Shown one piece after another: positions 1 to 55,738 of a stretch of DNA of 55,738 nucleotides. The number at the start of each line of letters is the position of its first letter. Position 1 is the first letter of the stretch. A program made the translations under genes and the position numbers. Origin of the DNA: Streptacidiphilus anmyonensis (GTDB lineage: Bacteria; Actinomycetota; Actinomycetes; Streptomycetales; Streptomycetaceae). The stretch lies in contig NZ_BBPQ01000024.1 in NCBI RefSeq assembly GCF_000787855.1, positions 52,002-107,739 of the forward strand. The letters are read 5' to 3'. Below the pieces are notes generated by a model, which saw only the letters and a list, made by a program, of their open reading frames with translations, did not search any database and had not been told where the DNA came from.

Positions 1-1007
1 GGGCGGGCCCGTTGGGTGGGCGGTCGGACAGGTGCCGTTGCGTCGGCAGGCGGCTCGGGCCTCCTCTCGGTAGTCGGGCGGGTGGGCTCGGCGGGGTGCG
101 CCCGTTCCGAGCCTGCGCGCAGGGGCGGCCCCAGGCCGAGGCGCTCGGGTCGAGACGGTCCTGGCGTCGTGGCAGCCGGGGGAGCCGGCTGTGCCTCGCC
201 CTGTGTCTCGCCCTGCGCCTTGGCAGCGACCTTCTCGGCCGAGGCCATCCGGGACGGACGCATGCCTCGTCGCCTGCTCTGACCCAGTGTCGGCCTCGGC
301 GCGTGGCCTCGCTGCTCGGCGGGGGACGGTGCGGGCGGCGGGGCCGGGGCAGGGGGCGGAAGAGCGGTGTCATCCGCAGCGGGAAGGTACTTGAGCATGT
401 CGCGCCAGAGCTGCGGTGCCCGGTAGCCGACGTCTTCGGGCTCGCCCACGAACGCGTCCGACGCCTGCGTCAGCGTCCCGCGCGGGCTCGCGGGCGCCCG
501 GTGCGTCGTCCCGGCGGTCGGCAGCCGACGCGGGGCGGAGGCAGGAGCGTAGGCCCCCGCGCTGACGTCCGTGTCGGTGTCGGTGTCGGCGCTCGGCAGG
601 GCGGCGGCGTCCGCAGGCCGGTCCGTCGCTCTCCGGTCGGCGGTGAGCAGGCGGGGCCCCACGGTCGGCCCGGCCGGAGGCGTCGCCGAACGCCGAGTGC
701 CGCGCGGTCGAAGGTCGCGCGGGTCCACCTCGGCCGGGTGGGCCACGCGACGGGGCAGCAGCGAGCGGGTACCGGCGATGTCCGGCAAGCGCCGTACCGG
801 TCCGTTCAACAACGGAGGCGGCTCCACCGTGAAGGGGAGCACCGGCAACTGACGCCACTCGCGCCCGGAGCGCACGCGCCGGCCCGACGCGCTCGCGCCG
901 CCGGACGTGGCATCGTGCTCCGGGGCCCGTCGTTCCGGCCCGCTGCCGGGCCGGGCGGATCGCCGCCGCTCGTGAAGGGGCCCGCGGAATCTGATCGGCC
1001 AACGCAC
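1..1007 (-). CDS. Proline/alanine-rich injection-system protein, partial (C-terminus off the left edge)
   Basis: Reading from a GTG at 1007, with an AGGAG ribosome site six bases upstream, the minus strand stays open to base 1, giving at least 335 residues. The N-terminus is Arg-rich and holds a short hydrophobic stretch (LPVLPFTVEPPPLL). A stretch reading DAFVGEPEDVGYRAPQLWRDMLKYLP near residues 190-215 is the only part that looks folded. The rest is Pro/Ala/Arg linker, including a DTDTDTD run. It lies directly downstream of the tube, CxxC and DUF6760 genes, so it is probably a component of the same contractile injection system. I recognise no family and infer the role only from position. 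The frame was chosen over two other long frames because it has the ribosome site, continues the operon and best fits G/C at third positions. Confidence 0.6.
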   Translation of the reverse strand, partial: MRWPIRFRGPLHERRRSARPGSGPERRAPEHDATSGGASASGRRVRSGREWRQLPVLPFTVEPPPLLNGPVRRLPDIAGTRSLLPRRVAHPAEVDPRDLRPRGTRRSATPPAGPTVGPRLLTADRRATDRPADAAALPSADTDTDTDVSAGAYAPASAPRRLPTAGTTHRAPASPRGTLTQASDAFVGEPEDVGYRAPQLWRDMLKYLPAADDTALPPPAPAPPPAPSPAEQRGHAPRPTLGQSRRRGMRPSRMASAEKVAAKAQGETQGEAQPAPPAATTPGPSRPERLGLGPPLRAGSERAHPAEPTRPTTERRPEPPADATAPVRPPTQRAR

Positions 1008-1079
1008 TGGGGTCTCCTGTTCCCTTGACCCCCCCGACTTCTCTTCCGCCCCCGCACGCCGGCGATCCTCCACGCCGGG

Positions 1080-1241
1080 CTATTCAGCCGCCGACAGCCG
1101 CTCGTTGATCTCGCTGACCTCCGCGATCACCCGTCGGCGGACCGGATGCTCCAGGTCCAGCACCGAGGCCAAGGACCAGTGCAGGTGGTAGGACACGTAC
1201 ACGACCTCCTCCCACAGCCGCTGCGTCGTGTACGTCAGCAT
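1080..1241 (-). CDS. Small DUF6760-like injection-system protein (53 aa)
   Basis: A 53-residue protein starting MLTYTTQRLWEEVVYVSYHL and ending NERLSAAE. It is mostly helical, with aromatic residues in the first half. Its ATG lies inside the end of the upstream gene (start 1241, upstream stop at 1235), so the two are translationally coupled. Small proteins of this kind sit between the tube and the LysM/baseplate genes in actinomycete injection clusters and occupy the same place as Afp6 in the Afp cluster. The DUF6760 assignment is from recalled family appearance and is not verified. It is probably a structural or assembly factor for the tube-baseplate junction. Confidence 0.72.
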   Translation of the reverse strand: MLTYTTQRLWEEVVYVSYHLHWSLASVLDLEHPVRRRVIAEVSEINERLSAAE

Positions 1242-1639
1242 CCCCCCGACGCATCACCGGCGATGTCCACCGTGAACTCGTGCGAGCACTGCGGGCACTG
1301 CACGGCGGCCTCGGTGTGCCCCTCCTGGTTGATCCTGCGGTACAGGTCCTGGAGGAAGGCCAGATCGGAGGCGAAGAGGTTCTCGACGAGCAGGGCGTCC
1401 ACGCCGCCGACCGTGCCGAGCTCGGTCACCGTGCGGGCCAGCAGGGCCACCGTCAGATAGGCGGGATTGCGGGCCACCTGCGGGTCGGTCTGCGAGACGA
1501 TCTCGTCGCGCGCGGTCGCCAGCCGCATCCTCCCCTCGCGGTGCACCCGCCCGGACTCGTCCACGTAGCCGCGGGGCAGCACGAACGGGAACACCGTGCG
1601 GATCGCGGTGTCGGGCGCATCGGCCTCGGTCGCTTGCAT
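1235..1639 (-). CDS. Contractile injection system assembly/structural protein with CxxC motif (134 aa)
   Basis: A 134-residue protein beginning MQATEADAPDTAIRTVFPFV. The early segment (VLPRGYVDESGRVHREGRMR) resembles the start of phage tail assembly or gp-like proteins in these clusters. The middle is helical (ARTVTELGTVGGVDALLVEN). Near the C-terminus is a CPQC pair followed by a last Cys, which could hold a metal or form a disulfide. It lies 21 bases downstream of the third tube gene and overlaps the next gene by seven bases, so it is part of the injection operon. A tail-assembly chaperone role is inferred by analogy with phage gene order only. Confidence 0.68.
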   Translation of the reverse strand: MQATEADAPDTAIRTVFPFVLPRGYVDESGRVHREGRMRLATARDEIVSQTDPQVARNPAYLTVALLARTVTELGTVGGVDALLVENLFASDLAFLQDLYRRINQEGHTEAAVQCPQCSHEFTVDIAGDASGGC

Positions 1640-1660
1640 GTCACTCTCCGGACTTCTCGG

Positions 1661-2167
1661 TTACATCGGAACGGTGGGCAGATCCGGCAGCAGCTCGCTG
1701 GGGAAGAACGTGATCTCGTCGCAGACCAGGGTGACGCTCTCGTAGACGACCTCGCCCGCACCCGCCTTGACGCCGCTGACCTCGACCTTCACCGGCCAGG
1801 CGGCCTCCAGGTCGTAGGTGCCGCGCTCCGTCCCCGAGGCGTCGATCAGCGTCAGCGCGGCGTTGACCTTGGCGAAGTCGAAACCCATCCGCGCGAGCCG
1901 GTGCCAGATCCACATCTCGCCGCTGCCGTCCACCCCGCGCCGCAGGGTGATCACCGGCGGCTTGGCCTGGCCGAACTGCTTGGTGATCAACGTCGATCCG
2001 CCCTGCCTCGCGTTGGACATCACGTACGTCGCGGGCTCGATCTCCGACTGGATGCCGCCCAGGTCGGTGAAGTACGCGTTGATCCGGAACATCGCGTTCG
2101 CGGTGACCCTGAAACGGGCGGCGGTGACCACCGGCGGGGTGGCCGGCGGGGCGGTCGCAGACGCCAT
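1661..2167 (-). CDS. Inner tube protein, third paralogue (T4 gp19-like)
   Basis: 168 residues of the T4 gp19/Hcp-like tail-tube family. Marks shared with its two upstream neighbours are AARF near the start, YFTDLGGIQSEIE, the KPPVITLRRGVDG loop, WIWHR, and the VVYESVTLVCDEITF strand at the C-terminus. It differs from the other two by a longer tail (SELLPDLPTVPM). The ATG at 2167 follows a GGAGGG site. Tube proteins stack as hexameric rings inside the sheath. The divergence from the first copy suggests a specialised ring, such as the baseplate-proximal end, as for Afp5 relative to Afp1. Confidence 0.88.
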   Translation of the reverse strand: MASATAPPATPPVVTAARFRVTANAMFRINAYFTDLGGIQSEIEPATYVMSNARQGGSTLITKQFGQAKPPVITLRRGVDGSGEMWIWHRLARMGFDFAKVNAALTLIDASGTERGTYDLEAAWPVKVEVSGVKAGAGEVVYESVTLVCDEITFFPSELLPDLPTVPM

Positions 2168-2185
2168 CGGAGCCCTCCTTCGTCG

Positions 2186-2668
2186 TCACTGCTCCGGCTG
2201 GTAGGTGATGTCGGAGCAGACGAAGGTGACGTTCTCGTACACCACGCCGCTGTCACCGGCCTTGAGACCGCTGACCTCCATCTTCGTGGGCCACAGCCCC
2301 TCCAGCAGGTACGCGCCGCGAGCCGTCCCGGAGGCGTCGCAGATGGTCAGGGTCGCGTGGGTGCGTCCCTTGTCGAGACCGTTGCGCACGTTCCGGTGCC
2401 AGGCCCAGATCTCGCCGTTGCCGTCCACACCGCGCTTGAGGGTGACCGTCGGCGGCTTGGTCTTTCCGTACTGCTTCGAGTAGTTGACGACCTTTCCCTG
2501 CTGGCCGGGTTCCACCGTGATGTACTCGGTGCCCTCGACCTCGGAGCTGATCCCGCCGAGTTCGGCGAAGAACGCCGGTTTCGTCAGCAGGTCGCAGCTG
2601 AGCATGAAGCGCGCTGCGGTGATGGCGACCGGGGTCGCCATCGTCTGGTTGCCGTCGCTGCCGGCCAT
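2186..2668 (-). CDS. Inner tube protein, second paralogue (T4 gp19-like)
   Basis: 160 residues of the tail-tube family. Visible marks are TAARFMLSCDLL, FFAELGGISSEVEGTEY, KTKPPTVTLKRGVDG, IWAWHR and VVYENVTFVCSDITY. It starts at 2668 behind an AGAGGA site; an internal ATG at 2641 is less well placed. It sits between the first and third tube paralogues with short gaps (36 and 18 bases). It is closest in motif spelling to the first copy, so tandem duplication is likely. Expected role: hexameric rings of the inner tube pushed out when the sheath contracts. Confidence 0.88.
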   Translation of the reverse strand: MAGSDGNQTMATPVAITAARFMLSCDLLTKPAFFAELGGISSEVEGTEYITVEPGQQGKVVNYSKQYGKTKPPTVTLKRGVDGNGEIWAWHRNVRNGLDKGRTHATLTICDASGTARGAYLLEGLWPTKMEVSGLKAGDSGVVYENVTFVCSDITYQPEQ

Positions 2669-2704
2669 GGCTGGTGGTCCTCTCTGCGTCCGGTGTCCGG
2701 GCGG

Positions 2705-3178
2705 TCAGCCCGCGGGCACGATGTAGGTGATCTTGTCGCAGGTCAACGTGACGCTCTCGTAGACCACTTCGCTGGCCCCGGCCTTCATGCCGGTGACCTC
2801 GAGCTTGGTGGGCCAGGCGTTGGTCAGCTCGTAGATGCCGCGGGCCTTGCCGCCGGCGTCCATCATCGTCAGCGTGGCCCCCACGCGGGCCGCGTCCAGA
2901 CCCTCCAGCACCATCCGGTGCCACGCCCACATCTCCCCTCCGCCGTCCACGCCGCGCTTGAGGACGACGGTCGGCGGCTTGGTCTTGCCGAACTGCCGCG
3001 AGTGGACGATCTCGCCCTTGTTGCTGCTGGCCGAGATGTACTCGGTGGACTCCACCTCGGAGGTGATGCCGCCCAGTTCGGAGAAGTAGACCAGCACCTT
3101 CACCGCGTCCGCCGAGACCAGGAAGCGGGAGGCGGTGACGACCGAGGGGACACCCGACGGCTGTCTCGTGTCTGCCAT
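2705..3178 (-). CDS. Inner tube protein, first paralogue (T4 gp19-like)
   Basis: 157 residues of the gp19/Hcp-like tube family, immediately downstream of the sheath gene as in Afp/PVC clusters. Motifs include TASRFLVSADAVKV, YFSELGGITSEVESTEY, KTKPPTVVLKRGVDG, MWAWHR and VVYESVTLTCDKITYI. The start at 3178 follows AAAGGG. By position this is the best candidate for the main tube subunit. Together with the two copies downstream it gives three tube genes in a row. Confidence 0.9.
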   Translation of the reverse strand: MADTRQPSGVPSVVTASRFLVSADAVKVLVYFSELGGITSEVESTEYISASSNKGEIVHSRQFGKTKPPTVVLKRGVDGGGEMWAWHRMVLEGLDAARVGATLTMMDAGGKARGIYELTNAWPTKLEVTGMKAGASEVVYESVTLTCDKITYIVPAG

Positions 3179-3241
3179 GGTTCACAATCCCTTTCTGCGC
3201 GCGGTCCTGCTCACGTCCTGCCCGTCCTGCTCGCGTCCCGC

Positions 3242-4882
3242 TCACTCCTCCAGAGCGGCGCCCTGCGAGTACTGCGAGATGCGGAACACCACGAACTCCG
3301 CCGGCTTGACCGGCGCGATCCCGATCTCGACATTCAAGATCCCCTGGTCGCGGCTCTCCTCAGGGTTGTTCTCCTGGTCGCACTTGATGAAGAAGGAATC
3401 GTCCGGCTGGCCGCCGAACAACGCGCCGCTGCGCCACACCTGCCGCAGGAACATGCGGATCGTGCGGCGCACCGACGTCCACAGCACCTCGTCGTTCGGC
3501 TCGAACACCACCCAGTTGGTGCCCTGGAGGATCGACTTCTCCACGAAGTTGAACAGCCGCCGGACGTTCAGGTAGCGCCACTCCGGATCGCTCGACAGCG
3601 TGCGCGCACCCCAGACACGGATGCCCTGGCCGGGAAAGGACCGGATGCAGTTGACGCCGACGGGGTTGAGGATGCTCTGCTCGCCCCGGGTCACCCCGAT
3701 CTCCGGTGCCAGTACGCCGCGCAGCACCTCGTTCGCGGGCGCCTTGTGCACCCCGCGCGTCGCGTCGCTGCGCGCCCAGACCCCCGCCATGTGCCCGCTG
3801 GGCGGCAGCGTGATCGGCTTGCCCGACAGCGGATCCATCACCTTCACCCACGGCCAGTACAGCGTCGCGTAGGCCGAGTCGTACCCGGCGGTGTCCATGC
3901 GCCAGTCCCGCAGCTGCTGGGCCCGCATCCCGGGCGGTGCGTCCAGGATCGCCACCCGGTCCGCCATCAGCTCGCAGTGGGCGATCATGGCCAGCTGGAC
4001 CGCCTTGACGCCGTCCTCGTCCAGCACGCCGCGCTGGTGAGCCAGCATCAGGTCCGGCACCGCCAGCATCGTCACGTCCTCGACGGCCTCCAGACCCGCG
4101 AACCCCGTCCGGTCCGCCGCGTCGCCGACGTAGTCGTCGGCGTCCAGGGCTGCGACGCCTGTCTCCTCCGGGAGGGAGGCGGGTGGGGCAGACGCGGGGG
4201 GAGCTGCGGGCTCGGCGGCCGTGGCCTGCTCCAGGACCAGCTCGGTCCCGACGGCGGGGGCCAGCGCGGTGACGCCCTTGACCTCCTCCACCACGATCAG
4301 CTTCGAGCGCTGGCGTACCGCCTGGACCACGTTGCCGGGGCCCTTCAGTGACAGGTTGTCGAAGGTCTCCTCCCGGCCGCCGTCCTGGCGCACGACCAGC
4401 CGGAAACCGCCCTCGGACTCGTTGCCGGGCCTCTCCACCCTCACCGTGATCGGGCCCGACCGCGCGGCGTCCGGCCGGGCCGACACCGTCAACGCGGGCT
4501 TGTCCGTCCCCTCTCCCGCGGCCAGTTGCAGCCTCGGGGGTGACGGCAGCGGCCGCGCCTCCGCGGGTCCGGCGGGAGGCACCGCTGTGGCTCGCCCGTC
4601 GGATCCGTCGGGGGCGCCGGAGCCGCCGATGCGCACCACGTACGCGTTGCCGCCCCCGTTGAGGAAGTAGCCGTACAGGGCGTGGGGCAGATAGGCGTCG
4701 GCGATGAAGTCGCCGAAGGTCCTGGCGTACTCGGTCCAGTTCGTCACCAGCGTCGGCTCGTGCAGCGGCCCCTTCTCCGTCAACCCCACGAAGGCGACGG
4801 TCGCGGTGCCCACGCCCTCGATGGGCTTGGACCCGGAGGAAACCTCTTCCACATACACGCCGGGGGAAAGATACGTAGACAC
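3242..4882 (-). CDS. Contractile injection system sheath protein
   Basis: A tail-sheath protein of 546 residues if translation starts at the GTG at 4882, which has a GGAGG site and yields the conserved N-terminus VSTYLSPGVYVEEVSSGSKP. The first 70 residues carry the sheath signature (TATVAFVGLTEKGP, VTNWTEYARTFG). Residues about 100-250 form a Pro/Ala-rich variable insert probably exposed on the outer surface. The C-terminal half holds typical sheath motifs: WPWVKVMDPLSG, GVWARSDATRGVHKAPAN, INCIR-type NCIRSFPGQGIRVWGARTL, WRYLNVRRL and NPEESRDQGILNVEIGIAPVKPAEFV. It would polymerise around the inner tube and contract to drive it outward. It is the first gene of the minus-strand operon. A longer reading from 4942 lacks a ribosome site. 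Confidence 0.95.
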   Translation of the reverse strand: MSTYLSPGVYVEEVSSGSKPIEGVGTATVAFVGLTEKGPLHEPTLVTNWTEYARTFGDFIADAYLPHALYGYFLNGGGNAYVVRIGGSGAPDGSDGRATAVPPAGPAEARPLPSPPRLQLAAGEGTDKPALTVSARPDAARSGPITVRVERPGNESEGGFRLVVRQDGGREETFDNLSLKGPGNVVQAVRQRSKLIVVEEVKGVTALAPAVGTELVLEQATAAEPAAPPASAPPASLPEETGVAALDADDYVGDAADRTGFAGLEAVEDVTMLAVPDLMLAHQRGVLDEDGVKAVQLAMIAHCELMADRVAILDAPPGMRAQQLRDWRMDTAGYDSAYATLYWPWVKVMDPLSGKPITLPPSGHMAGVWARSDATRGVHKAPANEVLRGVLAPEIGVTRGEQSILNPVGVNCIRSFPGQGIRVWGARTLSSDPEWRYLNVRRLFNFVEKSILQGTNWVVFEPNDEVLWTSVRRTIRMFLRQVWRSGALFGGQPDDSFFIKCDQENNPEESRDQGILNVEIGIAPVKPAEFVVFRISQYSQGAALEE

Positions 4883-5019
4883 ATCAGCCTCCCAAGCAGC
4901 AGGCGCCGCACACTCAATGAAGACCCGGGGCGAGCGGTGCACGAATGATCAGTCGACCCTGACTCGCACCGTCTGCGAACCATCCTGCGCCTCCTTGGGT
5001 GTTCTCGCATACTGAGGAA

Positions 5020-5685
5020 ATGATCGACTCAGTGGATGCCTCACTCGAGGCGTGGATACACGGGGTTCTTCCGGGGGGAGTGAGTGTGTCTTTCGCACCC
5101 CCCGAACCGGTCCACCCGGACGGGAGGAACCCCGGGGCCCCTGTCGTCAATGCGTTCCTGAGCGATGTCCGCCTGGAACGGATCGCCGAAGGGTCACTTC
5201 AACTCCGTGACGGCAAACGGGTCGTGGAACGCCTGCGCCCAGCGGTCGTCTACCGGCTCTGCTACCTTCTCAGCGCCTGGGGCACCGACACTCTCGCCGA
5301 ACACGCGCTTCTCGGGATGCTCCTGTGCGCCGGCGCCCAGCGGCTCGAAATCCCCGCGGACTGCCTGCGCGGAACCCTCGCCGAACCCCCCGCCCAGCCA
5401 CTGCCCCTGGTCCTGGGACCGGAGGAGACCGCACAGGCCGGATGGGGAACACCCAGCGCCCTGCACGGCCTCCCCCCGCACACCTACCTCGACGCCAGCC
5501 TGCTGGTCCCGCTCCACCTGCCACCGCTGGGCGACCTGGCCCCGGCCCCCGCTCGCACCGACCTCGGCGTCGGCCGCACTCCGGTGCAGGGGCCCCCGCC
5601 GACGCGACCGCAGGCCGACGCGCTGGGAGAGCGCCAGCGCGGCCGCATCATCGAGCGCGAGCCCGGGAACAGCGGGGCCGAGTGA
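5020..5685 (+). CDS. DUF4255 / Pvc16-like tail terminator protein
   Basis: About 221 residues with the DUF4255 (Pvc16/Afp16 N-terminal) pattern: MIDSVDASLEAWI at the start, VNAFLSDVRLER, RPAVVYRLCYLLSAWG, EHALLGMLLCAG, and a HGLPPHTYLDASLLVPL segment near residue 160. In Afp/PVC particles this protein caps the sheath-tube end and sets length. It is transcribed away from the sheath gene from a shared 130-base gap, so both arms may be co-regulated. The start is uncertain. A GTG at 4999 is in frame, but the conserved N-terminus begins at the ATG at 5020, whose GAGGA site is unusually close. The Pro-rich tail after residue 175 is probably disordered. Confidence 0.85.
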   Translation: MIDSVDASLEAWIHGVLPGGVSVSFAPPEPVHPDGRNPGAPVVNAFLSDVRLERIAEGSLQLRDGKRVVERLRPAVVYRLCYLLSAWGTDTLAEHALLGMLLCAGAQRLEIPADCLRGTLAEPPAQPLPLVLGPEETAQAGWGTPSALHGLPPHTYLDASLLVPLHLPPLGDLAPAPARTDLGVGRTPVQGPPPTRPQADALGERQRGRIIEREPGNSGAE

Positions 5686-5706
5686 CCGGCGACCATACGG
5701 AGGTGA

Positions 5707-6801
5707 TCAGACCGTGCAGATGACATAGAGGGTGACCGTCGCGGCCACGGACGCGGGAAGCGGCGCGTTGCTCATTCGGAAAAGCCAGGCGACGGGATCC
5801 CCGCCCGCCGGAGCGGGGCTCGACTGCGTCACGAAGACTCTCGCCCTGGGATCGGACAGGACGTAGCCGCCCCCGGTCGCTGATGTCCCCACAGGACAGG
5901 GGACGGTGAAGGTCCCCGAGGTGGCGCCTACCGGCAGCGTGAACGAGGGGCCGACACTGACCTGTGTCCGGCTCACTCCGGAGGCGCCCGTCGCCCCGGT
6001 CGCCCCGGTCGCGCCCGTGGCCCCGGTGGCCCCGACGGCGCCCGTGACCCCCGTCGGTCCCGCGGCCCCCGTCACGCCGGGAACGCCCGCGGCTCCGGTC
6101 GGGCCGAGGGCCCCGGTCGCCCCGGTGGGTCCTGCGGCTCCCGTCGGTCCCGTCGCCCCCTTCGGCCCCGCGGGTCCCGTCGGGCCTGCTGGCCCGGTGG
6201 GGCGACGGTGGTGAGGGGGAGGCACGGGGTGGTCCCCGCCGCAGCCGCACCTGCGGCTCGGGAGCATGCGCACATGCACCTCATCCGTTGGCCGGCCGCT
6301 GAGTTGGGCGATCGCGCGGGCGGCCTGCTGCTCGCCGCACGGGCCCGTGCAGGCCAGGGCCGCGGCTGCGGGGACGGCTCCGGCGGGGACCGCATTGGTG
6401 GGCACGGACTCACCCGGCATGGACTCACCGGGCATGGACACGGTGGGCGTGGACCCGACGGGCACGGTTGGCCGCGGCGTCGCGCCCGCCCCGGCCACGG
6501 CCGGGGCAGCGGCGGACGCAGGGGTCGGCGTGGTCGCTTGGCTGATCAACGAGCCCAAGGCCATCGAGGCGAGGGATGCCATGCCCCCGAGGCCACCCAG
6601 GACTATGGAGTACTTCCGCAATGTGCGCACAGGCTGCTCGACCTTCTGGAAAGGGGAATCGCTGCCGCTCCCTCGGGAAACGGGGGGAGGGCGCGAGAAC
6701 GGGGAGTGGAGTGGGTCCGGCCCCGCTCCATTCGTAGTGCCCCCTCCCCGGCCACGCACCCCGCCGACCCCTGTGTGCCCTCCATCCGGCTGAGGGGGCA
6801 T
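5707..6801 (-). CDS. Collagen-like Gly-X-Y repeat membrane protein
   Basis: A 364-residue protein (if started at the ATG at 6801). Order: a disordered Gly/Pro-rich N-terminus; a hydrophobic segment at about residues 66-90 ([20 protein letters not shown]) that should span the membrane; a Pro/Ala/Ser linker with MPGES repeats; a small [19 protein letters not shown] segment; an RRCGCGG cysteine cluster; about 25 GPT/GAT/GAA triplets; and a C-terminal beta-rich domain ending LYVICTV. The Gly-X-Y tract should form a collagen-like triple helix outside the cell, with the C-terminal domain acting as trimeriser or head. It converges on the DUF4255 gene with a gap of only 21 bases. The start is uncertain because no good ribosome site precedes 6801; a GTG just before the hydrophobic segment is an alternative. 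Confidence 0.75.
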
Positions 6802-7337
6802 GTCTGGGTGCGTCCACTCAAAGGCTCAGGTGGCTGCTCCTCCGATGGGTTTTTCTTCCCCCCTCGGAGGTCCACGCCGGTTCGTTTGGTGGACGAATTC
6901 GATGCGGCAACGTCTTCGTTCGCCGCGCCACCGGCTTGCCGCCAAGGGCATCAGGCACGTGGTGTCCTGGTGAACGCGGTCCGGCAAGTCCCTGCGGGCT
7001 GCTCCTGATCGCGGTGCCGGCGCCCACACCGGCGCCCTTGGCTCCCCTGCCCGAGGTGAGTTCCGTTGCCCATGACGCATGCTGCCCTTGCACTGTGGCT
7101 GTGTCCGTGCCGCGCCGGCTCGCTCGCACGGCCCGGAGAGGCGGAGTCCCGAAGCCCGGCGGCGGAATCGGCATATCACCTGCCTGATGGGTTTCTTTGG
7201 GTGAATTTCGAGGTGATGCCGTGACCCCGTGAGTGGAACGCGGAGCCGCGTGGAAGAAGCATCGATTGTGTACGGAGTGATACCTGCCCGCTGCCAGGCA
7301 CTGCGCCTCGCCGTCGGCGCGGGGAAGGGAGGGGGCG
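6802..7337. other. Intergenic region without a convincing gene
   Basis: 536 bases between the divergently read collagen-like gene and the AraC-type gene. Open frames here lack ribosome sites and have poor third-position bias. It probably carries the promoters of both flanking genes. No strong hairpin or repeat was seen. Confidence 0.5.
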
Positions 7338-8321
7338 TTGACGTCGACGAACGACTCCGGAAGGGCCGCCGCTGCGGCCTTCCGCCCGAGGACGCGGCGC
7401 TTCAGCACGAGCGACCCGGAGTCGGCGGCGCGCAGGATCGGCGACGCGTTGCGGACGCGTTTCCGCATGGCTTCGCCGCCGCCCGCGTCCGGTCGGGCCT
7501 TCGAGCTGGAGTTGACCGATCTCGGCCCGTTCCGGGTCTGCGGGATCCGCCTGCCCGGTGAGGTGACCTCGACCAGCAGCGCCCGTCAGGCGGTCTTCGC
7601 CGAACTCATGGGCGGGGCCGCCGAATGCCGTTTCGACGGCGTGGACTACCGGTTCACGGGCGAGGGCGTGTGGTGCGTCACCCCCAGGATCCCGTTCCGC
7701 GGCCGGACCGTGGACCTGCACGCGCGGTGCGTCGTGATGCCCATGTCGCTTCTGGAGCACTTCGCCGGCCCGTCCACCTGCCGCGGCGGCAGACGGTTCA
7801 CCAGCCCGCGTCCGGTCAGCCAGATCTCGGTGCGGCAGTGGCGGGCGGCCACCGCCTACGTGGGCGGGCTGCTGGAGGCGCCGGAGCTGATGACGCCCCT
7901 GGTCATGGCCAACGCGACGGGCCTGCTGGCCGCCACGGCCCTGGCGGTGTTCCCCAACACGTTCACCGACCCCGACGAGGCGGCTGCGCCGACCGTCGCC
8001 CCGACGGTGGTCCGACAGGCCACCGCCTACATCGAGGAGCACGCGCACCTGGACCTCACCGTCGGCGACATCGCGAACCAGGTGCACCTGACCCCGCGCG
8101 CACTCCAGTACGCCTTCCGCCGCCACCTGGAGACCACCCCGTTCGCCTACCTGCGCCGGGTGCGGCTGGACCACGCACGCCGGGAACTCCTGGCGGCCGA
8201 TCCCGCGACCTCGACCGTCGCACAGATCGCAGCACGCTGGGGTTTTCTGCACCAGGGCCGTTTCGCCGCCCTGTACCGGGCCACTTACCAGGACACGCCC
8301 CGGCAGACCCTCCGCGCCTGA
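7338..8321 (+). CDS. AraC-family transcriptional regulator
   Basis: 327 residues from a TTG at 7338 preceded by GGGAGGGGG. The C-terminal ~100 residues form the double helix-turn-helix AraC DNA-binding domain: AYIEEHAHLDLTVGDIANQV, LTPRALQYAFRRHLETTPFAYL, RVRLDHARREL and AARWGFLHQGRFAALYRATY. The N-terminal part (residues ~40-200) resembles the AraC-binding-like (cupin) domain of regulators with the RVCGIRLPGE-type opening. The ligand cannot be told. It stands alone, so its targets may be the neighbouring collagen-like gene or the downstream gene, but nothing in the sequence proves this. The segment before residue 25 is low complexity and the true start may lie further in. Confidence 0.88.
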   Translation: MTSTNDSGRAAAAAFRPRTRRFSTSDPESAARRIGDALRTRFRMASPPPASGRAFELELTDLGPFRVCGIRLPGEVTSTSSARQAVFAELMGGAAECRFDGVDYRFTGEGVWCVTPRIPFRGRTVDLHARCVVMPMSLLEHFAGPSTCRGGRRFTSPRPVSQISVRQWRAATAYVGGLLEAPELMTPLVMANATGLLAATALAVFPNTFTDPDEAAAPTVAPTVVRQATAYIEEHAHLDLTVGDIANQVHLTPRALQYAFRRHLETTPFAYLRRVRLDHARRELLAADPATSTVAQIAARWGFLHQGRFAALYRATYQDTPRQTLRA

Positions 8322-8467
8322 GCCCACCACTGCGGGGTCACTGCGAAATACCCAAAAGGACCATCGGCTGAACCCGTAAAGCGCTGTTCCGAGGCTCCGG
8401 AACTTGATGCTGTCCTATGCTTTTTCCTTGCAAGGGCAGACATAAGGGGCACAGGAGGGCGTGGCAC

Positions 8468-8995
8468 ATGAGCGCTGAGAGGCTGAGCAAATCCGCATTG
8501 ACGGGGCAGGGCGTCGAGGCGATCGCGGAGCGCCTGGTGGAGGTGAGGACCCGGATCGCGGTGGCCCAGGCCGAGCTGGTGCTGCTGCGCGAGGTCGAGC
8601 AGTGGCTGGGGCGGGTGCTGGGGGAAACCCAGGGGTACGTGCCTGGGTCTTTCCCGACGGGCATGCCCTCGCAGGACGCCGCGGATCCGACCGACATGCG
8701 GTCGCTCCTGGCCGCAGTGCCCGCCGCGTCGGGCGCCACCGCCGTGCCGGTACAGCACCGCGGCGGCCCCGCCCGGACGGATGCCAAGCAGACCCTGCCC
8801 ATGCGGGTGGAGGAGTACCTGAGCGGTCAGACCCTTCCCCAGAAGGTCGGCACCATGGCCCTGTCCCTGTTCGGGGACTCGGTCACGGACCGCCAGGTGA
8901 AGCGCACGCGCGCGGCCGTGGAGTCGCTGGTCGCGCGCGGCCAGGCGGCCCGGATCAAGCGCGGCGGGGCGGTCTACTACGAGGCCAGCGCCTGA
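8468..8995 (+). CDS. Hypothetical protein with helical N-terminus and winged-helix-like C-terminus
   Basis: 175 residues from an ATG at 8468 with an AGGAGGG site eight bases upstream. Residues about 10-55 are a long helix that could pair as a coiled coil (AERLVEVRTRIAVAQAELVLLREVEQWLG). A Pro/Ala linker follows. The last 65 residues (MRVEEYLSGQTLPQKVGTMA, LFGDSVTDRQVKRTRAAVES, LVARGQAARIKRGGAVYYEA) have the helix-helix-helix-hairpin pattern of a winged helix. I recognise no named family. A DNA-binding accessory protein is the best guess. Its end overlaps the convergent transglycosylase-like gene by 41 bases. Confidence 0.7.
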   Translation: MSAERLSKSALTGQGVEAIAERLVEVRTRIAVAQAELVLLREVEQWLGRVLGETQGYVPGSFPTGMPSQDAADPTDMRSLLAAVPAASGATAVPVQHRGGPARTDAKQTLPMRVEEYLSGQTLPQKVGTMALSLFGDSVTDRQVKRTRAAVESLVARGQAARIKRGGAVYYEASA

Positions 8996-10331
8996 CCCCT
9001 CCGGTCACCCTGCCCGGGTAGGCCCGGAGGAGAGCCCGGGGGGAGAGCGCGGGGGGAGAGCGCGGGGGAGGCCGGGGCTGCGCCGGAGGCGTGGCACACG
9101 GGGTCGGCGAAGCCGCGCCGCCGCCCGTCGGCGGGGCCGTGGCCGACGGCGCTGTCGTGGGGGGAGGTGGGGTCGTCGAGGGCGGGCAGGCGCACGCAGG
9201 CGGCGTGGTCCGCGCAGGTGCGGGCGTACGGGACGGCGGAGGCGGCAGCGACGACGGCCGCCCGGCGGCGGGCGGCGTGCCCGGGGACGCGGGCGGGATC
9301 GTGGCCGGGGACGAAGCGGCGGGAGCGGTGCGCGTGCCCGGGGAGGGCTGCGCCGGCGGGGGAGCGGCACGTCCCGACGCGTCTGCCCCCGCCCCGGCAG
9401 GCGGCATCACGGGAGCCCCGGGCTGCGCCGGAGCGGGGGCCGTGGCGGACCACGGGGACGCGGCGGACGGGACGCCCTGCTGGGCCGTCAGCGACTCGGT
9501 GGCGTACAGCGAGGTCCACGCCAGCACGGCCTGGACGTACCCCGTGGTGTGGTTGTAGGCGTAGACCGCGCGTTCGATGCCGCCCGGCGTGTTCAGATCC
9601 CCACCCGCCGCGCACAGGATGCGCCCCGCCGTCACCGCCGCGTCGAACAGGTTCTGCGGTGAGGGGGCGACTCCGGGGCGATCGGTCGCCGCCCACTGAC
9701 GCCACGTCGAGGGCAGGATCTGCATCGGTCCCACCGCCCGATCCCACACCGGGTCGCCGTCGAGGACGCCCTTGTCGGTGTCATGAACGGCGGCGTTGCG
9801 GCCGCTTCCGTCCAGGACCGGGCCCAGGATCGGAGCCACGGCCGTTCCGTCCGGCTGGAGTTCGCCTCCTGCGGCGTGATCGGACTCGACCTTGCCCACG
9901 CCCGCCAGCAGCGGCCAGGTCAGGTGACAACGGGGCAGGCTCGAGGCCAGTGCCTGGGCGGCCCGCTCGTACGCGGCCAGCGCCAGCGCGGGGACGGCGC
10001 CGGCCGGAGTCTGCGGGGCGGCGGCGGGGGACGGGGCGGCGTACATGTATCCCAACGCTCCGGGGACGCCTCCGCCGTCGACCGGCGGGAGCACGAAACC
10101 GGGTGCTGCGGCCGACGTCGCGGACGCGGCCGGCCGGACCGGGGGAGCGGCAGCGGTGAACGGGCCGAGCGCATCGGAGACGACGGCCACCAGCGGCAGC
10201 CCCACGAGGAGGAACCCCGCCCCGACCACCGCCGTCGTCCGCAGGGCCCGGCCGCTGGGCGGCGGAGCGGGTGCGGGCCGGGCGGCTCGGCGGGTCGCCC
10301 GTCGGTATCGCGCCACACTGACCTCCCTCAT
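8955..10331 (-). CDS. Membrane-anchored lytic transglycosylase-like protein
   Basis: 458 residues from the ATG at 10331 (GGAGGGGG site). A basic N-terminus is followed by one membrane segment at about residues 30-52 (TTAVVGAGFLLVGLPLVAVV), then a Pro/Ala linker. The catalytic-like domain at about 110-285 reads CHLTWPLLAGVGKVESDHA, with a Glu in the position of the transglycosylase acid, then VGPMQILPSTWRQW, NLFDAAVTAGRILCA and AVYAYNHTTGYVQAVLAW, all typical of SLT-type lytic transglycosylases. It should cleave peptidoglycan glycan strands outside the membrane. The last ~150 residues are a Pro/Ala/Thr-rich tail of unusual length and the exact C-terminus is uncertain. Many Streptomyces carry such proteins with variable tails. 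Confidence 0.82.
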   Translation of the reverse strand: MREVSVARYRRATRRAARPAPAPPPSGRALRTTAVVGAGFLLVGLPLVAVVSDALGPFTAAAPPVRPAASATSAAAPGFVLPPVDGGGVPGALGYMYAAPSPAAAPQTPAGAVPALALAAYERAAQALASSLPRCHLTWPLLAGVGKVESDHAAGGELQPDGTAVAPILGPVLDGSGRNAAVHDTDKGVLDGDPVWDRAVGPMQILPSTWRQWAATDRPGVAPSPQNLFDAAVTAGRILCAAGGDLNTPGGIERAVYAYNHTTGYVQAVLAWTSLYATESLTAQQGVPSAASPWSATAPAPAQPGAPVMPPAGAGADASGRAAPPPAQPSPGTRTAPAASSPATIPPASPGTPPAAGRPSSLPPPPSRTPAPARTTPPACACPPSTTPPPPTTAPSATAPPTGGGAASPTPCATPPAQPRPPPRSPPALSPRALLRAYPGRVTGGVRRWPRSRPPRRA

Positions 10332-10647
10332 CCGTTCCCCCTCCGTTCCCTCAGTTCGTTCGTGTACTGCCCTGATCGTCACCCAGGTCGGTGGGTGTCG
10401 CATCCGGGACGTGGGTGGGAATGCACCTACCGGGACCCATCCGGTGCCGCCGCGGTGTCATCCAGGGTGTGCTTCAGGCGCTCGACGCCGGTAAGGGCGT
10501 GGGCCCGGCGCTGCGCGCATCCCGCGGGCACCAGCTGAGCCGTTCGAGCGGTTCGGTGGACCAATTCCGGGGGAGGCGCCGGCCGTTGCATCATCCGGCA
10601 GGTCCGTCCCGACGGCCGTGCCGAGGCGGCGGTCCCGTCGAGGTCGC
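10332..10647. other. Intergenic region without a convincing gene
   Basis: 316 bases between two minus-strand genes. It should contain the promoter of the transglycosylase-like gene and the terminator of the LuxR-type gene. I saw no clear hairpin, repeat or open frame with a ribosome site. Confidence 0.45.
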
Positions 10648-11274
10648 TCAGATCAACCCCGACTGCAGAGCGAACGCGACGGCGTGCGACCGGTTGCGCA
10701 GATGGAACCGGCTCGTCACGTCGTGCAGGGTGTTCTTGACCGTCCGCTCCGAGTAGGACAGGCGCGCCGCGATCTCGTGCGTGCCCAGTCCCTGCGCCAC
10801 CAGACGCAGCACCTCGGCCTCGCGGTCGCTCAGGCCGCTGACGTTGAGCCCGCGAGGGGCGAGCACCTGGTCCTGGAGTCTGGATACCTGCTCCAGCAGG
10901 CGGCCCAACAGGTCCGAGGGAACCTCCCCGGCCCCGGCGCGGACCGAGCGCACCACCTGGACCAGACGGTCGGGCGTGGCCTCCGCACGGCGCACCAGGC
11001 CGCAGGCGCCGGACTCGACCAGGGCCAGCAGGCCCGCGTCGTCAAGACGGTGGACCACGGCGACCACCCGCTGCGTGCCCAGCGCGCGAGTCCGTTTGAC
11101 GAGAGCCAGCGCGTCGTCGTCGACCTCCTCCATCGCGACGACCGCCACGGTCTCGGCGGCGACGTCGCCGGCGCCGACCAGCCACACCTCGGCGTGGCCA
11201 CGCACGGCGGCGGCCAGCCCCGCCTCCGACAAGGGATCGGTGGCGCACACGAAGACATTGATCCGTTCCGGCAT
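10648..11274 (-). CDS. LuxR-family response-regulator-like transcription factor
   Basis: 208 residues from an ATG at 11274 (GAGGAG site). The C-terminal domain at about 140-205 is a clear LuxR/NarL helix-turn-helix: LSDREAEVLRLVAQGLGTHE, IAARLSYSERTVKNTLHDVT and FHLRNRSHAVAFALQSGLI. The N-terminal ~120 residues follow a receiver-like beta-alpha fold (INVFVCATDPLSEAGLAAAV). However, the usual phospho-acceptor aspartate region reads VVAMEEVDDDALALV and no kinase gene is adjacent, so activation may not depend on phosphorylation. A short AT-poor leader with a 10-bp tandem repeat precedes it. Confidence 0.88.
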   Translation of the reverse strand: MPERINVFVCATDPLSEAGLAAAVRGHAEVWLVGAGDVAAETVAVVAMEEVDDDALALVKRTRALGTQRVVAVVHRLDDAGLLALVESGACGLVRRAEATPDRLVQVVRSVRAGAGEVPSDLLGRLLEQVSRLQDQVLAPRGLNVSGLSDREAEVLRLVAQGLGTHEIAARLSYSERTVKNTLHDVTSRFHLRNRSHAVAFALQSGLI

Positions 11275-11661
11275 CGACACTCCTCGACGGCGACGGCCGC
11301 TCCGCTGTTCCCGGATGGTCCTGGATGGTCCTGGATGGTCCTGGATTCCCGACGTTCCGGCAGGCGGCCCCACCGGGGATTCCCCCCGTGCCCCGGGGCT
11401 GGGTCTGCCTCCGCCCCCAAGCGTACGTACACGGACGGTCGTGTGCTCGCCGGACTGGGTTTTCCAAGCCCCGGGCTACTCGCCCCGCAGGCGCACGACC
11501 CACTCAGGGCACCCAGTCGGCCGGCCCGCACCCACCCATCCACCTACCCGCGACCAGGCAGGCCCGGTGACCGGGGGAGTCGCCAGGGGACGGCGCTGCC
11601 TCCGGGCGAACCCCGACCGCCCGGAGGCCCACTCGGCGAAGCCGACCCTGCCGCTCAACTC
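11275..11661. other. Intergenic region upstream of the LuxR-type gene
   Basis: 387 bases between the permease-fusion stop and the LuxR-type start, both on the minus strand. It must hold the LuxR-gene promoter. The only clear structure is the 10-bp tandem repeat listed separately; no gene is supported. Confidence 0.45.
11315..11345. repeat. 10-bp tandem repeat, about three copies
   Basis: The unit ATGGTCCTGG occurs three times head to tail from 11315, 41 bases upstream of the LuxR-type start codon. It may be a slippage tract or a set of protein-binding direct repeats in the leader. Confidence 0.8.
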
Positions 11662-13944
11662 TCAGCGGTCCTGGTCCCAACGGCGGATCCACGGGGGCTG
11701 GAGCCGGCTCAGGGCCACGCCCGCCTGGTCGGCGAGGGTCAGGGCGGTGAGCCTGGCCTGCAGCGGGACCGCTGCGCCGCGGGTCGGGAGCAGCACGAAC
11801 CGGCCCTGGTAGCAGCCGCCCGCGAAGACGCGGAGCTCCAGCTCCGAACGAGGCATTCCCAGGCGGTCGACGTCCCAGGCGGCACGCCCGATGATGACGC
11901 TGCCGTCCTCCTCCAGACGCGACCGCCTGCCAGGGGCGTTCTCGTACCTGAAGCGGCATCCGCGCAGCCGCAGCAGCTCGACGAGGTGTTTCTGCACGGC
12001 GTCCAGGACGGGCTCGACATGGGTGCTCGACTGGGCCAGCCGGGCGGTCTCGTGGATCCGGTTCAGGTAGTCGGACGTGGCGGCCGTCCCCCGGGCGAGC
12101 CGCCTGTTGCGGCGGGCCAGGAATCCGATGCCGAGCGAGATCGCCATCAGCATCAGCGGCACGCTGATGTCGGGTTTCGCCGAGGACGGGTGGCCATACG
12201 GGGGGATGAAGAAGACGTAGTAGCACACCGCTCCGAGCAGGCTCGCCAGGATGTCCGCCGCGCGGACCCCGAAAGCCGAGACGGCGATGCCGAACCCGAG
12301 GAGGACCGCCACGCCCAGCGTCTGGAGCTCGGCGCCCTGGAAGGGAAGCAGGACAAGGGAGATGACGATCGGGCCGCACGCCCCGACCAGGACGACGACC
12401 CGTCTGCGGGACTGCCGCGAGGGGTCGGGGATCCGTGCGGGCGATCGCAGCCCCGCCGCCTCCGTGAGGCGCGTGCCGAAGCGCCGCGCGGACCGCGGCC
12501 TGGCGCCCACCGCGACCAGGGCGACGGCCAGCCAGCCGAACGCCACGACGGTCAGCCAGTGCCCGGCTCCCGGCTCAGGGCCGACGAGGTTGTGGTAGAG
12601 CGTCGCGCCGAGCAGGAAGAGGGCGGCGAGCGGGACGGCCCCTTCCCACGAGGGCACCTCGACGCGGTGCTGAACGAAGATCAGGCGGATGCCGCCGAGC
12701 GTGGTCAGCGCGTACACGACCAGGATCAGCAGCGTGCCGATCGTGCTGGTCCAGCGGAACGCCTCCGCCGGACCCGCGCCGAAGACGGTGGCGCAGATCG
12801 CCAGCACCAGCGCCATGCCCGGGACGACCCACGTGACGGCGCGCGCCGGGACGCCGTCGGCGGAGAGCCGGCCGGGTCCGCGGTCTCCCACTCCGTCCCG
12901 GGCCAGCGCGAACAGCAGCCGGCTCGCCCCGACGGTGCACGCCAGGCAGTTCCCGAAGGCGGCGACCGTCGCTCCCAGGGTGACCACGGCGCCCACCCAG
13001 GCGCTCAGGTAGGCGGTGGCGAGGCTGCCGAGCAGCGAACCGGAGCGGGTGAAGGAGGCCACGCCGGCGCTGTCGGTGCCGAAACCCATCATGGCCACGG
13101 CGGTGACCACGACGAAGAAGACACCCCCGAGGCTCGTCGTCCATACCATCGCCCGGGGGATGCTGCGGCGCGGGTCGGTGGCCTCCTCGCCCAGGGTCGA
13201 CGCGGCCTCGAAGCCCGCGAAGGACAGGAAGCCGAACACCAGGCCCTGGAACAGCGAGGTCGGCGACGTGCCCCGGGGGATCTCGAGGACGGAGAGCGTG
13301 AAGCGCTGCCCCGACGGCGTGCTGCGGCCGAGGAGCCGCACCGTCACCACGGCGACGACGACGAGGATCACGACCGCGGTGGCGCACTCCACCAGGAGCA
13401 GGAGGTTGGTCCCGCGCCGGATCGGCGTCCTCGCGAGCAGCCAGACCAGCACGAGCGCGCAGCCGGCGAGGACGAACGGCAAGCCGCCGGGCGGGTGGGA
13501 CCACGCGCCGACCTGCCGCAGGAAGTCCGATGTCAGGATGCCCACGATCACGGAGGTCGTGACTCCGAAGAAGACGTAGGTCCCGAGCAGCCCCCACCCG
13601 GCGACGATTCCCGAACGCGGCCCTATGGCGGCCCCCACCAGCCCGTAGACCGAACCGGAGTGATGGAAGTGCTGACTGAGCCGGACGAACGAGTAGGCGA
13701 CGAGCAGCACGCTGACACCGGCGACCAGAAAACCCAGCGCGACCCCGCGTCCCAGACCCGTCGCGGCCGCCTGCGGGTTGATGTCCACCGCCACGCTCGG
13801 CGCCATCAGGGCGACAGACAGGCCCGCGGCCTGCCAGACGTTCACGCGGGGACGCAGACCACGCTCCGGGCGGTCGCCCGCTGGTTGCACCGGTGCGGGG
13901 GGTTCAGGGGCCGCCGAGGGTGAACCTGAGGTTTTTTCGTCCAT
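11662..13944 (-). CDS. APC-family permease fused to a KdpD-like (DUF4118) sensor tail
   Basis: A 760-residue two-part membrane protein. Residues about 30-500 are an amino acid/polyamine/organocation permease of about 12 segments, with the family's GYGLVGAAIG-type loop (SGSVYGLVGAAIGPRSG), SFAGFEAASTLGEEATDPRR and GASRLLFALARDG. Residues about 515-610 add four more membrane segments of the KdpD/DUF4118 type (YYVFFIPPYG loop). Residues 620-755 form a cytoplasmic GAF-like region (DYLNRIHETARLAQSS, LLRLRGCRFRYE, RLTALTLADQAGVALS). No kinase domain follows. The tail is closely paralogous to the divergent gene at 14102. A transporter that senses its own substrate or ions is inferred. The ATG at 13944 has a GAGG site. 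Confidence 0.87.
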   Translation of the reverse strand: MDEKTSGSPSAAPEPPAPVQPAGDRPERGLRPRVNVWQAAGLSVALMAPSVAVDINPQAAATGLGRGVALGFLVAGVSVLLVAYSFVRLSQHFHHSGSVYGLVGAAIGPRSGIVAGWGLLGTYVFFGVTTSVIVGILTSDFLRQVGAWSHPPGGLPFVLAGCALVLVWLLARTPIRRGTNLLLLVECATAVVILVVVAVVTVRLLGRSTPSGQRFTLSVLEIPRGTSPTSLFQGLVFGFLSFAGFEAASTLGEEATDPRRSIPRAMVWTTSLGGVFFVVVTAVAMMGFGTDSAGVASFTRSGSLLGSLATAYLSAWVGAVVTLGATVAAFGNCLACTVGASRLLFALARDGVGDRGPGRLSADGVPARAVTWVVPGMALVLAICATVFGAGPAEAFRWTSTIGTLLILVVYALTTLGGIRLIFVQHRVEVPSWEGAVPLAALFLLGATLYHNLVGPEPGAGHWLTVVAFGWLAVALVAVGARPRSARRFGTRLTEAAGLRSPARIPDPSRQSRRRVVVLVGACGPIVISLVLLPFQGAELQTLGVAVLLGFGIAVSAFGVRAADILASLLGAVCYYVFFIPPYGHPSSAKPDISVPLMLMAISLGIGFLARRNRRLARGTAATSDYLNRIHETARLAQSSTHVEPVLDAVQKHLVELLRLRGCRFRYENAPGRRSRLEEDGSVIIGRAAWDVDRLGMPRSELELRVFAGGCYQGRFVLLPTRGAAVPLQARLTALTLADQAGVALSRLQPPWIRRWDQDR

Positions 13945-14101
13945 GGTGTCGACCTCGCCGCTGGGGGTTCAGTACCTGGTACGGGTGTTCCTGTCCTGGG
14001 TGGACAGTTCGAGAGCGGACGATCGCTGTAGAATCCAGAGTGGACCTGAAACCTCGAAACACCCAGTCCGGGGCTCAGCTGCGAAGACAGGGGTGTCGCG
14101 C
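13945..14101. promoter_or_regulatory. Divergent promoter region between the two sensor paralogues
   Basis: 157 bases separate the start codons of the permease-sensor fusion and its stand-alone paralogue. On the plus strand a TAGAAT at 14029-14034 could serve as a -10 box for the stand-alone gene; the matching -35 is weak. Shared control of the pair is an inference from the arrangement. Confidence 0.35.
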
Positions 14102-14854
14102 ATGAGGGTGCATGTGACCCGAAGACAGGCGGTGTTCTCCCTCGCGCTCGCGGGGCCGCTCCTGCTCAGCAATGTCGTGCTGCCGTTCCGGCATTCGCTT
14201 CCCAACCGGGACAAGGAACTGCTGTTCGTGGCACTGGTGGTGGCCGTCGCGACGCTCGGAAGCCGGGCTGCGGCTGTGGTCGCGGCCCTGTCCGGGGCGG
14301 TGTGGTACGACTTCTTCTTCGCCGGCCCCTATCAGTCCTTCGAGCTGACCAGCGCTCCCCAGATCGTCACCGTGCTGATCCTGGTGGTCGTCAGCCTGGC
14401 CATCACACAACTGGCGTCCCGAGGCCGACAACTCCAGGCCAGCACGACCTCCGGGACGGAGTATCTGACGCGCATCCAGGGCGCCGCGCGGCTCGCCCAG
14501 TCCAGCGCGGACCCGGAGGCGGTCCTCGACCTGGTGCAACGGCATCTGACGGAACTGCTGCGGCTGCGCGAGTGCCGATTCGTCGCCGAACCGGACCCTG
14601 GCCGGACGGCCCGCCTCACCGAGGACGGACGGATCACGGTCGGCCACCGCGAGTGGGACGTCGAGAAGCTGGGCATGCCGGGAGCCGAGATCGAACTGCA
14701 GGTGGTGGTGGCAGGCGAGAGCTACCGGGGCGGCTTCGTCCTGGTGCCCACGCCGGGTGCCCCGGCCCCGTTCCAGGCCCGGCTGACCGCCGTCACCCTC
14801 GCCGACCAGGCCGCCGTCGCCCTCCAACGCCCGCCGACGGCCCACCGCGCCTGA
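14102..14854 (+). CDS. KdpD-like (DUF4118) membrane sensor protein lacking a kinase domain
   Basis: 250 residues from an ATG at 14102. About four membrane segments fill residues 8-105, with the DUF4118 signature VWYDFFFAGPYQSF. A linker helix and a GAF-like region follow (EYLTRIQGAARLAQSS, DLVQRHLTELLRLRECRFVAE, VGHREWDVEKLGMPGAEIEL, RLTAVTLADQAAVALQ). The region from about 115 to 245 matches the tail of the adjacent permease fusion almost block for block. Full-length KdpD would continue into a histidine kinase, which is absent here. It may bind the fused permease or a separate kinase. A longer in-frame reading from 13778 has no support. Confidence 0.82.
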   Translation: MRVHVTRRQAVFSLALAGPLLLSNVVLPFRHSLPNRDKELLFVALVVAVATLGSRAAAVVAALSGAVWYDFFFAGPYQSFELTSAPQIVTVLILVVVSLAITQLASRGRQLQASTTSGTEYLTRIQGAARLAQSSADPEAVLDLVQRHLTELLRLRECRFVAEPDPGRTARLTEDGRITVGHREWDVEKLGMPGAEIELQVVVAGESYRGGFVLVPTPGAPAPFQARLTAVTLADQAAVALQRPPTAHRA

Positions 14855-14941
14855 CCCGTCGGCAGTCGCCGGGCTCTGCCGTGCCGCAGGCGCCTGCTTC
14901 GACCGGGGCATACTCGTCGAACATCCCGACCAGGAGGCACC

Positions 14942-15466
14942 GTGACCACCCTCAGGCCCGAAACCATCCGCACGGACCGGCTGACCCTGCTGCCCCTGAA
15001 GGTCGAGCACGCCGCCGAGATGGCCGCCGTCCTGTCCGATCCCCGCCTGCACACCTTCACCGGCGGCGCCCCGGACACCGCCCAGGCCCTGCGCGACCGC
15101 TACGAACGCTGGGTGGCCGGTTCACCCGACCCCGCCGCATCCTGGTGCAACTGGGTCATCCAACTGCACGACGCGGCGGGTTCTGCTCTGACCGGAACGC
15201 TCCAGGCGACGATCACCGAGGACGCCGACCGCGGACCCACCGCCGAGATCGCCTGGGTGGTGGGCACCCCCTGGCAGGGGCGCGGCATCGCCACCGAGGC
15301 AGCCCAAGGGCTCGTCACCTGGCTCCGACAGCACCGGGTCCACACGGTCGTCGCCCACATCCACCCGGACCACAAGGCTTCCGCCTCCGTCGCCACCGCC
15401 GCCGGACTCACCCCCACCGACCAGTGGCACGACGGCGAGATCCGCTGGCAACTGACGATCAGCTGA
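14942..15466 (+). CDS. GNAT-family N-acetyltransferase (RimJ/RimL-like)
   Basis: 174 residues from a GTG at 14942 preceded by AGGAGG. It has the ETIRTDRLTLLPL opening typical of RimJ/RimL-type acetyltransferases and the acetyl-CoA binding loop GRGIA in EIAWVVGTPWQGRGIATEA. The later part (VVAHIHPDHKASASVATAAG) is the usual family motif B. The acceptor is unknown. It converges on the HIT gene with an eight-base overlap of stop codons. Confidence 0.9.
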   Translation: MTTLRPETIRTDRLTLLPLKVEHAAEMAAVLSDPRLHTFTGGAPDTAQALRDRYERWVAGSPDPAASWCNWVIQLHDAAGSALTGTLQATITEDADRGPTAEIAWVVGTPWQGRGIATEAAQGLVTWLRQHRVHTVVAHIHPDHKASASVATAAGLTPTDQWHDGEIRWQLTIS

Positions 15467-15938
15467 CCGCGCCGAGCGCGTCGAGTTCGTTGCCGATCGC
15501 CGCACGCAGTTCGTCGTGCTGCGGTCCGAGCGCCGTCGCGGGGTCGTGCCAGTGCTCACGGGCGTACAGCCACACCGGGACGCGGACGAGGTCCGGGGGC
15601 TCCCACGCGAAGCGCGGCCACACGTGGACGTGCAGAAAGGGGTCGGCGTTGCCGAGGATCTCCAGGTTCACGCGCCGGAACTCCGGGTCCAGGCGGCGGC
15701 AGGCCCGCTCCACGGCCTCGCCCAGCCGATCCATGTCCGCGAGGAAGGCGAGGCGCTTGCCTCGCGGCAGGTCGGACAGGCGCTGCACCTCGGGATCGTC
15801 GACCAGCAGGACCGAGTACCCGGGGAGGAACTGCACATCGCCGATCACCGCGAAGCCGGCGTCCAGCCGTCGGAGCACCGTGGGGTTGGCACCCCTCAGC
15901 GCACTGCCGATCCGGTCGTCCCGCCAGTCGTCCACCAT
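15459..15938 (-). CDS. HIT-like diadenosine tetraphosphate hydrolase family protein
   Basis: 159 residues from an ATG at 15938. The VIGDVQFLPGYSVLL strand and the late FLHVHVWPRF segment place it in the histidine-triad superfamily, near the proteins annotated as diadenosine tetraphosphate hydrolases in Streptomyces. The triad reads H-V-H-V-W, so the third His of the usual HxHxH is replaced by Trp. Hydrolysis through the remaining histidines is possible but unproven. Longer readings to 16268 run through the HAD gene promoter and are not supported. Confidence 0.82.
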   Translation of the reverse strand: MVDDWRDDRIGSALRGANPTVLRRLDAGFAVIGDVQFLPGYSVLLVDDPEVQRLSDLPRGKRLAFLADMDRLGEAVERACRRLDPEFRRVNLEILGNADPFLHVHVWPRFAWEPPDLVRVPVWLYAREHWHDPATALGPQHDELRAAIGNELDALGAVS

Positions 15939-16022
15939 GATCGCGCACCCTATCCGCAGGAGCGGTAGCGAGTCACCCGTATCACCGTGAGACCCGGGCG
16001 CGCGGCCTTGTAGCCTGCCGCG

Positions 16023-16673
16023 ATGGCCTACAAGATGGTGATCTTCGACAATGACGGAACACTCGTGGACAGCGAGACCACGGCTCACACCGTGCTCTCC
16101 GGCTACCTTACGGAGCTCGGCTACCCGACCACCCTCGAGGAGTCCTTCCGGTATTTCCTCGGCAACGCCGGTCGTAACGTCCACACGGTGGTGGCCGACC
16201 GCTTCGGTGGCGTTCTGCCGCAGGATTTCACCGCCCGTTGCCACGACCGGGTTTTCGCCGCGTTCCACACGGGCGTCGACGCCGCGCCCGGCGCCGTCGA
16301 ACTGCTTGCGGAACTACAGCGCAGGAAGCTGCGCTACTGCCTGGCCTCCTCGTCGGACCACACGTGGATCGACCTGACCCTGGAACGATCCGGCCTGCGC
16401 GAGCACCTGCCGGCCGCCCTGGTCTTCAGCGCCGAGGACGTCGGCGGGGTGGGCAAGCCGGCCCCGGACCTCTTCCTGCACGCCGCAGGGAGGATGGGCG
16501 TGGCCCCGCGTGACTGCCTGGTCGTCGAGGACAGTCCCAACGGCGTCCTCGCCGCTCGCGCGGCGGGAATGGACGTCCTCGGCTACACCGCCCTCATGCC
16601 GGCGGACCGGTTGGCCGCAGCGGGAGCGACCGCGCTGATCGGTCAACTGAAGCAGGTACTCGACCACCTGTGA
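16023..16673 (+). CDS. HAD-family hydrolase (beta-phosphoglucomutase/phosphatase-like)
   Basis: 216 residues from an ATG at 16023. Motif I is FDNDGTLVDSE with nucleophile and acid Asp; a helical cap fills about 15-85; motif II (CLASSS) is near 107; Lys motif III is in GGVGKPAPDLFLHA; motif IV is VVEDSPNGVLAARAAGM. This is the standard layout of subfamily I HAD enzymes that act on small phosphorylated sugars or phosphoglycolate. The substrate cannot be told from sequence. It begins 84 bases from the divergent HIT gene. Confidence 0.92.
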   Translation: MAYKMVIFDNDGTLVDSETTAHTVLSGYLTELGYPTTLEESFRYFLGNAGRNVHTVVADRFGGVLPQDFTARCHDRVFAAFHTGVDAAPGAVELLAELQRRKLRYCLASSSDHTWIDLTLERSGLREHLPAALVFSAEDVGGVGKPAPDLFLHAAGRMGVAPRDCLVVEDSPNGVLAARAAGMDVLGYTALMPADRLAAAGATALIGQLKQVLDHL

Positions 16674-16706
16674 GAAGGCCGTTGGAGCCCACTGAGCACT
16701 GGCCGC

Positions 16707-17138
16707 TCACGAGTCGGAGGCCGTGGCCTCGCCCACAGCGGGCCTCCCGCCCGCGGGAGCGACGCGGAACCTGGGTATGAACGTGCCGATCACGCCGATC
16801 ATGCCCGTGCTTCCCCAGGCGCTCGCCACCCACGGTTCGTGCTGGACCACCGCGGTCACGGCTGCCCCGAGCATCCCGCCCGCCAGCACGAACCCGGCCG
16901 CCAGCCCGCCGGCGCGCAGCAGGAAGTCCCGGTGCGCCTCCTTCTCGTCGAGCGCGAGCTGCCGTTGCTGTGCGGCCTCGGCGATCCGCAGTGTCTCCAT
17001 CCGGGCCTCGTGCGCGCGCTTCAGTTCCGGTTCCAGACGCTGCAACGCGGCCTTGAGATGCTCCGGAGGCAGCGCGGCCCACTGCGTCGCGATTTCCAGG
17101 CCGGTCGGACCTGGAAGAGCGGTAGGTGCGTCCGTCAT
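16707..17138 (-). CDS. Hypothetical membrane protein with coiled coil (second of a pair)
   Basis: 143 residues. Residues about 20-70 form a charged helix (EHLKAALQRLEPELKRAHEA and RIAEAAQQRQLALDEKEAHR) likely to be a coiled coil. Two hydrophobic segments follow at about 74-96 (AGGLAAGFVLAGGMLGAAVT) and 105-120. Its ATG overlaps the stop of the upstream gene by four bases, so the two are coupled and probably form a complex. No known family was recognised. Confidence 0.75.
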   Translation of the reverse strand: MTDAPTALPGPTGLEIATQWAALPPEHLKAALQRLEPELKRAHEARMETLRIAEAAQQRQLALDEKEAHRDFLLRAGGLAAGFVLAGGMLGAAVTAVVQHEPWVASAWGSTGMIGVIGTFIPRFRVAPAGGRPAVGEATASDS

Positions 17139-17596
17139 TCCCGGGCACCTCCTCCTTGGCTCGGAACGAGAGGGGCGTCCAGCGGGGTGCCGGTGGGATC
17201 CGGTGGGGGTCCGAGAGCGAGGAACAGCTGGTCCAGCCCGGAGGTCATGGACGCGGCGGCTTGAGCTGTGTCCGGGTCGTCGCCGACCTCGAGAAGGTTC
17301 GGCCCGGCCTGGGCAGCCTGCGCCGCGATGGCCTGCGCCGTGATCTCCGCTGCCCGGGCGGAAAGACCGCTGAGGCTACCGCCACCGGCTCCCATGACGA
17401 TGCCGCTCGCGAACCTGCCAGTGGAGGCGAGCAGCAAGTCGAAGACGACGTAGCCCATCCGGCGGGCCAGCTCCCGTTGGCGGCGCTGCTCCTCAAGGCG
17501 CTCCACCTGGGCTTGGAAGCGGAGCAGCAGGACGGCTACCGGAACGGCGATGACCAGGGACCCCACGTCGAAGAGGAGCTCCACGCCACCGGACAC
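17135..17596 (-). CDS. Hypothetical membrane protein with coiled coil (first of a pair)
   Basis: About 153 residues from a GTG at 17596, chosen because AGGAGAGG lies nine bases upstream; an ATG at 17641 is in frame but has no site. The N-terminus is a membrane segment (LLFDVGSLVIAVPVAVLLLR), then a charged helix (FQAQVERLEEQRRQRELARR), then a Gly/Ala-rich helical region. The C-terminus ends in a Pro-rich tail. Like its coupled partner it combines one membrane region with a coiled coil, so a small hetero-oligomeric membrane complex is plausible. Function unknown. Confidence 0.7.
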   Translation of the reverse strand: MSGGVELLFDVGSLVIAVPVAVLLLRFQAQVERLEEQRRQRELARRMGYVVFDLLLASTGRFASGIVMGAGGGSLSGLSARAAEITAQAIAAQAAQAGPNLLEVGDDPDTAQAAASMTSGLDQLFLALGPPPDPTGTPLDAPLVPSQGGGARE

Positions 17597-17785
17597 GGGT
17601 GCACCGCCTCTCCTGCCCACCTCACACGTGGAGTCTGGCACGCCCCGTGCCGGCTCCGGGCCGGTCTCGTCGATTCAGGATCGAGGCGTCGGCGGGGAAC
17701 CGGGCCGGCCGGTCCGGTGACTCCACCCTGTGGGTGTGGCATCCCCTGGGCTGCCTGATGGCCGGTATCCTGCTGACCTGAGGCC

Positions 17786-18241
17786 ATGGGGGTGGGTCCG
17801 GTGGGGTTCTGGGCGTCCAAGCGCGACCAGCAGGAGGCGGCGCGGCGCGCTCCGCTTGCGACGGCGGACGCCGAGCGTCTGCGGCATGAGATCGCGGCGC
17901 TGGGTGACCTGGCGGCGGAGTTCAGCAGACGCGTCGCCGTACTCGAAGGCCTTCTGGCGCCCATGCTCTCCCCCGTCCCCGCAGCACCGGTGGATGCCGT
18001 ACCGCAGGACCGGACCGCCGGGCATCGGAGCACCGGCAGGGTGAAGTGGTTCAACGCCGAGAAGGGCTTCGGCTTCATCACGCCGGACGAGCCGGGGCCC
18101 GACCTCTTCGCCCATGACTCCCAGATCGAACGCCCTGGCCCGCGCGAGCTGGCGGACGGACAGCGCGTCGAGTTCGAGACCGTCAAGGGTGCGAAGGGGC
18201 CCCAGGCGGACCACATCCGCATTCTGGCCGAGCAGCTCTGA
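17786..18241 (+). CDS. Cold-shock-domain protein with N-terminal helical extension
   Basis: 151 residues from an ATG at 17786. Residues about 84-150 are a cold shock domain with RNP1-like [18 protein letters not shown] and a variant RNP2 (DLFAHDSQI in place of VFVHFSAI), ending in the usual basic strand. Residues 15-60 are a helix with heptad character ([20 protein letters not shown]) that could dimerise the protein. Ordinary Csp proteins are about 67 residues, so this is a fusion or extended type. It probably binds single-stranded RNA or DNA. It stands alone, 57 bases before the aldo/keto reductase. Confidence 0.88.
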
Positions 18242-18298
18242 CCGCGACGGTTGTCGTGCTGACCGGCCGTCAGGCCGTGCCGAAACTAGAGTGACGCC

Positions 18299-19267
18299 AT
18301 GGACTATCGCACGCTCGGCAACAGTGGACTCCTTGTCTCGGTGGTCGGCCTCGGCTGCAACAACTTCGGTGGGCGGCTCGACGCCGCGCAGACGCGTGAG
18401 GTGGTCGAGGCCGCGCTCGACGTCGGGGTGACGCTCTTCGACACCGCTGACATGTACGGCGGCGGTGGCGGGTCGGAGACGCTGCTCGGCCAGGCGTTGA
18501 AGGGGCGGCGCGACGAGGTCGTGCTGGCCACGAAGTTCGGCCACGCGCACGCGGACCTGGGCTACGGGCCGGCGGCCGGGGCCAAGGGGGGACGGGCCTA
18601 CATCCGGCGCGCGGTCGAGGAGTCGCTGCGCCGCCTGCAGACCGACCACATCGACCTGTACCAGCTGCACACCCCCGACCCGCGCACGCCGATCGCCGAG
18701 ACGCTCGCCGCGCTCAGCGAGTTGGTGCGCGAGGGCAAGGTGCGTTACATCGGGCACTCCAACTTCCCCGGCTGGCAGATCGCGGAGGCCGCGCACGTGG
18801 CACGGGAGATCGGGGCCGTCCCGTTCGTCTCGGCGCAGAACGAGTGGTCGCTGCTCGAACGCGGAGTGGAGCGCGAGGTGGTGCCCGCGGCGCTCCACTA
18901 CGGCCTGGGCGTGCTGCCCTTCTTCCCGCTCGCCAACGGCCTGCTCACCGGCAAGGTGCGCCGCGCCACGGGCGTGCCCGCAGGCTCGCGCCTGGCGTCG
19001 CGGCCCGAGCGGGTGACCGAGGCGGGCCTCGACGCGGTCGAGCGTCTCGCCGCGTGGGGCGAGGCGCACGGCCGGAGCGTCCTGGAGATCGGTGTGGGCG
19101 CGCTCGCCGCGCGGCCCGGCTGCGGTTCGGTCATCGCCGGCGCGAGCAACGCCGAGCAGGTCCGCGCCAATGCCGCAGCCGGGCAGTGGGTGCCCACTCC
19201 GGAGGAGTTGGCCGAGATCGACGCGCTCCTCGACGCGGAGCCCACCGGGGTTCGGCCGTCCCGCTGA
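18299..19267 (+). CDS. Aldo/keto reductase
   Basis: 322 residues with the (beta/alpha)8 aldo/keto reductase pattern. MDYRTLGNSGLLVSVVGLGC opens the protein. DTADMYGGGGGSE carries the catalytic Asp and Tyr, ATKFGHAH the catalytic Lys, and HIDLYQLHTPDP and IGHSNFPGWQI are the usual substrate and loop motifs. The C-terminal GCGSVIAGASNAEQV segment binds the NADPH phosphate. It should reduce a small carbonyl or sugar aldehyde with NADPH. No partner gene suggests a pathway. It converges on the TPR gene with a 25-base gap. Confidence 0.92.
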   Translation: MDYRTLGNSGLLVSVVGLGCNNFGGRLDAAQTREVVEAALDVGVTLFDTADMYGGGGGSETLLGQALKGRRDEVVLATKFGHAHADLGYGPAAGAKGGRAYIRRAVEESLRRLQTDHIDLYQLHTPDPRTPIAETLAALSELVREGKVRYIGHSNFPGWQIAEAAHVAREIGAVPFVSAQNEWSLLERGVEREVVPAALHYGLGVLPFFPLANGLLTGKVRRATGVPAGSRLASRPERVTEAGLDAVERLAAWGEAHGRSVLEIGVGALAARPGCGSVIAGASNAEQVRANAAAGQWVPTPEELAEIDALLDAEPTGVRPSR

Positions 19268-19292
19268 GGCGGGCGCCGGTGGGCCGCCACGC

Positions 19293-21635
19293 CTACGGCA
19301 GGTCGCCCGCTTGGGCGCCGTTGAGGGCCTCGATCTCCTTCGCGAACGGCGAGCCCTCCGGGCCGGGGTAGGCGGCGAGGTGGGCCCGCCAGTCGTCGGC
19401 GGCGCCCTCGACGTCTCCGAGGGCGTGACGGCTCAGGCCGCGCCGGTAGAGCACCTCGGGATCCGGCCCGCCCGCGTCGCCGGGCTCGCCCGGCCCGCCG
19501 ACCTGGCCCGCCTCGCCGGTCCCGCCCGCGCCGCCGATGCCGTCCGCCGCCACGCCGGGCTCGGCCGGCTCGGCGGGCTCGGCGAACTGGGCGGCCACGA
19601 CCTCCAGATCGGCCAGTGCGCGCCGGTGCTCGCCCAGCTCCTGGAGGGCGACGGCCCGGTTGAAGCGCAGCTCGGTCAGGTCGCCGTCCAGCGCCAGCGC
19701 CTGGTCCAGATCCGCCACCGCGTCGGCGGAGCGTCCCATCGAGTACCACAGCACCGCGCGGTTCACCCAGGCCGGGACCAGCGTCGGATCGGCCGCCAGC
19801 GCGGCCCCGTAGTCGGCGAGGGCGCCCTGGGGGTCGCCGGTCTCGGCCAGCAGGGCGCCCCGCGCGGCGAGCAGGTGCGGGTTCGACGGTTCCAGCTCCA
19901 GGCCGCGGCTGATGTCGGCCCGCGCCCCGTCCGCGTCGCCGCGCGCCAGTCGCAGATCGGCGCGGTTGATGAGCGAGTCGACGTGCTCGGGCTCGATCTC
20001 GATCGCGTAGTCGAGATCGGCCAGCGCCTCGTCCGTGCGGCCCAGTTCACGCAGCAGGTCGGCCCGGTTGTAGTGGGCCTCGTGGAAGGGCGGGGTCAGC
20101 CGGACGGACTCGGCGTAGTCCGCGAAGGCCGCCTCGTACGCGCCCAGCGCCCGGTGCTGCGCGGCGCGTTCGAAGTAGTAGTCGCCGTAGAGCGGGTCCT
20201 GGGCGATGACGGCGTCGTAGTCGCGCAGCGAGCCGACATGGTCGCCGGTCGCCGCGCGCACCTGGGCGCGGTTGTACAACAGGACCGAGCGGTGCAGGAG
20301 TTGCTCATCGGGTGAGCAGTCGGCGTCGGTGATCGCCATGGCTTCGCCCACGAGGTCCAGCGCCCCCGCGAGATTGCCCCGGTGCAGCTCCACCAGCGCG
20401 CGGGCGTTGCGCATGAAGGCGCGGACCAGCGCGCGCCGCACCGGGTCCGGCTCGCGCTCCGCGATGGCGATGGCGGTGTTGACCCACCCCATGGCGAGGT
20501 CCTCGTCGTGCAGTTCCCTCGGCAGGAAGCGCGTGTACAGCATGGCCAGCTGGTACGCGGCGTTCATGTGGGTGACCGGCTCGGTCGTTCCGGCGCGGAT
20601 CTCCTGGAGGCAGCCGAGCGCGTCCTCGCCGCGCCCGAGGTAGGACAGGGCCGCGCCCACCTTGTGCGTGAGGTTCCAGTACTCCTTGGGCTTGGTGTCA
20701 GCCACCAGGGCGCGCCCGCGCAGCGCGAGGTCGATGACGGCCTCGTAGCAGCCGAGGTTGAAGCACCCGTTGACGCCGGCGACGAAGGCCTCGAGACCGG
20801 CGCCCGCGCGGTCCAGACCGCGTTCGCGGTGGTAGGGCACGGCGCCGTGCAGCAGCGACTGCTCGCCGCGCCGGGTCAGCAGTTCGGCCCGCGCGGTGTG
20901 CCGGTGGGCGCGCTCGTGAGGCGGGAGCGCCTCGTAGGCGGCGATGGCGGCCGGGTCCCGCGTGGTGCCGTCGGAGTCGATGAACTGCTGGGCGGCGTCG
21001 ACGCCGTCGACGGGCGGCAGGGGCGCGAGGGCGCCGGTGGCGGGAACCGTCCAGGCGGCGAGGGCGGCGGCGAGCAGGTCGTCGCGGACGTCGCGGTCGC
21101 GATCGCGCTCGGGGTCGGACTCGGCGACGACGGTCAGCACCGCGGGGTCGCACCGGCGCAGCAGGACGGCGACGAAGTCCCGGTCGGTGGGGTCGGCGTG
21201 GTCCAGGTCCCGGAATGCCAGTACGACGCCGCCGGGGTGCTCCGCGCGGGCCCAGTCGACCAGCAGCTCGGCCAGGCCGTGCGCGATGCGCAGGGCGCGG
21301 GTGGCGGGGTAGAAGCGGGTGCGTTCCTGCTGGATCGCGGTGTTGGTGAGCGTCTGGGGCGGGAGCACCTCCAGCTCCGGTGCGACGGCGGCCACCTCGG
21401 TGGGACGGGCGGCGGGGATCGCCGGGTGGCGTTCCGTCAGTTCCGGCATGATGCCGCGCAGCAGGGAGCCGGCGCCGGTGAACGGACCGCGCAGGTTGCG
21501 GTGGCACCAGACGTGCAGGTCGGGCTGCGGAACCCGTGGCCCGGCCGCGGAGACGTCGGCCGAAGGTCCGGAACCCTCCAGGGCTCCGGAGGCGGCGGGG
21601 CTGACCCGCAGGTGTCGTGGGGCGGACGTCGTCAT
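19293..21635 (-). CDS. Large TPR-repeat protein with a degenerate ATPase-like N-terminus
   Basis: 780 residues from the ATG at 21635. Residues about 45-175 look like a decayed STAND/AAA region: RGPFTGAGSLLRGIMPEL stands where a P-loop would be but has no GK[ST], and VVLAFRDLDHADPTDRDF resembles the Walker B/sensor segment. After a linker, residues about 330-770 hold at least ten TPR units (examples YNRAQVRAATGDHVGSLRDY, YNRADLLRELGRTDEALADL, LRFNRAVALQELGEHRRALA), interrupted near 685 by a Gly/Glu/Pro insert. It overlaps the M50 protease gene by four bases, so it belongs to the peptide-protease unit. It may bind the peptide or another partner, as TPR peptide receptors do; this is inference. 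Confidence 0.85.
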   Translation of the reverse strand: MTTSAPRHLRVSPAASGALEGSGPSADVSAAGPRVPQPDLHVWCHRNLRGPFTGAGSLLRGIMPELTERHPAIPAARPTEVAAVAPELEVLPPQTLTNTAIQQERTRFYPATRALRIAHGLAELLVDWARAEHPGGVVLAFRDLDHADPTDRDFVAVLLRRCDPAVLTVVAESDPERDRDRDVRDDLLAAALAAWTVPATGALAPLPPVDGVDAAQQFIDSDGTTRDPAAIAAYEALPPHERAHRHTARAELLTRRGEQSLLHGAVPYHRERGLDRAGAGLEAFVAGVNGCFNLGCYEAVIDLALRGRALVADTKPKEYWNLTHKVGAALSYLGRGEDALGCLQEIRAGTTEPVTHMNAAYQLAMLYTRFLPRELHDEDLAMGWVNTAIAIAEREPDPVRRALVRAFMRNARALVELHRGNLAGALDLVGEAMAITDADCSPDEQLLHRSVLLYNRAQVRAATGDHVGSLRDYDAVIAQDPLYGDYYFERAAQHRALGAYEAAFADYAESVRLTPPFHEAHYNRADLLRELGRTDEALADLDYAIEIEPEHVDSLINRADLRLARGDADGARADISRGLELEPSNPHLLAARGALLAETGDPQGALADYGAALAADPTLVPAWVNRAVLWYSMGRSADAVADLDQALALDGDLTELRFNRAVALQELGEHRRALADLEVVAAQFAEPAEPAEPGVAADGIGGAGGTGEAGQVGGPGEPGDAGGPDPEVLYRRGLSRHALGDVEGAADDWRAHLAAYPGPEGSPFAKEIEALNGAQAGDLP

Positions 21636-22852
21636 GCCGTGGCTCCTTCGGGGCGGGGGGTCCGGGCCCGGGCACGCCGGTCCCGCAACGTGACATGGAT
21701 GAGCACGCCGATCTCGAACGCGGCCATGGCGGCGAACAGGGCCGCGTCGATCCGGCTGCCGACGGGCGTGCCCGCCGTGGTGAAGCGGCGGACGGCCGTG
21801 GACCAGAACCGCCACATGGTCGGGATGCCGGCCCAGGCCAGACTGCCCAGGGAGAAGCCGTAGCCCGCCACCAGGACGGGCGCGTACCAGCGGGCCATGG
21901 CTCGGTCGCGGTCGGACCACTCCGCCTCGTCGTCCGCGAGCTGCGGAACAGGGCGCCGCAGGGCGCGGCGGATCCGGGTGCGCAGCAGGAACTTCGTGGC
22001 GGCCTGGAGATCCTGACAGCGCATCAAGGTGGCGACGACGAAGTAGAGATCGGTCTGGAGGTAGAACATGAACTGCCAGATCAGGCGTAGCACGCAGCTG
22101 AACGCGACGGCGAGGCAGAGCCGGTGGCACCAGGCCGGAATCCCGGGCCGGTCAAGGCCCCAGGCGAGCAGGGTCAGGCTCGCGCACAGGACGGTGTCGG
22201 TGACCATTCCGGCCAGGAACGGCAGGTACCGGCGCCTGCGCGGGACGCTCAGCAGGGCGTCGAGCCTGGTCTCGGCGACGACGTAGTACAGGCGGCGGCT
22301 GATCCCCAGCCGGGACGGCAGGCCAAGTCGGCGACCGGCCAGGGCGTGCGCGGCCTCGTGCAGCAGGATGCCGGCGATGGCGGTGCCCAGCAGGCCCACC
22401 GGGATCAGGGCCAGGTAGTCGGTGAAGAACACGTTGCGGTAGCTGGGCCGCAGTTCCGGGTGGACGACCATCGCGGCGACCCCGGCGACGGTGAGCGCGG
22501 CGTAGACGATCCAGGCCGGCCAGGAGAACACCCAGCGCCCGAGGCGCTGCCAGCGCACGGGGACCGGTTCGGGCTCCTCCTCGTCCTCGGCGAGCAGGAA
22601 GCCGAGGCCGTCGAGCGCGTCGAGGAAGTCCGGGACGTCCAACTCCTCGCCGCAGGCCTGCTCGTACCACGCCACGGCCTCGGGCAGCGGGGTGCCGGCG
22701 TCCAGCATGCGCAGCAACTCGGCCCCGGCTTGGGGGAACAGGGCGTAGGAGGCGATGTCGGGGCGGCCCACCATGACGCCGTCGTCCTCGGGGACCATGG
22801 TGAGGCGGCGCAGGCGGATGACGGCGGAGCCGCCGGGAGCGGTGGTGCTCAT
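21632..22852 (-). CDS. M50-type membrane zinc protease with PqqD-like N-terminal domain
   Basis: 406 residues from an ATG at 22852 (an ATG at 22897 is in frame but its ribosome spacing is poor). Residues ~10-85 resemble a PqqD/peptide-recognition wing (MVPEDDGVMVGRPDIASYAL and DVPDFLDALDGLGFL). About six membrane segments follow. The zinc site is HEAAH in ILLHEAAHALAGRRLG near residue 170; a Thr-Asp in MVTDTVLCASLTLLAWG and the FYLQTDLYFVV segment supply candidate third ligands. This is the layout of the peptide zinc metalloproteases such as YydH. It lies 114 bases after the tiny peptide gene and is coupled to the TPR gene, so it probably cleaves or exports that peptide. Confidence 0.85.
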   Translation of the reverse strand: MSTTAPGGSAVIRLRRLTMVPEDDGVMVGRPDIASYALFPQAGAELLRMLDAGTPLPEAVAWYEQACGEELDVPDFLDALDGLGFLLAEDEEEPEPVPVRWQRLGRWVFSWPAWIVYAALTVAGVAAMVVHPELRPSYRNVFFTDYLALIPVGLLGTAIAGILLHEAAHALAGRRLGLPSRLGISRRLYYVVAETRLDALLSVPRRRRYLPFLAGMVTDTVLCASLTLLAWGLDRPGIPAWCHRLCLAVAFSCVLRLIWQFMFYLQTDLYFVVATLMRCQDLQAATKFLLRTRIRRALRRPVPQLADDEAEWSDRDRAMARWYAPVLVAGYGFSLGSLAWAGIPTMWRFWSTAVRRFTTAGTPVGSRIDAALFAAMAAFEIGVLIHVTLRDRRARARTPRPEGATA

Positions 22853-22966
22853 ACGCGGCATGCCTTCCTGGGGCGGCGGGAGCAGGCGGTCGGCCACGGG
22901 GCCAGGGGGCCGGGGGACCGGGGCCGGTTCGGCCGAGGGCGGTCGAACCAGCCCCGGTCCGTGCTG

Positions 22967-23044
22967 TCAGGCGGCGTTGCAGCTGTAGTAACAAGCCACC
23001 GTCAGACGGATGGAACCGGCCTTGCGGATCGGCATCTTCTTCAT
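22967..23044 (-). CDS. Putative 25-residue precursor peptide (Cys-Tyr-Tyr-Ser-Cys core)
   Basis: A 25-codon frame starting with ATG at 23044 behind an excellent site (GAGGAGGG, eight bases). The peptide begins MKKMPIRKAGSIR, a basic leader, and ends in LTVACYYSCNAA, a hydrophobic core with two Cys four residues apart. It is the first gene of the peptide-M50-TPR unit. Leader plus short Cys/Tyr core next to a PqqD-domain M50 protease is the pattern of ribosomal peptides that are cut, cyclised or used as signals (compare YydF next to YydH). No radical SAM, lanthionine or transporter gene is nearby, so a simple disulfide or protease-only maturation is possible. Confidence 0.78.
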   Translation of the reverse strand: MKKMPIRKAGSIRLTVACYYSCNAA

Positions 23045-23504
23045 GAACTTCCCTCCTCTCGGGCGTGTGCAGGGGTGCACCGGCCGTACGGGCCGGAGTC
23101 CGGGCCCGGCCACGCGACCTGGCGCCGGCGCCGGCGGAGGGCATGGCGGAGCGACAGGTGGGTGCGGGCAGACACAGAACGGTCCGAGGCGCGAGGAGCA
23201 GCGGTGACGGGCACGGCCGACGCCTGGTGCGGGCGGCCGGGTGGGCTTTCGCGCGGTGCGGGAGGGGGTCCCGCAGCGCATTGAACTACCGGGTCGCTCA
23301 CAGCGCCAGAGCTTGACCGTGAACATGAAAGAGGGAGGCGCGTGGGGAAGTTGTGAAGCCCATTTCACGGAATCAGTACGTTCGACGACGTAGTGCCCCG
23401 GGTCGCCTTGCAGATTCAACACACAATAAAACTAGGCAAGTTGAGGCATTGAAAGATCCCGACGAGGCGGCGGGCGAGGCACTCCGTGATTGCGGGTCAG
23501 TAAC

Positions 23505-23521
23505 CACCACGTTTCGTGGTG
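23505..23521. promoter_or_regulatory. Inverted repeat CACCACG-TTT-CGTGGTG
   Basis: Perfect 7-bp arms around a TTT, 105 bases before the G1 peptidase start. It could be an operator or a small hairpin in the leader. Confidence 0.45.
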
Positions 23522-23529
23522 TCCAACCC

Positions 23530-23550
23530 CTTGTTATGAGTCATGACAAG
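23530..23550. promoter_or_regulatory. 21-bp near-palindrome, probable operator
   Basis: The arms CTTGTTATGA and TCATGACAAG flank one central G and pair at nine of ten positions. It lies 75 bases upstream of the G1 peptidase start in locally AT-richer DNA, the place and size of a dimeric-repressor site. Confidence 0.5.
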
Positions 23551-23625
23551 CGGCATGCTCTCCATCGGCGCCCACGCGGCGGCCGGCGTACGAGCGTCCT
23601 GATCGTCACTCACGAAGGAGCCAGC

Positions 23626-24342
23626 ATGCGCAGATTCCTGATACGCGTCGCCACCCTCGCGGCCGCAGCAACCCTCGCCGCACCCGCCGTGCCGGTCTCC
23701 GTGGCCGCCGCTCAGGGACTGTCGTTCCGCCCGCTGCACTACAACATCAACGGCTACAACTGGGGCGGCTACGCCGCCACGGGCAGCGGATTCACCTCGG
23801 TCGCGGCGAGCTGGACCGAGCCCAAGGCGACCTGCAACTCCAGCAACGACCTCTACGCCCCCTGGGTCGGCATCGACGGCTACGGCAGCTCGACCGTCGA
23901 GCAGACCGGTGTGGCGACGGACTGCTCCAGCGGCAGCCCCGTGGACCAGGCCTGGTACGAGATGTACCCGGCGAACCCGGTCTACCTGAGCAGCAGTTCG
24001 TACCCGGTGAAGGCCGGTGACGCCATCTCCGCCTCGGTGACCTACGCCGGGAGCAGCAAGTACACCCTGAAGCTGACCGACTCCACGCGGGGCTGGACCT
24101 ACACCACGTCCAAGTCCCTCTCCTCCGCGAAGCGCGCCAGCGCCGAGGTCATCATCGAGTCGCCGACCGGGGCCTACCCCAACTTCGGCACTCTCAACTT
24201 CACCTCGGCCACCGTCAACGGCTCGTCCCTCGGATCCTCCGGCCCGACCGCGCTGGACCCCAGCTCGAACGGCACCACCGAGGCCCGCACGGGTGCGCTG
24301 TCGGGTGGCACCGCCTTCACAGAAACGTATCTGCACGAGTAG
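23626..24342 (+). CDS. Secreted G1-family (glutamic) endopeptidase
   Basis: 238 residues from an ATG at 23626 with GAAGGAG five bases upstream. A Sec signal peptide fills residues 1-29 (MRRFLIRVATLAAAATLAAP, then an AxA site). The mature part is an all-beta eqolisin-like domain: NWGGYAATG, ASWTEPKATC, WVGIDGYGS, EQTGVATDC (candidate catalytic Gln), QAWYEMYP, and AEVIIESP (candidate catalytic Glu in place of AEWIVE). Cysteines in CNSSND and TDCSSG could form a disulfide. It should be an acid-active extracellular protease. A strong hairpin follows the gene. Confidence 0.9.
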   Translation: MRRFLIRVATLAAAATLAAPAVPVSVAAAQGLSFRPLHYNINGYNWGGYAATGSGFTSVAASWTEPKATCNSSNDLYAPWVGIDGYGSSTVEQTGVATDCSSGSPVDQAWYEMYPANPVYLSSSSYPVKAGDAISASVTYAGSSKYTLKLTDSTRGWTYTTSKSLSSAKRASAEVIIESPTGAYPNFGTLNFTSATVNGSSLGSSGPTALDPSSNGTTEARTGALSGGTAFTETYLHE

Positions 24343-24379
24343 CAGCTAGGGTCCGACCTGTCGTCGGAGCCCAGCCCGG

Positions 24380-24421
24380 CGTGTCCGGGAGGCGTCGTGA
24401 GGACCACGCCTCCCGGACACG
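24380..24421 (+). terminator. Strong hairpin terminator after the G1 peptidase
   Basis: Perfect 16-bp arms (CGTGTCCGGGAGGCGT at 24380-24395, complement at 24406-24421) around a 10-base loop, 38 bases past the stop. No U-tract follows, as is usual in Streptomyces. Confidence 0.8.
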
Positions 24422-24476
24422 CTGCTGCGGATCCGGATCCCTACCCTCCGGCCGCCGCAGGCGGCATCCTGGCGGG

Positions 24477-25052
24477 ATGCTGACACCTGGTCATGACGAG
24501 ACGACGAGCGAGCCGGACCTCTGGCGGCTGGTGGAGCGCCGCACGGTGTACGAGGGCCGGTTCGTGCAGCTGTACCAGGACGTGCTGGAAGGGCCCGCGG
24601 CGCCGGAGTTCTACGAACACGTGCGCGTCGCCGACGGGGTGCGGGTCGTCGCGCTCGACGCCGAAGGCCGGGTCGTGCTGGTGGAGGACCAGTTCTACCT
24701 GCCGCAGCGGCGCATGCTCCACCTGCCCGGCGGCGGCATCGAGGCGGGCGAGGCCCCGGCGCTCGCTGCGGCCCGGGAGCTGGCGGAGGAGACGGGATGG
24801 CGCGCCGCCTCCTGGCAGCCGCTGGGCTCGATCCATCCCCTGCCGACGAGCACGGCCGCCCGCACCCACCTGTTCCTCGCCACCGGCCTGACCGCCGGGT
24901 CCGTGCACCGGGACGCGACCGAGCAGTACATGACGGTACGCCAGGTCCCTTTGGCGGAAGCCGTCGAGCTCGTCCGCTCCGGCGTCGTCACCGAAGCCGG
25001 CAGCGTCACGGCGCTGCTGCTCGCCGCGCAGAGCCGCCCCAGCGGCGACTGA
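24477..25052 (+). CDS. Nudix hydrolase (ADP-ribose pyrophosphatase-like)
   Basis: 191 residues from an ATG at 24477. The Nudix box is complete: GGGIEAGEAPALAAARELAE followed by ETGW (Gx5Ex7RELxEExG). Upstream VVALDAEGRVVLVEDQFYLPQR and the later SIHPLPTSTAARTHLFLA match ADP-ribose/NDP-sugar pyrophosphatases, which make AMP and a sugar phosphate with Mg2+. It is a stand-alone gene followed closely by the unknown gene at 25139. Confidence 0.9.
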   Translation: MLTPGHDETTSEPDLWRLVERRTVYEGRFVQLYQDVLEGPAAPEFYEHVRVADGVRVVALDAEGRVVLVEDQFYLPQRRMLHLPGGGIEAGEAPALAAARELAEETGWRAASWQPLGSIHPLPTSTAARTHLFLATGLTAGSVHRDATEQYMTVRQVPLAEAVELVRSGVVTEAGSVTALLLAAQSRPSGD

Positions 25053-25138
25053 TCCCGGTCCGCGACCTCACACAAGCGGGGGAGGTCGCCTGCATAACCG
25101 CATGCGATCTTCCGGCGGCGACGGCTACCGTGCCGGGC

Positions 25139-25648
25139 ATGGACGTGTCGTTCACCAAGCTGGCCGGGCGCCGCTACCGGATGACCGTCGTGCGCGAACG
25201 CGGTCCGCAGCTGGCGCCCCGGCAGGGGCCCGGCTACGACGACCACCTGCCGCACGACGCCGTGCACTTCCTGGTGGAGGCGGAGGCAGGGCTCTGCGGC
25301 GGTGTCTTCGGCCGCATCGCAGCCGGGCGGAGCAACATCTTCTGGGCGGCCGACCCCGATGTCCGGAGGCGTCAGGCGCGTCGCGAGGCGAAGCGGCGGC
25401 CGGACCAGGCCGAGCGAGCCGACATGGCCCGGTCCGAGACGCTGGCCTCCCTGTGCGAGCCCCTGTGGCAGGTGCGGGCAGGCCGGCGCTCGGACCTGCC
25501 CGTGTGGTTGTCCTCGACGGAGCCCGGCCTCGCCAAGTCGCCGCTTGTCGAGCGCATCCTGGCCCGCCTCGACGACTTCGCCGCGCGCTGGCACCCGCTC
25601 CTGCCAGACGGCAGCGTCACGCTGACGTGGCCGCTCCGCACCCGCTGA
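25139..25648 (+). CDS. Hypothetical protein (169 aa)
   Basis: 169 residues from an ATG at 25139. Begins MDVSFTKLAGRRYRMTVVRE and contains DHLPHDAVHFLVEAEAGLCG, a pattern common in small actinomycete proteins of unknown role. A charged helix (VRRRQARREAKRRPDQAERA) follows, and the C-terminus is helical (LVERILARLDDFAARWH). No catalytic motif was recognised. It ends 30 bases from the convergent PaaK-like gene and marks the left flank of the biosynthetic cluster. Confidence 0.8.
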   Translation: MDVSFTKLAGRRYRMTVVRERGPQLAPRQGPGYDDHLPHDAVHFLVEAEAGLCGGVFGRIAAGRSNIFWAADPDVRRRQARREAKRRPDQAERADMARSETLASLCEPLWQVRAGRRSDLPVWLSSTEPGLAKSPLVERILARLDDFAARWHPLLPDGSVTLTWPLRTR

Positions 25649-25678
25649 CGCTCCCCGGCACGGCCCGTGCGGTCGGCG

Positions 25679-26974
25679 TCAGCCCATGCGCTCGTCGAGG
25701 AGGCGGACGAGCTTGCCGGTGCGCGGGTTGACCGTCAGGTCCGCGGCGCCGACCCACTCCACCGCGAGCGGGTGGATGAGGGCGCTGCGGACGTGGTCGG
25801 CGAACATCGGGCGGATCTCGCCGAGGCGCTCGGTGATGTCCCGGGCCAGCGACTGCCGCTCCTCCTGCTGCCGCTCCTCCTGCTGTTCCCCCTCGCTGTG
25901 GGCGTCCGCGAGCCGCAGGACCAGTTCGTCGCGTTCGTCGCGGTGCCGCAGCACGATCTGGAGGTCGGCGATCCGGCGGCGGGCGTCGGCCGCGGCCACG
26001 ACGGCGCGCAGGTCCTCCAGGTAGACGGTGACGACGCCGACCCGGGCGCCCTCCTCCGACCGGCCGAGCAGGCGGAACCGCCGCTGCGCGAAGTCCGTCC
26101 ACTCCGCCAGGTCGCCGACGGGGTAGCGGATGACCGGCATCAGCCGGCGGGCGAGGTCGGTGGCGACCACGCGCCCCGGACGGCCGGGCTCCTCGATCGG
26201 CTCACCGGTCTCCGGGTCCAGCAACTCGACGATCTTGTCCGTGGTGAAGACCTGGTGGATCCGTGCGTCCGGTTCGCCTGCCACCGGCCCGGCCAGGACG
26301 CCCGCGTCGACGCTGGCGTAGCCGATGGAGCGGACCTGGGCCGCGGGGAAGGCCCGTGCCAGCAGGGCGAGTTGGTCGCCGTAGAAGGCCTCGCCGCTGA
26401 ACAGGACCAGGCGCACGTCCGGCAGTGTGCCAGGCCCGGCGACCACCTCGCGGGCGAGGCGGCACAGCGAGGTGGGCGGGGCGGCGAGCACGGTCGCGGA
26501 GAAGTCGCGCAGCGTGTCGATGGTGTAGTCGAGCGGCGCGGCGCCGCCGATCGGCAGCTGGACCGTCGGGATCGGCGCCTCCTGGAGCAGGTTGAGCGTG
26601 AAGACGAAGCTGGAGTAGAGCTCCCCGGCGTAGAAGAGGTTGGCCACCCGGTCGCCCGGGAGCAGCCCGGCGGCGGGCAGGCCCTCGCCGAAGCGGTGGC
26701 ACATCGCGCGCCACTCCGCGCGGGTGTACCGCGAGACGCGGGGCGCACCGGTGGTGCCGCCGGTCTTGAAGACGATCCCGTCGTCGTGCGGTCCGGTCAG
26801 GACCTGGCTGGTGGTGGCGCCGTGGGCCTGCCAGAACGCGGTGTGGTCGACCAGGGGCAGGGCGGTGAGGTCGGCCGTCCCGGCGGGTAGGCCGGCGTAG
26901 AGGTCACGGTAGAACGGCGAGTGCTCCCGTGCGAAGGCGATCAGGTCCGCTGTGGTCTGGTGGTGATGGTTCAT
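25679..26974 (-). CDS. Phenylacetate-CoA ligase-like adenylate-forming enzyme
   Basis: 431 residues from an ATG at 26974. The P-loop KTGGTTGAPRVS is near residue 70; LVLFSGEAFYGDQ and SIGYASVDAGVLAG are the mid-domain PaaK motifs; RLMPVIRYPVGDLAEW is the motif holding the Asp that binds ribose. The C-terminal domain ends NPRTGKLVRLLDE with the catalytic-type Lys. A QQEER pentapeptide is repeated in a charged loop near 375. PaaK-like enzymes activate carboxylic acids as acyl-AMP and pass them to CoA or a carrier. It is last in the leftward arm of the cluster, whose members are all acyl-activating or reducing proteins, but it is separated from them by 153 bases. Confidence 0.87.
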   Translation of the reverse strand: MNHHHQTTADLIAFAREHSPFYRDLYAGLPAGTADLTALPLVDHTAFWQAHGATTSQVLTGPHDDGIVFKTGGTTGAPRVSRYTRAEWRAMCHRFGEGLPAAGLLPGDRVANLFYAGELYSSFVFTLNLLQEAPIPTVQLPIGGAAPLDYTIDTLRDFSATVLAAPPTSLCRLAREVVAGPGTLPDVRLVLFSGEAFYGDQLALLARAFPAAQVRSIGYASVDAGVLAGPVAGEPDARIHQVFTTDKIVELLDPETGEPIEEPGRPGRVVATDLARRLMPVIRYPVGDLAEWTDFAQRRFRLLGRSEEGARVGVVTVYLEDLRAVVAAADARRRIADLQIVLRHRDERDELVLRLADAHSEGEQQEERQQEERQSLARDITERLGEIRPMFADHVRSALIHPLAVEWVGAADLTVNPRTGKLVRLLDERMG

Positions 26975-27127
26975 CGGTCGGGGTCTTGTCCGTGTCGTCT
27001 CGGGAGGGCGCCAGACGGGGTCTGACGGGGAGGGCCGTGGACGGGGCCGCGGCAGGGCCGCGCGAGGGGGCCGGGGGACCGCGCGCCGGGCCGGACGGCA
27101 GGGAGCCGTCCGACCCGGCGCGGGCGG

Positions 27128-29650
27128 TCAGCGGTTGCGCGTGCGGTGGTCGACCACGGCCGGGAGCTTGCCGCTGGCGGCGGTGCGCTCGAACGCGTCC
27201 GACGGCAGGTGCTCCACGCGCAGCTCCACCAGCCGGTCGCGCAGCACGGCGGCCGCGAGGTCGGGGTAGCCGTCCAGGAACGCCCGCGCCGTCGTCTCCA
27301 CCTGCGGCAGCTCCTCCGGGCCGGCCTCCAGACGCACGGTCAGCGACTCGCTGACGGCGTCCTCGTCCAGCACGATCTGCAGCGCGCCCCGGTGGCCCAG
27401 GGTCTCCTCGGCGACGGCCACGAAACGGCGGACGTTCAGGAAGTGGCTGCCGCTGCGGAAGATGTCCCCGAACCGGCCCAGCAGCTCGAAGCGGGGCGTG
27501 CGGCGGCCGCACGGGCACTCGCCGGGCGTCCAGCGTCCCAGATCGCCGATCTCGTAGCGGTCCAGGCGCTGCCCGCGCCGGGTGTGCGCGGTGAACACCA
27601 GGCGGCCGGTCTCGCCGAGGGCGGCGGGACGGTCCTCGTCCAGGGCGAGGATCTCCAGCGTCTGCAGTCCGCTGAACAGGTGGTGCACCCGGTCCGGCGC
27701 GTCCGGGCACTGGTAGCCCAGCGGTCCCGCGTCGACGCTGCCGTAGGCGGCCGAGCGGATCACCTCGACGCCGAACTCCTCGCGCAGCCAGTCGCGTTGC
27801 GCCTGCGGGAAGTGCTCCCCGCCGAAGAACACCTTGCGCACGCCCCGGTAGGCGCGCAGCTCCGCCTCACCCGCAGCGAAGACGCGCACCAGGTAGTTGG
27901 GCATGCCGAACAGCGTGTTCACCCCGTGCTCGACGATCGAGCGGGCGACCAGCGCGTGGTCCTCCTGGGCGGCCATCGGGTACTGCACCGCCTGCAGCGT
28001 CTCCAGGACGGAGAAGAAGCTGGAGAAGCCGCCGTAGAGCAGACCGCCGAAGAACAGGTTCATCGCGCGGTCGGTGCGCACGTCGAAGCCCGCCGCGAGC
28101 AGCCCCTCGGCGCCCGAGCGCATGTGCTCGTGGTAGTCGTCCCAGGTGAAGGCGGACAGCTTCGGCGCGCCCGAGCTGCCGCCGCTGCGGAAGAACACCT
28201 CCGCCCGGCTCAGGTCGTCCTGGAGCAGCTCGAAGTCGCTCTTGGACACCACCTCGGCCTTCGGCGGCGCGAGTTCCCGGGCCGCGACCAGGTCGTCCAG
28301 GCACGCGTCGCCCAAGAACCGGTCGTCCAGCTGGACGTCGACGCGGCGGCTGTAGCGCTGGAGCGCGTAGACGCCGTCGTGGGGCTCGCCGTCGTAGCTG
28401 TGCAGCATCCTGCCCGGTACGGTGACGCGCTGCGCGCCCGCGGCCAGCACCGCCTGCGCCAGCTCGGCGGTGTCGGTGCGCGAGGCGCCCAGGCCGACGG
28501 TCTGGAGGTAGCGGCGCATCGGGCGCAGCACCTGCGTGATCCGCGTGCGCGGCAGCGGCTTCACCCACACCGTGCGGTGCAGCGGGGAGGCGCGCAGCGC
28601 GCTGCGGGTGTCGGCCAGGACCCGCCAGGTGCCGTCGGACGCCTCGTGCACCCGGGTCAGCCCCAGGTGCTCCTCCAGCCGGGCGACCAGCACGGTGTTG
28701 CTGATCTCGGCGCGCTCCAGCAGCTCCGGCGGGGCCGGGGCCAGGGCGGCGACGGTCTCGCCGAGCACGGCGGCGAAGCGCTCGGCGAACGCGAAGACCT
28801 GCTCGTTGTCGTCGGTGTCGAGGTAGACGACCTGGGGGCTGGAGCAGGCCTGCTGGTCCAGGCGGCAGATGTCCTCGGCGATGCCGCGCAGCGTCTCGGG
28901 GGAGGACCAGGCGTCCTTCGTCAGGTAGCCGAAGGACAGCTTGGGGCCCCAGTCGACCAGACGGCAGCCCGGCGGCACCAGGGCCGCCACCCCGGCGAGG
29001 GCCTCCTCGCCGCCCCAGGCGGCGACCGCGTCGGCCTGCTCGCACATCCGGCGCAGCCAGTCGGTGCGGCTGGAGGGGAAGTTCAGCACGATGGTGCGCG
29101 CGGCGATCAGCCCGCTCGGGTCCAGGTCCGCGAGCTCCGCCAGCAGCGTCCCGGTGAACCGGGAGCCGCCGCTGGTCTTGACGGCGTTGACGTTGCCCGC
29201 GAGCAGGCCCTCGACGACGCTGAGCGCGCCCGCGGCCGGGGCGTTGCCGGGGGCGACGTGGACCAGCAGCCCGACGGGCACCCACGCCTCGAAGATCTCG
29301 CGGCGGAAGTCGAAGCGGGCCAGCCGACCGGGGTCGATCCCGCCGAGCTCCCGCATGAGCTTGGTCTCCAGCGGCTCCCGGCCCAGGGCCTCGGCCAGGT
29401 CGCGCAGGGTGCGGGCGGCCTCGTGGGCGGGCACGCCCGAGGCGTCCAGCTCGGCGGCCAGACGGGTCGAGGAGTCGCTGTCGGGGTCGGTGAGGGCGGT
29501 GGCCAGCTTGTCGCAGGCCGCGAGGACGACCAGCGGGCTCAGCGGCCGCGCGAGCGCGGTGCGCACGTCGTCGCCGAGGGCGTCCAGGCGCTTGTCCGCC
29601 TCGGCGTCGTCCACCCAGGCGCCCTGCCAGTAGTGCTGATCGATCGTCAT
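27128..29650 (-). CDS. Fusion of LuxC-type acyl reductase and PaaK/LuxE-type ligase
   Basis: 840 residues. Residues 1 to about 430 are a LuxC-family acyl-CoA/acyl-enzyme reductase: EAWVPVGLLVHVAPGNAPAA, SGGSRFTGTL, and the active-site Cys in LDQQACSSPQVVYLD near residue 267. Residues about 470-835 are a PaaK-like adenylate-forming domain: FFRSGGSSGAPKLSAF (P-loop), KVFFGGEHFPQAQ, SAAYGSVDAGPLGYQ, YEIGDLGRW and LGRFGDIFRSGSHFLN. LuxC normally takes an acyl group from LuxE as an enzyme thioester and reduces it with NADPH to an aldehyde. Here activation and reduction are on one chain. The ATG at 29650 overlaps the stop of the LuxE-like gene by four bases. Confidence 0.9.
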   Translation of the reverse strand: MTIDQHYWQGAWVDDAEADKRLDALGDDVRTALARPLSPLVVLAACDKLATALTDPDSDSSTRLAAELDASGVPAHEAARTLRDLAEALGREPLETKLMRELGGIDPGRLARFDFRREIFEAWVPVGLLVHVAPGNAPAAGALSVVEGLLAGNVNAVKTSGGSRFTGTLLAELADLDPSGLIAARTIVLNFPSSRTDWLRRMCEQADAVAAWGGEEALAGVAALVPPGCRLVDWGPKLSFGYLTKDAWSSPETLRGIAEDICRLDQQACSSPQVVYLDTDDNEQVFAFAERFAAVLGETVAALAPAPPELLERAEISNTVLVARLEEHLGLTRVHEASDGTWRVLADTRSALRASPLHRTVWVKPLPRTRITQVLRPMRRYLQTVGLGASRTDTAELAQAVLAAGAQRVTVPGRMLHSYDGEPHDGVYALQRYSRRVDVQLDDRFLGDACLDDLVAARELAPPKAEVVSKSDFELLQDDLSRAEVFFRSGGSSGAPKLSAFTWDDYHEHMRSGAEGLLAAGFDVRTDRAMNLFFGGLLYGGFSSFFSVLETLQAVQYPMAAQEDHALVARSIVEHGVNTLFGMPNYLVRVFAAGEAELRAYRGVRKVFFGGEHFPQAQRDWLREEFGVEVIRSAAYGSVDAGPLGYQCPDAPDRVHHLFSGLQTLEILALDEDRPAALGETGRLVFTAHTRRGQRLDRYEIGDLGRWTPGECPCGRRTPRFELLGRFGDIFRSGSHFLNVRRFVAVAEETLGHRGALQIVLDEDAVSESLTVRLEAGPEELPQVETTARAFLDGYPDLAAAVLRDRLVELRVEHLPSDAFERTAASGKLPAVVDHRTRNR

Positions 29651-30819
29651 GAGGTCCCCTTGAGCAGTTCGGCGGCGGCGACGGCGCAGCTGCGGTTGCG
29701 GCTGACCCCGGCCCGGCCGTGCACGGCGAACCAGGGGGTGGGCAGCCCGCAGCCGCACTCCTCGGGGGAGTGCTGCGAGACGAGGTCGCCCATGAGCACC
29801 GACTGGGCCGGCACCGAGGTGATGTAGGGGGAGACGAACTGGGCGTAGCCGCGCTCCCCGTAGGGCAGCGGCTCCAGCGTGCCCACGTCGCGCACCAGCA
29901 TCCGCGACCAGGTGGGCACGTGCAGGCGGTGGTTGGCGCACTCCATGTACAGCACCGAGTGCTCGACGGCGCCGTAGCCGTCGCGGATCCGCTCGTCGGG
30001 GATGCCCAGCTGGTCGTGGATGCGCCGGTAGAGCTCGGGCTTGGCGACCTGCTTGTCCGCGTGCCCCTTCCAGCCGCCGCCGAAGACGACCAGTGAGCGC
30101 GGGTCCAACTGCACCGGCGGCAGGCCGAGATCGCGCATCCGGTCCAGGGTGAAGGACAGGAACGCCGGGAAGCCGAGGATGCGCACCGGCGCGCCCTCCT
30201 CGGCGAAGCGCAGCAGGGCCCGCGCGCAGCCGAAGGGGTCGAACTCGTGGCTGGAGCCGGTGTGCTTCAGCGCGTACTCCACCGACCGCACCGGCGCGAA
30301 GTGGCACAGGTACTCGTCGGTGAACGAGGTGCCGAGGTTGAGGCCGGGCCGGGGCTGGTAGTTGGAGAGCAGGTAGTTGACCGGCTCCTGTTCGCCCAGC
30401 CAGCCGTAGGAGTCGAAGACCCGCGCGACCATCCGCTGCCCGTTGCGCAGCGTCCAGTGGTCGAAGAACATCTGCGACTTCTGCCCCGTCGTCCCCGACG
30501 AGGTGACGTGCAGCGCGACGTCCTGCTCCGGGATGGAGACGACCTCGTGGGCCTTGAAGAAGTTGGCGTGCACGTAGGGCAGCCGGTGCAGCTCGTCGAT
30601 CCCGTCAAGCGGCGCTCCGGCGGTGGGTCCGGACTCCCACAGGCGGGCGAAGAACGGCGACCGGGCCGCGTGCCACGCGTTGGACTCGTTCATGGCCCGG
30701 ACGAACAGCTCGTCCAGCTCGGGGCCGACGGCGTAGGGCTCGGCGATGTCGCAGAGCCGCTGGACGTGCGCGAGCGCGTCCGGGTCCGGGACCGCGACCG
30801 GTTCAAGGTACTGGCTCAA
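29647..30819 (-). CDS. luxE: LuxE-family acyl-protein synthetase
   Basis: 390 residues from a TTG at 30819 that overlaps the upstream stop (TTGA). LuxE marks are YVHANFFKAHEVVSI, the P-loop TSSGTTGQKSQMF, YQPRPGLNLGTSF, the VVFGGGWKGHADKQ block, DGYGAVEHSVLYMEC and DLVSQHSPEECGCGLPTPW. LuxE adenylates a carboxylic acid and transfers it to LuxC. It is coupled to the LuxC-ligase fusion downstream and to the GNAT gene upstream, so one transcript yields a set that turns an acid into an aldehyde. The acid is unknown. A GTG eight codons in is an alternative start. Confidence 0.9.
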   Translation of the reverse strand: MSQYLEPVAVPDPDALAHVQRLCDIAEPYAVGPELDELFVRAMNESNAWHAARSPFFARLWESGPTAGAPLDGIDELHRLPYVHANFFKAHEVVSIPEQDVALHVTSSGTTGQKSQMFFDHWTLRNGQRMVARVFDSYGWLGEQEPVNYLLSNYQPRPGLNLGTSFTDEYLCHFAPVRSVEYALKHTGSSHEFDPFGCARALLRFAEEGAPVRILGFPAFLSFTLDRMRDLGLPPVQLDPRSLVVFGGGWKGHADKQVAKPELYRRIHDQLGIPDERIRDGYGAVEHSVLYMECANHRLHVPTWSRMLVRDVGTLEPLPYGERGYAQFVSPYITSVPAQSVLMGDLVSQHSPEECGCGLPTPWFAVHGRAGVSRNRSCAVAAAELLKGTS

Positions 30820-31970
30820 TGGAATATCCCGTGCGTGTTGAGGTACTGCTGCTTCCACAGCTCGATGTACTGCTCGGTGAAGGGGCGGAAGGCGGCGTCG
30901 ATGGCGAGGCCGCGGAAGTCGAGGGGCTTCATGGTGCGCGCCATGACCACGTAGTCGCGGTAGCCCTCGCCCTCGCGGCGCATGGCGGGGTAGGCGGCGG
31001 CCGGCAGGAAGCCGTTGCCGAGGAGCAGGGTCAGGTCCTCGTAGCGGTCCAGCGGCAGCAGCATCTCGATGTGCAGCGCGCCGTGGTCGGACAGGGTGCT
31101 GATCACGGCGTCGAGGTCGCGGCCGCGCTCCGACAGCCCCGGAGCGGTGGCGACCAGGGCGCAGTAGCCGTCGCCGCGGTTCAGCTGGGCGTAGACCTCG
31201 AAGCCGCCGTCCTGGGCGGTGAGCAGCACGTTCGGGGTGTGGAAGGGGTAGAACCGGTCCCGGGGGTCCGGCACCGCCCCGGCGAAGCGGCGCCGGACGA
31301 ACGCGGGCGCGTCCACGAGCTCGAAGGACGGTGCGGCGTCGGGCTCGCCGAGGTCCGGCGAGGGTCCGGGGGTCCACTCCTCCACCCGGGGCCTTGGCGC
31401 GTCGGGCAGGCCGACGGCGTGGTGGAGCGCGTCGACCAGGCCGCCTAGGCCGGTCGGCACCCGGGGCACCGGCAGGCGCTGTTCGAGCACGCCGGGGCGG
31501 TGACGGGCGAGCAGCACCATCGTCTCGTGGCGGTCGGACTTGCGCAGGTTCGGGAACACCCCCAGTGCCCGGAACCCGCTCTGCAGGCAGATCCGTTGCG
31601 GCGCGGTGGAGTTGGTGCGCGCGGTGGCGTAGACGGAGTCCACCGACTGCTCGCCGAGGATTCGGTCGCTGAGCTCCTGGACCGCCTGCCGGGCGAGTCC
31701 GCCGCCGCGGGCGTCGGGGTGGACGGCCAGTCCCTGGAGCTTGCCGAGTCGTTCCTGCGGGGAGACGGTGCCGAGGATCGAGGCGACCAGGCGTCCGTCC
31801 GCGCCCTGCCGGGCCACCAGCCAGGTGGTCGTGGGGGAGTCGATCTCCCGGGCCATCACCTCCCGGTCGGTGCCGAGAGGCAGGGTGTACGAGCTTCCGT
31901 AGACCGCCCGATAGAGCGTCAGAAGCTCGTCGATGTCGTCCGTGCGGGCAGCACGGAATTGCGCAGCCAA
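30816..31970 (-). CDS. GNAT acetyltransferase with a C-terminal domain of unknown function
   Basis: 384 residues from a TTG at 31970 with GGGGAGGT just upstream. Residues ~1-150 are a GNAT fold (QFRAARTDDIDELLTLYRAV, KLQGLAVHPDARGGGLARQA with the acetyl-CoA loop, and QRICLQSGFRALGVFPNLRK). The second half (FYPFHTPNVLLTAQDGGFEV, IEMLLPLDRYEDLTLLLGNG, EGYRDYVVMARTMKPLDFRG) resembles a decayed second GNAT and ends YIELWKQQYLNTHGIFH. It heads the leftward transcript, overlaps the LuxE-like gene and faces the NRPS gene across the control region. It may acylate an amine or load an acyl group. Confidence 0.8.
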   Translation of the reverse strand: MAAQFRAARTDDIDELLTLYRAVYGSSYTLPLGTDREVMAREIDSPTTTWLVARQGADGRLVASILGTVSPQERLGKLQGLAVHPDARGGGLARQAVQELSDRILGEQSVDSVYATARTNSTAPQRICLQSGFRALGVFPNLRKSDRHETMVLLARHRPGVLEQRLPVPRVPTGLGGLVDALHHAVGLPDAPRPRVEEWTPGPSPDLGEPDAAPSFELVDAPAFVRRRFAGAVPDPRDRFYPFHTPNVLLTAQDGGFEVYAQLNRGDGYCALVATAPGLSERGRDLDAVISTLSDHGALHIEMLLPLDRYEDLTLLLGNGFLPAAAYPAMRREGEGYRDYVVMARTMKPLDFRGLAIDAAFRPFTEQYIELWKQQYLNTHGIFH

Positions 31971-32201
31971 TTTACCTCCCCAAAAGTCCCCCCAGCCGCC
32001 GGGGTTCGCCCGGGGCCGGATTTCTCCCTCGCAGTCGGAACGGTCCCTGGATGAGGTTTCCGCGTGGCGGCCCCTGCGGGAAGCAGGCCGTGCCGCAGCC
32101 CCTGCCGGCGTCTTGGCCAGCGGGGCAGCGGACCGAATGGAGGAGTCGGACGCGCGCTGCGAGCGAACCGACAAGATCCACTCTAACCGGTCGCGAAGGG
32201 T

Positions 32202-32228
32202 GGTAACGACACGTCAAGTGTCGTTACC
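32202..32228. promoter_or_regulatory. 27-bp perfect inverted repeat, probable operator
   Basis: Arms GGTAACGACAC and GTGTCGTTACC are perfect complements around GTCAA. The size and symmetry fit a TetR-type dimer site between the two divergent operons. Confidence 0.65.
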
Positions 32229-32312
32229 GACACGGAAGCCGGGAATGGGACGAGGATCACATCGACGGCGAACAGTCAGGAAGCGGTAGGCGACGACCAG
32301 TCGAATCAGGGA

Positions 32313-32331
32313 TGTATGTCGCACACATACA
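32313..32331. promoter_or_regulatory. 19-bp perfect inverted repeat TGTATGT-CGCAC-ACATACA
   Basis: Perfect 7-bp arms in the same control region, about 85 bases from the larger palindrome and of different sequence. A second regulator may bind here. Confidence 0.55.
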
Positions 32332-32674
32332 GCCGCCACCGGCCGCTCTCCCGTCCGCGCCACGGTCCGCGCCGGGTCCGCGCCACGTGCGAACCGGGTC
32401 CCGCGCGCGGGCGTCGGGCGGGGGCTCCCGGCGTCCGGAATCGGGTGGTCCGGTCTTCAAGTGGTGCCGGGTCATCCGGTTTTCTTGCTTGACGAGAACT
32501 CATCAACTCGGTTCGGATTTCAACATCAGCGACCTCTTGACCGCCCTGATTCCGGGCGGCAGGATGTGCCGGGGTCGGAGCGAGCTTTGTAGCCGCGTAA
32601 TCCCGTGCCTGTACTGCTGAAATACCCGCACAACTGCTGCTTTTGATCGCCTCTGGACGTCAAGGGAGCTTTGC

Positions 32675-35600
32675 GTGAGTTCAGCGCACGACGGTATGTC
32701 AACGGACAAGCAGCAGTCGCTTGCGGGCCTCCTGGCACGCGCCCGGGCCAAAATCACGGAAGGGCCGCGTCCGCGCCAGGACAGGAACAATATTCCGCTC
32801 TCGCATTCGCAGAACACCCTGTGGTTCGTGGACCGGCTGCGGACCGGAATGTCGACCTACAACGTCCCATTCCTGTTCCGGCTCGAAGGCGACCTCGACG
32901 TCGAGGCCCTCACCGACGCTTTCGCGAGCATCGTCATGCGCCACGAGGCGCTGCGCACCTACGTCCTGGTGGAGAACGACGAGTACTTCCAGGGCGTCGT
33001 CGAAAGCGCTGAGGTCTCCGTCCAGCGCACGACCGTGGAATCCGAGCGCGAGGCCGCCCGGCTGATGGCCGAACTCGCCGAGGTCTCACTGCAACTGACG
33101 GAGTTTCCGCTCTGGCGCGCCACTCTGGTCACCGTCCGCGACGATCTCCACTACTTCGGCTTCGTCGTCCACCACATCGTCTTCGACGGCGTCTCCACCT
33201 CGATCTTCTTCGAGGAGCTCGAGCAGGAGTACAACGCCCGGCGCGCCGGCGTCGTGGCCAAGATCGAGCCTCCGACGGTCCAGTTCGCCGACTTCAGCGT
33301 GTGGCAGCGCAAGCGCATGAGCGCGGGCGCGTGGCAGGAGAGCGTGGACTACTGGTCCGAGACGCTCCGCGGCGTCGACGTCATGGACATCCCCGGAGAC
33401 CGCCCCCTCCCGCCGGAGACGACCTACGCGGGATCCGCCCGGGTGAGCACCTGGCCGGGCCTGGCGGCCGAGGTCAACGACCTCGCCTCGTCGCTGTCGA
33501 CCACGCCGATCACCGTCTACGCCACGGCGACGGCCCTGCTCTACCACAGGTACTCGGGGTCCGCGGACGTCATCTTCGGAATGCCGACGGCCAACCGCAC
33601 CGAAGTCGAGTGCGAGCGGACGATCGGATTCTTCATCAACATGCTGCCGTTACGCTGCCGGATAAACCCCGACGAGACATTCCGGGAGTCCCTCGCGGAC
33701 GTGCAGCGCCGATTCCGCGGGGCCCAGGGCCACGGACAGCTGCCGCTCGAGGAAATCATCGCCGGAGCCGGCGTCAAGCGCGAATCCGCACGCTCCACCC
33801 TGTTCCAGTACACGCTCACGATGAACGAGTGGGCCGAACCGCTGCGACTCGACGGGATCACCGCCCTCGAGAACGAGCCCGACGTCACGCACGCGAAATT
33901 CTTCCAGTCGTGGACGGTCACGCAGAAGGGTGCGGATCTGGAGATCCACACCGCCTACAACACTGACATCTTCGACGCGGCGACGATCGATACGATGCAG
34001 CGGGTCCTGGTCGCAATCCTGCGCAGGGCGATCGCGCTGCCGGACGCCACAATCGGGCAGTCGTGGGCCGAGGACGAGGAATCCCGCGCGGCGCAGGCGA
34101 TTCTCGGCAAGGGCCGTGAGCGGCCGACGCCCACCGGCAACGTCTTCACGCATTTCTGCGCCGTCGCGGACCAGCACGCGCACCGCCTCGCGGTCAGCAC
34201 CCCCGCCCAGTCCCTGACCTACGGTCAGCTGCGGCTCCGCGCCGAGGCGCTCCGCGCCCACTTCGCGGCCCAGGGCGTCGGCGCCGGCGACCGGGTGGGC
34301 GTCGCCCTGGAGCCGTCCCCCGACTTCCCCGCGACCGTCCTGGCGCTGATGGCGCTGGGCGCCGTGTACGTCCCGATCGACGCGATGAACCCGCCGGGCC
34401 GCATCGAGTCGATCCTCGGCAGCGCCGCCCTGGAGCGCGTGGTCTGCGACGCGACCACCGCCGGCGTCGCGCCCGCGCTGGAGTCCCGGCTGCCGGCGGA
34501 CCTGCCGCACCCGGACGCGCAGCGGGAGACGGCGCAGGCCCCCGAGGCGGTCCCCGGCAAGGACGCCGTCGCGTACCTGATGCACACCTCGGGCAGCACC
34601 GGGACGCCCAAGGGCGTGCTCGTCAGCCACGACAACATCCTGGGCTTCATCGAGAACGTCCGGACGCTGTTCGACCTCACGCCCGAGGACCGCTTCCTCG
34701 GCTACGCCTCGTGCGGGTTCGACGTGTCGATCTTCGAGATGTTCGGCGCGCTGCTGACCGGCGCGTCGCTGCACCTGGTGCCGTCCGCGACGCGACTCGA
34801 CATGACCGGCGTCCAGCGGTTCCTGGAGGAGCACCGCGTCACGGTGACCGACCTGCCGCCGTCGGTGATGAAGCTGCTCGACCCCGCCCCGCTCGACGAC
34901 CTGCGCATCGTGTTCGTCGGCGGTGAGGCGTTCTCCCACGAGCTCGTGCGGGCCTGGGGCAAGGGCCGTCGCATCTTCAACGGATACGGCGTCACCGAGT
35001 GCACCGTCACCAGCATCGTCGAGGAGCTGACCGAACCGCTGTCGCCCGCCGCCCTGCCCATCGGCGGCCCGATGGACAACCACACCGCCTACGTGCTCGA
35101 CGCGCAGAACGTGCCGGTGCCCCAGGGCGTCATCGGGCAACTGGCCATCGGCGGCGTCGGACTCGCGGCCGGGTACTGGAACCGCGACGAGGACAACCGG
35201 CAGCGGTTCGTCCCCGACACGGTCGGGGACGACCCCTCGGCGCGCCTGTACCTCACCGGCGACCTGGCACGCGTCAACGGCGACGGCCGGCTGGTGTACG
35301 TCGGGCGGGCCGACAAGCAGGTCAAGATCAACGGTGTGCGCATCGAGATCGGCGAGATCGAGAGCGCCGTCCGCGCCGCCCGCGGGATCCGCAACGTCTA
35401 CGTGCAGGTCCAGCAGGACCAGGAGCACAAGAGGGTCGTCGCGTACTGCGCGACCGGCGGCGCGCGCGAGGTCACCGAGGCGGCGCTTCGGGACCACTGC
35501 CGCAGGCATCTGGTGTCCACGATGGTGCCGAGCAGGTTCGTGCTGCTGGACGAGCTCCCGATCAACGGCAGCGGCAAGATCGACGAGCGCGCCCTGCCGG

Positions 35601-35950
35601 GTGTCGACGACGCCGCCGAACCGGAGCCGGCGGATCAACTCACCGACATGGAACGCAAGATGATGACCCAGGCGTTCGGCGCGATCCTCGGTCGCACCGA
35701 CTTCGCCAAGGACGTCAGCTTCTTCGACCTCGGCGGGACCAGCCTCCAGGCGGCCCAACTGGTGTCGAAGATCAAGAAGATCTTCGCGACCGAGATCTCG
35801 CTGGCCGCCTTCTTCGCCGACTCCAGCGTGCAGGCCCTCGCCCTGGAGGTCGAACGCGCCCGGCTCGCCGGTCTCCCTCCCGAGGAGCTGCAACAAGCCA
35901 TCGAGCAGATGAGCGACGAGGACGTCACCCGCCTCCTGGGGAACGCGTGA
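32675..35950 (+). CDS. NRPS module, condensation-adenylation-carrier (C-A-PCP)
   Basis: 1091 residues from a GTG at 32675 with GGGAG upstream. C domain about 45-475, with catalytic HHIVFDG near 166. A domain about 490-980: TSGSTGTPKGVLVSH (A3), FDVSIFEMFGALLTG (A4), FNGYGVTECTVT (A5), YLTGDLAR (A7) and NGSGKID (A10). PCP about 995-1065, with the phosphopantetheine Ser in FFDLGGTSLQAAQL. My hand alignment to GrsA gives a tentative binding-pocket string D-V-F-D-F-G-G-V-T-K, which matches no code I know well, so the substrate is left open. There is a TTA codon at 33650-33652 (codon 326), rare in Streptomyces and read by the bldA tRNA. It has one-base stop/start overlap with the next gene and is the first rightward gene. 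Confidence 0.93.
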   Translation: MSSAHDGMSTDKQQSLAGLLARARAKITEGPRPRQDRNNIPLSHSQNTLWFVDRLRTGMSTYNVPFLFRLEGDLDVEALTDAFASIVMRHEALRTYVLVENDEYFQGVVESAEVSVQRTTVESEREAARLMAELAEVSLQLTEFPLWRATLVTVRDDLHYFGFVVHHIVFDGVSTSIFFEELEQEYNARRAGVVAKIEPPTVQFADFSVWQRKRMSAGAWQESVDYWSETLRGVDVMDIPGDRPLPPETTYAGSARVSTWPGLAAEVNDLASSLSTTPITVYATATALLYHRYSGSADVIFGMPTANRTEVECERTIGFFINMLPLRCRINPDETFRESLADVQRRFRGAQGHGQLPLEEIIAGAGVKRESARSTLFQYTLTMNEWAEPLRLDGITALENEPDVTHAKFFQSWTVTQKGADLEIHTAYNTDIFDAATIDTMQRVLVAILRRAIALPDATIGQSWAEDEESRAAQAILGKGRERPTPTGNVFTHFCAVADQHAHRLAVSTPAQSLTYGQLRLRAEALRAHFAAQGVGAGDRVGVALEPSPDFPATVLALMALGAVYVPIDAMNPPGRIESILGSAALERVVCDATTAGVAPALESRLPADLPHPDAQRETAQAPEAVPGKDAVAYLMHTSGSTGTPKGVLVSHDNILGFIENVRTLFDLTPEDRFLGYASCGFDVSIFEMFGALLTGASLHLVPSATRLDMTGVQRFLEEHRVTVTDLPPSVMKLLDPAPLDDLRIVFVGGEAFSHELVRAWGKGRRIFNGYGVTECTVTSIVEELTEPLSPAALPIGGPMDNHTAYVLDAQNVPVPQGVIGQLAIGGVGLAAGYWNRDEDNRQRFVPDTVGDDPSARLYLTGDLARVNGDGRLVYVGRADKQVKINGVRIEIGEIESAVRAARGIRNVYVQVQQDQEHKRVVAYCATGGAREVTEAALRDHCRRHLVSTMVPSRFVLLDELPINGSGKIDERALPGVDDAAEPEPADQLTDMERKMMTQAFGAILGRTDFAKDVSFFDLGGTSLQAAQLVSKIKKIFATEISLAAFFADSSVQALALEVERARLAGLPPEELQQAIEQMSDEDVTRLLGNA

Positions 35951-38676
35951 TGCAACGCGAAGGGGAGCGTCTGAACGCCTATCTGCGGACGAGGTCGGCG
36001 TCGGCGGAGACGTCGGGTCTCATCGAGCTGAGCCGAGCGGCCACGACCGACCGGGTGGTGCTGTTCACCCACCCGGTGGGCGGCAGCCTGCTGGCCTACC
36101 AGCCACTGGTCCGCCGACTGGCCGACCACCGATGCCTCGGACTGGAGGCGTCGCGGCGCACGCTGGTCGTCGGCGGACTCGCCGGGTCGGTCCAGGAACT
36201 CGCCCGGCGCTACGTCGAGGGCTTCGGCGAGCAGCGACCGGGGATCGACGTGGTCTGCGGCTGGTCGTTCGGCGGCGCCCTCGCGTGGGAGATCGCCTGC
36301 CTGCTCGCGCAGGACGGGGAGCGTCCCGAGGTCGTGCTCCTGGACTCCACGTGGGCCCGCGGCGAGGTCCCGCCGTGGACGCCGGTCGAGGCGGTGCGGG
36401 GCTTCCTGAACGATGCGCTGCGGCAGAGCGGTCGTGACGAGGAGACCACGGCACGGACGCCGGCCGAGGCCGCCGCGGTGCTGGACATGGATCCGGAGAC
36501 GTTCACCGAGCGGCTGGACGTCTTCGCGCACAACCGGCGACTCGTCGGCGAGTGGCAGCCCACCCCCGGCGACCTCGACGTCGTCTCGGTGCGCGCCGTG
36601 GAGTCGCTGAAGTCCGACTGGCGCGAGGCGACCACGGGGAGCGTGGAGGTGCACGACCTGCCCGGCGACCACTACCGCCTGCTCGGGGACGCGGAGAACG
36701 TCGCCGCGATCGAACGGATCGTCCGGCAGGGGCGTCCCACCGCGGCAGAAGCCTCGGCGGCGCCGCGGACCGACGTGGTGGAGGCGGTCGAGGCGGCCGG
36801 AGAGGCATCCCGAGACGACGAGGCCGCCGAGGCCAGCGAGGCGGGCGAGCCCGTCGAGGCCGACGTCCACGCGGCGTTGGCCAAGCTCGTGGACACGCCG
36901 CGCTGGCGTGACCTGGTGATCCGCTCCCGGCGGATGGATCCGGACGCGATCGCCGAGGCCTACCGGGAGCTCGGCCGCCGCGGACTGCTCACCCCCGACT
37001 GGCCGCGCGAGTTCGGCGGCGCGGGCCTGCCGACGAAGGTCGCGATCGAGCTGTTCGAGGGCTTCTGCTCGACCGGACTGCCGGACCTGGTGTACGCGCT
37101 CACCGTGCAGATCGTCGGCAACTTCGTCCTCAAGTCCGGTTCGGACCGGCTCCGGCGCGAACTGCTGCCGCGGATCAGCCGGGGCGAGGAGTTCGCCACG
37201 GTCCTGTACAGCGAACCCCGCGCCGGCAGCGACCTCGCCGCCCTGCGGACCAGAGCCGAGCGGCGCGGCGACCGCTACGTCCTGCGCGGCGTCAAGGTGT
37301 TCAGCATCTACAGCGACCTCGCCGGTTCGGCGCTGGTGGCCGCGCGCACCGGGCAGGGCGGGAACAAGTACGACGGCATCACGCTGTTCGTCATCGACCT
37401 GGCCGCCGAAGGCGTGACCGTCGAGCTCGTCGAGACGGTGCAGCGCGAACGGATGTGCCGGGTGCGCCTTGAGGACGTCGAGGTCGAGAGCTGGCGCCGG
37501 GTCGGCGACGAGGGGCGCGGCTGGGCCCTGCTGGACGGCGCCCTGGCGATCGAGCGCACCGGCATCGACCACGTCGTCCGCGCGGCCCGCTGGCTCAAGG
37601 CGCTGCGCGCCACGGCAGACCTGCCGCTGGGCCTGGACCGCCTGGAAGGCCAGGTCGAATGCGCCACGACCCTGGCCCGCGCCGCCACCGAGGTCTTCCT
37701 GCGGGCCGACGTCAAGGCGACCGACACCGCCGTCGCCAAGCTCTACACGAGCGAGACCTGCCAGCAGGTCGGGCACGAGGTGCTCCGCCGCTGGAGCACC
37801 CTCGGGCGGGCGCAGGACGTCGACGACCTGGTCCGCGAGGAGCTGTTCTCGGGGCTGACCGAGTCGCCGGGGCTCACCCTGTCGGCCGGCACGTCGGAGA
37901 TGATGCTGTCCACCATCGCGGCGGATCTCAAGGAGGAGTCCTCCCAGCGCTGTCTGGCGATCCTGCACCGCTTCGGCGGGGAGCTGGTCGACACCCTGCT
38001 CACCGTCCTCGAACCCGTGGGCGCCGGCGTCAAGGCGGAGCCGCTGTTCGCATACTCGGCGACGCGGCGTGCGGCGCTGGCCAAGACCCTGGCCGACCTC
38101 GGCCTCGACGGGATCGAACGCCCCGAGCACCAGGGCGGCCTGGGCCTCGGGCTCACGGTCGGCTGCGCGGTCAGCCTCTCCACGGGGTACCTCGGATACG
38201 AGAACGCCTACCAGCCGTGCCGGTCCTCGGACCACGACGCCCTCCACGACGCCCTCCACGACGCCGGCCACGACCAGGACCCCTGCGCCGCCCCCGCGTG
38301 CCGGCTGCGGCATGCCGCCTACGTGCTCGGACTGGGCGTCGGGCTGTTCCGCACCGCCTGGGAACACGCCTGCGAGCGCGAGCAGTTCGGCGGGCGGCTG
38401 GTCGACTTCGACGCCCTGGTGTTCCCGCTGATCCGCGGCTACGCGGAGCTGAGCGCCCTCGGCGCGCGGCTGCACGAGATCGCCGAGCACGTGGCGGACC
38501 TGGACGAGGACGTCCTGCGCCGGTTCGAGCTCGTCGAACAGGACGCCCTGGTGCGCGTCGTCCGCAGTGCGATGCAGGTCCTGGGAGCCCAGGGCATCAC
38601 CGAGTGGTCGGTCGCCTCGCGCTTCTACATGAAATGCGCGCAGAGCATCGGACTGCTCGACCGCGAGGCGCGGTGA
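35950..38676 (+). CDS. Thioesterase fused to two acyl-CoA-dehydrogenase-like domains
   Basis: 908 residues. Residues 1-265 are an alpha/beta thioesterase: LFTHPVGGSLLAYQPL, catalytic Ser in CGWSFGGALAWEIA, Asp in VVLLDSTW and His in LPGDHYRLL. A Glu/Ala-rich linker spans 265-310. Residues ~315-665 are an acyl-CoA dehydrogenase (PDWPREFGGAGLPTKVAIE, VLYSEPRAGSDLAALRTRAE, FSIYSDLAGSALVAAR and a GLTLSAGTSEMML ending). Residues ~670-905 resemble the C-terminal half of another (EHQGGLGLGLTVGCAVSLST, AWEHACEREQFGGRL, MQVLGAQGITEWS) without the front part, and a His/Asp-rich loop (HDALHDALHDAGHD) lies between. It is translationally linked to the NRPS, so a carrier-bound substrate may be desaturated and then released. 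Confidence 0.88.
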   Translation: MQREGERLNAYLRTRSASAETSGLIELSRAATTDRVVLFTHPVGGSLLAYQPLVRRLADHRCLGLEASRRTLVVGGLAGSVQELARRYVEGFGEQRPGIDVVCGWSFGGALAWEIACLLAQDGERPEVVLLDSTWARGEVPPWTPVEAVRGFLNDALRQSGRDEETTARTPAEAAAVLDMDPETFTERLDVFAHNRRLVGEWQPTPGDLDVVSVRAVESLKSDWREATTGSVEVHDLPGDHYRLLGDAENVAAIERIVRQGRPTAAEASAAPRTDVVEAVEAAGEASRDDEAAEASEAGEPVEADVHAALAKLVDTPRWRDLVIRSRRMDPDAIAEAYRELGRRGLLTPDWPREFGGAGLPTKVAIELFEGFCSTGLPDLVYALTVQIVGNFVLKSGSDRLRRELLPRISRGEEFATVLYSEPRAGSDLAALRTRAERRGDRYVLRGVKVFSIYSDLAGSALVAARTGQGGNKYDGITLFVIDLAAEGVTVELVETVQRERMCRVRLEDVEVESWRRVGDEGRGWALLDGALAIERTGIDHVVRAARWLKALRATADLPLGLDRLEGQVECATTLARAATEVFLRADVKATDTAVAKLYTSETCQQVGHEVLRRWSTLGRAQDVDDLVREELFSGLTESPGLTLSAGTSEMMLSTIAADLKEESSQRCLAILHRFGGELVDTLLTVLEPVGAGVKAEPLFAYSATRRAALAKTLADLGLDGIERPEHQGGLGLGLTVGCAVSLSTGYLGYENAYQPCRSSDHDALHDALHDAGHDQDPCAAPACRLRHAAYVLGLGVGLFRTAWEHACEREQFGGRLVDFDALVFPLIRGYAELSALGARLHEIAEHVADLDEDVLRRFELVEQDALVRVVRSAMQVLGAQGITEWSVASRFYMKCAQSIGLLDREAR

Positions 38677-38740
38677 CGAACGGACAACCCGGAGCGCGGA
38701 TCCAGCCTGTCGTCCATCCCCTGCAGAGGCGGTCTTTTCG

Positions 38741-39967
38741 GTGCGAGTCTCCCTTCCGGGCCCTCAGTCCTCGGACATGCTGTCGTCGGACCTCTACGAC
38801 GAATCGCAGTACGCGACACGCGACATGCATTCCGTGTGGCAGCAGCTGCGAAAGAGCGACGGCCTGCAGCGGCAGCGCACCCCCGACGGCCAGGAATTCC
38901 TCGCGGCGCTGCGCTACGCCGACGTTCGCGAGGTCCTGGGCGACCCGGCGGTGTTCTCCTCCGCCTACAGCACCATGCTCACGGTGCGCGGGGCCGGCGA
39001 CGTCGCCGCGGGGGCCGCGATCCACCTCGTGGACCCGCCGCTGCACTCGGACGTCAAACGCGTCTTCACCCCGCTGATGACCGCCCAGGCGACGCAGCGC
39101 CTCCAGCAGGGCATCACGGACCGCATGTCGGAGCTGTTCGAGACGGTCCGCGGCCGGAAGTCGTTCGACTTCTGCGAGTCGATGGTCACCCTGCCGATGA
39201 CCATCACGGGACTGCTGATGGGCATCCCGCAGAGCGAATGGACCGTCACGGGCCGGGCGACGGTGCGCGCGATGGGCGGAGTGGCGGCGGCCGAGTCGGA
39301 GTACCAGCGCCGGTTCGACCTCTTCGAGGCGCACACGACCATCATGTCCGTGCTCGGTGAGGTCCTCGAGGACGCCCCGCCGCCGGACTCGGTGAGCGGC
39401 CGCTGCCCGGCCACGGCGCCCCTGGTGGGGGACGCGACCCGGGACGTGCCGCTGCTGAACGCGTACGCGTTCCTCATGGGCGCCAACCCGACCGTGCCCC
39501 AGACGATCAACCAGACGCTGATCCTGCTGGCCGGCGACGACGACCTGTGGTCGTGGTTCACCCGCCAGGAGGAGACGGACCAGAGGTTCGTCGACGAGGC
39601 GCTGCGCTGGGCGAGCCCGGTCAACCACGTGCTGCGGCGCGCCACCGCTGACACCGTGGTCGCCGGGACGGAGGTGCCGGCGGGGTCCCTGGTCTCCGCC
39701 TGGATCGCCTCGGCCAACCGGGACGAGGAGGAGTTCGCGGATCCGTTCCGGTTCGTCCCCGACCGCTCGCCCAACCACCACCTGGCATTCGGGCTCGGCG
39801 TGCACCGGTGCATCGGCCAGCACGTGGCCGCCCTCGGTATGAAGATATTCTTCGACCTCTGGCGGAGAAATGTGCGTTCCTTTTCCCTCGACGGCGATCC
39901 GAAGCATCTCGTCTCGAATTTCCTGAACGGGATAGTGTGTCTGCCGCTGGCGGTGACCTGGAAGTAG
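38741..39967 (+). CDS. Cytochrome P450
   Basis: 408 residues from a GTG at 38741 (GAGGCGG upstream); an ATG 12 codons in is an alternative. The heme loop is FGLGVHRCIGQHVA near residue 350 with the Cys ligand. The K-helix ExxR is EALRW, and the loop AIHLVDPPLHSDVKR is the usual actinomycete C-helix region. The I-helix reads LMGANPTVPQTINQTL, so the normal AGxDT is replaced by GANPT, as in P450s that use unusual proton delivery or act on carrier-bound substrates. It needs ferredoxin and reductase, not seen in the window. It sits 64 bases after the TE fusion and is likely to oxidise the peptide or an amino acid on a carrier. Confidence 0.9.
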   Translation: MRVSLPGPQSSDMLSSDLYDESQYATRDMHSVWQQLRKSDGLQRQRTPDGQEFLAALRYADVREVLGDPAVFSSAYSTMLTVRGAGDVAAGAAIHLVDPPLHSDVKRVFTPLMTAQATQRLQQGITDRMSELFETVRGRKSFDFCESMVTLPMTITGLLMGIPQSEWTVTGRATVRAMGGVAAAESEYQRRFDLFEAHTTIMSVLGEVLEDAPPPDSVSGRCPATAPLVGDATRDVPLLNAYAFLMGANPTVPQTINQTLILLAGDDDLWSWFTRQEETDQRFVDEALRWASPVNHVLRRATADTVVAGTEVPAGSLVSAWIASANRDEEEFADPFRFVPDRSPNHHLAFGLGVHRCIGQHVAALGMKIFFDLWRRNVRSFSLDGDPKHLVSNFLNGIVCLPLAVTWK

Positions 39968-40024
39968 CCGGAAATACCGGCCACGGTGGCCAGGCCGACG
40001 ATTGCAGACCGGAAGGCAGAAACA

Positions 40025-40603
40025 ATGAGCGAATTACGGACCCAGGTGGTCGGACCGGACGACTGGCCCGCGGTCGGCGCGTTCTTCGAGCCGAAAGGGC
40101 TTGTCGAGAACTGCTGGTGCACGTACTTCCGCATGACGGCGAAGGACCGCTCCTCCTGCGGGCCAGGGTCCCGCAAGGACAGGCTCCGGGAGATGGTCGA
40201 GGCCGGCGAGCGGGTGGGCGTCCTCGGCTCGGTCGACGGCGCGCCCGTCGGCTGGATCGGAGTCGGCCCCAGGCTCGGCTTCCCGAGGCTGCGCGGATCG
40301 CGCGCCGCCAAGCTGATCGAGGGCGACGACCCCGAGCGCATCTGGTCCGTCGTGTGCCTGTACCTGACCCGCGACCACCGAGGCCAGGGCCACGCCCGCC
40401 GGCTCATCGACCGGGCGGCGGAGTGGGCCCGCGACGAGAAGGCGGACATCCTCGAGGCCTACCCCGAGGACGACCGCGATCCCGGGGCCGCCGTCGACCG
40501 CGACAGCTTCCACGGCCGGGTGAGCACCTTCGAAGCCTGCGGATTCACCGTCGTCGAGCCCCGGTTGCAGCGCCGCGCCCTGGTACGGAGGGATCTGCGA
40601 TGA
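40025..40603 (+). CDS. GNAT-family acetyltransferase
   Basis: 192 residues from an ATG at 40025. GNAT signature: VVCLYLTRDHRGQGHARRLI with the acetyl-CoA loop (RGQGHA), preceded by APVGWIGVGPRLGFPRL. ENCWCTYFRM near residue 30 is a Cys/Trp motif seen in one subgroup of these proteins. The fourth codon is TTA (40034-40036), so translation should depend on bldA. It may acetylate a pathway intermediate or the product as self-protection. It overlaps the next start (ATGA). Confidence 0.85.
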   Translation: MSELRTQVVGPDDWPAVGAFFEPKGLVENCWCTYFRMTAKDRSSCGPGSRKDRLREMVEAGERVGVLGSVDGAPVGWIGVGPRLGFPRLRGSRAAKLIEGDDPERIWSVVCLYLTRDHRGQGHARRLIDRAAEWARDEKADILEAYPEDDRDPGAAVDRDSFHGRVSTFEACGFTVVEPRLQRRALVRRDLR

Positions 40604-41163
40604 CGGCCCACCAGGTGCTCGCGCTCGAACCCTTCCTGAACAACCAGGCCGCGACCACGCCGGAGAACCTCGGCGACGGCCGGCTGAACGTCTGGCGCAA
40701 CTCGCTCCCGGCGCAGTCCGCGCCGCTGGAGATCGTCGTGGACGGCGTCCCGCTGCGCAGCGCCCGCCTCGACGGACGCGGCCCGGACAACGTCCTGTGC
40801 GCGGGACAGCGGATCGAGGTCCCCGGGCGGCGGTGGGACTGGCTCTACGTCATCGGATGCGGCGAGCGACGCGTCCGCGACACCGTCACCTGGCACTTCC
40901 GCGACGGCACCGTGGACCGCGACCACTTCGCGCTCTCGGACCTGTGGGAGGGACGGTCGGACTTCGGGGAGGAGCTCGCGCTGCGCACCGACGTCATCCA
41001 CTACCCGTTCCACGTGCAGGAACGCATCGGGATCACGCTGTGGTGCCAGCGCGTGCCGGTCACCTCGCGCAAGCCGCTGAGCGCCGTCTCGCTGCCCAGG
41101 AACCCGGCCGTCCACCTCTTCGCGATGACGCTGGTGGGCCATCAGACAGGGAGCGCGGCGTGA
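40600..41163 (+). CDS. Beta-sandwich protein of unknown function, partner of the BtrH-like gene
   Basis: 187 residues, all-beta. The pattern LEPFLNNQAATTPENLGDGR, PLEIVVDGVPLRSARL, GPDNVLCAGQRIEVPGRRW and LYVIGCGERRVRDTVTWHF resembles the Gly/Asn-rich carbohydrate-binding-like sandwich attached to alpha-L-fucosidases and similar enzymes. No catalytic residues are evident. It overlaps both neighbours (ATGA upstream, GTGA downstream), so it is made with the BtrH-like protein and may form a complex with it. In azinomycin biosynthesis the pair AziU2/AziU3 closes the aziridine; whether this pair corresponds to them is a hypothesis from position and pathway, not from a checked alignment. Confidence 0.75.
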   Translation: MTAHQVLALEPFLNNQAATTPENLGDGRLNVWRNSLPAQSAPLEIVVDGVPLRSARLDGRGPDNVLCAGQRIEVPGRRWDWLYVIGCGERRVRDTVTWHFRDGTVDRDHFALSDLWEGRSDFGEELALRTDVIHYPFHVQERIGITLWCQRVPVTSRKPLSAVSLPRNPAVHLFAMTLVGHQTGSAA

Positions 41164-42233
41164 ACGCAGGCAGTACGACGGTCGCGATATCCGGCGCGGC
41201 CCGGTGGAACGGCGTCACCGGCGCCTACCCCCAGTGGTACGAGGATCCGCTGAGCTGCCTGCAGACCACCTTGGGCAGCATCCTGATCGAGCACGGCCTG
41301 CGGCCCGTCGACGTGCTCGGGCTCGCCTGCGAGTTCACGTTCGCTCCGGACGACGCGATGTGCGAGGAGTTCTACCGTCCCGCGCAGAGCAGCCGCGGCG
41401 TGGCGGCCGACCTGTGCCCGTACCACGACGTCGAGTCCGCCTGGACGACGGGATCGGACGCGGGCGACCTGGTCGAGCTGATCGAGACGCACGGCCGCGT
41501 CATCGTGGCCGTCGACAACTACCACCTCCCCTTCCGCCCGGCCTTCCACGACGTGCACGCGGCGCACCTCGTCGTCGTGCCCGGCTGGCGCAGATCCGCC
41601 GACGGCTCCCTGGAGTTCTACGTCTCCGACGCACAACCGCCCGGATTCCAGGGATGGCTGCCCGCCGAGCACCTGATCAACAGCTGGCTGTCCGGCAACC
41701 CCTCCGACAGCCAGGACGTCTTCTTCTCCAGCCGCGAGATCGGCGGCCGGGTGCTGACGGTGACGGTGCGCCCGCAACCGGGCGGGCTCACCCGCGGCCA
41801 GGTCGACCAGGCGCTCGCGGGCAACCTGGAGCGCTGGAACGGCGGCACGGCCGGCCCCGAGGACCGCGTGTGGACCGGCCACGCCGGACTGCGCCGCTTC
41901 GTCGAGCGCCTGCGGGAGCGCTGCGCCGACCCCGCCGAACTGCGCAGCGCGTACACCTTCGGCTGGGCGATGCAGGCGCAGGCGTTCCTGCACGGCCGCC
42001 TCGCCCAGGAGTTCGCGCGCCGCTCCGACCGGCTCCGGCTGCTGGAGGTGGCCGCGTCGGCGGACCGGGTCGTGTCGGCCTGGTCGAACGTGCGACTGCT
42101 CAGTGCCCACGCGGCGCAGACCACCGGGATCACGGACCTCGTGCCGCGTCGCGGCGCCGAACTGGTCCACGCGTACGAGCAACTGGCGGCCGACTGGCGC
42201 CTTGCCCTGTCGACGGAATGGACGGACCGCTGA
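41160..42233 (+). CDS. BtrH-like (C39-peptidase-fold) protein, candidate acyl/ring-forming enzyme
   Basis: 357 residues from a GTG at 41160. The front 170 residues match the BtrH N-terminal (papain/C39-like) pattern: YEDPLSCLQTTLGSILIEHG with a candidate nucleophile Cys near residue 36, GRVIVAVDNYHLPFRPAFHD, and AAHLVVVPGW with a candidate His, followed by YVSDAQPPGFQGWLP. The rest is helical (DUF4872-like). BtrH moves an acyl group from a carrier protein to an amine in butirosin synthesis. Here the gene lies between the beta-sandwich gene and the DegT aminotransferase, so it may act on the carrier-bound DADH unit, either by acyl transfer or by sulfate elimination. Confidence is high for the fold and low for the reaction. 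Confidence 0.78.
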   Translation: MNAGSTTVAISGAARWNGVTGAYPQWYEDPLSCLQTTLGSILIEHGLRPVDVLGLACEFTFAPDDAMCEEFYRPAQSSRGVAADLCPYHDVESAWTTGSDAGDLVELIETHGRVIVAVDNYHLPFRPAFHDVHAAHLVVVPGWRRSADGSLEFYVSDAQPPGFQGWLPAEHLINSWLSGNPSDSQDVFFSSREIGGRVLTVTVRPQPGGLTRGQVDQALAGNLERWNGGTAGPEDRVWTGHAGLRRFVERLRERCADPAELRSAYTFGWAMQAQAFLHGRLAQEFARRSDRLRLLEVAASADRVVSAWSNVRLLSAHAAQTTGITDLVPRRGAELVHAYEQLAADWRLALSTEWTDR

Positions 42234-43501
42234 TGGTCACTGGGGGGACTGTGGGCGAGCTGGCGCTCACCGGGGGCGAGCCGGTGCTGGGGGAGCTCGC
42301 GCCGGTGAGCTGGCCGAGGACCACCGACGCCGACCGCGCGGCGGTGCTGGCCGTGCTCGACTCGAACGTCCTGGTCTCGGACCGGACGACCGAGGAGACG
42401 GCGGTCGAACGCCTGGAGCGGTCCTGGGCCGAGTACCTCGGCGTCAGGCGCTGCGTCGGAGTGAGCAACGGCACCACCGCCATCGAACTCGCCCTGCTCG
42501 CGCACGGGGTGGGCCCCGGCGACGAAGTCGTCGTCCCTGCCCTCACCTTCGTGGCGACGGCCATGGCCGTGGTGCACGTCGGGGCGACCCCGGTCTACGC
42601 CGACGTCCACCCGACCACGTTCACCATGTCCGCGGACAGCCTGGCCGCAGAGATCACCGAGCGCACCAAGGCCGTCGTCCCGGTCCACCTGCACGGGCTC
42701 AGCGCCGACCTGGCCGCGATCGACGAGGTCGCCGGCCGCCACGGCCTGGTGGTGATCGAGGACGCCGCGCAGGCCCAGGGCGCGCGCTACCGGGGTGTCC
42801 TGTCCGGAGCGTCCGGCCACACGGCCACGTTCAGCCTCCAGATGACCAAGAACCTCCCCACCTGCGGGGAAGGGGGCCTGGTCGTCACCGACGACGAGCG
42901 CGTCGCCGACCGGATCGTCCAGATGCGCCAGTTCGGGGAGACGATCCGCGCCGACCGCCCGCGCCGCTACGTGAGCCACCGCCTCGGCTTCAACGCCAAA
43001 CTCAACAACGTCCAGGCGGCCTACACCGCAAGCCAGTTGGAGCGCTTCGACGCCTACCACGCGGCCCGCCGCGCCAACGTCGCCGCCTTCCTGTCGCGGC
43101 TGGACCACCTCGACGGCCTGACCTGCCCGTCGGAGCCGGACGGATACGAGCACGCCTGGCACATTCTGCGCTTCGTCGTCGACTTCGACCGGATCCTGCC
43201 GGGCGTGGACACCGCGGCGGCGCGGAACCTGCTGATGCGGGCGCTGCGCGCCGAGGGCCTGCCGGCGACCAGGTACCAGATGATGCCGCTCCCCGAGCAG
43301 CCGGCGCTGCGCCCCCTCGCCCGCCAGACGCCCGCGTCCTGGCCGGTCACCCAGGACGTCGTCGACCGCAGCTTCACCCTCCAGCAACGCCACCTCCCCC
43401 CGGACGCCGGACCGCTGCTGCAGGGCTTCGCCGATGTCGTCGAGAAGGTCTGGTCGCAGCTGAAGGTCCTCCAGCAGCTGGCGGAAGGCGCAGACCGGTG
43501 A
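42233..43501 (+). CDS. DegT/DnrJ/EryC1/StrS-family PLP aminotransferase
   Basis: 422 residues from the ATG at 42233 (an in-frame ATG at 42218 is possible). Family marks: VSNGTTAIELALLAHGVGPG, DEVVVPALTFVATAMAVVHV, ADVHPTTFTM, VVIEDAAQAQGARY (Asp that pairs with the PLP nitrogen), the Lys in LQMTKNLPTCGEGGLVV, and HRLGFNAKLNNVQAAYTASQ. DegT enzymes usually aminate keto-sugars. Next to a split transketolase and an amino-group carrier it should aminate the 6-keto group of the carrier-bound seven-carbon intermediate on the way to DADH. It overlaps the BtrH-like gene by one base and the transketolase by four. Confidence 0.92.
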   Translation: MVTGGTVGELALTGGEPVLGELAPVSWPRTTDADRAAVLAVLDSNVLVSDRTTEETAVERLERSWAEYLGVRRCVGVSNGTTAIELALLAHGVGPGDEVVVPALTFVATAMAVVHVGATPVYADVHPTTFTMSADSLAAEITERTKAVVPVHLHGLSADLAAIDEVAGRHGLVVIEDAAQAQGARYRGVLSGASGHTATFSLQMTKNLPTCGEGGLVVTDDERVADRIVQMRQFGETIRADRPRRYVSHRLGFNAKLNNVQAAYTASQLERFDAYHAARRANVAAFLSRLDHLDGLTCPSEPDGYEHAWHILRFVVDFDRILPGVDTAAARNLLMRALRAEGLPATRYQMMPLPEQPALRPLARQTPASWPVTQDVVDRSFTLQQRHLPPDAGPLLQGFADVVEKVWSQLKVLQQLAEGADR

Positions 43502-44403
43502 CCGAGCCCGAACGCCGACCCGAACCCACGGGGCCCGAACCCGCGCGGCCCGAACTCGCGCGGCTGGAAGCCCGCGCACGCGCCGTCCGCGAGCACATCG
43601 TCGACATGTGCAGCGGCCCCGAGGGCGGTCACCTCGGCGGCTCGATGTCCGCCGTCGAGATCCTGGTCGCGCTGTTCTTCCACACGATGAACATCGACGC
43701 CGGCGATCCCGAGTGGAAGCAGCGGGACGTCTTCGTGCTGAGCAAGGGCCACGCGGCGATGGCCCTGTACGCCACGCTCGCCGAGCGGGGGTTCATCGCC
43801 CGCGAGGAGATCGCCACCTTCTGCCGGCCCGGCAGCCGACTGGCCACCCACGGCAACGTCGCCGTCCCCGGCGTCGAGTTCGCCACCGGTTCCCTCGGCC
43901 ACGGGCTGGCCCTGGCCAACGGCACGGCCTGGGCGCAGCGGCAGGCCGGCGACTCGCCCGCGCGCACCTTCGTGCTCCTCGGCGACGGCGAACTGCAGGA
44001 AGGCACGGTCTGGGAGGCCGCCCAGGTGAGCCGCGCCCTCGCCGCCGACAACCTCGTGGCCGTCGTCGACGTCAACAACTTCCAGCAGACCGGTGCGGTG
44101 CGCGAGGTCAGCGACGGCGCGCCCGTCGCCGACCGCTGGGCCGGATTCGGGTGGCACACCGTCGAGGTCGACGGGCACGACCTGGCGGCGCTGTGCTCCG
44201 CCTTCGACGAGGCGGCCCGCGTGAACGGCCCGACGGCCGTGGTCTGCCGCACCGTCAAAGCCAAGGGCGTGGGGGCTCTCGCAGGCAGGGCCTCCTCCCA
44301 CTTCGTCCTGCTCGACACCGAGCGCAAGCGGGCGCGCGTCAGGGCCAGCATGGCGCCCGCGGCTCCCCGCGCGACCGCGAAGGGGGAGCCCGAGCATGCT
44401 TGA
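43498..44403 (+). CDS. Transketolase, N-terminal (TPP-binding) subunit
   Basis: 301 residues from a GTG at 43498 after a Pro/Glu-rich leader. The TPP motif is GDGELQEGTVWEAA to VVDVNNFQQTG. GGHLGGSMSAVEILVALFFH, VLSKGHAAMALYATLAERG and FATGSLGHGLALANG are typical transketolase blocks. With the next gene it forms a two-piece transketolase, as in actinomycete secondary metabolism. Expected reaction: transfer of a two-carbon hydroxyacetyl group from a ketose (or hydroxypyruvate) to the carrier-bound glutamate semialdehyde, giving a seven-carbon keto-diol. It overlaps the C-terminal subunit by eight bases. Confidence 0.93.
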   Translation: MTEPERRPEPTGPEPARPELARLEARARAVREHIVDMCSGPEGGHLGGSMSAVEILVALFFHTMNIDAGDPEWKQRDVFVLSKGHAAMALYATLAERGFIAREEIATFCRPGSRLATHGNVAVPGVEFATGSLGHGLALANGTAWAQRQAGDSPARTFVLLGDGELQEGTVWEAAQVSRALAADNLVAVVDVNNFQQTGAVREVSDGAPVADRWAGFGWHTVEVDGHDLAALCSAFDEAARVNGPTAVVCRTVKAKGVGALAGRASSHFVLLDTERKRARVRASMAPAAPRATAKGEPEHA

Positions 44404-45400
44404 CACCAAGCCCGAGACTGCCAAGCCCGAGACTGCCAAGCCCGAGACCGCCCAGCCCGAGACCGCCAGGACCGGGCCCGCGACCGGGACGGAGCGCGTC
44501 AGCACCCGGACCGCCTTCGCCGAGGCCCTGCCCGAACTCGCGGTACGCCACAACGTGCTGGTCGTCGACACCGACACCGGCAGCATCAAGCCGACGCCCG
44601 AGATGGACTACCTCAACGTCGGCATCGCCGAGAACGCGGCCGTCGGCCTCGCCGCCGGCGCCGAGCACTGCGGACGGCGCGCCCTGGTCTGCACGTTCGC
44701 GGCCTTCTCGGTCAGCCGGGCGTTCGAGTTCATCAAGCTCGACATCGCCTACCCGCGCCGCCGCGTGTGCATCGTCGGCACGCACGGGGGCGCCAGCGGC
44801 GGCTGGCTGGGCCCGACGCACCACGCCACCGAGGACCTCGCGCTGATGAACGCGCTGCCCAACATGCGGGTCGTCGTCCCGGCCGACGCGGTCCAGGCCG
44901 TGTCGCTGCTGGAGCAGTGCCTGACCCACGACGGACCGACCTACCTGCGCCTGGGACGCAAGGGCTCGCCGGTGTTCGCGGGGCTGCCCGCGCCGCGGCT
45001 CGGCGTCCCGCAGCAGGTCCGTCCCGGCCGCGACATCGCCCTGGTCGCCACCGGCCCGGAGATCCTGGCCACCGCGCTGGAGGTGGCGCAGGGCCTCGCC
45101 GAGGCGGGGTACAGCGCGCAGGTGGTCAACGTCCACACCGTCGACCCGGACTCCGCCGGCGCCGTGGCCCGGGCCCTCGCCCCGGAGTGCCGGTGGCTGG
45201 TCACGCTGGAGGAGGCGTGGACGTCCGGCGGCATGGGCGCGCAGGTCGCGGCCGCCGCCGGAGCCCGCGGCATCCCCTGGCTGCCTATCGGCGTCACCGG
45301 CTTCCTGCCGCCCGACAGCCACGCGTCGCTGCTGGAGGCCGGCGGACTGACCACCGGGTCCGTGCTCCGCCGGGTCCTTGACTTCGTCGCCCACCCGTAG
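44396..45400 (+). CDS. Transketolase, C-terminal subunit
   Basis: 334 residues. The pyrimidine-binding domain has MDYLNVGIAENAAVGLAAGA with the Glu that activates TPP, HGGASGGWLGPTHHATEDLA and MRVVVPADAVQAVSLLEQCL. The C-terminal domain reads DIALVATGPEILATALEVAQ and VTLEEAWTSGGMGAQVA. The first 25 residues are a four-fold KPETA-type repeat not found in the core fold, probably a flexible arm. Works with the preceding subunit. Confidence 0.93.
   Translation: MLDTKPETAKPETAKPETAQPETARTGPATGTERVSTRTAFAEALPELAVRHNVLVVDTDTGSIKPTPEMDYLNVGIAENAAVGLAAGAEHCGRRALVCTFAAFSVSRAFEFIKLDIAYPRRRVCIVGTHGGASGGWLGPTHHATEDLALMNALPNMRVVVPADAVQAVSLLEQCLTHDGPTYLRLGRKGSPVFAGLPAPRLGVPQQVRPGRDIALVATGPEILATALEVAQGLAEAGYSAQVVNVHTVDPDSAGAVARALAPECRWLVTLEEAWTSGGMGAQVAAAAGARGIPWLPIGVTGFLPPDSHASLLEAGGLTTGSVLRRVLDFVAHP
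44408..44467 (+). repeat. 15-bp tandem repeat, four copies, in the transketolase C-subunit
   Basis: Units of AAGCCCGAGACTGCC, with the third and fourth slightly changed, encode KPETA, KPETA, KPETA and QPETA. The tract lies just inside the N-terminus and keeps the frame, so copy number may vary among strains without damage. Confidence 0.85.
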
Positions 45401-45444
45401 TGCCAAGCAACCGACCGAGGACCGACCGAGAAGGGAAGGACGAG

Positions 45445-45612
45445 ATGGAAACAGAGTGCGTCAGCTGCGCCGGCACGCTGCTGATACCGGCGGACAGCTA
45501 CCAGGGGGAGATCGTCAGCTGCCCCGGCTGCGCGACGGAGCTGGAGATCCACTCGACGCACCCGCTGGAGCTGGCCATCGCGCCCGAGCCCGAAGAGGAC
45601 TGGGGTGAATGA
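45445..45612 (+). CDS. lysW: LysW-type amino-group carrier protein (AmCP)
   Basis: 55 residues from an ATG at 45445 (AAGGGAAGGACGAG upstream). CVSC and CPGC pairs form the zinc ribbon (METECVSCAGTLLIPADSY, SCPGCATELEIHS), and the C-terminus is EPEEDWGE, the exact LysW-type tail whose last Glu side chain is ligated to the amino group of the substrate. In lysine or arginine synthesis by this route the carrier holds aminoadipate or glutamate. Placed with transketolase and DegT genes, it belongs to the secondary-metabolic version. Its last bases overlap the ligase gene. Confidence 0.95.
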   Translation: METECVSCAGTLLIPADSYQGEIVSCPGCATELEIHSTHPLELAIAPEPEEDWGE

Positions 45613-46489
45613 CCCCCTGGGGACGTCGACGCCCGTGGGCATCCTGTTGTCGACCGTCCGATACGAGGAGCGGCGGCTCCTGGCCGAGCTGGAGCGCCGC
45701 GACGTCCCGGTCGTCCGCCTCGACCCGCGCACCATGTCCTTCGCACCCAAGGACGCCGAGGCGCTCCACGGGATGGCGGTGCTGAACCGGGAGATCTCCA
45801 GTCAGCGGGCGGCGCTGGCCGCGGAGTCGCTCGAGGCGTTCGGCGCCCGGCCGGTCAACGACGCCGCGGCGACCCGGGTCTGCGGCAACAAGTGGTCCAC
45901 CTACCTGCGGCTTCGGCAGTGCGGCGTGCCGACGCCGACGACCCTGCTGGCGCCGTCCCCGCAGGCCGGCCTGGAGGCGGTCGCCTCCGTCGGCTACCCG
46001 GCCGTGATCAAGCCCCTCAGTTCGTCGTGGGGCAACCGGGTCAGCCTGATCACCGACCAGTACGCGGCCGACGCCGTCCTGGAGCACTGCGCCGCCCTGC
46101 CCTCGGCGGTCTCCAGAACGGTGATCGTCCAGGAGGCGGTCCGGCCGGGCTCACCCGACATCCGCGGCATCGTCGTCGACGGCGTCTGCCTGGGCGCCAT
46201 CACCCGCTCCAGCGGCGACTGGCGCAACAACGTGGCCAGGGGGGCGACGGTGCGTCAGCACGCGCCCAGCGAGCAGATCGACCGGCTGTGCGTCCAGGCG
46301 GCGGCCGCCGTGGGCGCGCGGATCGCCGGGGTGGACCTGGTCGAGTACGCGGACGGGTCCTTCACGGTGCTCGAAGTGAACTCCCGCGTCGAATTCCAGG
46401 GATTCGAGCGTGCGACGGGCGTCGACGTCGCCGCACGGATCGTCGAGGCCCTGACGGCCGCGATGAGCGAGGTGAAGGAACCGGTATGA
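45605..46489 (+). CDS. lysX: LysX-type ligase: loads glutamate onto the amino-group carrier
   Basis: 294 residues from a GTG at 45605, overlapping the carrier gene by eight bases. ATP-grasp protein of the RimK/LysX group: LLSTVRYEERRLLAELERRD, NKWSTYLRLRQCGVPTPTTL, YPAVIKPLSSSWGNRVSLI, SGDWRNNVARGATV and the C-terminal metal site LEVNSRVEFQGFERATGVDV. It joins the carrier's C-terminal Glu side chain to the amino group of an acidic amino acid using ATP. The expected substrate is glutamate, from the pathway context; sequence alone does not separate Glu from aminoadipate here with certainty. Confidence 0.93.
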   Translation: MNDPLGTSTPVGILLSTVRYEERRLLAELERRDVPVVRLDPRTMSFAPKDAEALHGMAVLNREISSQRAALAAESLEAFGARPVNDAAATRVCGNKWSTYLRLRQCGVPTPTTLLAPSPQAGLEAVASVGYPAVIKPLSSSWGNRVSLITDQYAADAVLEHCAALPSAVSRTVIVQEAVRPGSPDIRGIVVDGVCLGAITRSSGDWRNNVARGATVRQHAPSEQIDRLCVQAAAAVGARIAGVDLVEYADGSFTVLEVNSRVEFQGFERATGVDVAARIVEALTAAMSEVKEPV

Positions 46490-47496
46490 AGCGCATCGCA
46501 GTGGTGGGCGGACGGGGCTTCGTGGGAGGTGAGCTGCTGCGGCTGCTCGTCCACCACCCCGGGGTCGAGGTCGCGGCCGTGACCTCCGACACCCACGCCG
46601 GCCGCGCCGTCGAGAACGCCCACCCACCGCTGCGCGGCAGCGGCCTGCGTTACCGCAGGCGCGAGGACCTGGAGCCGGTCGACCTGGTCTTCCTCGCCGG
46701 GGTGCACGGATCCACGGCCCGGATCCTCGACGACATGGCGGCGCTCGCGCCGAAGATCGTCGACCTGACCGCCGACTTCCGGATCGAGGACGCCTCGGTC
46801 ATGGAGCGCTACTACGGTTGGAGCCGTCAAGGCGAGCACGCCAAGGCGTTCGTCCGCGGCCTGCCCGAGCTGCACCGCAAACAGATCGTCGACGCCGACC
46901 GGGTCGCCGTCCCCGGCTGCATGGCCACCAGCGCGATCCTGAGCCTCGCGCCGCTGGCGGCACGCGGGCTGCTCACGGAGGTGCAGGTCGACGCGCGGAC
47001 CGGCAGCAGCGGCGGCGGCGCCTCCAGCGGCGACGCGAACTCCCACGCCCTGCGCAGCGGCGTGATGCGGGTGTTCGCGCCGTTCGAGCACCGGCACGAG
47101 GCCGAGGTGGCCGAGGCGCTGCGGGTGGAGGTGTCGATGACGGTCACCGCGACACCGCAGGTGCGCGGCGTGCAGACGCTGACCAAGGTCGAGGTCGGGG
47201 AGGTGGGCGAGCGGGAGCTGCTCGCCATGTACCGCGAGGACTACGGCGCGGAGCCGTTCGTCCGCCTGGTCAACAGCCCCCGCGGGACCTACCGCTACCC
47301 GGACCCGAAGGTGCTGCTCGGCTCGAACTTCTGCGACGTCGGCGTCGTCGCCGACCACCGCGGCAAGGCGCTGGTGATGGGGAGCCTCGACAACCTGATG
47401 AAGGGGGCCGCGGGCGGCGCGGTGCAGTGCATGAACCTCATGCTCGGCCTGCCGGAGACGTGCGGGCTGACCTTCCCCGGACTGCACCCGGTATGA
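46486..47496 (+). CDS. lysY: LysY/ArgC-type reductase of the carrier-bound acyl phosphate
   Basis: 336 residues from an ATG at 46486. N-terminal NADPH fold (RIAVVGGRGFVGGELLRLLV), VVFLAGVHGSTARILDDM-type segment (LVFLAGVHGSTARILD), VDLTADFRIED, the catalytic Cys in VPGCMATSAILSLAPLA, SGGGASSGDANSHALRSGVM and the GSLDNLMKGAAGGAVQCMN signature near the end. It should reduce the phosphate made by the LysZ-type kinase to the semialdehyde, still bound to the carrier. Overlaps the ligase and kinase genes by four bases each. Confidence 0.94.
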   Translation: MKRIAVVGGRGFVGGELLRLLVHHPGVEVAAVTSDTHAGRAVENAHPPLRGSGLRYRRREDLEPVDLVFLAGVHGSTARILDDMAALAPKIVDLTADFRIEDASVMERYYGWSRQGEHAKAFVRGLPELHRKQIVDADRVAVPGCMATSAILSLAPLAARGLLTEVQVDARTGSSGGGASSGDANSHALRSGVMRVFAPFEHRHEAEVAEALRVEVSMTVTATPQVRGVQTLTKVEVGEVGERELLAMYREDYGAEPFVRLVNSPRGTYRYPDPKVLLGSNFCDVGVVADHRGKALVMGSLDNLMKGAAGGAVQCMNLMLGLPETCGLTFPGLHPV

Positions 47497-48323
47497 CCAT
47501 GACGAGAATCGTGGTGAAGTGGGGCGGCAGCCTCCAGGACAACGGCGCGTCGATCGCCGACGACATCGCCGCCCTGCACCGTGACCACCGCATCGTGGTG
47601 GTGCACGGCGGATCGCGGGACATCGACGACACGATCAGGGAGCTCGGGCTGCCGCGCCGCACCCTGCGGTCCCCGGACGGCATGGTGACGCGGTACACCG
47701 ACGCGGCCACCCTGACCGCGCTGATGATGGCGATGCGCGGACGCACCCAGGCACGGATCGTCTCGGAGCTGGCGGCCCGCGGCGTCACCGCAGTCGGTTT
47801 GTCGGGCATGGACGGGGGACTGGTCCGCACCGAGCGCAAGGCCGCGATCCGTGCGGTGTTCGGCGACAGCGTCCGGGTGGTGCGCGACAACCTCGCCGGC
47901 CGCGTCGTCGGCGTCGACACCCGCGTCCTGGACGCGCTCCACGCCTGCGGCATGGTGCCCGTCGTGTGCCCGCCGGGCATGACGGCCGACGGCCAGGCGA
48001 CCAACGTCGACGCGGACCGCATGGCCTGCGCCGTCGCGGCGGCCTGGCGGGCCGACCGGCTGCTGCTGTTCACCGACGCCCCAGGCGTGCTCGCCGACCG
48101 CGACGACCCCGGCTCCGTCATCGCCTCGCTCAGCCGCGACGACGCCAAGAGCCTGGTGGCGGAACTGGGCGGCGGCATGCGGATGAAGGTCGCCGCCGCG
48201 GTCGAGGCCCTGGACAAGGGCGCACAGGCGGTACAGGTCTGCGACGGGCGGGTCGACTCGCCTGTCGCGCGGGCTCTACGAGGGAGCGGAACCCTCATCG
48301 GAAAGGGCTGTGGCGCACCGTGA
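47493..48323 (+). CDS. lysZ: LysZ/ArgB-type kinase acting on the carrier-bound amino acid
   Basis: 276 residues from an ATG at 47493. Amino-acid kinase fold: RIVVKWGGSLQDN, RIVVVHGGSRDIDDTI, VTRYTDAATLTALMMA, AVGLSGMDGGLVRTERK, NVDADRMACAVAAAWRADRL, LLFTDAPGVLAD and GGGMRMKVAAAVEAL. It phosphorylates the side-chain carboxylate of the carrier-bound glutamate. The order ligase, reductase, kinase, hydrolase is typical of compact LysW operons. Confidence 0.94.
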   Translation: MTMTRIVVKWGGSLQDNGASIADDIAALHRDHRIVVVHGGSRDIDDTIRELGLPRRTLRSPDGMVTRYTDAATLTALMMAMRGRTQARIVSELAARGVTAVGLSGMDGGLVRTERKAAIRAVFGDSVRVVRDNLAGRVVGVDTRVLDALHACGMVPVVCPPGMTADGQATNVDADRMACAVAAAWRADRLLLFTDAPGVLADRDDPGSVIASLSRDDAKSLVAELGGGMRMKVAAAVEALDKGAQAVQVCDGRVDSPVARALRGSGTLIGKGCGAP

Positions 48324-49408
48324 CGATTGACCATGTCAGCACCGAAGCACCCGAGTTGACCGACACCCACGCCGTGGCGTTACTCGCCGAGGTCGTGGCG
48401 ACCGAGTCGGTCTCCGGCGGCGAGCAGAAACTGGCGGAGCGGCTGCGCGACGTGGCGGCGCGACACGGCGCCGAGAGCTACCTGGACGACGTGGGGAACG
48501 TGCACGCCCTGGTCGGGCAGGGGCCGCGTACCGTCATGCTGCTCAGCCACCTCGACACGGTGCCGGGCGAGGTCCTCTTCGAGCACAGCGAGGACCTCAT
48601 CCGCGGCCGGGGGGCCGTCGACGCCAAGGGCCCGCTGACGGCCATGCTCGTCGCGGCGCTGACAAGCCGTCATCTCGGCCTCCGCATCCACTGGGTGGGG
48701 GTCGTCGAGGAGGAGACCCTGTGGTCCAGGGGCGGCGAGCACGTCCGTGCGACCGTGCCCGAACCCGACGCCGTGATCGTGGGGGAGCCGAGCGGGGCGT
48801 CGTCGGTGACCATCGGCTACAAGGGGCTCGTCGAACTCCAGGTCCGCTGCGAGGTCCCGCGCACCCACACCGCCACGCCCGGCCCGAAGGCCAGCGAGAC
48901 CCTGGTCAAGGCGCTCGGCCGGCTGTTCGACCGGTACGGGGCGCGCGGGAACGAGAACTTCGGGGACGTCGGCATGATCGTCAGAGACGGCCGCTTCGAG
49001 CCGTTCTCCAGCTCGTGCTCGCTGGTGTTCCGCACCCCGCCCGGGACGACGGCCGAGGGCCTGCGCAAGGACGTCTCGACGGTCCTGGGCGAGCCGGTGG
49101 AGGTGTCGACGGTCTACGAGGTCCCCGCCGTCGTCGTCCCGCGCGGCTCCGCGTGCGTCCGCGCGCTGTCGCGCGCCATCGTCCTCGAGGGCTTCCAGGC
49201 CGGCCACAAGCTCAAGACCGGCACCAGCGACATGAACACGTTGAGCAGGACCTGGACGGTGCCGATGGCCACCTACGGGCCGGGCGACAGCCACCAGGAC
49301 CACACCGACGACGAACACATCCTGATCCAGGAGTACCTCCTCGGCATCCGCGTCCTGCGGACCGCCCTGGGCGAACTCGACAAGACCCTCCCGGAGGCAG
49401 CGTCATGA
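48320..49408 (+). CDS. lysK: LysK-type M20 hydrolase releasing the product from the carrier
   Basis: 362 residues from a GTG at 48320. M20 metallopeptidase: metal ligands in LLSHLDTVPG and GRGAVDAKGPLTAML, base-type Glu in VVEEETLWSRGGE, VGEPSGASSVTIGYKG, and a final metal-binding His near DSHQDHTDDEHI. LysK cuts the isopeptide bond and frees the finished amino acid from LysW. Here that product should be DADH or a relative. A TTA codon at 48380-48382 (codon 21) places this step too under possible bldA control. Overlaps the sulfotransferase start by four bases. Confidence 0.92.
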   Translation: MTIDHVSTEAPELTDTHAVALLAEVVATESVSGGEQKLAERLRDVAARHGAESYLDDVGNVHALVGQGPRTVMLLSHLDTVPGEVLFEHSEDLIRGRGAVDAKGPLTAMLVAALTSRHLGLRIHWVGVVEEETLWSRGGEHVRATVPEPDAVIVGEPSGASSVTIGYKGLVELQVRCEVPRTHTATPGPKASETLVKALGRLFDRYGARGNENFGDVGMIVRDGRFEPFSSSCSLVFRTPPGTTAEGLRKDVSTVLGEPVEVSTVYEVPAVVVPRGSACVRALSRAIVLEGFQAGHKLKTGTSDMNTLSRTWTVPMATYGPGDSHQDHTDDEHILIQEYLLGIRVLRTALGELDKTLPEAAS

Positions 49409-50133
49409 CGGAGCAGCCGAGTCTCTTGGCGCTGTGGTGCGTCCCGCGCTCGCGGTCCACCGCGTTCGAGCGCGCCATGTACGAGCGCGGCGACTTCCTG
49501 GTAGTCCACGAGCCGTTCTCGCGGGTCTGCGACTTCGGCGAGACGGAGCTGGCCGGGCGCACCTGCACCAGCCAGGAGGAGGTGATGGCGGCGCTGGTCG
49601 AGACGGCGGCGAAGCAGCCGGTCTTCTTCAAGGACACCACCGACTTCCCGCTCGACCGGCTCGGCGCGAACCCCGCCTTCCTGGGCCGCTGCCGCCACGC
49701 CGCGATGGTCCGCAACCCCCGCGACACCGTGCGCTCGCACCTGGTCATGCAGGCCGACGCCACCTCCTCCGCCATGGGGTTCGGGCACCTGTGGGACATC
49801 GTCGAGGCGGTGACCTCCGCCGGTCTGCCGATGCACCTGGTCGACGGCGACGAGCTGGCCGGCGACCCGCAGGCGGAGATGCGACGCTACTGCGCCGCCA
49901 TGGGCGTCGACTTCCTCGCCGAGGCGCTCGACTTCAAGCGGGAGCCCCCGGCCAGCTGGAAGGCCACCGGGCGCTGGCACGAGGGGGCCAGCGAGTCGAA
50001 GGCCCTGGGCGCCTCCCCGGCCGGGAGGAAGCCGTTCCCGGAAAGCCTGGAGCAGACCGCGCTGGCCTTCGAGAAGGACCAACTGCCGTACTACGAGAGG
50101 ATCACGGCAGCACTGGGCGCTCCCCGGAGCTGA
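49405..50133 (+). CDS. Sulfotransferase (PAPS-dependent)
   Basis: 242 residues from an ATG at 49405. The 5'-phosphosulfate loop is WCVPRSRSTAFERAM at residue 11. VFFKDTTDFPLDRL and the 3'-phosphate motif MVRNPRDTVRSHLV follow near residues 75-115. The late ASWKATGRWHEGASE resembles the substrate loop of the group. In azinomycin-type pathways a hydroxyl is sulfated so that sulfate can leave when the aziridine closes. With the APS kinase gene downstream, this fits. Confidence 0.88.
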   Translation: MTEQPSLLALWCVPRSRSTAFERAMYERGDFLVVHEPFSRVCDFGETELAGRTCTSQEEVMAALVETAAKQPVFFKDTTDFPLDRLGANPAFLGRCRHAAMVRNPRDTVRSHLVMQADATSSAMGFGHLWDIVEAVTSAGLPMHLVDGDELAGDPQAEMRRYCAAMGVDFLAEALDFKREPPASWKATGRWHEGASESKALGASPAGRKPFPESLEQTALAFEKDQLPYYERITAALGAPRS

Positions 50134-50220
50134 CCGCCCGGACGTGAGGACGCAGGGCTGACGGCGCAGGGCTGACGATGCAGAGCAGTGCACACGAGCA
50201 AGGACGACGAAGGAGCGGAC

Positions 50221-51477
50221 ATGTCGCTGGGCCGTAGCTTCACCAAGCTGTGGTGGTCGCAGGGGTTGTCGAACCTGGCCGACGGCCTGGTGCTGGCGGC
50301 CGTACCCCTCCTCGCCGTGGCGATGACCCGTGACCCCCTGCTGGTCTCGGGGATGACGGTGGCCCAGTTCCTGCCCTGGCTGCTCTTCGCCCTGCCCGCC
50401 GGAGCCCTCGCCGACCACGTCGACCGACGCCTGATCATGGTGTGGGGCAACGCGCTGCGTGCCGTCGGCTTCGGCCTGCTCGCCGTGATGCTCGCCGTCC
50501 ACCTGCGCAGCATCGTCGTCCTCTACCTCGCGGTCTTCCTCGCCGGAACCGCCGAGACGCTGGTCAACAACGCGGCGCTGACGGTGCCGCCGCGCCTGGT
50601 CAAGCGCGGCGACCTGGAACGGGCCAACGGACGCCTGGTCGCCACCCAGTCGACCATCAACAACTTCATCGGACCCCCGGTGGGCGCCGCCCTGTTCGCC
50701 CTGTCGGCGGTCATGGTGGTCACCTCCACCGCGGGCCTGTTCGCCCTCGCCGCCCTCGCCGTGATCACCCTGCCCCGGATGCTGCCCACCGCGAGCGACT
50801 CCAGCGGCGGCAACCACACGCCCGGAGCGGTCGTCCGCAGCATCCGCGAAGGCTGGTCCTACTTCTGGAACCACCGGCTGCTGCGGCGCGTGGCGTTCAT
50901 CTCCGGCTCGATCAACCTGTTCTCCTCCGCCACCGAGGGCCTGCTCGTGCTGCTGGCGACCGGCCCGTTGAAGGTCTCCACGTCCTGGTACGGCGTCTTC
51001 ATCGCGCTGCCGGCCGTGGGCGCCGTGATCGGCTCGCTGATCGCGGCGCGGGTCGTCCCGGCCATCGGCGGCGGACCGGTCACCTGGCTCGCCGCGCTCG
51101 TGCCCGCCGCCAGCTACGTCGTCCTCGGGCTCAGCGGGAGCGTCGTCCTGTCCGAGATCGCCATGTTCCTCGCCGCCATCGCCACCGCCTTGAACCAGAT
51201 CGTGGTGACCACCCTGCGGCAGGCGTCCGTCCCCGACGAACTGCTCGGCCGCGTCACCGCCGGATACCGCCTGATCGTGCTCGGCGCCGTGCCCGTCGGC
51301 GCGCTGATCGGCGGAGGGCTCGGGCGGTGGCTGGGACCGGCGCACGCCTTCGTCGTGTGCGGCGTCGGACTGGCGCTCGCCGCGCTCGTGTTCGCCTCAC
51401 GGGTGACCACGCGGGCGCTGCGCGAGGCCGAGCGCGACGTCCAGCCCGTGACCGCCGAAGAGATCTCCTACACCTAG
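50221..51477 (+). CDS. MFS exporter (EntS/enterobactin-exporter-like group)
   Basis: 418 residues from an ATG at 50221 (GAAGGAG site). Twelve predicted membrane segments. It opens LWWSQGLSNLADGLVLAAVP, has the A-motif-like GALADHVDRRLIMVWGNALR, and VFLAGTAETLVNNAALTVPP. This subgroup exports siderophores and peptides. Located inside the cluster, it is the probable product exporter and part of self-resistance. Confidence 0.9.
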   Translation: MSLGRSFTKLWWSQGLSNLADGLVLAAVPLLAVAMTRDPLLVSGMTVAQFLPWLLFALPAGALADHVDRRLIMVWGNALRAVGFGLLAVMLAVHLRSIVVLYLAVFLAGTAETLVNNAALTVPPRLVKRGDLERANGRLVATQSTINNFIGPPVGAALFALSAVMVVTSTAGLFALAALAVITLPRMLPTASDSSGGNHTPGAVVRSIREGWSYFWNHRLLRRVAFISGSINLFSSATEGLLVLLATGPLKVSTSWYGVFIALPAVGAVIGSLIAARVVPAIGGGPVTWLAALVPAASYVVLGLSGSVVLSEIAMFLAAIATALNQIVVTTLRQASVPDELLGRVTAGYRLIVLGAVPVGALIGGGLGRWLGPAHAFVVCGVGLALAALVFASRVTTRALREAERDVQPVTAEEISYT

Positions 51478-51504
51478 CCGCAGCGAGCGAAGGGACACGC
51501 CCTG

Positions 51505-51876
51505 ATGAGCCTGATGTTGTCGCACACGACCGTCGACGCGCGCGACCCCTACGCGCAGGCGCGATGGTGGTGCGAGATGGCCGAGTTCACCCCCAAGGAA
51601 GGGGTGCGGCCGGGGTCCGACGAGTGCTACGTCGCCACCGGGGACGGCTACACCGTGCTGTTCATCCTCGTGCCCGACGCCAAGACGGTGAAGAACCGTG
51701 TGCACTTCTGCATGCGGCCCAAGGACCGCTCGCAGGACGCGGAGGTCGAACGCGCCCTCGCGCTGGGCGCGGGCGTCGTCACCGACTTCCGGTCGTCGGG
51801 CGGCTGGGTGGTCATGGCCGACCCCGAGGGCAACGAGTTCTGCATCCTGGCCGACCGGCACACGACCGGTGAGTAG
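51505..51876 (+). CDS. VOC-fold (glyoxalase/bleomycin-resistance-like) small protein
   Basis: 123 residues from an ATG at 51505. Two beta-alpha-beta-beta-beta units: SLMLSHTTVDARDPYAQARW and VHFCMRPKDRSQDAEVERAL, then FRSSGGWVVMADPEGNEFCI, the typical VOC end. Proteins of this type bind drugs such as bleomycin or mitomycin, and others are metal enzymes. Between the exporter and the NRPS genes it may be a drug-binding self-resistance protein or a small enzyme of the pathway. Confidence 0.82.
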   Translation: MSLMLSHTTVDARDPYAQARWWCEMAEFTPKEGVRPGSDECYVATGDGYTVLFILVPDAKTVKNRVHFCMRPKDRSQDAEVERALALGAGVVTDFRSSGGWVVMADPEGNEFCILADRHTTGE

Positions 51877-51924
51877 CGGGCGCTCGCGCCGAGAGAACCC
51901 AAGCAGACGAGGTAAGGAGACCCC

Positions 51925-52200
51925 GTGACCGAGAAGCGAGACGTCGTGTGCAAGGCCGCCTACGAGCAGCCGGCCGACGAGCTGGAGGAGCACGTCGCCG
52001 CCGTCATCGCCGAGGTGCTGGGCCTCGACCGGGTGGGCCGCCGCGACAGCTTCTACGACTTCGGCGGCACCTCGCTCGCGGCCATCCGCATCTGCGCCCG
52101 CATCGAGCGCCGCCTGGGACTGCGCGTCGACCCCGCGTGGCTGCTCGAATACGACGAGCTGGCCGACTTCGCCGAGCAGATCCGGCTCGGTGCCCTGTGA
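51925..52200 (+). CDS. Free-standing peptidyl carrier protein
   Basis: 91 residues from a GTG at 51925 with AAGGAGA upstream. The phosphopantetheine site is YDFGGTSLAAIRI with Ser near residue 50. It overlaps the free-standing A-domain gene by four bases, so the pair probably works together: the A domain loads this carrier in trans, and the free C domain uses it. Confidence 0.92.
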   Translation: MTEKRDVVCKAAYEQPADELEEHVAAVIAEVLGLDRVGRRDSFYDFGGTSLAAIRICARIERRLGLRVDPAWLLEYDELADFAEQIRLGAL

Positions 52201-53741
52201 CCGGGACACCGGGCACGCCGAACGTGCCGCCCCTGCGGGCGGTGCACGCCGCCGTCGTCGAGTGCGCCGACCGGGCTCCGCACGCCCTCGCCCTGGTCCA
52301 GGGGCAGGAGCGGGTCGACTACCGCACCCTCACCGCGGCGGCGAGGATCCTGGCGGGCCGGCTCGCCGCGTGGGGCGTGCGGCCCGGGGACGTCGTGCCC
52401 CTGCTGGTGCCGCGCGGCGCCCAGCTGATCGCCCTCCAGCTCGGCGTGCTGATGAGCGGCGCCGCGTACGCCACCCTCGACCCGCGCTGGCCGGCCGGCC
52501 GGATCGCGTCGATCCTCGCCCAGCTCGACGACCCGGTCGTCGTCGGGCGGCCCGGCGACGAGCCCCTCGGCGTCACCCGGACCCTCGCCCCGGCGCCCCT
52601 GTCCGCGCTCGCGAAGGAGGCGGAGGCGAAGCAGGCGGCTCTCCTCGCGCCGGTGGCCACCGCCTTGGACGACCCGGCCATGGTGTTCTTCACCTCCGGC
52701 AGCACGGGCGTCCCCAAGGGTGTGCTGATACCCCACCGCGCCGTCACCCGGATGTTCGGCCCCGGCGGGCTGGACGGCTTCGGACCGGGCCACGTCACCC
52801 CACAGGTCGCGCCGGCGGCCTGGGACATGTACGCGTTCGAGCTGTGGGGGCAGCTGACCACCGGCGGCGCGTGCGTCGTGGTCGAGGAGAGCCACCTGAT
52901 GCCCAGTCGGCTGCGCGCCCTGGTCGCCGACGAGGCCGTCGACACGGTCTGGCTGACCACCTCCCTGTTCAACCTGGTCGTCGACGAGGACCTGGACGCG
53001 TTCGACGGACTGGGCGCGCTCTACGTCGGAGGGGAGAAGCAGTCGCCCCGGCACGTCGCCAGGTTCCTGGAGCGCTTCCCCGACCTGCCGATCTGGAACG
53101 GCTTCGGCCCCGCCGAGAACTGCATGCTGACGACCGTGCACCGGATGACGCCGGCCGACAGCGCCGCGCCCGCCGGCATCCCGGTCGGCCTGCCCGTACC
53201 CGGCACGACGGTGGTCCTGCTGCGCGAGGACGGCACGCCCGCTCCGCGCGGCGAACGCGGCGAGATCGTCGCCGTCGGCCCCGGCGTCGCACTCGGCTAC
53301 CTGAACAACGAGACGCAGACCCGCGAGCGGTTCCCCACCCTGGAGATCGCCGGCGACAAGCAGCGCGTGCTGCGCACCGGCGACGTCGGCATGGTCGACG
53401 ACGACGGGGTCCTGCACTACTACGGCCGCCGCGACCGCATGGTCAAGCTCAGCGGAAACCGGATCGAGCTCGGCGACGTCGAGGCCGCCGCCTCCGCCAT
53501 CCCGGAGATCCGCGCCTGCGCCGCCGTCGCACGGACCGACGCGGGCGGCACGGTCGAGCACATCGCCCTGGTCTACACCCTGGTCGACGGCGCCGAACTC
53601 GCCCCGCGCGAGGTCCGCAAGAGGCTCACCGCCAAGCTGCCCGCCTACGCCGTGCCCGGCAGGTTCGAGCAGTTGGACGAGCTGCCGCGGCGCGACAACG
53701 GCAAGGTCGACCTCCAAGCCCTGGAGAGGCGCCCCCGGTGA
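52197..53741 (+). CDS. Free-standing adenylation domain
   Basis: 514 residues from a GTG at 52197. A3 is FFTSGSTGVPKGVLIPH; A4 region AAWDMYAFELWGQLTTGG; A5 FGPAENCMLTTVH; A7 RTGDVGMVDDDG; A8 GRRDRMVKLSGNRIELGDVE; A10 RRDNGKVDL with the catalytic Lys. The A4 reading gives Asp in the position that grips the amino group, so an alpha-amino acid substrate is expected. It overlaps the carrier and condensation genes by four bases on each side. Confidence 0.93.
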   Translation: MTGTPGTPNVPPLRAVHAAVVECADRAPHALALVQGQERVDYRTLTAAARILAGRLAAWGVRPGDVVPLLVPRGAQLIALQLGVLMSGAAYATLDPRWPAGRIASILAQLDDPVVVGRPGDEPLGVTRTLAPAPLSALAKEAEAKQAALLAPVATALDDPAMVFFTSGSTGVPKGVLIPHRAVTRMFGPGGLDGFGPGHVTPQVAPAAWDMYAFELWGQLTTGGACVVVEESHLMPSRLRALVADEAVDTVWLTTSLFNLVVDEDLDAFDGLGALYVGGEKQSPRHVARFLERFPDLPIWNGFGPAENCMLTTVHRMTPADSAAPAGIPVGLPVPGTTVVLLREDGTPAPRGERGEIVAVGPGVALGYLNNETQTRERFPTLEIAGDKQRVLRTGDVGMVDDDGVLHYYGRRDRMVKLSGNRIELGDVEAAASAIPEIRACAAVARTDAGGTVEHIALVYTLVDGAELAPREVRKRLTAKLPAYAVPGRFEQLDELPRRDNGKVDLQALERRPR

Positions 53742-55042
53742 CGCGCACCTACCCGCAGACCTTCGAACAGGAGGCGCTGTGGATCGCCGACCAGTTCGTC
53801 GGCGAGCCCTCGCCGTTCCTGGAGACCTGGGCCCAGCACCTCACCGGAGCCCTCGACGTCCCGGCACTCGAACGCGCCGTCGCCGCGCTGGTCAAGCGCC
53901 ACGCCGTGCTCCGTACCCGGTTCACCCTCGACGAGACCGGGCCGGTGCAGGTGGTCGACCCGGTCGGCGCCCTGCCCCTGGAACGCCTGGCCTGGCCCGG
54001 CGGCGACCTGCACGACACGCTGCGGCGAGCCGGGCAGCGACCGCTCGACCTGACCGTGTCACCGACCCGGCTGACCCTGTACGACTACGCCCCGGACGAG
54101 TACGTGCTGCTCCTGCAGATCCACCACGTCGCCGTCGACGACGCCTCGCTGGTCCTGCTCGACCAGGAGCTGTCCGCCCTGTACGCCGAGGAGACCGGCG
54201 GCGAACCGGCCAAGCTCCCGACCCCGGGCACGACGCTGGGCGAGCACGCCCTGCGGGCGCGGGCCGCCGGAATCGCCCCGGCCGACCTCGCGTTCTGGGC
54301 CGGGTTCCTCGACGGCGCGCCCGTGCTCACCCAGCTGCCGCCCCGCCCGCGCCCCCTCGCCGCGCGCCGGGGCACCGAGTGCGGCTGCGTGCGCGCCACC
54401 GTCCCCGCCGGGCTCGGCGACGCCGTCCGCGCGGCGGCCCGCGCGCTGCGCACCACCCCGCACGTGCTGATGAGCACCTGCATGGCCGTCACCGTCGCGG
54501 CGGTCAACGGTGAGGACGTCGTCGTCGGCAGCCCCGTCTCCCGCCGCGGCGAGCCGGACCTCGACGGCGTCCTCGGCTGCCTGACCGACCTGCTGCCGGT
54601 GCGCTACCGGGTCCCCGCCGACGCCACCTTCGCCGAGGTGTGCGCCGCCGCGAAACGCACCTCGCTGGAGGTGCTCCGGCACCGCGACGTGCCCTACGCC
54701 CGGCTCGGCGGCGGCGTCACCCGCACCCGCGGGGTGCTGTCCGGCGGCCAGGCGAGCCGCGTCTGCCTGGTCCTGGACCAGTCCCCGAGCCGCCTGGAGC
54801 TCGCCGGACTTCGGTCCGAGCGGGTGCACGTCGGGGGAGCCGCGGCGAAGTTCGACTGGCTCCAGTACGCCGTCGCCGACGGCAGCGGCTGGGACGTCCG
54901 CGCCGACTACGCCACGGACCACTTCACCGAGCCCGAGGCGGAGCTGACGCTGCGCCAGTGGCTCACCGCCCTGTCGGCCGCCGCCGACGACACCGACGTG
55001 CCGGTGCGCGACCTGTTCGACCGACTGGCCGCCCTCGCATGA
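53738..55042 (+). CDS. Free-standing condensation domain
   Basis: 434 residues from a GTG at 53738. C-domain core motifs: FEQEALWIADQF (C1-like), RHAVLRTRF (C2), and LQIHHVAVDDASLVLLDQEL (C3), in which the last Gly of HHxxxDG is Asp. VVVGSPVSRRGEPDLDGVLG (C5-like) and LRHRDVPYARL follow. It should join the amino acid on the free carrier to a partner bound elsewhere, perhaps the PCP of the C-A-PCP protein. The altered core could also mean an unusual acceptor. Confidence 0.9.
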   Translation: MTRTYPQTFEQEALWIADQFVGEPSPFLETWAQHLTGALDVPALERAVAALVKRHAVLRTRFTLDETGPVQVVDPVGALPLERLAWPGGDLHDTLRRAGQRPLDLTVSPTRLTLYDYAPDEYVLLLQIHHVAVDDASLVLLDQELSALYAEETGGEPAKLPTPGTTLGEHALRARAAGIAPADLAFWAGFLDGAPVLTQLPPRPRPLAARRGTECGCVRATVPAGLGDAVRAAARALRTTPHVLMSTCMAVTVAAVNGEDVVVGSPVSRRGEPDLDGVLGCLTDLLPVRYRVPADATFAEVCAAAKRTSLEVLRHRDVPYARLGGGVTRTRGVLSGGQASRVCLVLDQSPSRLELAGLRSERVHVGGAAAKFDWLQYAVADGSGWDVRADYATDHFTEPEAELTLRQWLTALSAAADDTDVPVRDLFDRLAALA

Positions 55043-55115
55043 GACCCACCGCGAGGCGTGCCGCGGGCCTTTGCCCCCACCGTGACCGGACCTCCAGAAA
55101 GCGAGCGACACGCCG

Positions 55116-55691
55116 GTGAATACGGAGCTGCCGACCAGCCAGACGACCCGCGACTGCGAGTGCGGCGCGACGGTATGGCTGACGGGCCTGCCCAGCGCGG
55201 GAAAGACGACGATCGCCCACGCCGTGGCCGACCGCGTGCGCGGCCGAGGCCGCAAGGTGGAGGTGCTCGACGGGGACGAGTTCCGCCGGACCCTCTCCTC
55301 GGGGCTCGGCTTCAGCCGCGAGGACCGGTACACGAACGTGCAGCGCATCGGGCTCGTCGCGGAGGTGCTGGCGCGCAACGGCGTGCTGGTCCTGGTCCCG
55401 GCCATCGCGCCCTACGCCGACAGCCGGCACGCCGTGAGGGAGCGTCATGCGGCCACCCGCACGCCCTACCTGGAGGTCCACGTCGCCACACCCGCGAGCA
55501 CCTGCTCCGAGCGCGACGTGAAGGGCCTGTACGCCAAGCAGGCGGCGGGCGAACTGACCGGGCTGACCGGCGTCGACGACCCCTACGAGGCGCCGCAGAC
55601 GCCCGACCTGCGCATCCCCGCGCACGAGCAGTCGGTGGACGAGTCCGCGACGACGCTGCTGGGCCTGCTGGCGGAGAGGCGCCTGATATGA
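55116..55691 (+). CDS. cysC: Adenylylsulfate (APS) kinase
   Basis: 191 residues from a GTG at 55116. P-loop WLTGLPSAGKTTIAHAV, then VLDGDEFRRTLSSGLGFSRE and EDRYTNVQRIGLVAEVLARN, and DVKGLYAKQAAGELTGLTGV: all standard CysC blocks. It makes PAPS from APS and ATP. A private copy inside the cluster should feed the sulfotransferase at 49405. It overlaps the next gene by four bases. Confidence 0.95.
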   Translation: MNTELPTSQTTRDCECGATVWLTGLPSAGKTTIAHAVADRVRGRGRKVEVLDGDEFRRTLSSGLGFSREDRYTNVQRIGLVAEVLARNGVLVLVPAIAPYADSRHAVRERHAATRTPYLEVHVATPASTCSERDVKGLYAKQAAGELTGLTGVDDPYEAPQTPDLRIPAHEQSVDESATTLLGLLAERRLI

Positions 55692-55738
55692 GCCCCCGCC
55701 ACGTCGACACCGTCGCGCACGACCTCGCCGCCCTCGGC
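55688..55738 (+). CDS. Start of a further cluster gene, cut by the right edge
   Basis: An ATG at 55688 overlaps the cysC stop (ATGA) and opens a frame reading MSPRHVDTVAHDLAALG to the end of the window. Too short to identify. It shows that the operon continues. Confidence 0.6.
   Translation, partial: MSPRHVDTVAHDLAALG

Follow-up and report, generated by a model that had tools for sequence, protein, structure and literature searches.

A probable azinomycin/ficellomycin-type aziridine peptide cluster with AziU2 and AziU3 homologues in Streptacidiphilus anmyonensis

The window, a stretch of 55,738 nucleotides of Streptacidiphilus anmyonensis DNA, very probably carries a self-contained gene cluster directing the synthesis of an aziridine peptide of the azinomycin/ficellomycin type; gene content and synteny place this cluster on the plus strand from position 32675 to just past the end of the contig. 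The aziridine inference is anchored on the ring-forming enzyme itself, since two genes overlooked in the preliminary description (40600..41163 and 41160..42233) encode homologues of both subunits of the aziridine synthase, AziU2 and AziU3. The cluster is a member of a five-genome subtype, the marks of which are a TE-dehydrogenase-dehydrogenase fusion and a free-standing A domain with the Val-like code DMFWYGGML.

In phmmer searches of the PDB, the product of the first of these genes matched AziU2 (7wuw_A, E 2.1e-39; 8gs1_A, E 1.8e-39) and that of the second matched AziU3 (7wuw_C, E 3.7e-46), the latter being placed also by the family alignment. These matches directly support the earlier suggestion of an aziridine-bearing peptide. 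The available part of the AlphaFold 3 paper gives PDB 7WUX as AziU3/U2 with (5S,6S)-O7-sulfo DADH, and a review, in the portion at hand, treats AziU3/U2 as functionally an aziridine synthase. Identity to the azinomycin pair is 38% for AziU3 (302 residues) and 40% for AziU2, and the window homologues sit on a long branch of 1.03 changes per column. Such divergence from the characterised pair could mean that the homologues have drifted to another reaction on a sulfated amino acid, be it a cyclisation or an elimination, giving for example an azetidine, a pyrrolidine or an alkene. We consider this highly unlikely, however, given that 22 columns of AziU3 and 18 of AziU2 (scored where more than 90% of rows were filled) do not vary across sets of 84 and 83 rows, respectively, in which the window and azinomycin are both present.

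Close relatives of the cluster are found in Streptomyces sp. NRRL F-6131, Kitasatospora purpeofusca NRRL B-1817, Amycolatopsis circi DSM 45561 and one further genome (G073); in both NRRL strains the cluster is embedded in a long contig. The proteins from LysX to the sulfotransferase are 78-91% identical in G073, F-6131 and K. purpeofusca (LysW 70-73%) and 68-81% identical in A. circi (LysW 74%). No description of the five-genome subtype was found in the open-access literature among the matches listed; in the parts available, a paper on K. purpeofusca hydrazine enzymes deals with negamycin, and a paper on cloning from NRRL F-6131 lists NRPS clusters, none of them named like that of the window. 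More broadly, our survey of AziU3 (88 relatives in one scan, 80 loci kept, mostly covering 10 kb beside AziU3) revealed that AziU3-bearing loci are widespread in actinomycetes; the host here is a soil-type member of that group. AziU2 immediately precedes AziU3 in all 79 loci in which both were found, and 36 of the 80 loci hold DegT, both transketolase halves, LysX, LysY, LysZ, LysK and the sulfotransferase within the DNA examined. No DegT was found within the DNA examined in 15 of the 80, including all seven azinomycin-type loci, and AziU3 is therefore not always close to the DADH genes. Only two kinds of AziU3 locus could be linked in this analysis with a protein of solved structure from a pathway that has been studied.

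Downstream of the synthase pair lie the other features of carrier-dependent DADH/aziridine clusters, namely a DegT aminotransferase of the DADH kind with a split transketolase, a LysW-type carrier with the EDWGE tail together with LysX, LysY, LysZ and LysK, and the sulfotransferase that accompanies an AziU3/AziU2-type synthase. DegT (42230..43501; PF01041, 309.9 bits) is followed by the N-terminal half of the transketolase, with its ThDP domain (43498..44403; PF00456), and by the C-terminal half (44396..45400; PF02779/PF02780). The carrier (45400..45612, with a likelier start at the ATG at 45445; PF21344) ends in EEDWGE and has two CxxC pairs, its NCBIfam matches being below the curated cut-offs. 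Next come the LysX-type ATP-grasp ligase (45605..46489; Pfam, PDB and NCBIfam), the LysY-type phosphate reductase (46486..47496; Pfam), the LysZ-type kinase (47493..48323; Pfam, and NCBIfam [LysW]-aminoadipate kinase at 238.5 bits against a cut-off of 223), the LysK-type M20 hydrolase (48314..49408, start approximate; Pfam and NCBIfam) and the sulfotransferase (49405..50133), which shows VPRSRS and RNPRD stretches, scores 27.7 bits with PF19798 (cut-off 23.2) and has no match in the PDB at E 0.01.

The carrier chemistry of LysW, LysX, LysY, LysZ and LysK is common to the window and to the LysW-dependent lysine and arginine biosynthesis of Thermus and Sulfolobus. Unlike those systems, the window joins the carrier genes with transketolase, DegT, sulfotransferase and aziridine synthase genes in a secondary-metabolite operon. 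LysY stands apart from the primary lysine/arginine enzymes in our tree, where it falls on one side of a branch with LysY proteins of AziU3 clusters (11 rows; support 91/84), the 11 opposing rows being taken as ArgC. LysX matched 11 PDB sequences, none labelled as belonging to a secondary pathway. The best PDB match of DegT is 8gyh (E 3e-114), followed by a perosamine synthetase (4e-60), which separates it from sugar-pathway proteins; its NCBIfam matches are mostly to sugar aminotransferases, all far under the cut-offs, and we counted them against our preferred explanation. Structure 8gyh, which we take to be Fic25 of ficellomycin, is 100% identical to the DegT adjoining AziU3 in genome G076.

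Every gene named in the preliminary description was located by Pfam profile search, in a single plus-strand run of frames that mostly overlap by a few bases, and internal stops were absent from the 25 window genes checked. Beyond the sulfotransferase the run continues with an MFS exporter (50221..51477), a glyoxalase/VOC-fold protein (51505..51876) that may provide drug-binding self-protection and was matched in only one (G073) of four relatives, a free-standing PCP with a GGTS motif (51925..52200; PF00550, 54.5 bits; 67-92% in four relatives), the free-standing A domain (52197..53741), a free-standing C domain with HHVAVD (53738..55042), and an APS kinase (55116..55691) that would supply PAPS to the sulfotransferase.

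The bounds given earlier for the cluster, 40600..55738, hold on the right as far as the contig goes but not on the left, where synteny in relatives brings in the NRPS C-A-PCP gene (32675..35950) that marks the left end, a fusion of TE, acyl-CoA dehydrogenase and a second, degenerate dehydrogenase (about 35956..38676, start approximate), a cytochrome P450 (38741..39967; heme motif FGLGVHRCIG) and a GNAT acetyltransferase (39986..40603; 71-83% in four relatives) with a putative role in tailoring or self-protection. On the right, the same synteny extends to CysD-CysN just beyond the contig end. The contig stops with the window, 17 codons into a frame (55688..55738) which, judged by its position and its resemblance to the start in K. 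purpeofusca, is probably the beginning of CysD; the cluster is therefore incomplete in this assembly. G073, one of the relatives, has complete CysD-like and CysN-like genes after the APS kinase (Pfam). No CysD/CysN continuation of the cut cluster was found elsewhere in the S. anmyonensis genome. Its sole strong CysD match (78%, contig C90) sits beside a gene for a GTPase and two for proteins with a PAPS-reductase domain and was read as assimilatory CysH-CysD-CysN, and a second match (contig C42) was weak (E 6e-4).

A group of LuxC, LuxE and AMP-binding genes (25679-32174, minus strand), counted as a cluster component in the preliminary description, is probably a neighbour and not part of the pathway. 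In the three relatives for which the sequence in front of the C-A-PCP gene reaches far enough to show such a group (7.5-9.8 kb in G073, F-6131 and K. purpeofusca), neither LuxC nor LuxE nor a second AMP-binding gene had a match. These genes lie only 0.5 kb from the cluster in divergent orientation, and most of the 80 loci covered just 10 kb beside AziU3, too short to show such an arm at that distance. Nevertheless, the comparison with the three relatives makes it very improbable that they contribute an acyl or aldehyde moiety to the product of the cluster.

The azinomycin B cluster (PDB 7wuw/7wux) has the AziU2-AziU3 pair in common with the window, and the accessible portion of a review (PMC9570651) describes a route to aziridine through a carrier, a transketolase, an aminotransferase and sulfation. 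In azinomycin-type loci (n=7), AziU2 and AziU3 are 78-97% identical to those of azinomycin, whereas the window proteins reach only 40% and 38%. Furthermore, the A code DFWSVGMVH, presumably Thr-like, was seen in four of these seven loci and the TE-dehydrogenase fusion in none. The Pfam scan of the cluster genes detected no polyketide synthase, unlike in azinomycin, in agreement with the reported lack of a polyketide gene for the azinomycin naphthoate; the product is probably not azinomycin, as had been proposed. AlkZ-type self-resistance was considered and set aside: the AlkZ-like DNA glycosylase (PF06224) had no match on the contig of the window and none close to the cluster in G073, G202 or G180.

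The cluster is likewise far from identical to the type represented by 8gyh and by 8hk0, a dehydrogenase that we also assume to be from ficellomycin biosynthesis (DegT 49%, dehydrogenase 43%), the five-genome subtype being 38-49% identical to azinomycin AziU2/U3 and to this PDB aminotransferase and dehydrogenase. The G076 cluster resembles that of the window in AziU2/U3, DegT, both transketolase halves, LysW, LysX, LysY, LysZ, LysK, sulfotransferase and APS kinase, and it also has two 8hk0-like dehydrogenases and a C-A-PCP whose code is DVFDFGGVT. However, its gene order differs, and its TE is fused to the C-A-PCP with the dehydrogenases as separate proteins, whereas in the window the TE is fused to the dehydrogenases. 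G076, unlike the window, has an L-amino-acid-ligase-type ATP-grasp protein in this region, and 28 kb away from its AziU3 lies an AlkZ-like gene.

The first dehydrogenase of the fusion matches 8hk0_A (E 1e-63) and the second 8hk0_C (E 1e-11), the pair thus covering both chains of the heteromeric 8hk0. Since acyl-CoA dehydrogenases of this kind occur in 48 of the 80 AziU3 loci, the TE-dehydrogenase set is by itself no departure from the family, contrary to what had been suggested. Among loci with such a dehydrogenase, the TE-dehydrogenase-dehydrogenase fusion was seen only in the subtype of the window and in locus L081, where a window-like cassette (about 70% identical) is paired with the core of another subtype. 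The C-A-PCP, which likely loads the DADH-derived unit, has the A-domain code DVFDFGGVT common to many AziU3 clusters; of the genomes examined, 17 of 18 with AziU3 showed DVFDFGGV[T/A], against none of 13 without AziU3. We give about even weight to the proposal that this code marks the DADH-derived azabicycle unit throughout the family, that the C-A-PCP and paired acyl-CoA dehydrogenase form a portable ring-finishing cassette moving between aziridine cores, and that closure and release are here fused in one protein. Alternatively, the AziU3/U2 homologues may act while the second ring stays unformed, leaving the product with an aziridine ring alone or an opened version of it: none of the relatives seen has firmly assigned enzymes for bicycle formation, and the unit could be diverted by the P450 and the GNAT. 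This outcome appears unlikely, as the dehydrogenase and the DVFDFGG module occur together in 38 of the 80 AziU3 loci, across several subtypes, and in the 8gyh/8hk0 type.

The code of the free A domain, DMFWYGGML, the register of which was set by comparison with Val-coded domains, bears on whether the compound has already been described. Vazabitide A, like the predicted product of the window, involves a LysW carrier route to DADH and an azabicycle according to the part of the review available (PMC9570651), and the two are set apart here by description only. The common core and the Val-like code would both suit a cluster for vazabitide A itself or for one of its nearest analogues. However, the code that we take to be canonical for Val, DALW[L/V]GGTF, differs from that of the window and occurs in five other AziU3 loci (L114, L116, L120, L123 and L124), which are possible vazabitide-type loci and whose AziU3 proteins are 30-33% identical to that of the window. 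Moreover, LysY lies 25-31 kb from AziU3 in the genome of L116 (G241) and in G149, whereas the window genes are close together; the vzb genes are, we believe, widely spaced in their numbering, which fits that distance. By LysY, G149 is a near relative of G241. We consequently regard identity with vazabitide A, or near identity, as quite unlikely.

For the preferred aziridine pathway, the carrier route and the sulfate displacement are carried over from the literature on relatives. LysX would load glutamate onto the LysW carrier, LysZ and LysY would convert the glutamate side chain to an aldehyde, and the split transketolase would add two carbons. DegT would then aminate the carrier-bound C7 ketone and LysK would release DADH. 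The sulfotransferase would sulfate the C7 hydroxyl with PAPS from the APS kinase and CysD/CysN (the pair that follows in relatives), and AziU3/U2 would close the aziridine with displacement of the sulfate. For the later steps we infer an order in which the aziridine unit is loaded by the C-A-PCP and, still carrier-bound, is oxidised by the two fused dehydrogenases, upon which the aziridine nitrogen would close the second ring. The free A, PCP and C trio would select, through an A domain with a Val-like code, an amino acid for condensation with the unit, the fused TE would release the product, and the P450 and GNAT may tailor it.

Aziridines formed by enzymes are rare, and they are useful in chemistry. 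Judged from its genes, the cluster is probably an orphan variant of known chemistry that makes an undescribed compound, and not a new kind of biology. With this analysis the aziridine pathway, at first a guess, gains an anchor in sequence, defined ends and relatives in named strains. If DVFDFGGV[T/A] does mark the azabicycle unit, peptides of this class would be findable from NRPS sequence alone, and closure of the second ring would become testable with one fused protein.

Two genes lie between the GNAT gene and the DegT aminotransferase gene, absent from the preliminary description, whose products of 187 aa and 357 aa match AziU2 (PDB 7wuw_A, E 2.1e-39) and AziU3 (PDB 7wuw_C, E 3.7e-46), respectively. 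Part of one review (PMC12559475) presents AziU3/U2 as functionally an aziridine synthase that acts via sulfate displacement, and a passage of the AlphaFold 3 paper (PMC11168924) describes 7WUX as AziU3/U2 with bound (5S,6S)-O7-sulfo DADH. The steps of the route, as set out in a section of another review (PMC9570651), are transketolase, aminotransferase, sulfation, and aziridine closure. Given these homologues and the published route, the cluster is predicted from its sequence to encode the whole path from glutamate to the aziridine, together with PAPS supply. The earlier interpretation of an aziridine-bearing peptide was thus upheld and strengthened by the putative AziU2/AziU3 pair.

The window occupies bases 52002-107739 of contig C130 in a genome of 9.39 Mb, and since the contig stops at 107739, its right edge is an assembly edge. 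Every gene named in the preliminary description was found, all on one strand and without internal stops (absent in the 25 window genes checked), and neighboring cluster genes mostly overlap by a few bases. Curated Pfam cut-offs were exceeded by DegT, the free PCP, both transketolase halves, LysW, LysX, LysY, LysZ, LysK, APS kinase, A, and C, and by the sulfotransferase at 27.7 bits (cut-off 23.2). With NCBIfam models, LysZ scored above the cut-off as a [LysW]-aminoadipate kinase and LysY exceeded that of argC, while LysW and the best LysK model fell below strict cut-offs and DegT matched sugar aminotransferase models, all far below theirs. The LysW-type carrier has two CxxC pairs and a C-terminal EEDWGE.

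The separation of these enzymes from primary and sugar metabolism, on which the initial reading depended, was borne out for LysY and DegT. Maximum-likelihood analysis of 26 LysY/ArgC proteins (11 LysY from AziU3 clusters, 11 taken as ArgC, and 4 from other loci) put all 11 LysY rows of AziU3-bearing clusters on one side of a branch with support 91/84 and the ArgC rows elsewhere; a program warning flagged a meeting of long branches between the ArgC rows and two of the four other-locus rows. The ArgC rows were so taken because they grouped with the genome's own copy adjoining an ArgB-like gene on contig C146. The best solved relative of DegT was 8gyh (E 3e-114; next best 4e-60). We take 8gyh to be Fic25 of ficellomycin; across 427 residues it shares 100% identity with the DegT adjoining AziU3 in genome G076. 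The genome holds a second amino-group-carrier locus (L160:12167-19887, contig C114) with an HMGL-like synthase, a weakly matching LysW, LysX, LysY, LysZ, a Glu/Leu-dehydrogenase, and an AMP ligase, reminiscent of the iso-maleimycin BGC23a described in part of PMC12022981.

Four relatives showed high identity: G073, Streptomyces sp. NRRL F-6131 (G202), Kitasatospora purpeofusca NRRL B-1817 (G180), and Amycolatopsis circi DSM 45561. In the first three, the shared gene order extends from the C-A-PCP gene (window 32675) through CysN. To the left, none of the selected G073 frames matched the other relatives at E 1e-5 in the upstream DNA compared (7.5-9.8 kb in the first three, ~1.7 kb in A. circi). 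Because synteny starts at C-A-PCP, the LuxC/LuxE/PaaK arm that had been assigned to the cluster, unmatched upstream in the first three relatives, is probably a neighbor and not a member. These LuxE-like, LuxC-like, and weakly matching AMP-binding genes, with a GNAT, form a separate small locus (25679-32174, minus strand) divergent from the cluster. Farther left on the same strand lie a phage tail sheath protein (3242-4942), indicative of a contractile tail or an injection-type particle, a collagen-repeat match that is possibly a false frame (5707-6801), and a long TPR-repeat protein (19293-22130). At the right end, 17 codons of a further frame come after the APS kinase gene and resemble the start of the next K. 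purpeofusca gene. The APS kinase gene of G073 precedes a gene with a PAPS-reductase domain, read as CysD, and one for an EF-Tu-type GTPase, read as CysN. No continuation was found elsewhere in the same genome. The genome's only strong CysD match, on contig C90, was rejected as such; it lies in a set read as an assimilatory operon.

One pattern scan of genome contigs, biased to AziU3 proteins keeping both required peptide motifs, gave 119 stretches and 88 relatives; we retained 80 of the relatives. AziU2 was found in 79 of these loci, in each case immediately upstream of AziU3 and on its strand. By thresholds of our choosing, with ~10 kb on each side covered in 68 of the 80 loci, we counted DegT in 65, the transketolase halves in 59 and 57, sulfotransferase in 54, LysX in 65, LysY in 56, LysZ in 55, LysK in 58, and LysW in 55; DegT, both transketolase halves, LysX/LysY/LysZ/LysK, and sulfotransferase occurred together in 36. 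Near-identity to a described cluster, a possibility raised at the outset, was not seen in the comparison with azinomycin and the 8gyh and 8hk0 proteins: window AziU3 and AziU2 are 38% (302 residues) and 40% (176 residues) identical to those of azinomycin, DegT is 49% identical to 8gyh (409 residues), and the first dehydrogenase is 43% identical to 8hk0_A (325 residues). Seven loci (L089, L090, L092, L094, L096, L099, L110) share 78-97% identity with the azinomycin AziU2/AziU3 pair and are hosted by Streptomyces, Nocardia, Dactylosporangium, Sphaerimonospora, and Microtetraspora; DegT was found in none of the seven in the DNA covered. A FastTree of AziU3+AziU2 (84 rows, one lacking AziU2) placed the window, G073, L045, L046, and L047 in one clade with local support 1.0 on a long branch (1.03), joined weakly to the azinomycin clade (0.587). 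Strain NRRL F-6131 has two AziU3 loci, L045 of this subtype and L065 of another.

The nine variable specificity positions of the A domain in 32675-35950 read DVFDFGGVT. DVFDFGG recurs in 45 of the 63 loci with an A-domain match of at least 200 residues, at an identity to the window domain of only 38-50% outside L045-L047 and L081. As a control, 249 genomes of the host's GTDB family were searched for the domain, with eight candidates scored per genome and the best 30 loci read, so that weaker copies could escape. Matches of E 1.4e-64 or better occurred in 17 of 18 AziU3-bearing genomes (the exception, G140, reached 1.8e-47) versus 2 of 231 others (G208 and G114, both DVFESGGIG), and DVFDFGGV[T/A] was found in 17/17 loci read from AziU3-bearing genomes versus 0/13 from AziU3-negative ones. 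An open-access literature search found no paper with the string DVFDFGG. Other AziU3 loci carry DFWSVGMVH (four of the seven azinomycin-type loci and L109), which we take to be Thr-like, DFWNVGMVH (L104, L105, L107), or DALW[L/V]GGTF (five loci), presumably Val-like; on these assignments they fit known products. The free A domain of the window has the code DMFWYGGML, as do its counterparts in G073, F-6131, and K. purpeofusca (in A. circi the locus edge truncates the copy). This code resembles those for Val at D, W, G, and G yet is not a Val code.

A dehydrogenase match was present in 48 of the 80 loci. In four of these (L045, L046, L047, L081), as in the window and G073, a single frame encodes TE together with both dehydrogenase domains; the other 44 have a dehydrogenase frame without TE, four of them cut by an edge. 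In G076, TE is joined to C-A-PCP, and each dehydrogenase is a protein of its own. The TE-dehydrogenase-dehydrogenase fusion appears to be new. Its first dehydrogenase domain retains an IERT motif, which in isovaleryl-CoA dehydrogenase presumably holds the catalytic glutamate. The other domain is degenerate, with a match to the second chain of 8hk0, which we take to be Fic32-33 of ficellomycin. In L081 (Micromonospora wenchangensis), a C-A-PCP, a TE-dehydrogenase fusion, and a P450 of the window type (71, 68, and 68% identical) accompany a core like that of G076 (AziU3 41%), a chimera suggesting that a ring-finishing cassette has been exchanged between cores.

By analogy with the literature on relatives, biosynthesis would proceed through carrier-borne extension, sulfation, and aziridine closure. 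The DVFDFGGVT domain would load the DADH-derived unit, which would be dehydrogenated at C2-C3; the aziridine nitrogen would attack C3, closing the bicycle, before condensation with a hydrophobic amino acid supplied by the free A/PCP/C trio and release by the fused TE. Candidates for self-protection are an MFS exporter, the GNAT, and a VOC-fold protein. The reading that could most lower our interpretation is that the cluster is the same as that of vazabitide, for which an amino-group carrier is also used according to part of PMC9570651. Passages of PMC9040887 report AlkZ-like genes in azinomycin- and ficellomycin/vazabitide-like clusters, whereas none was found on contig C130 or near the cluster in G073, G202, and G180. 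Within a comparison that covered azinomycin and the 8gyh and 8hk0 proteins, the cluster is, as judged from protein identities, a new version of a known pathway type.
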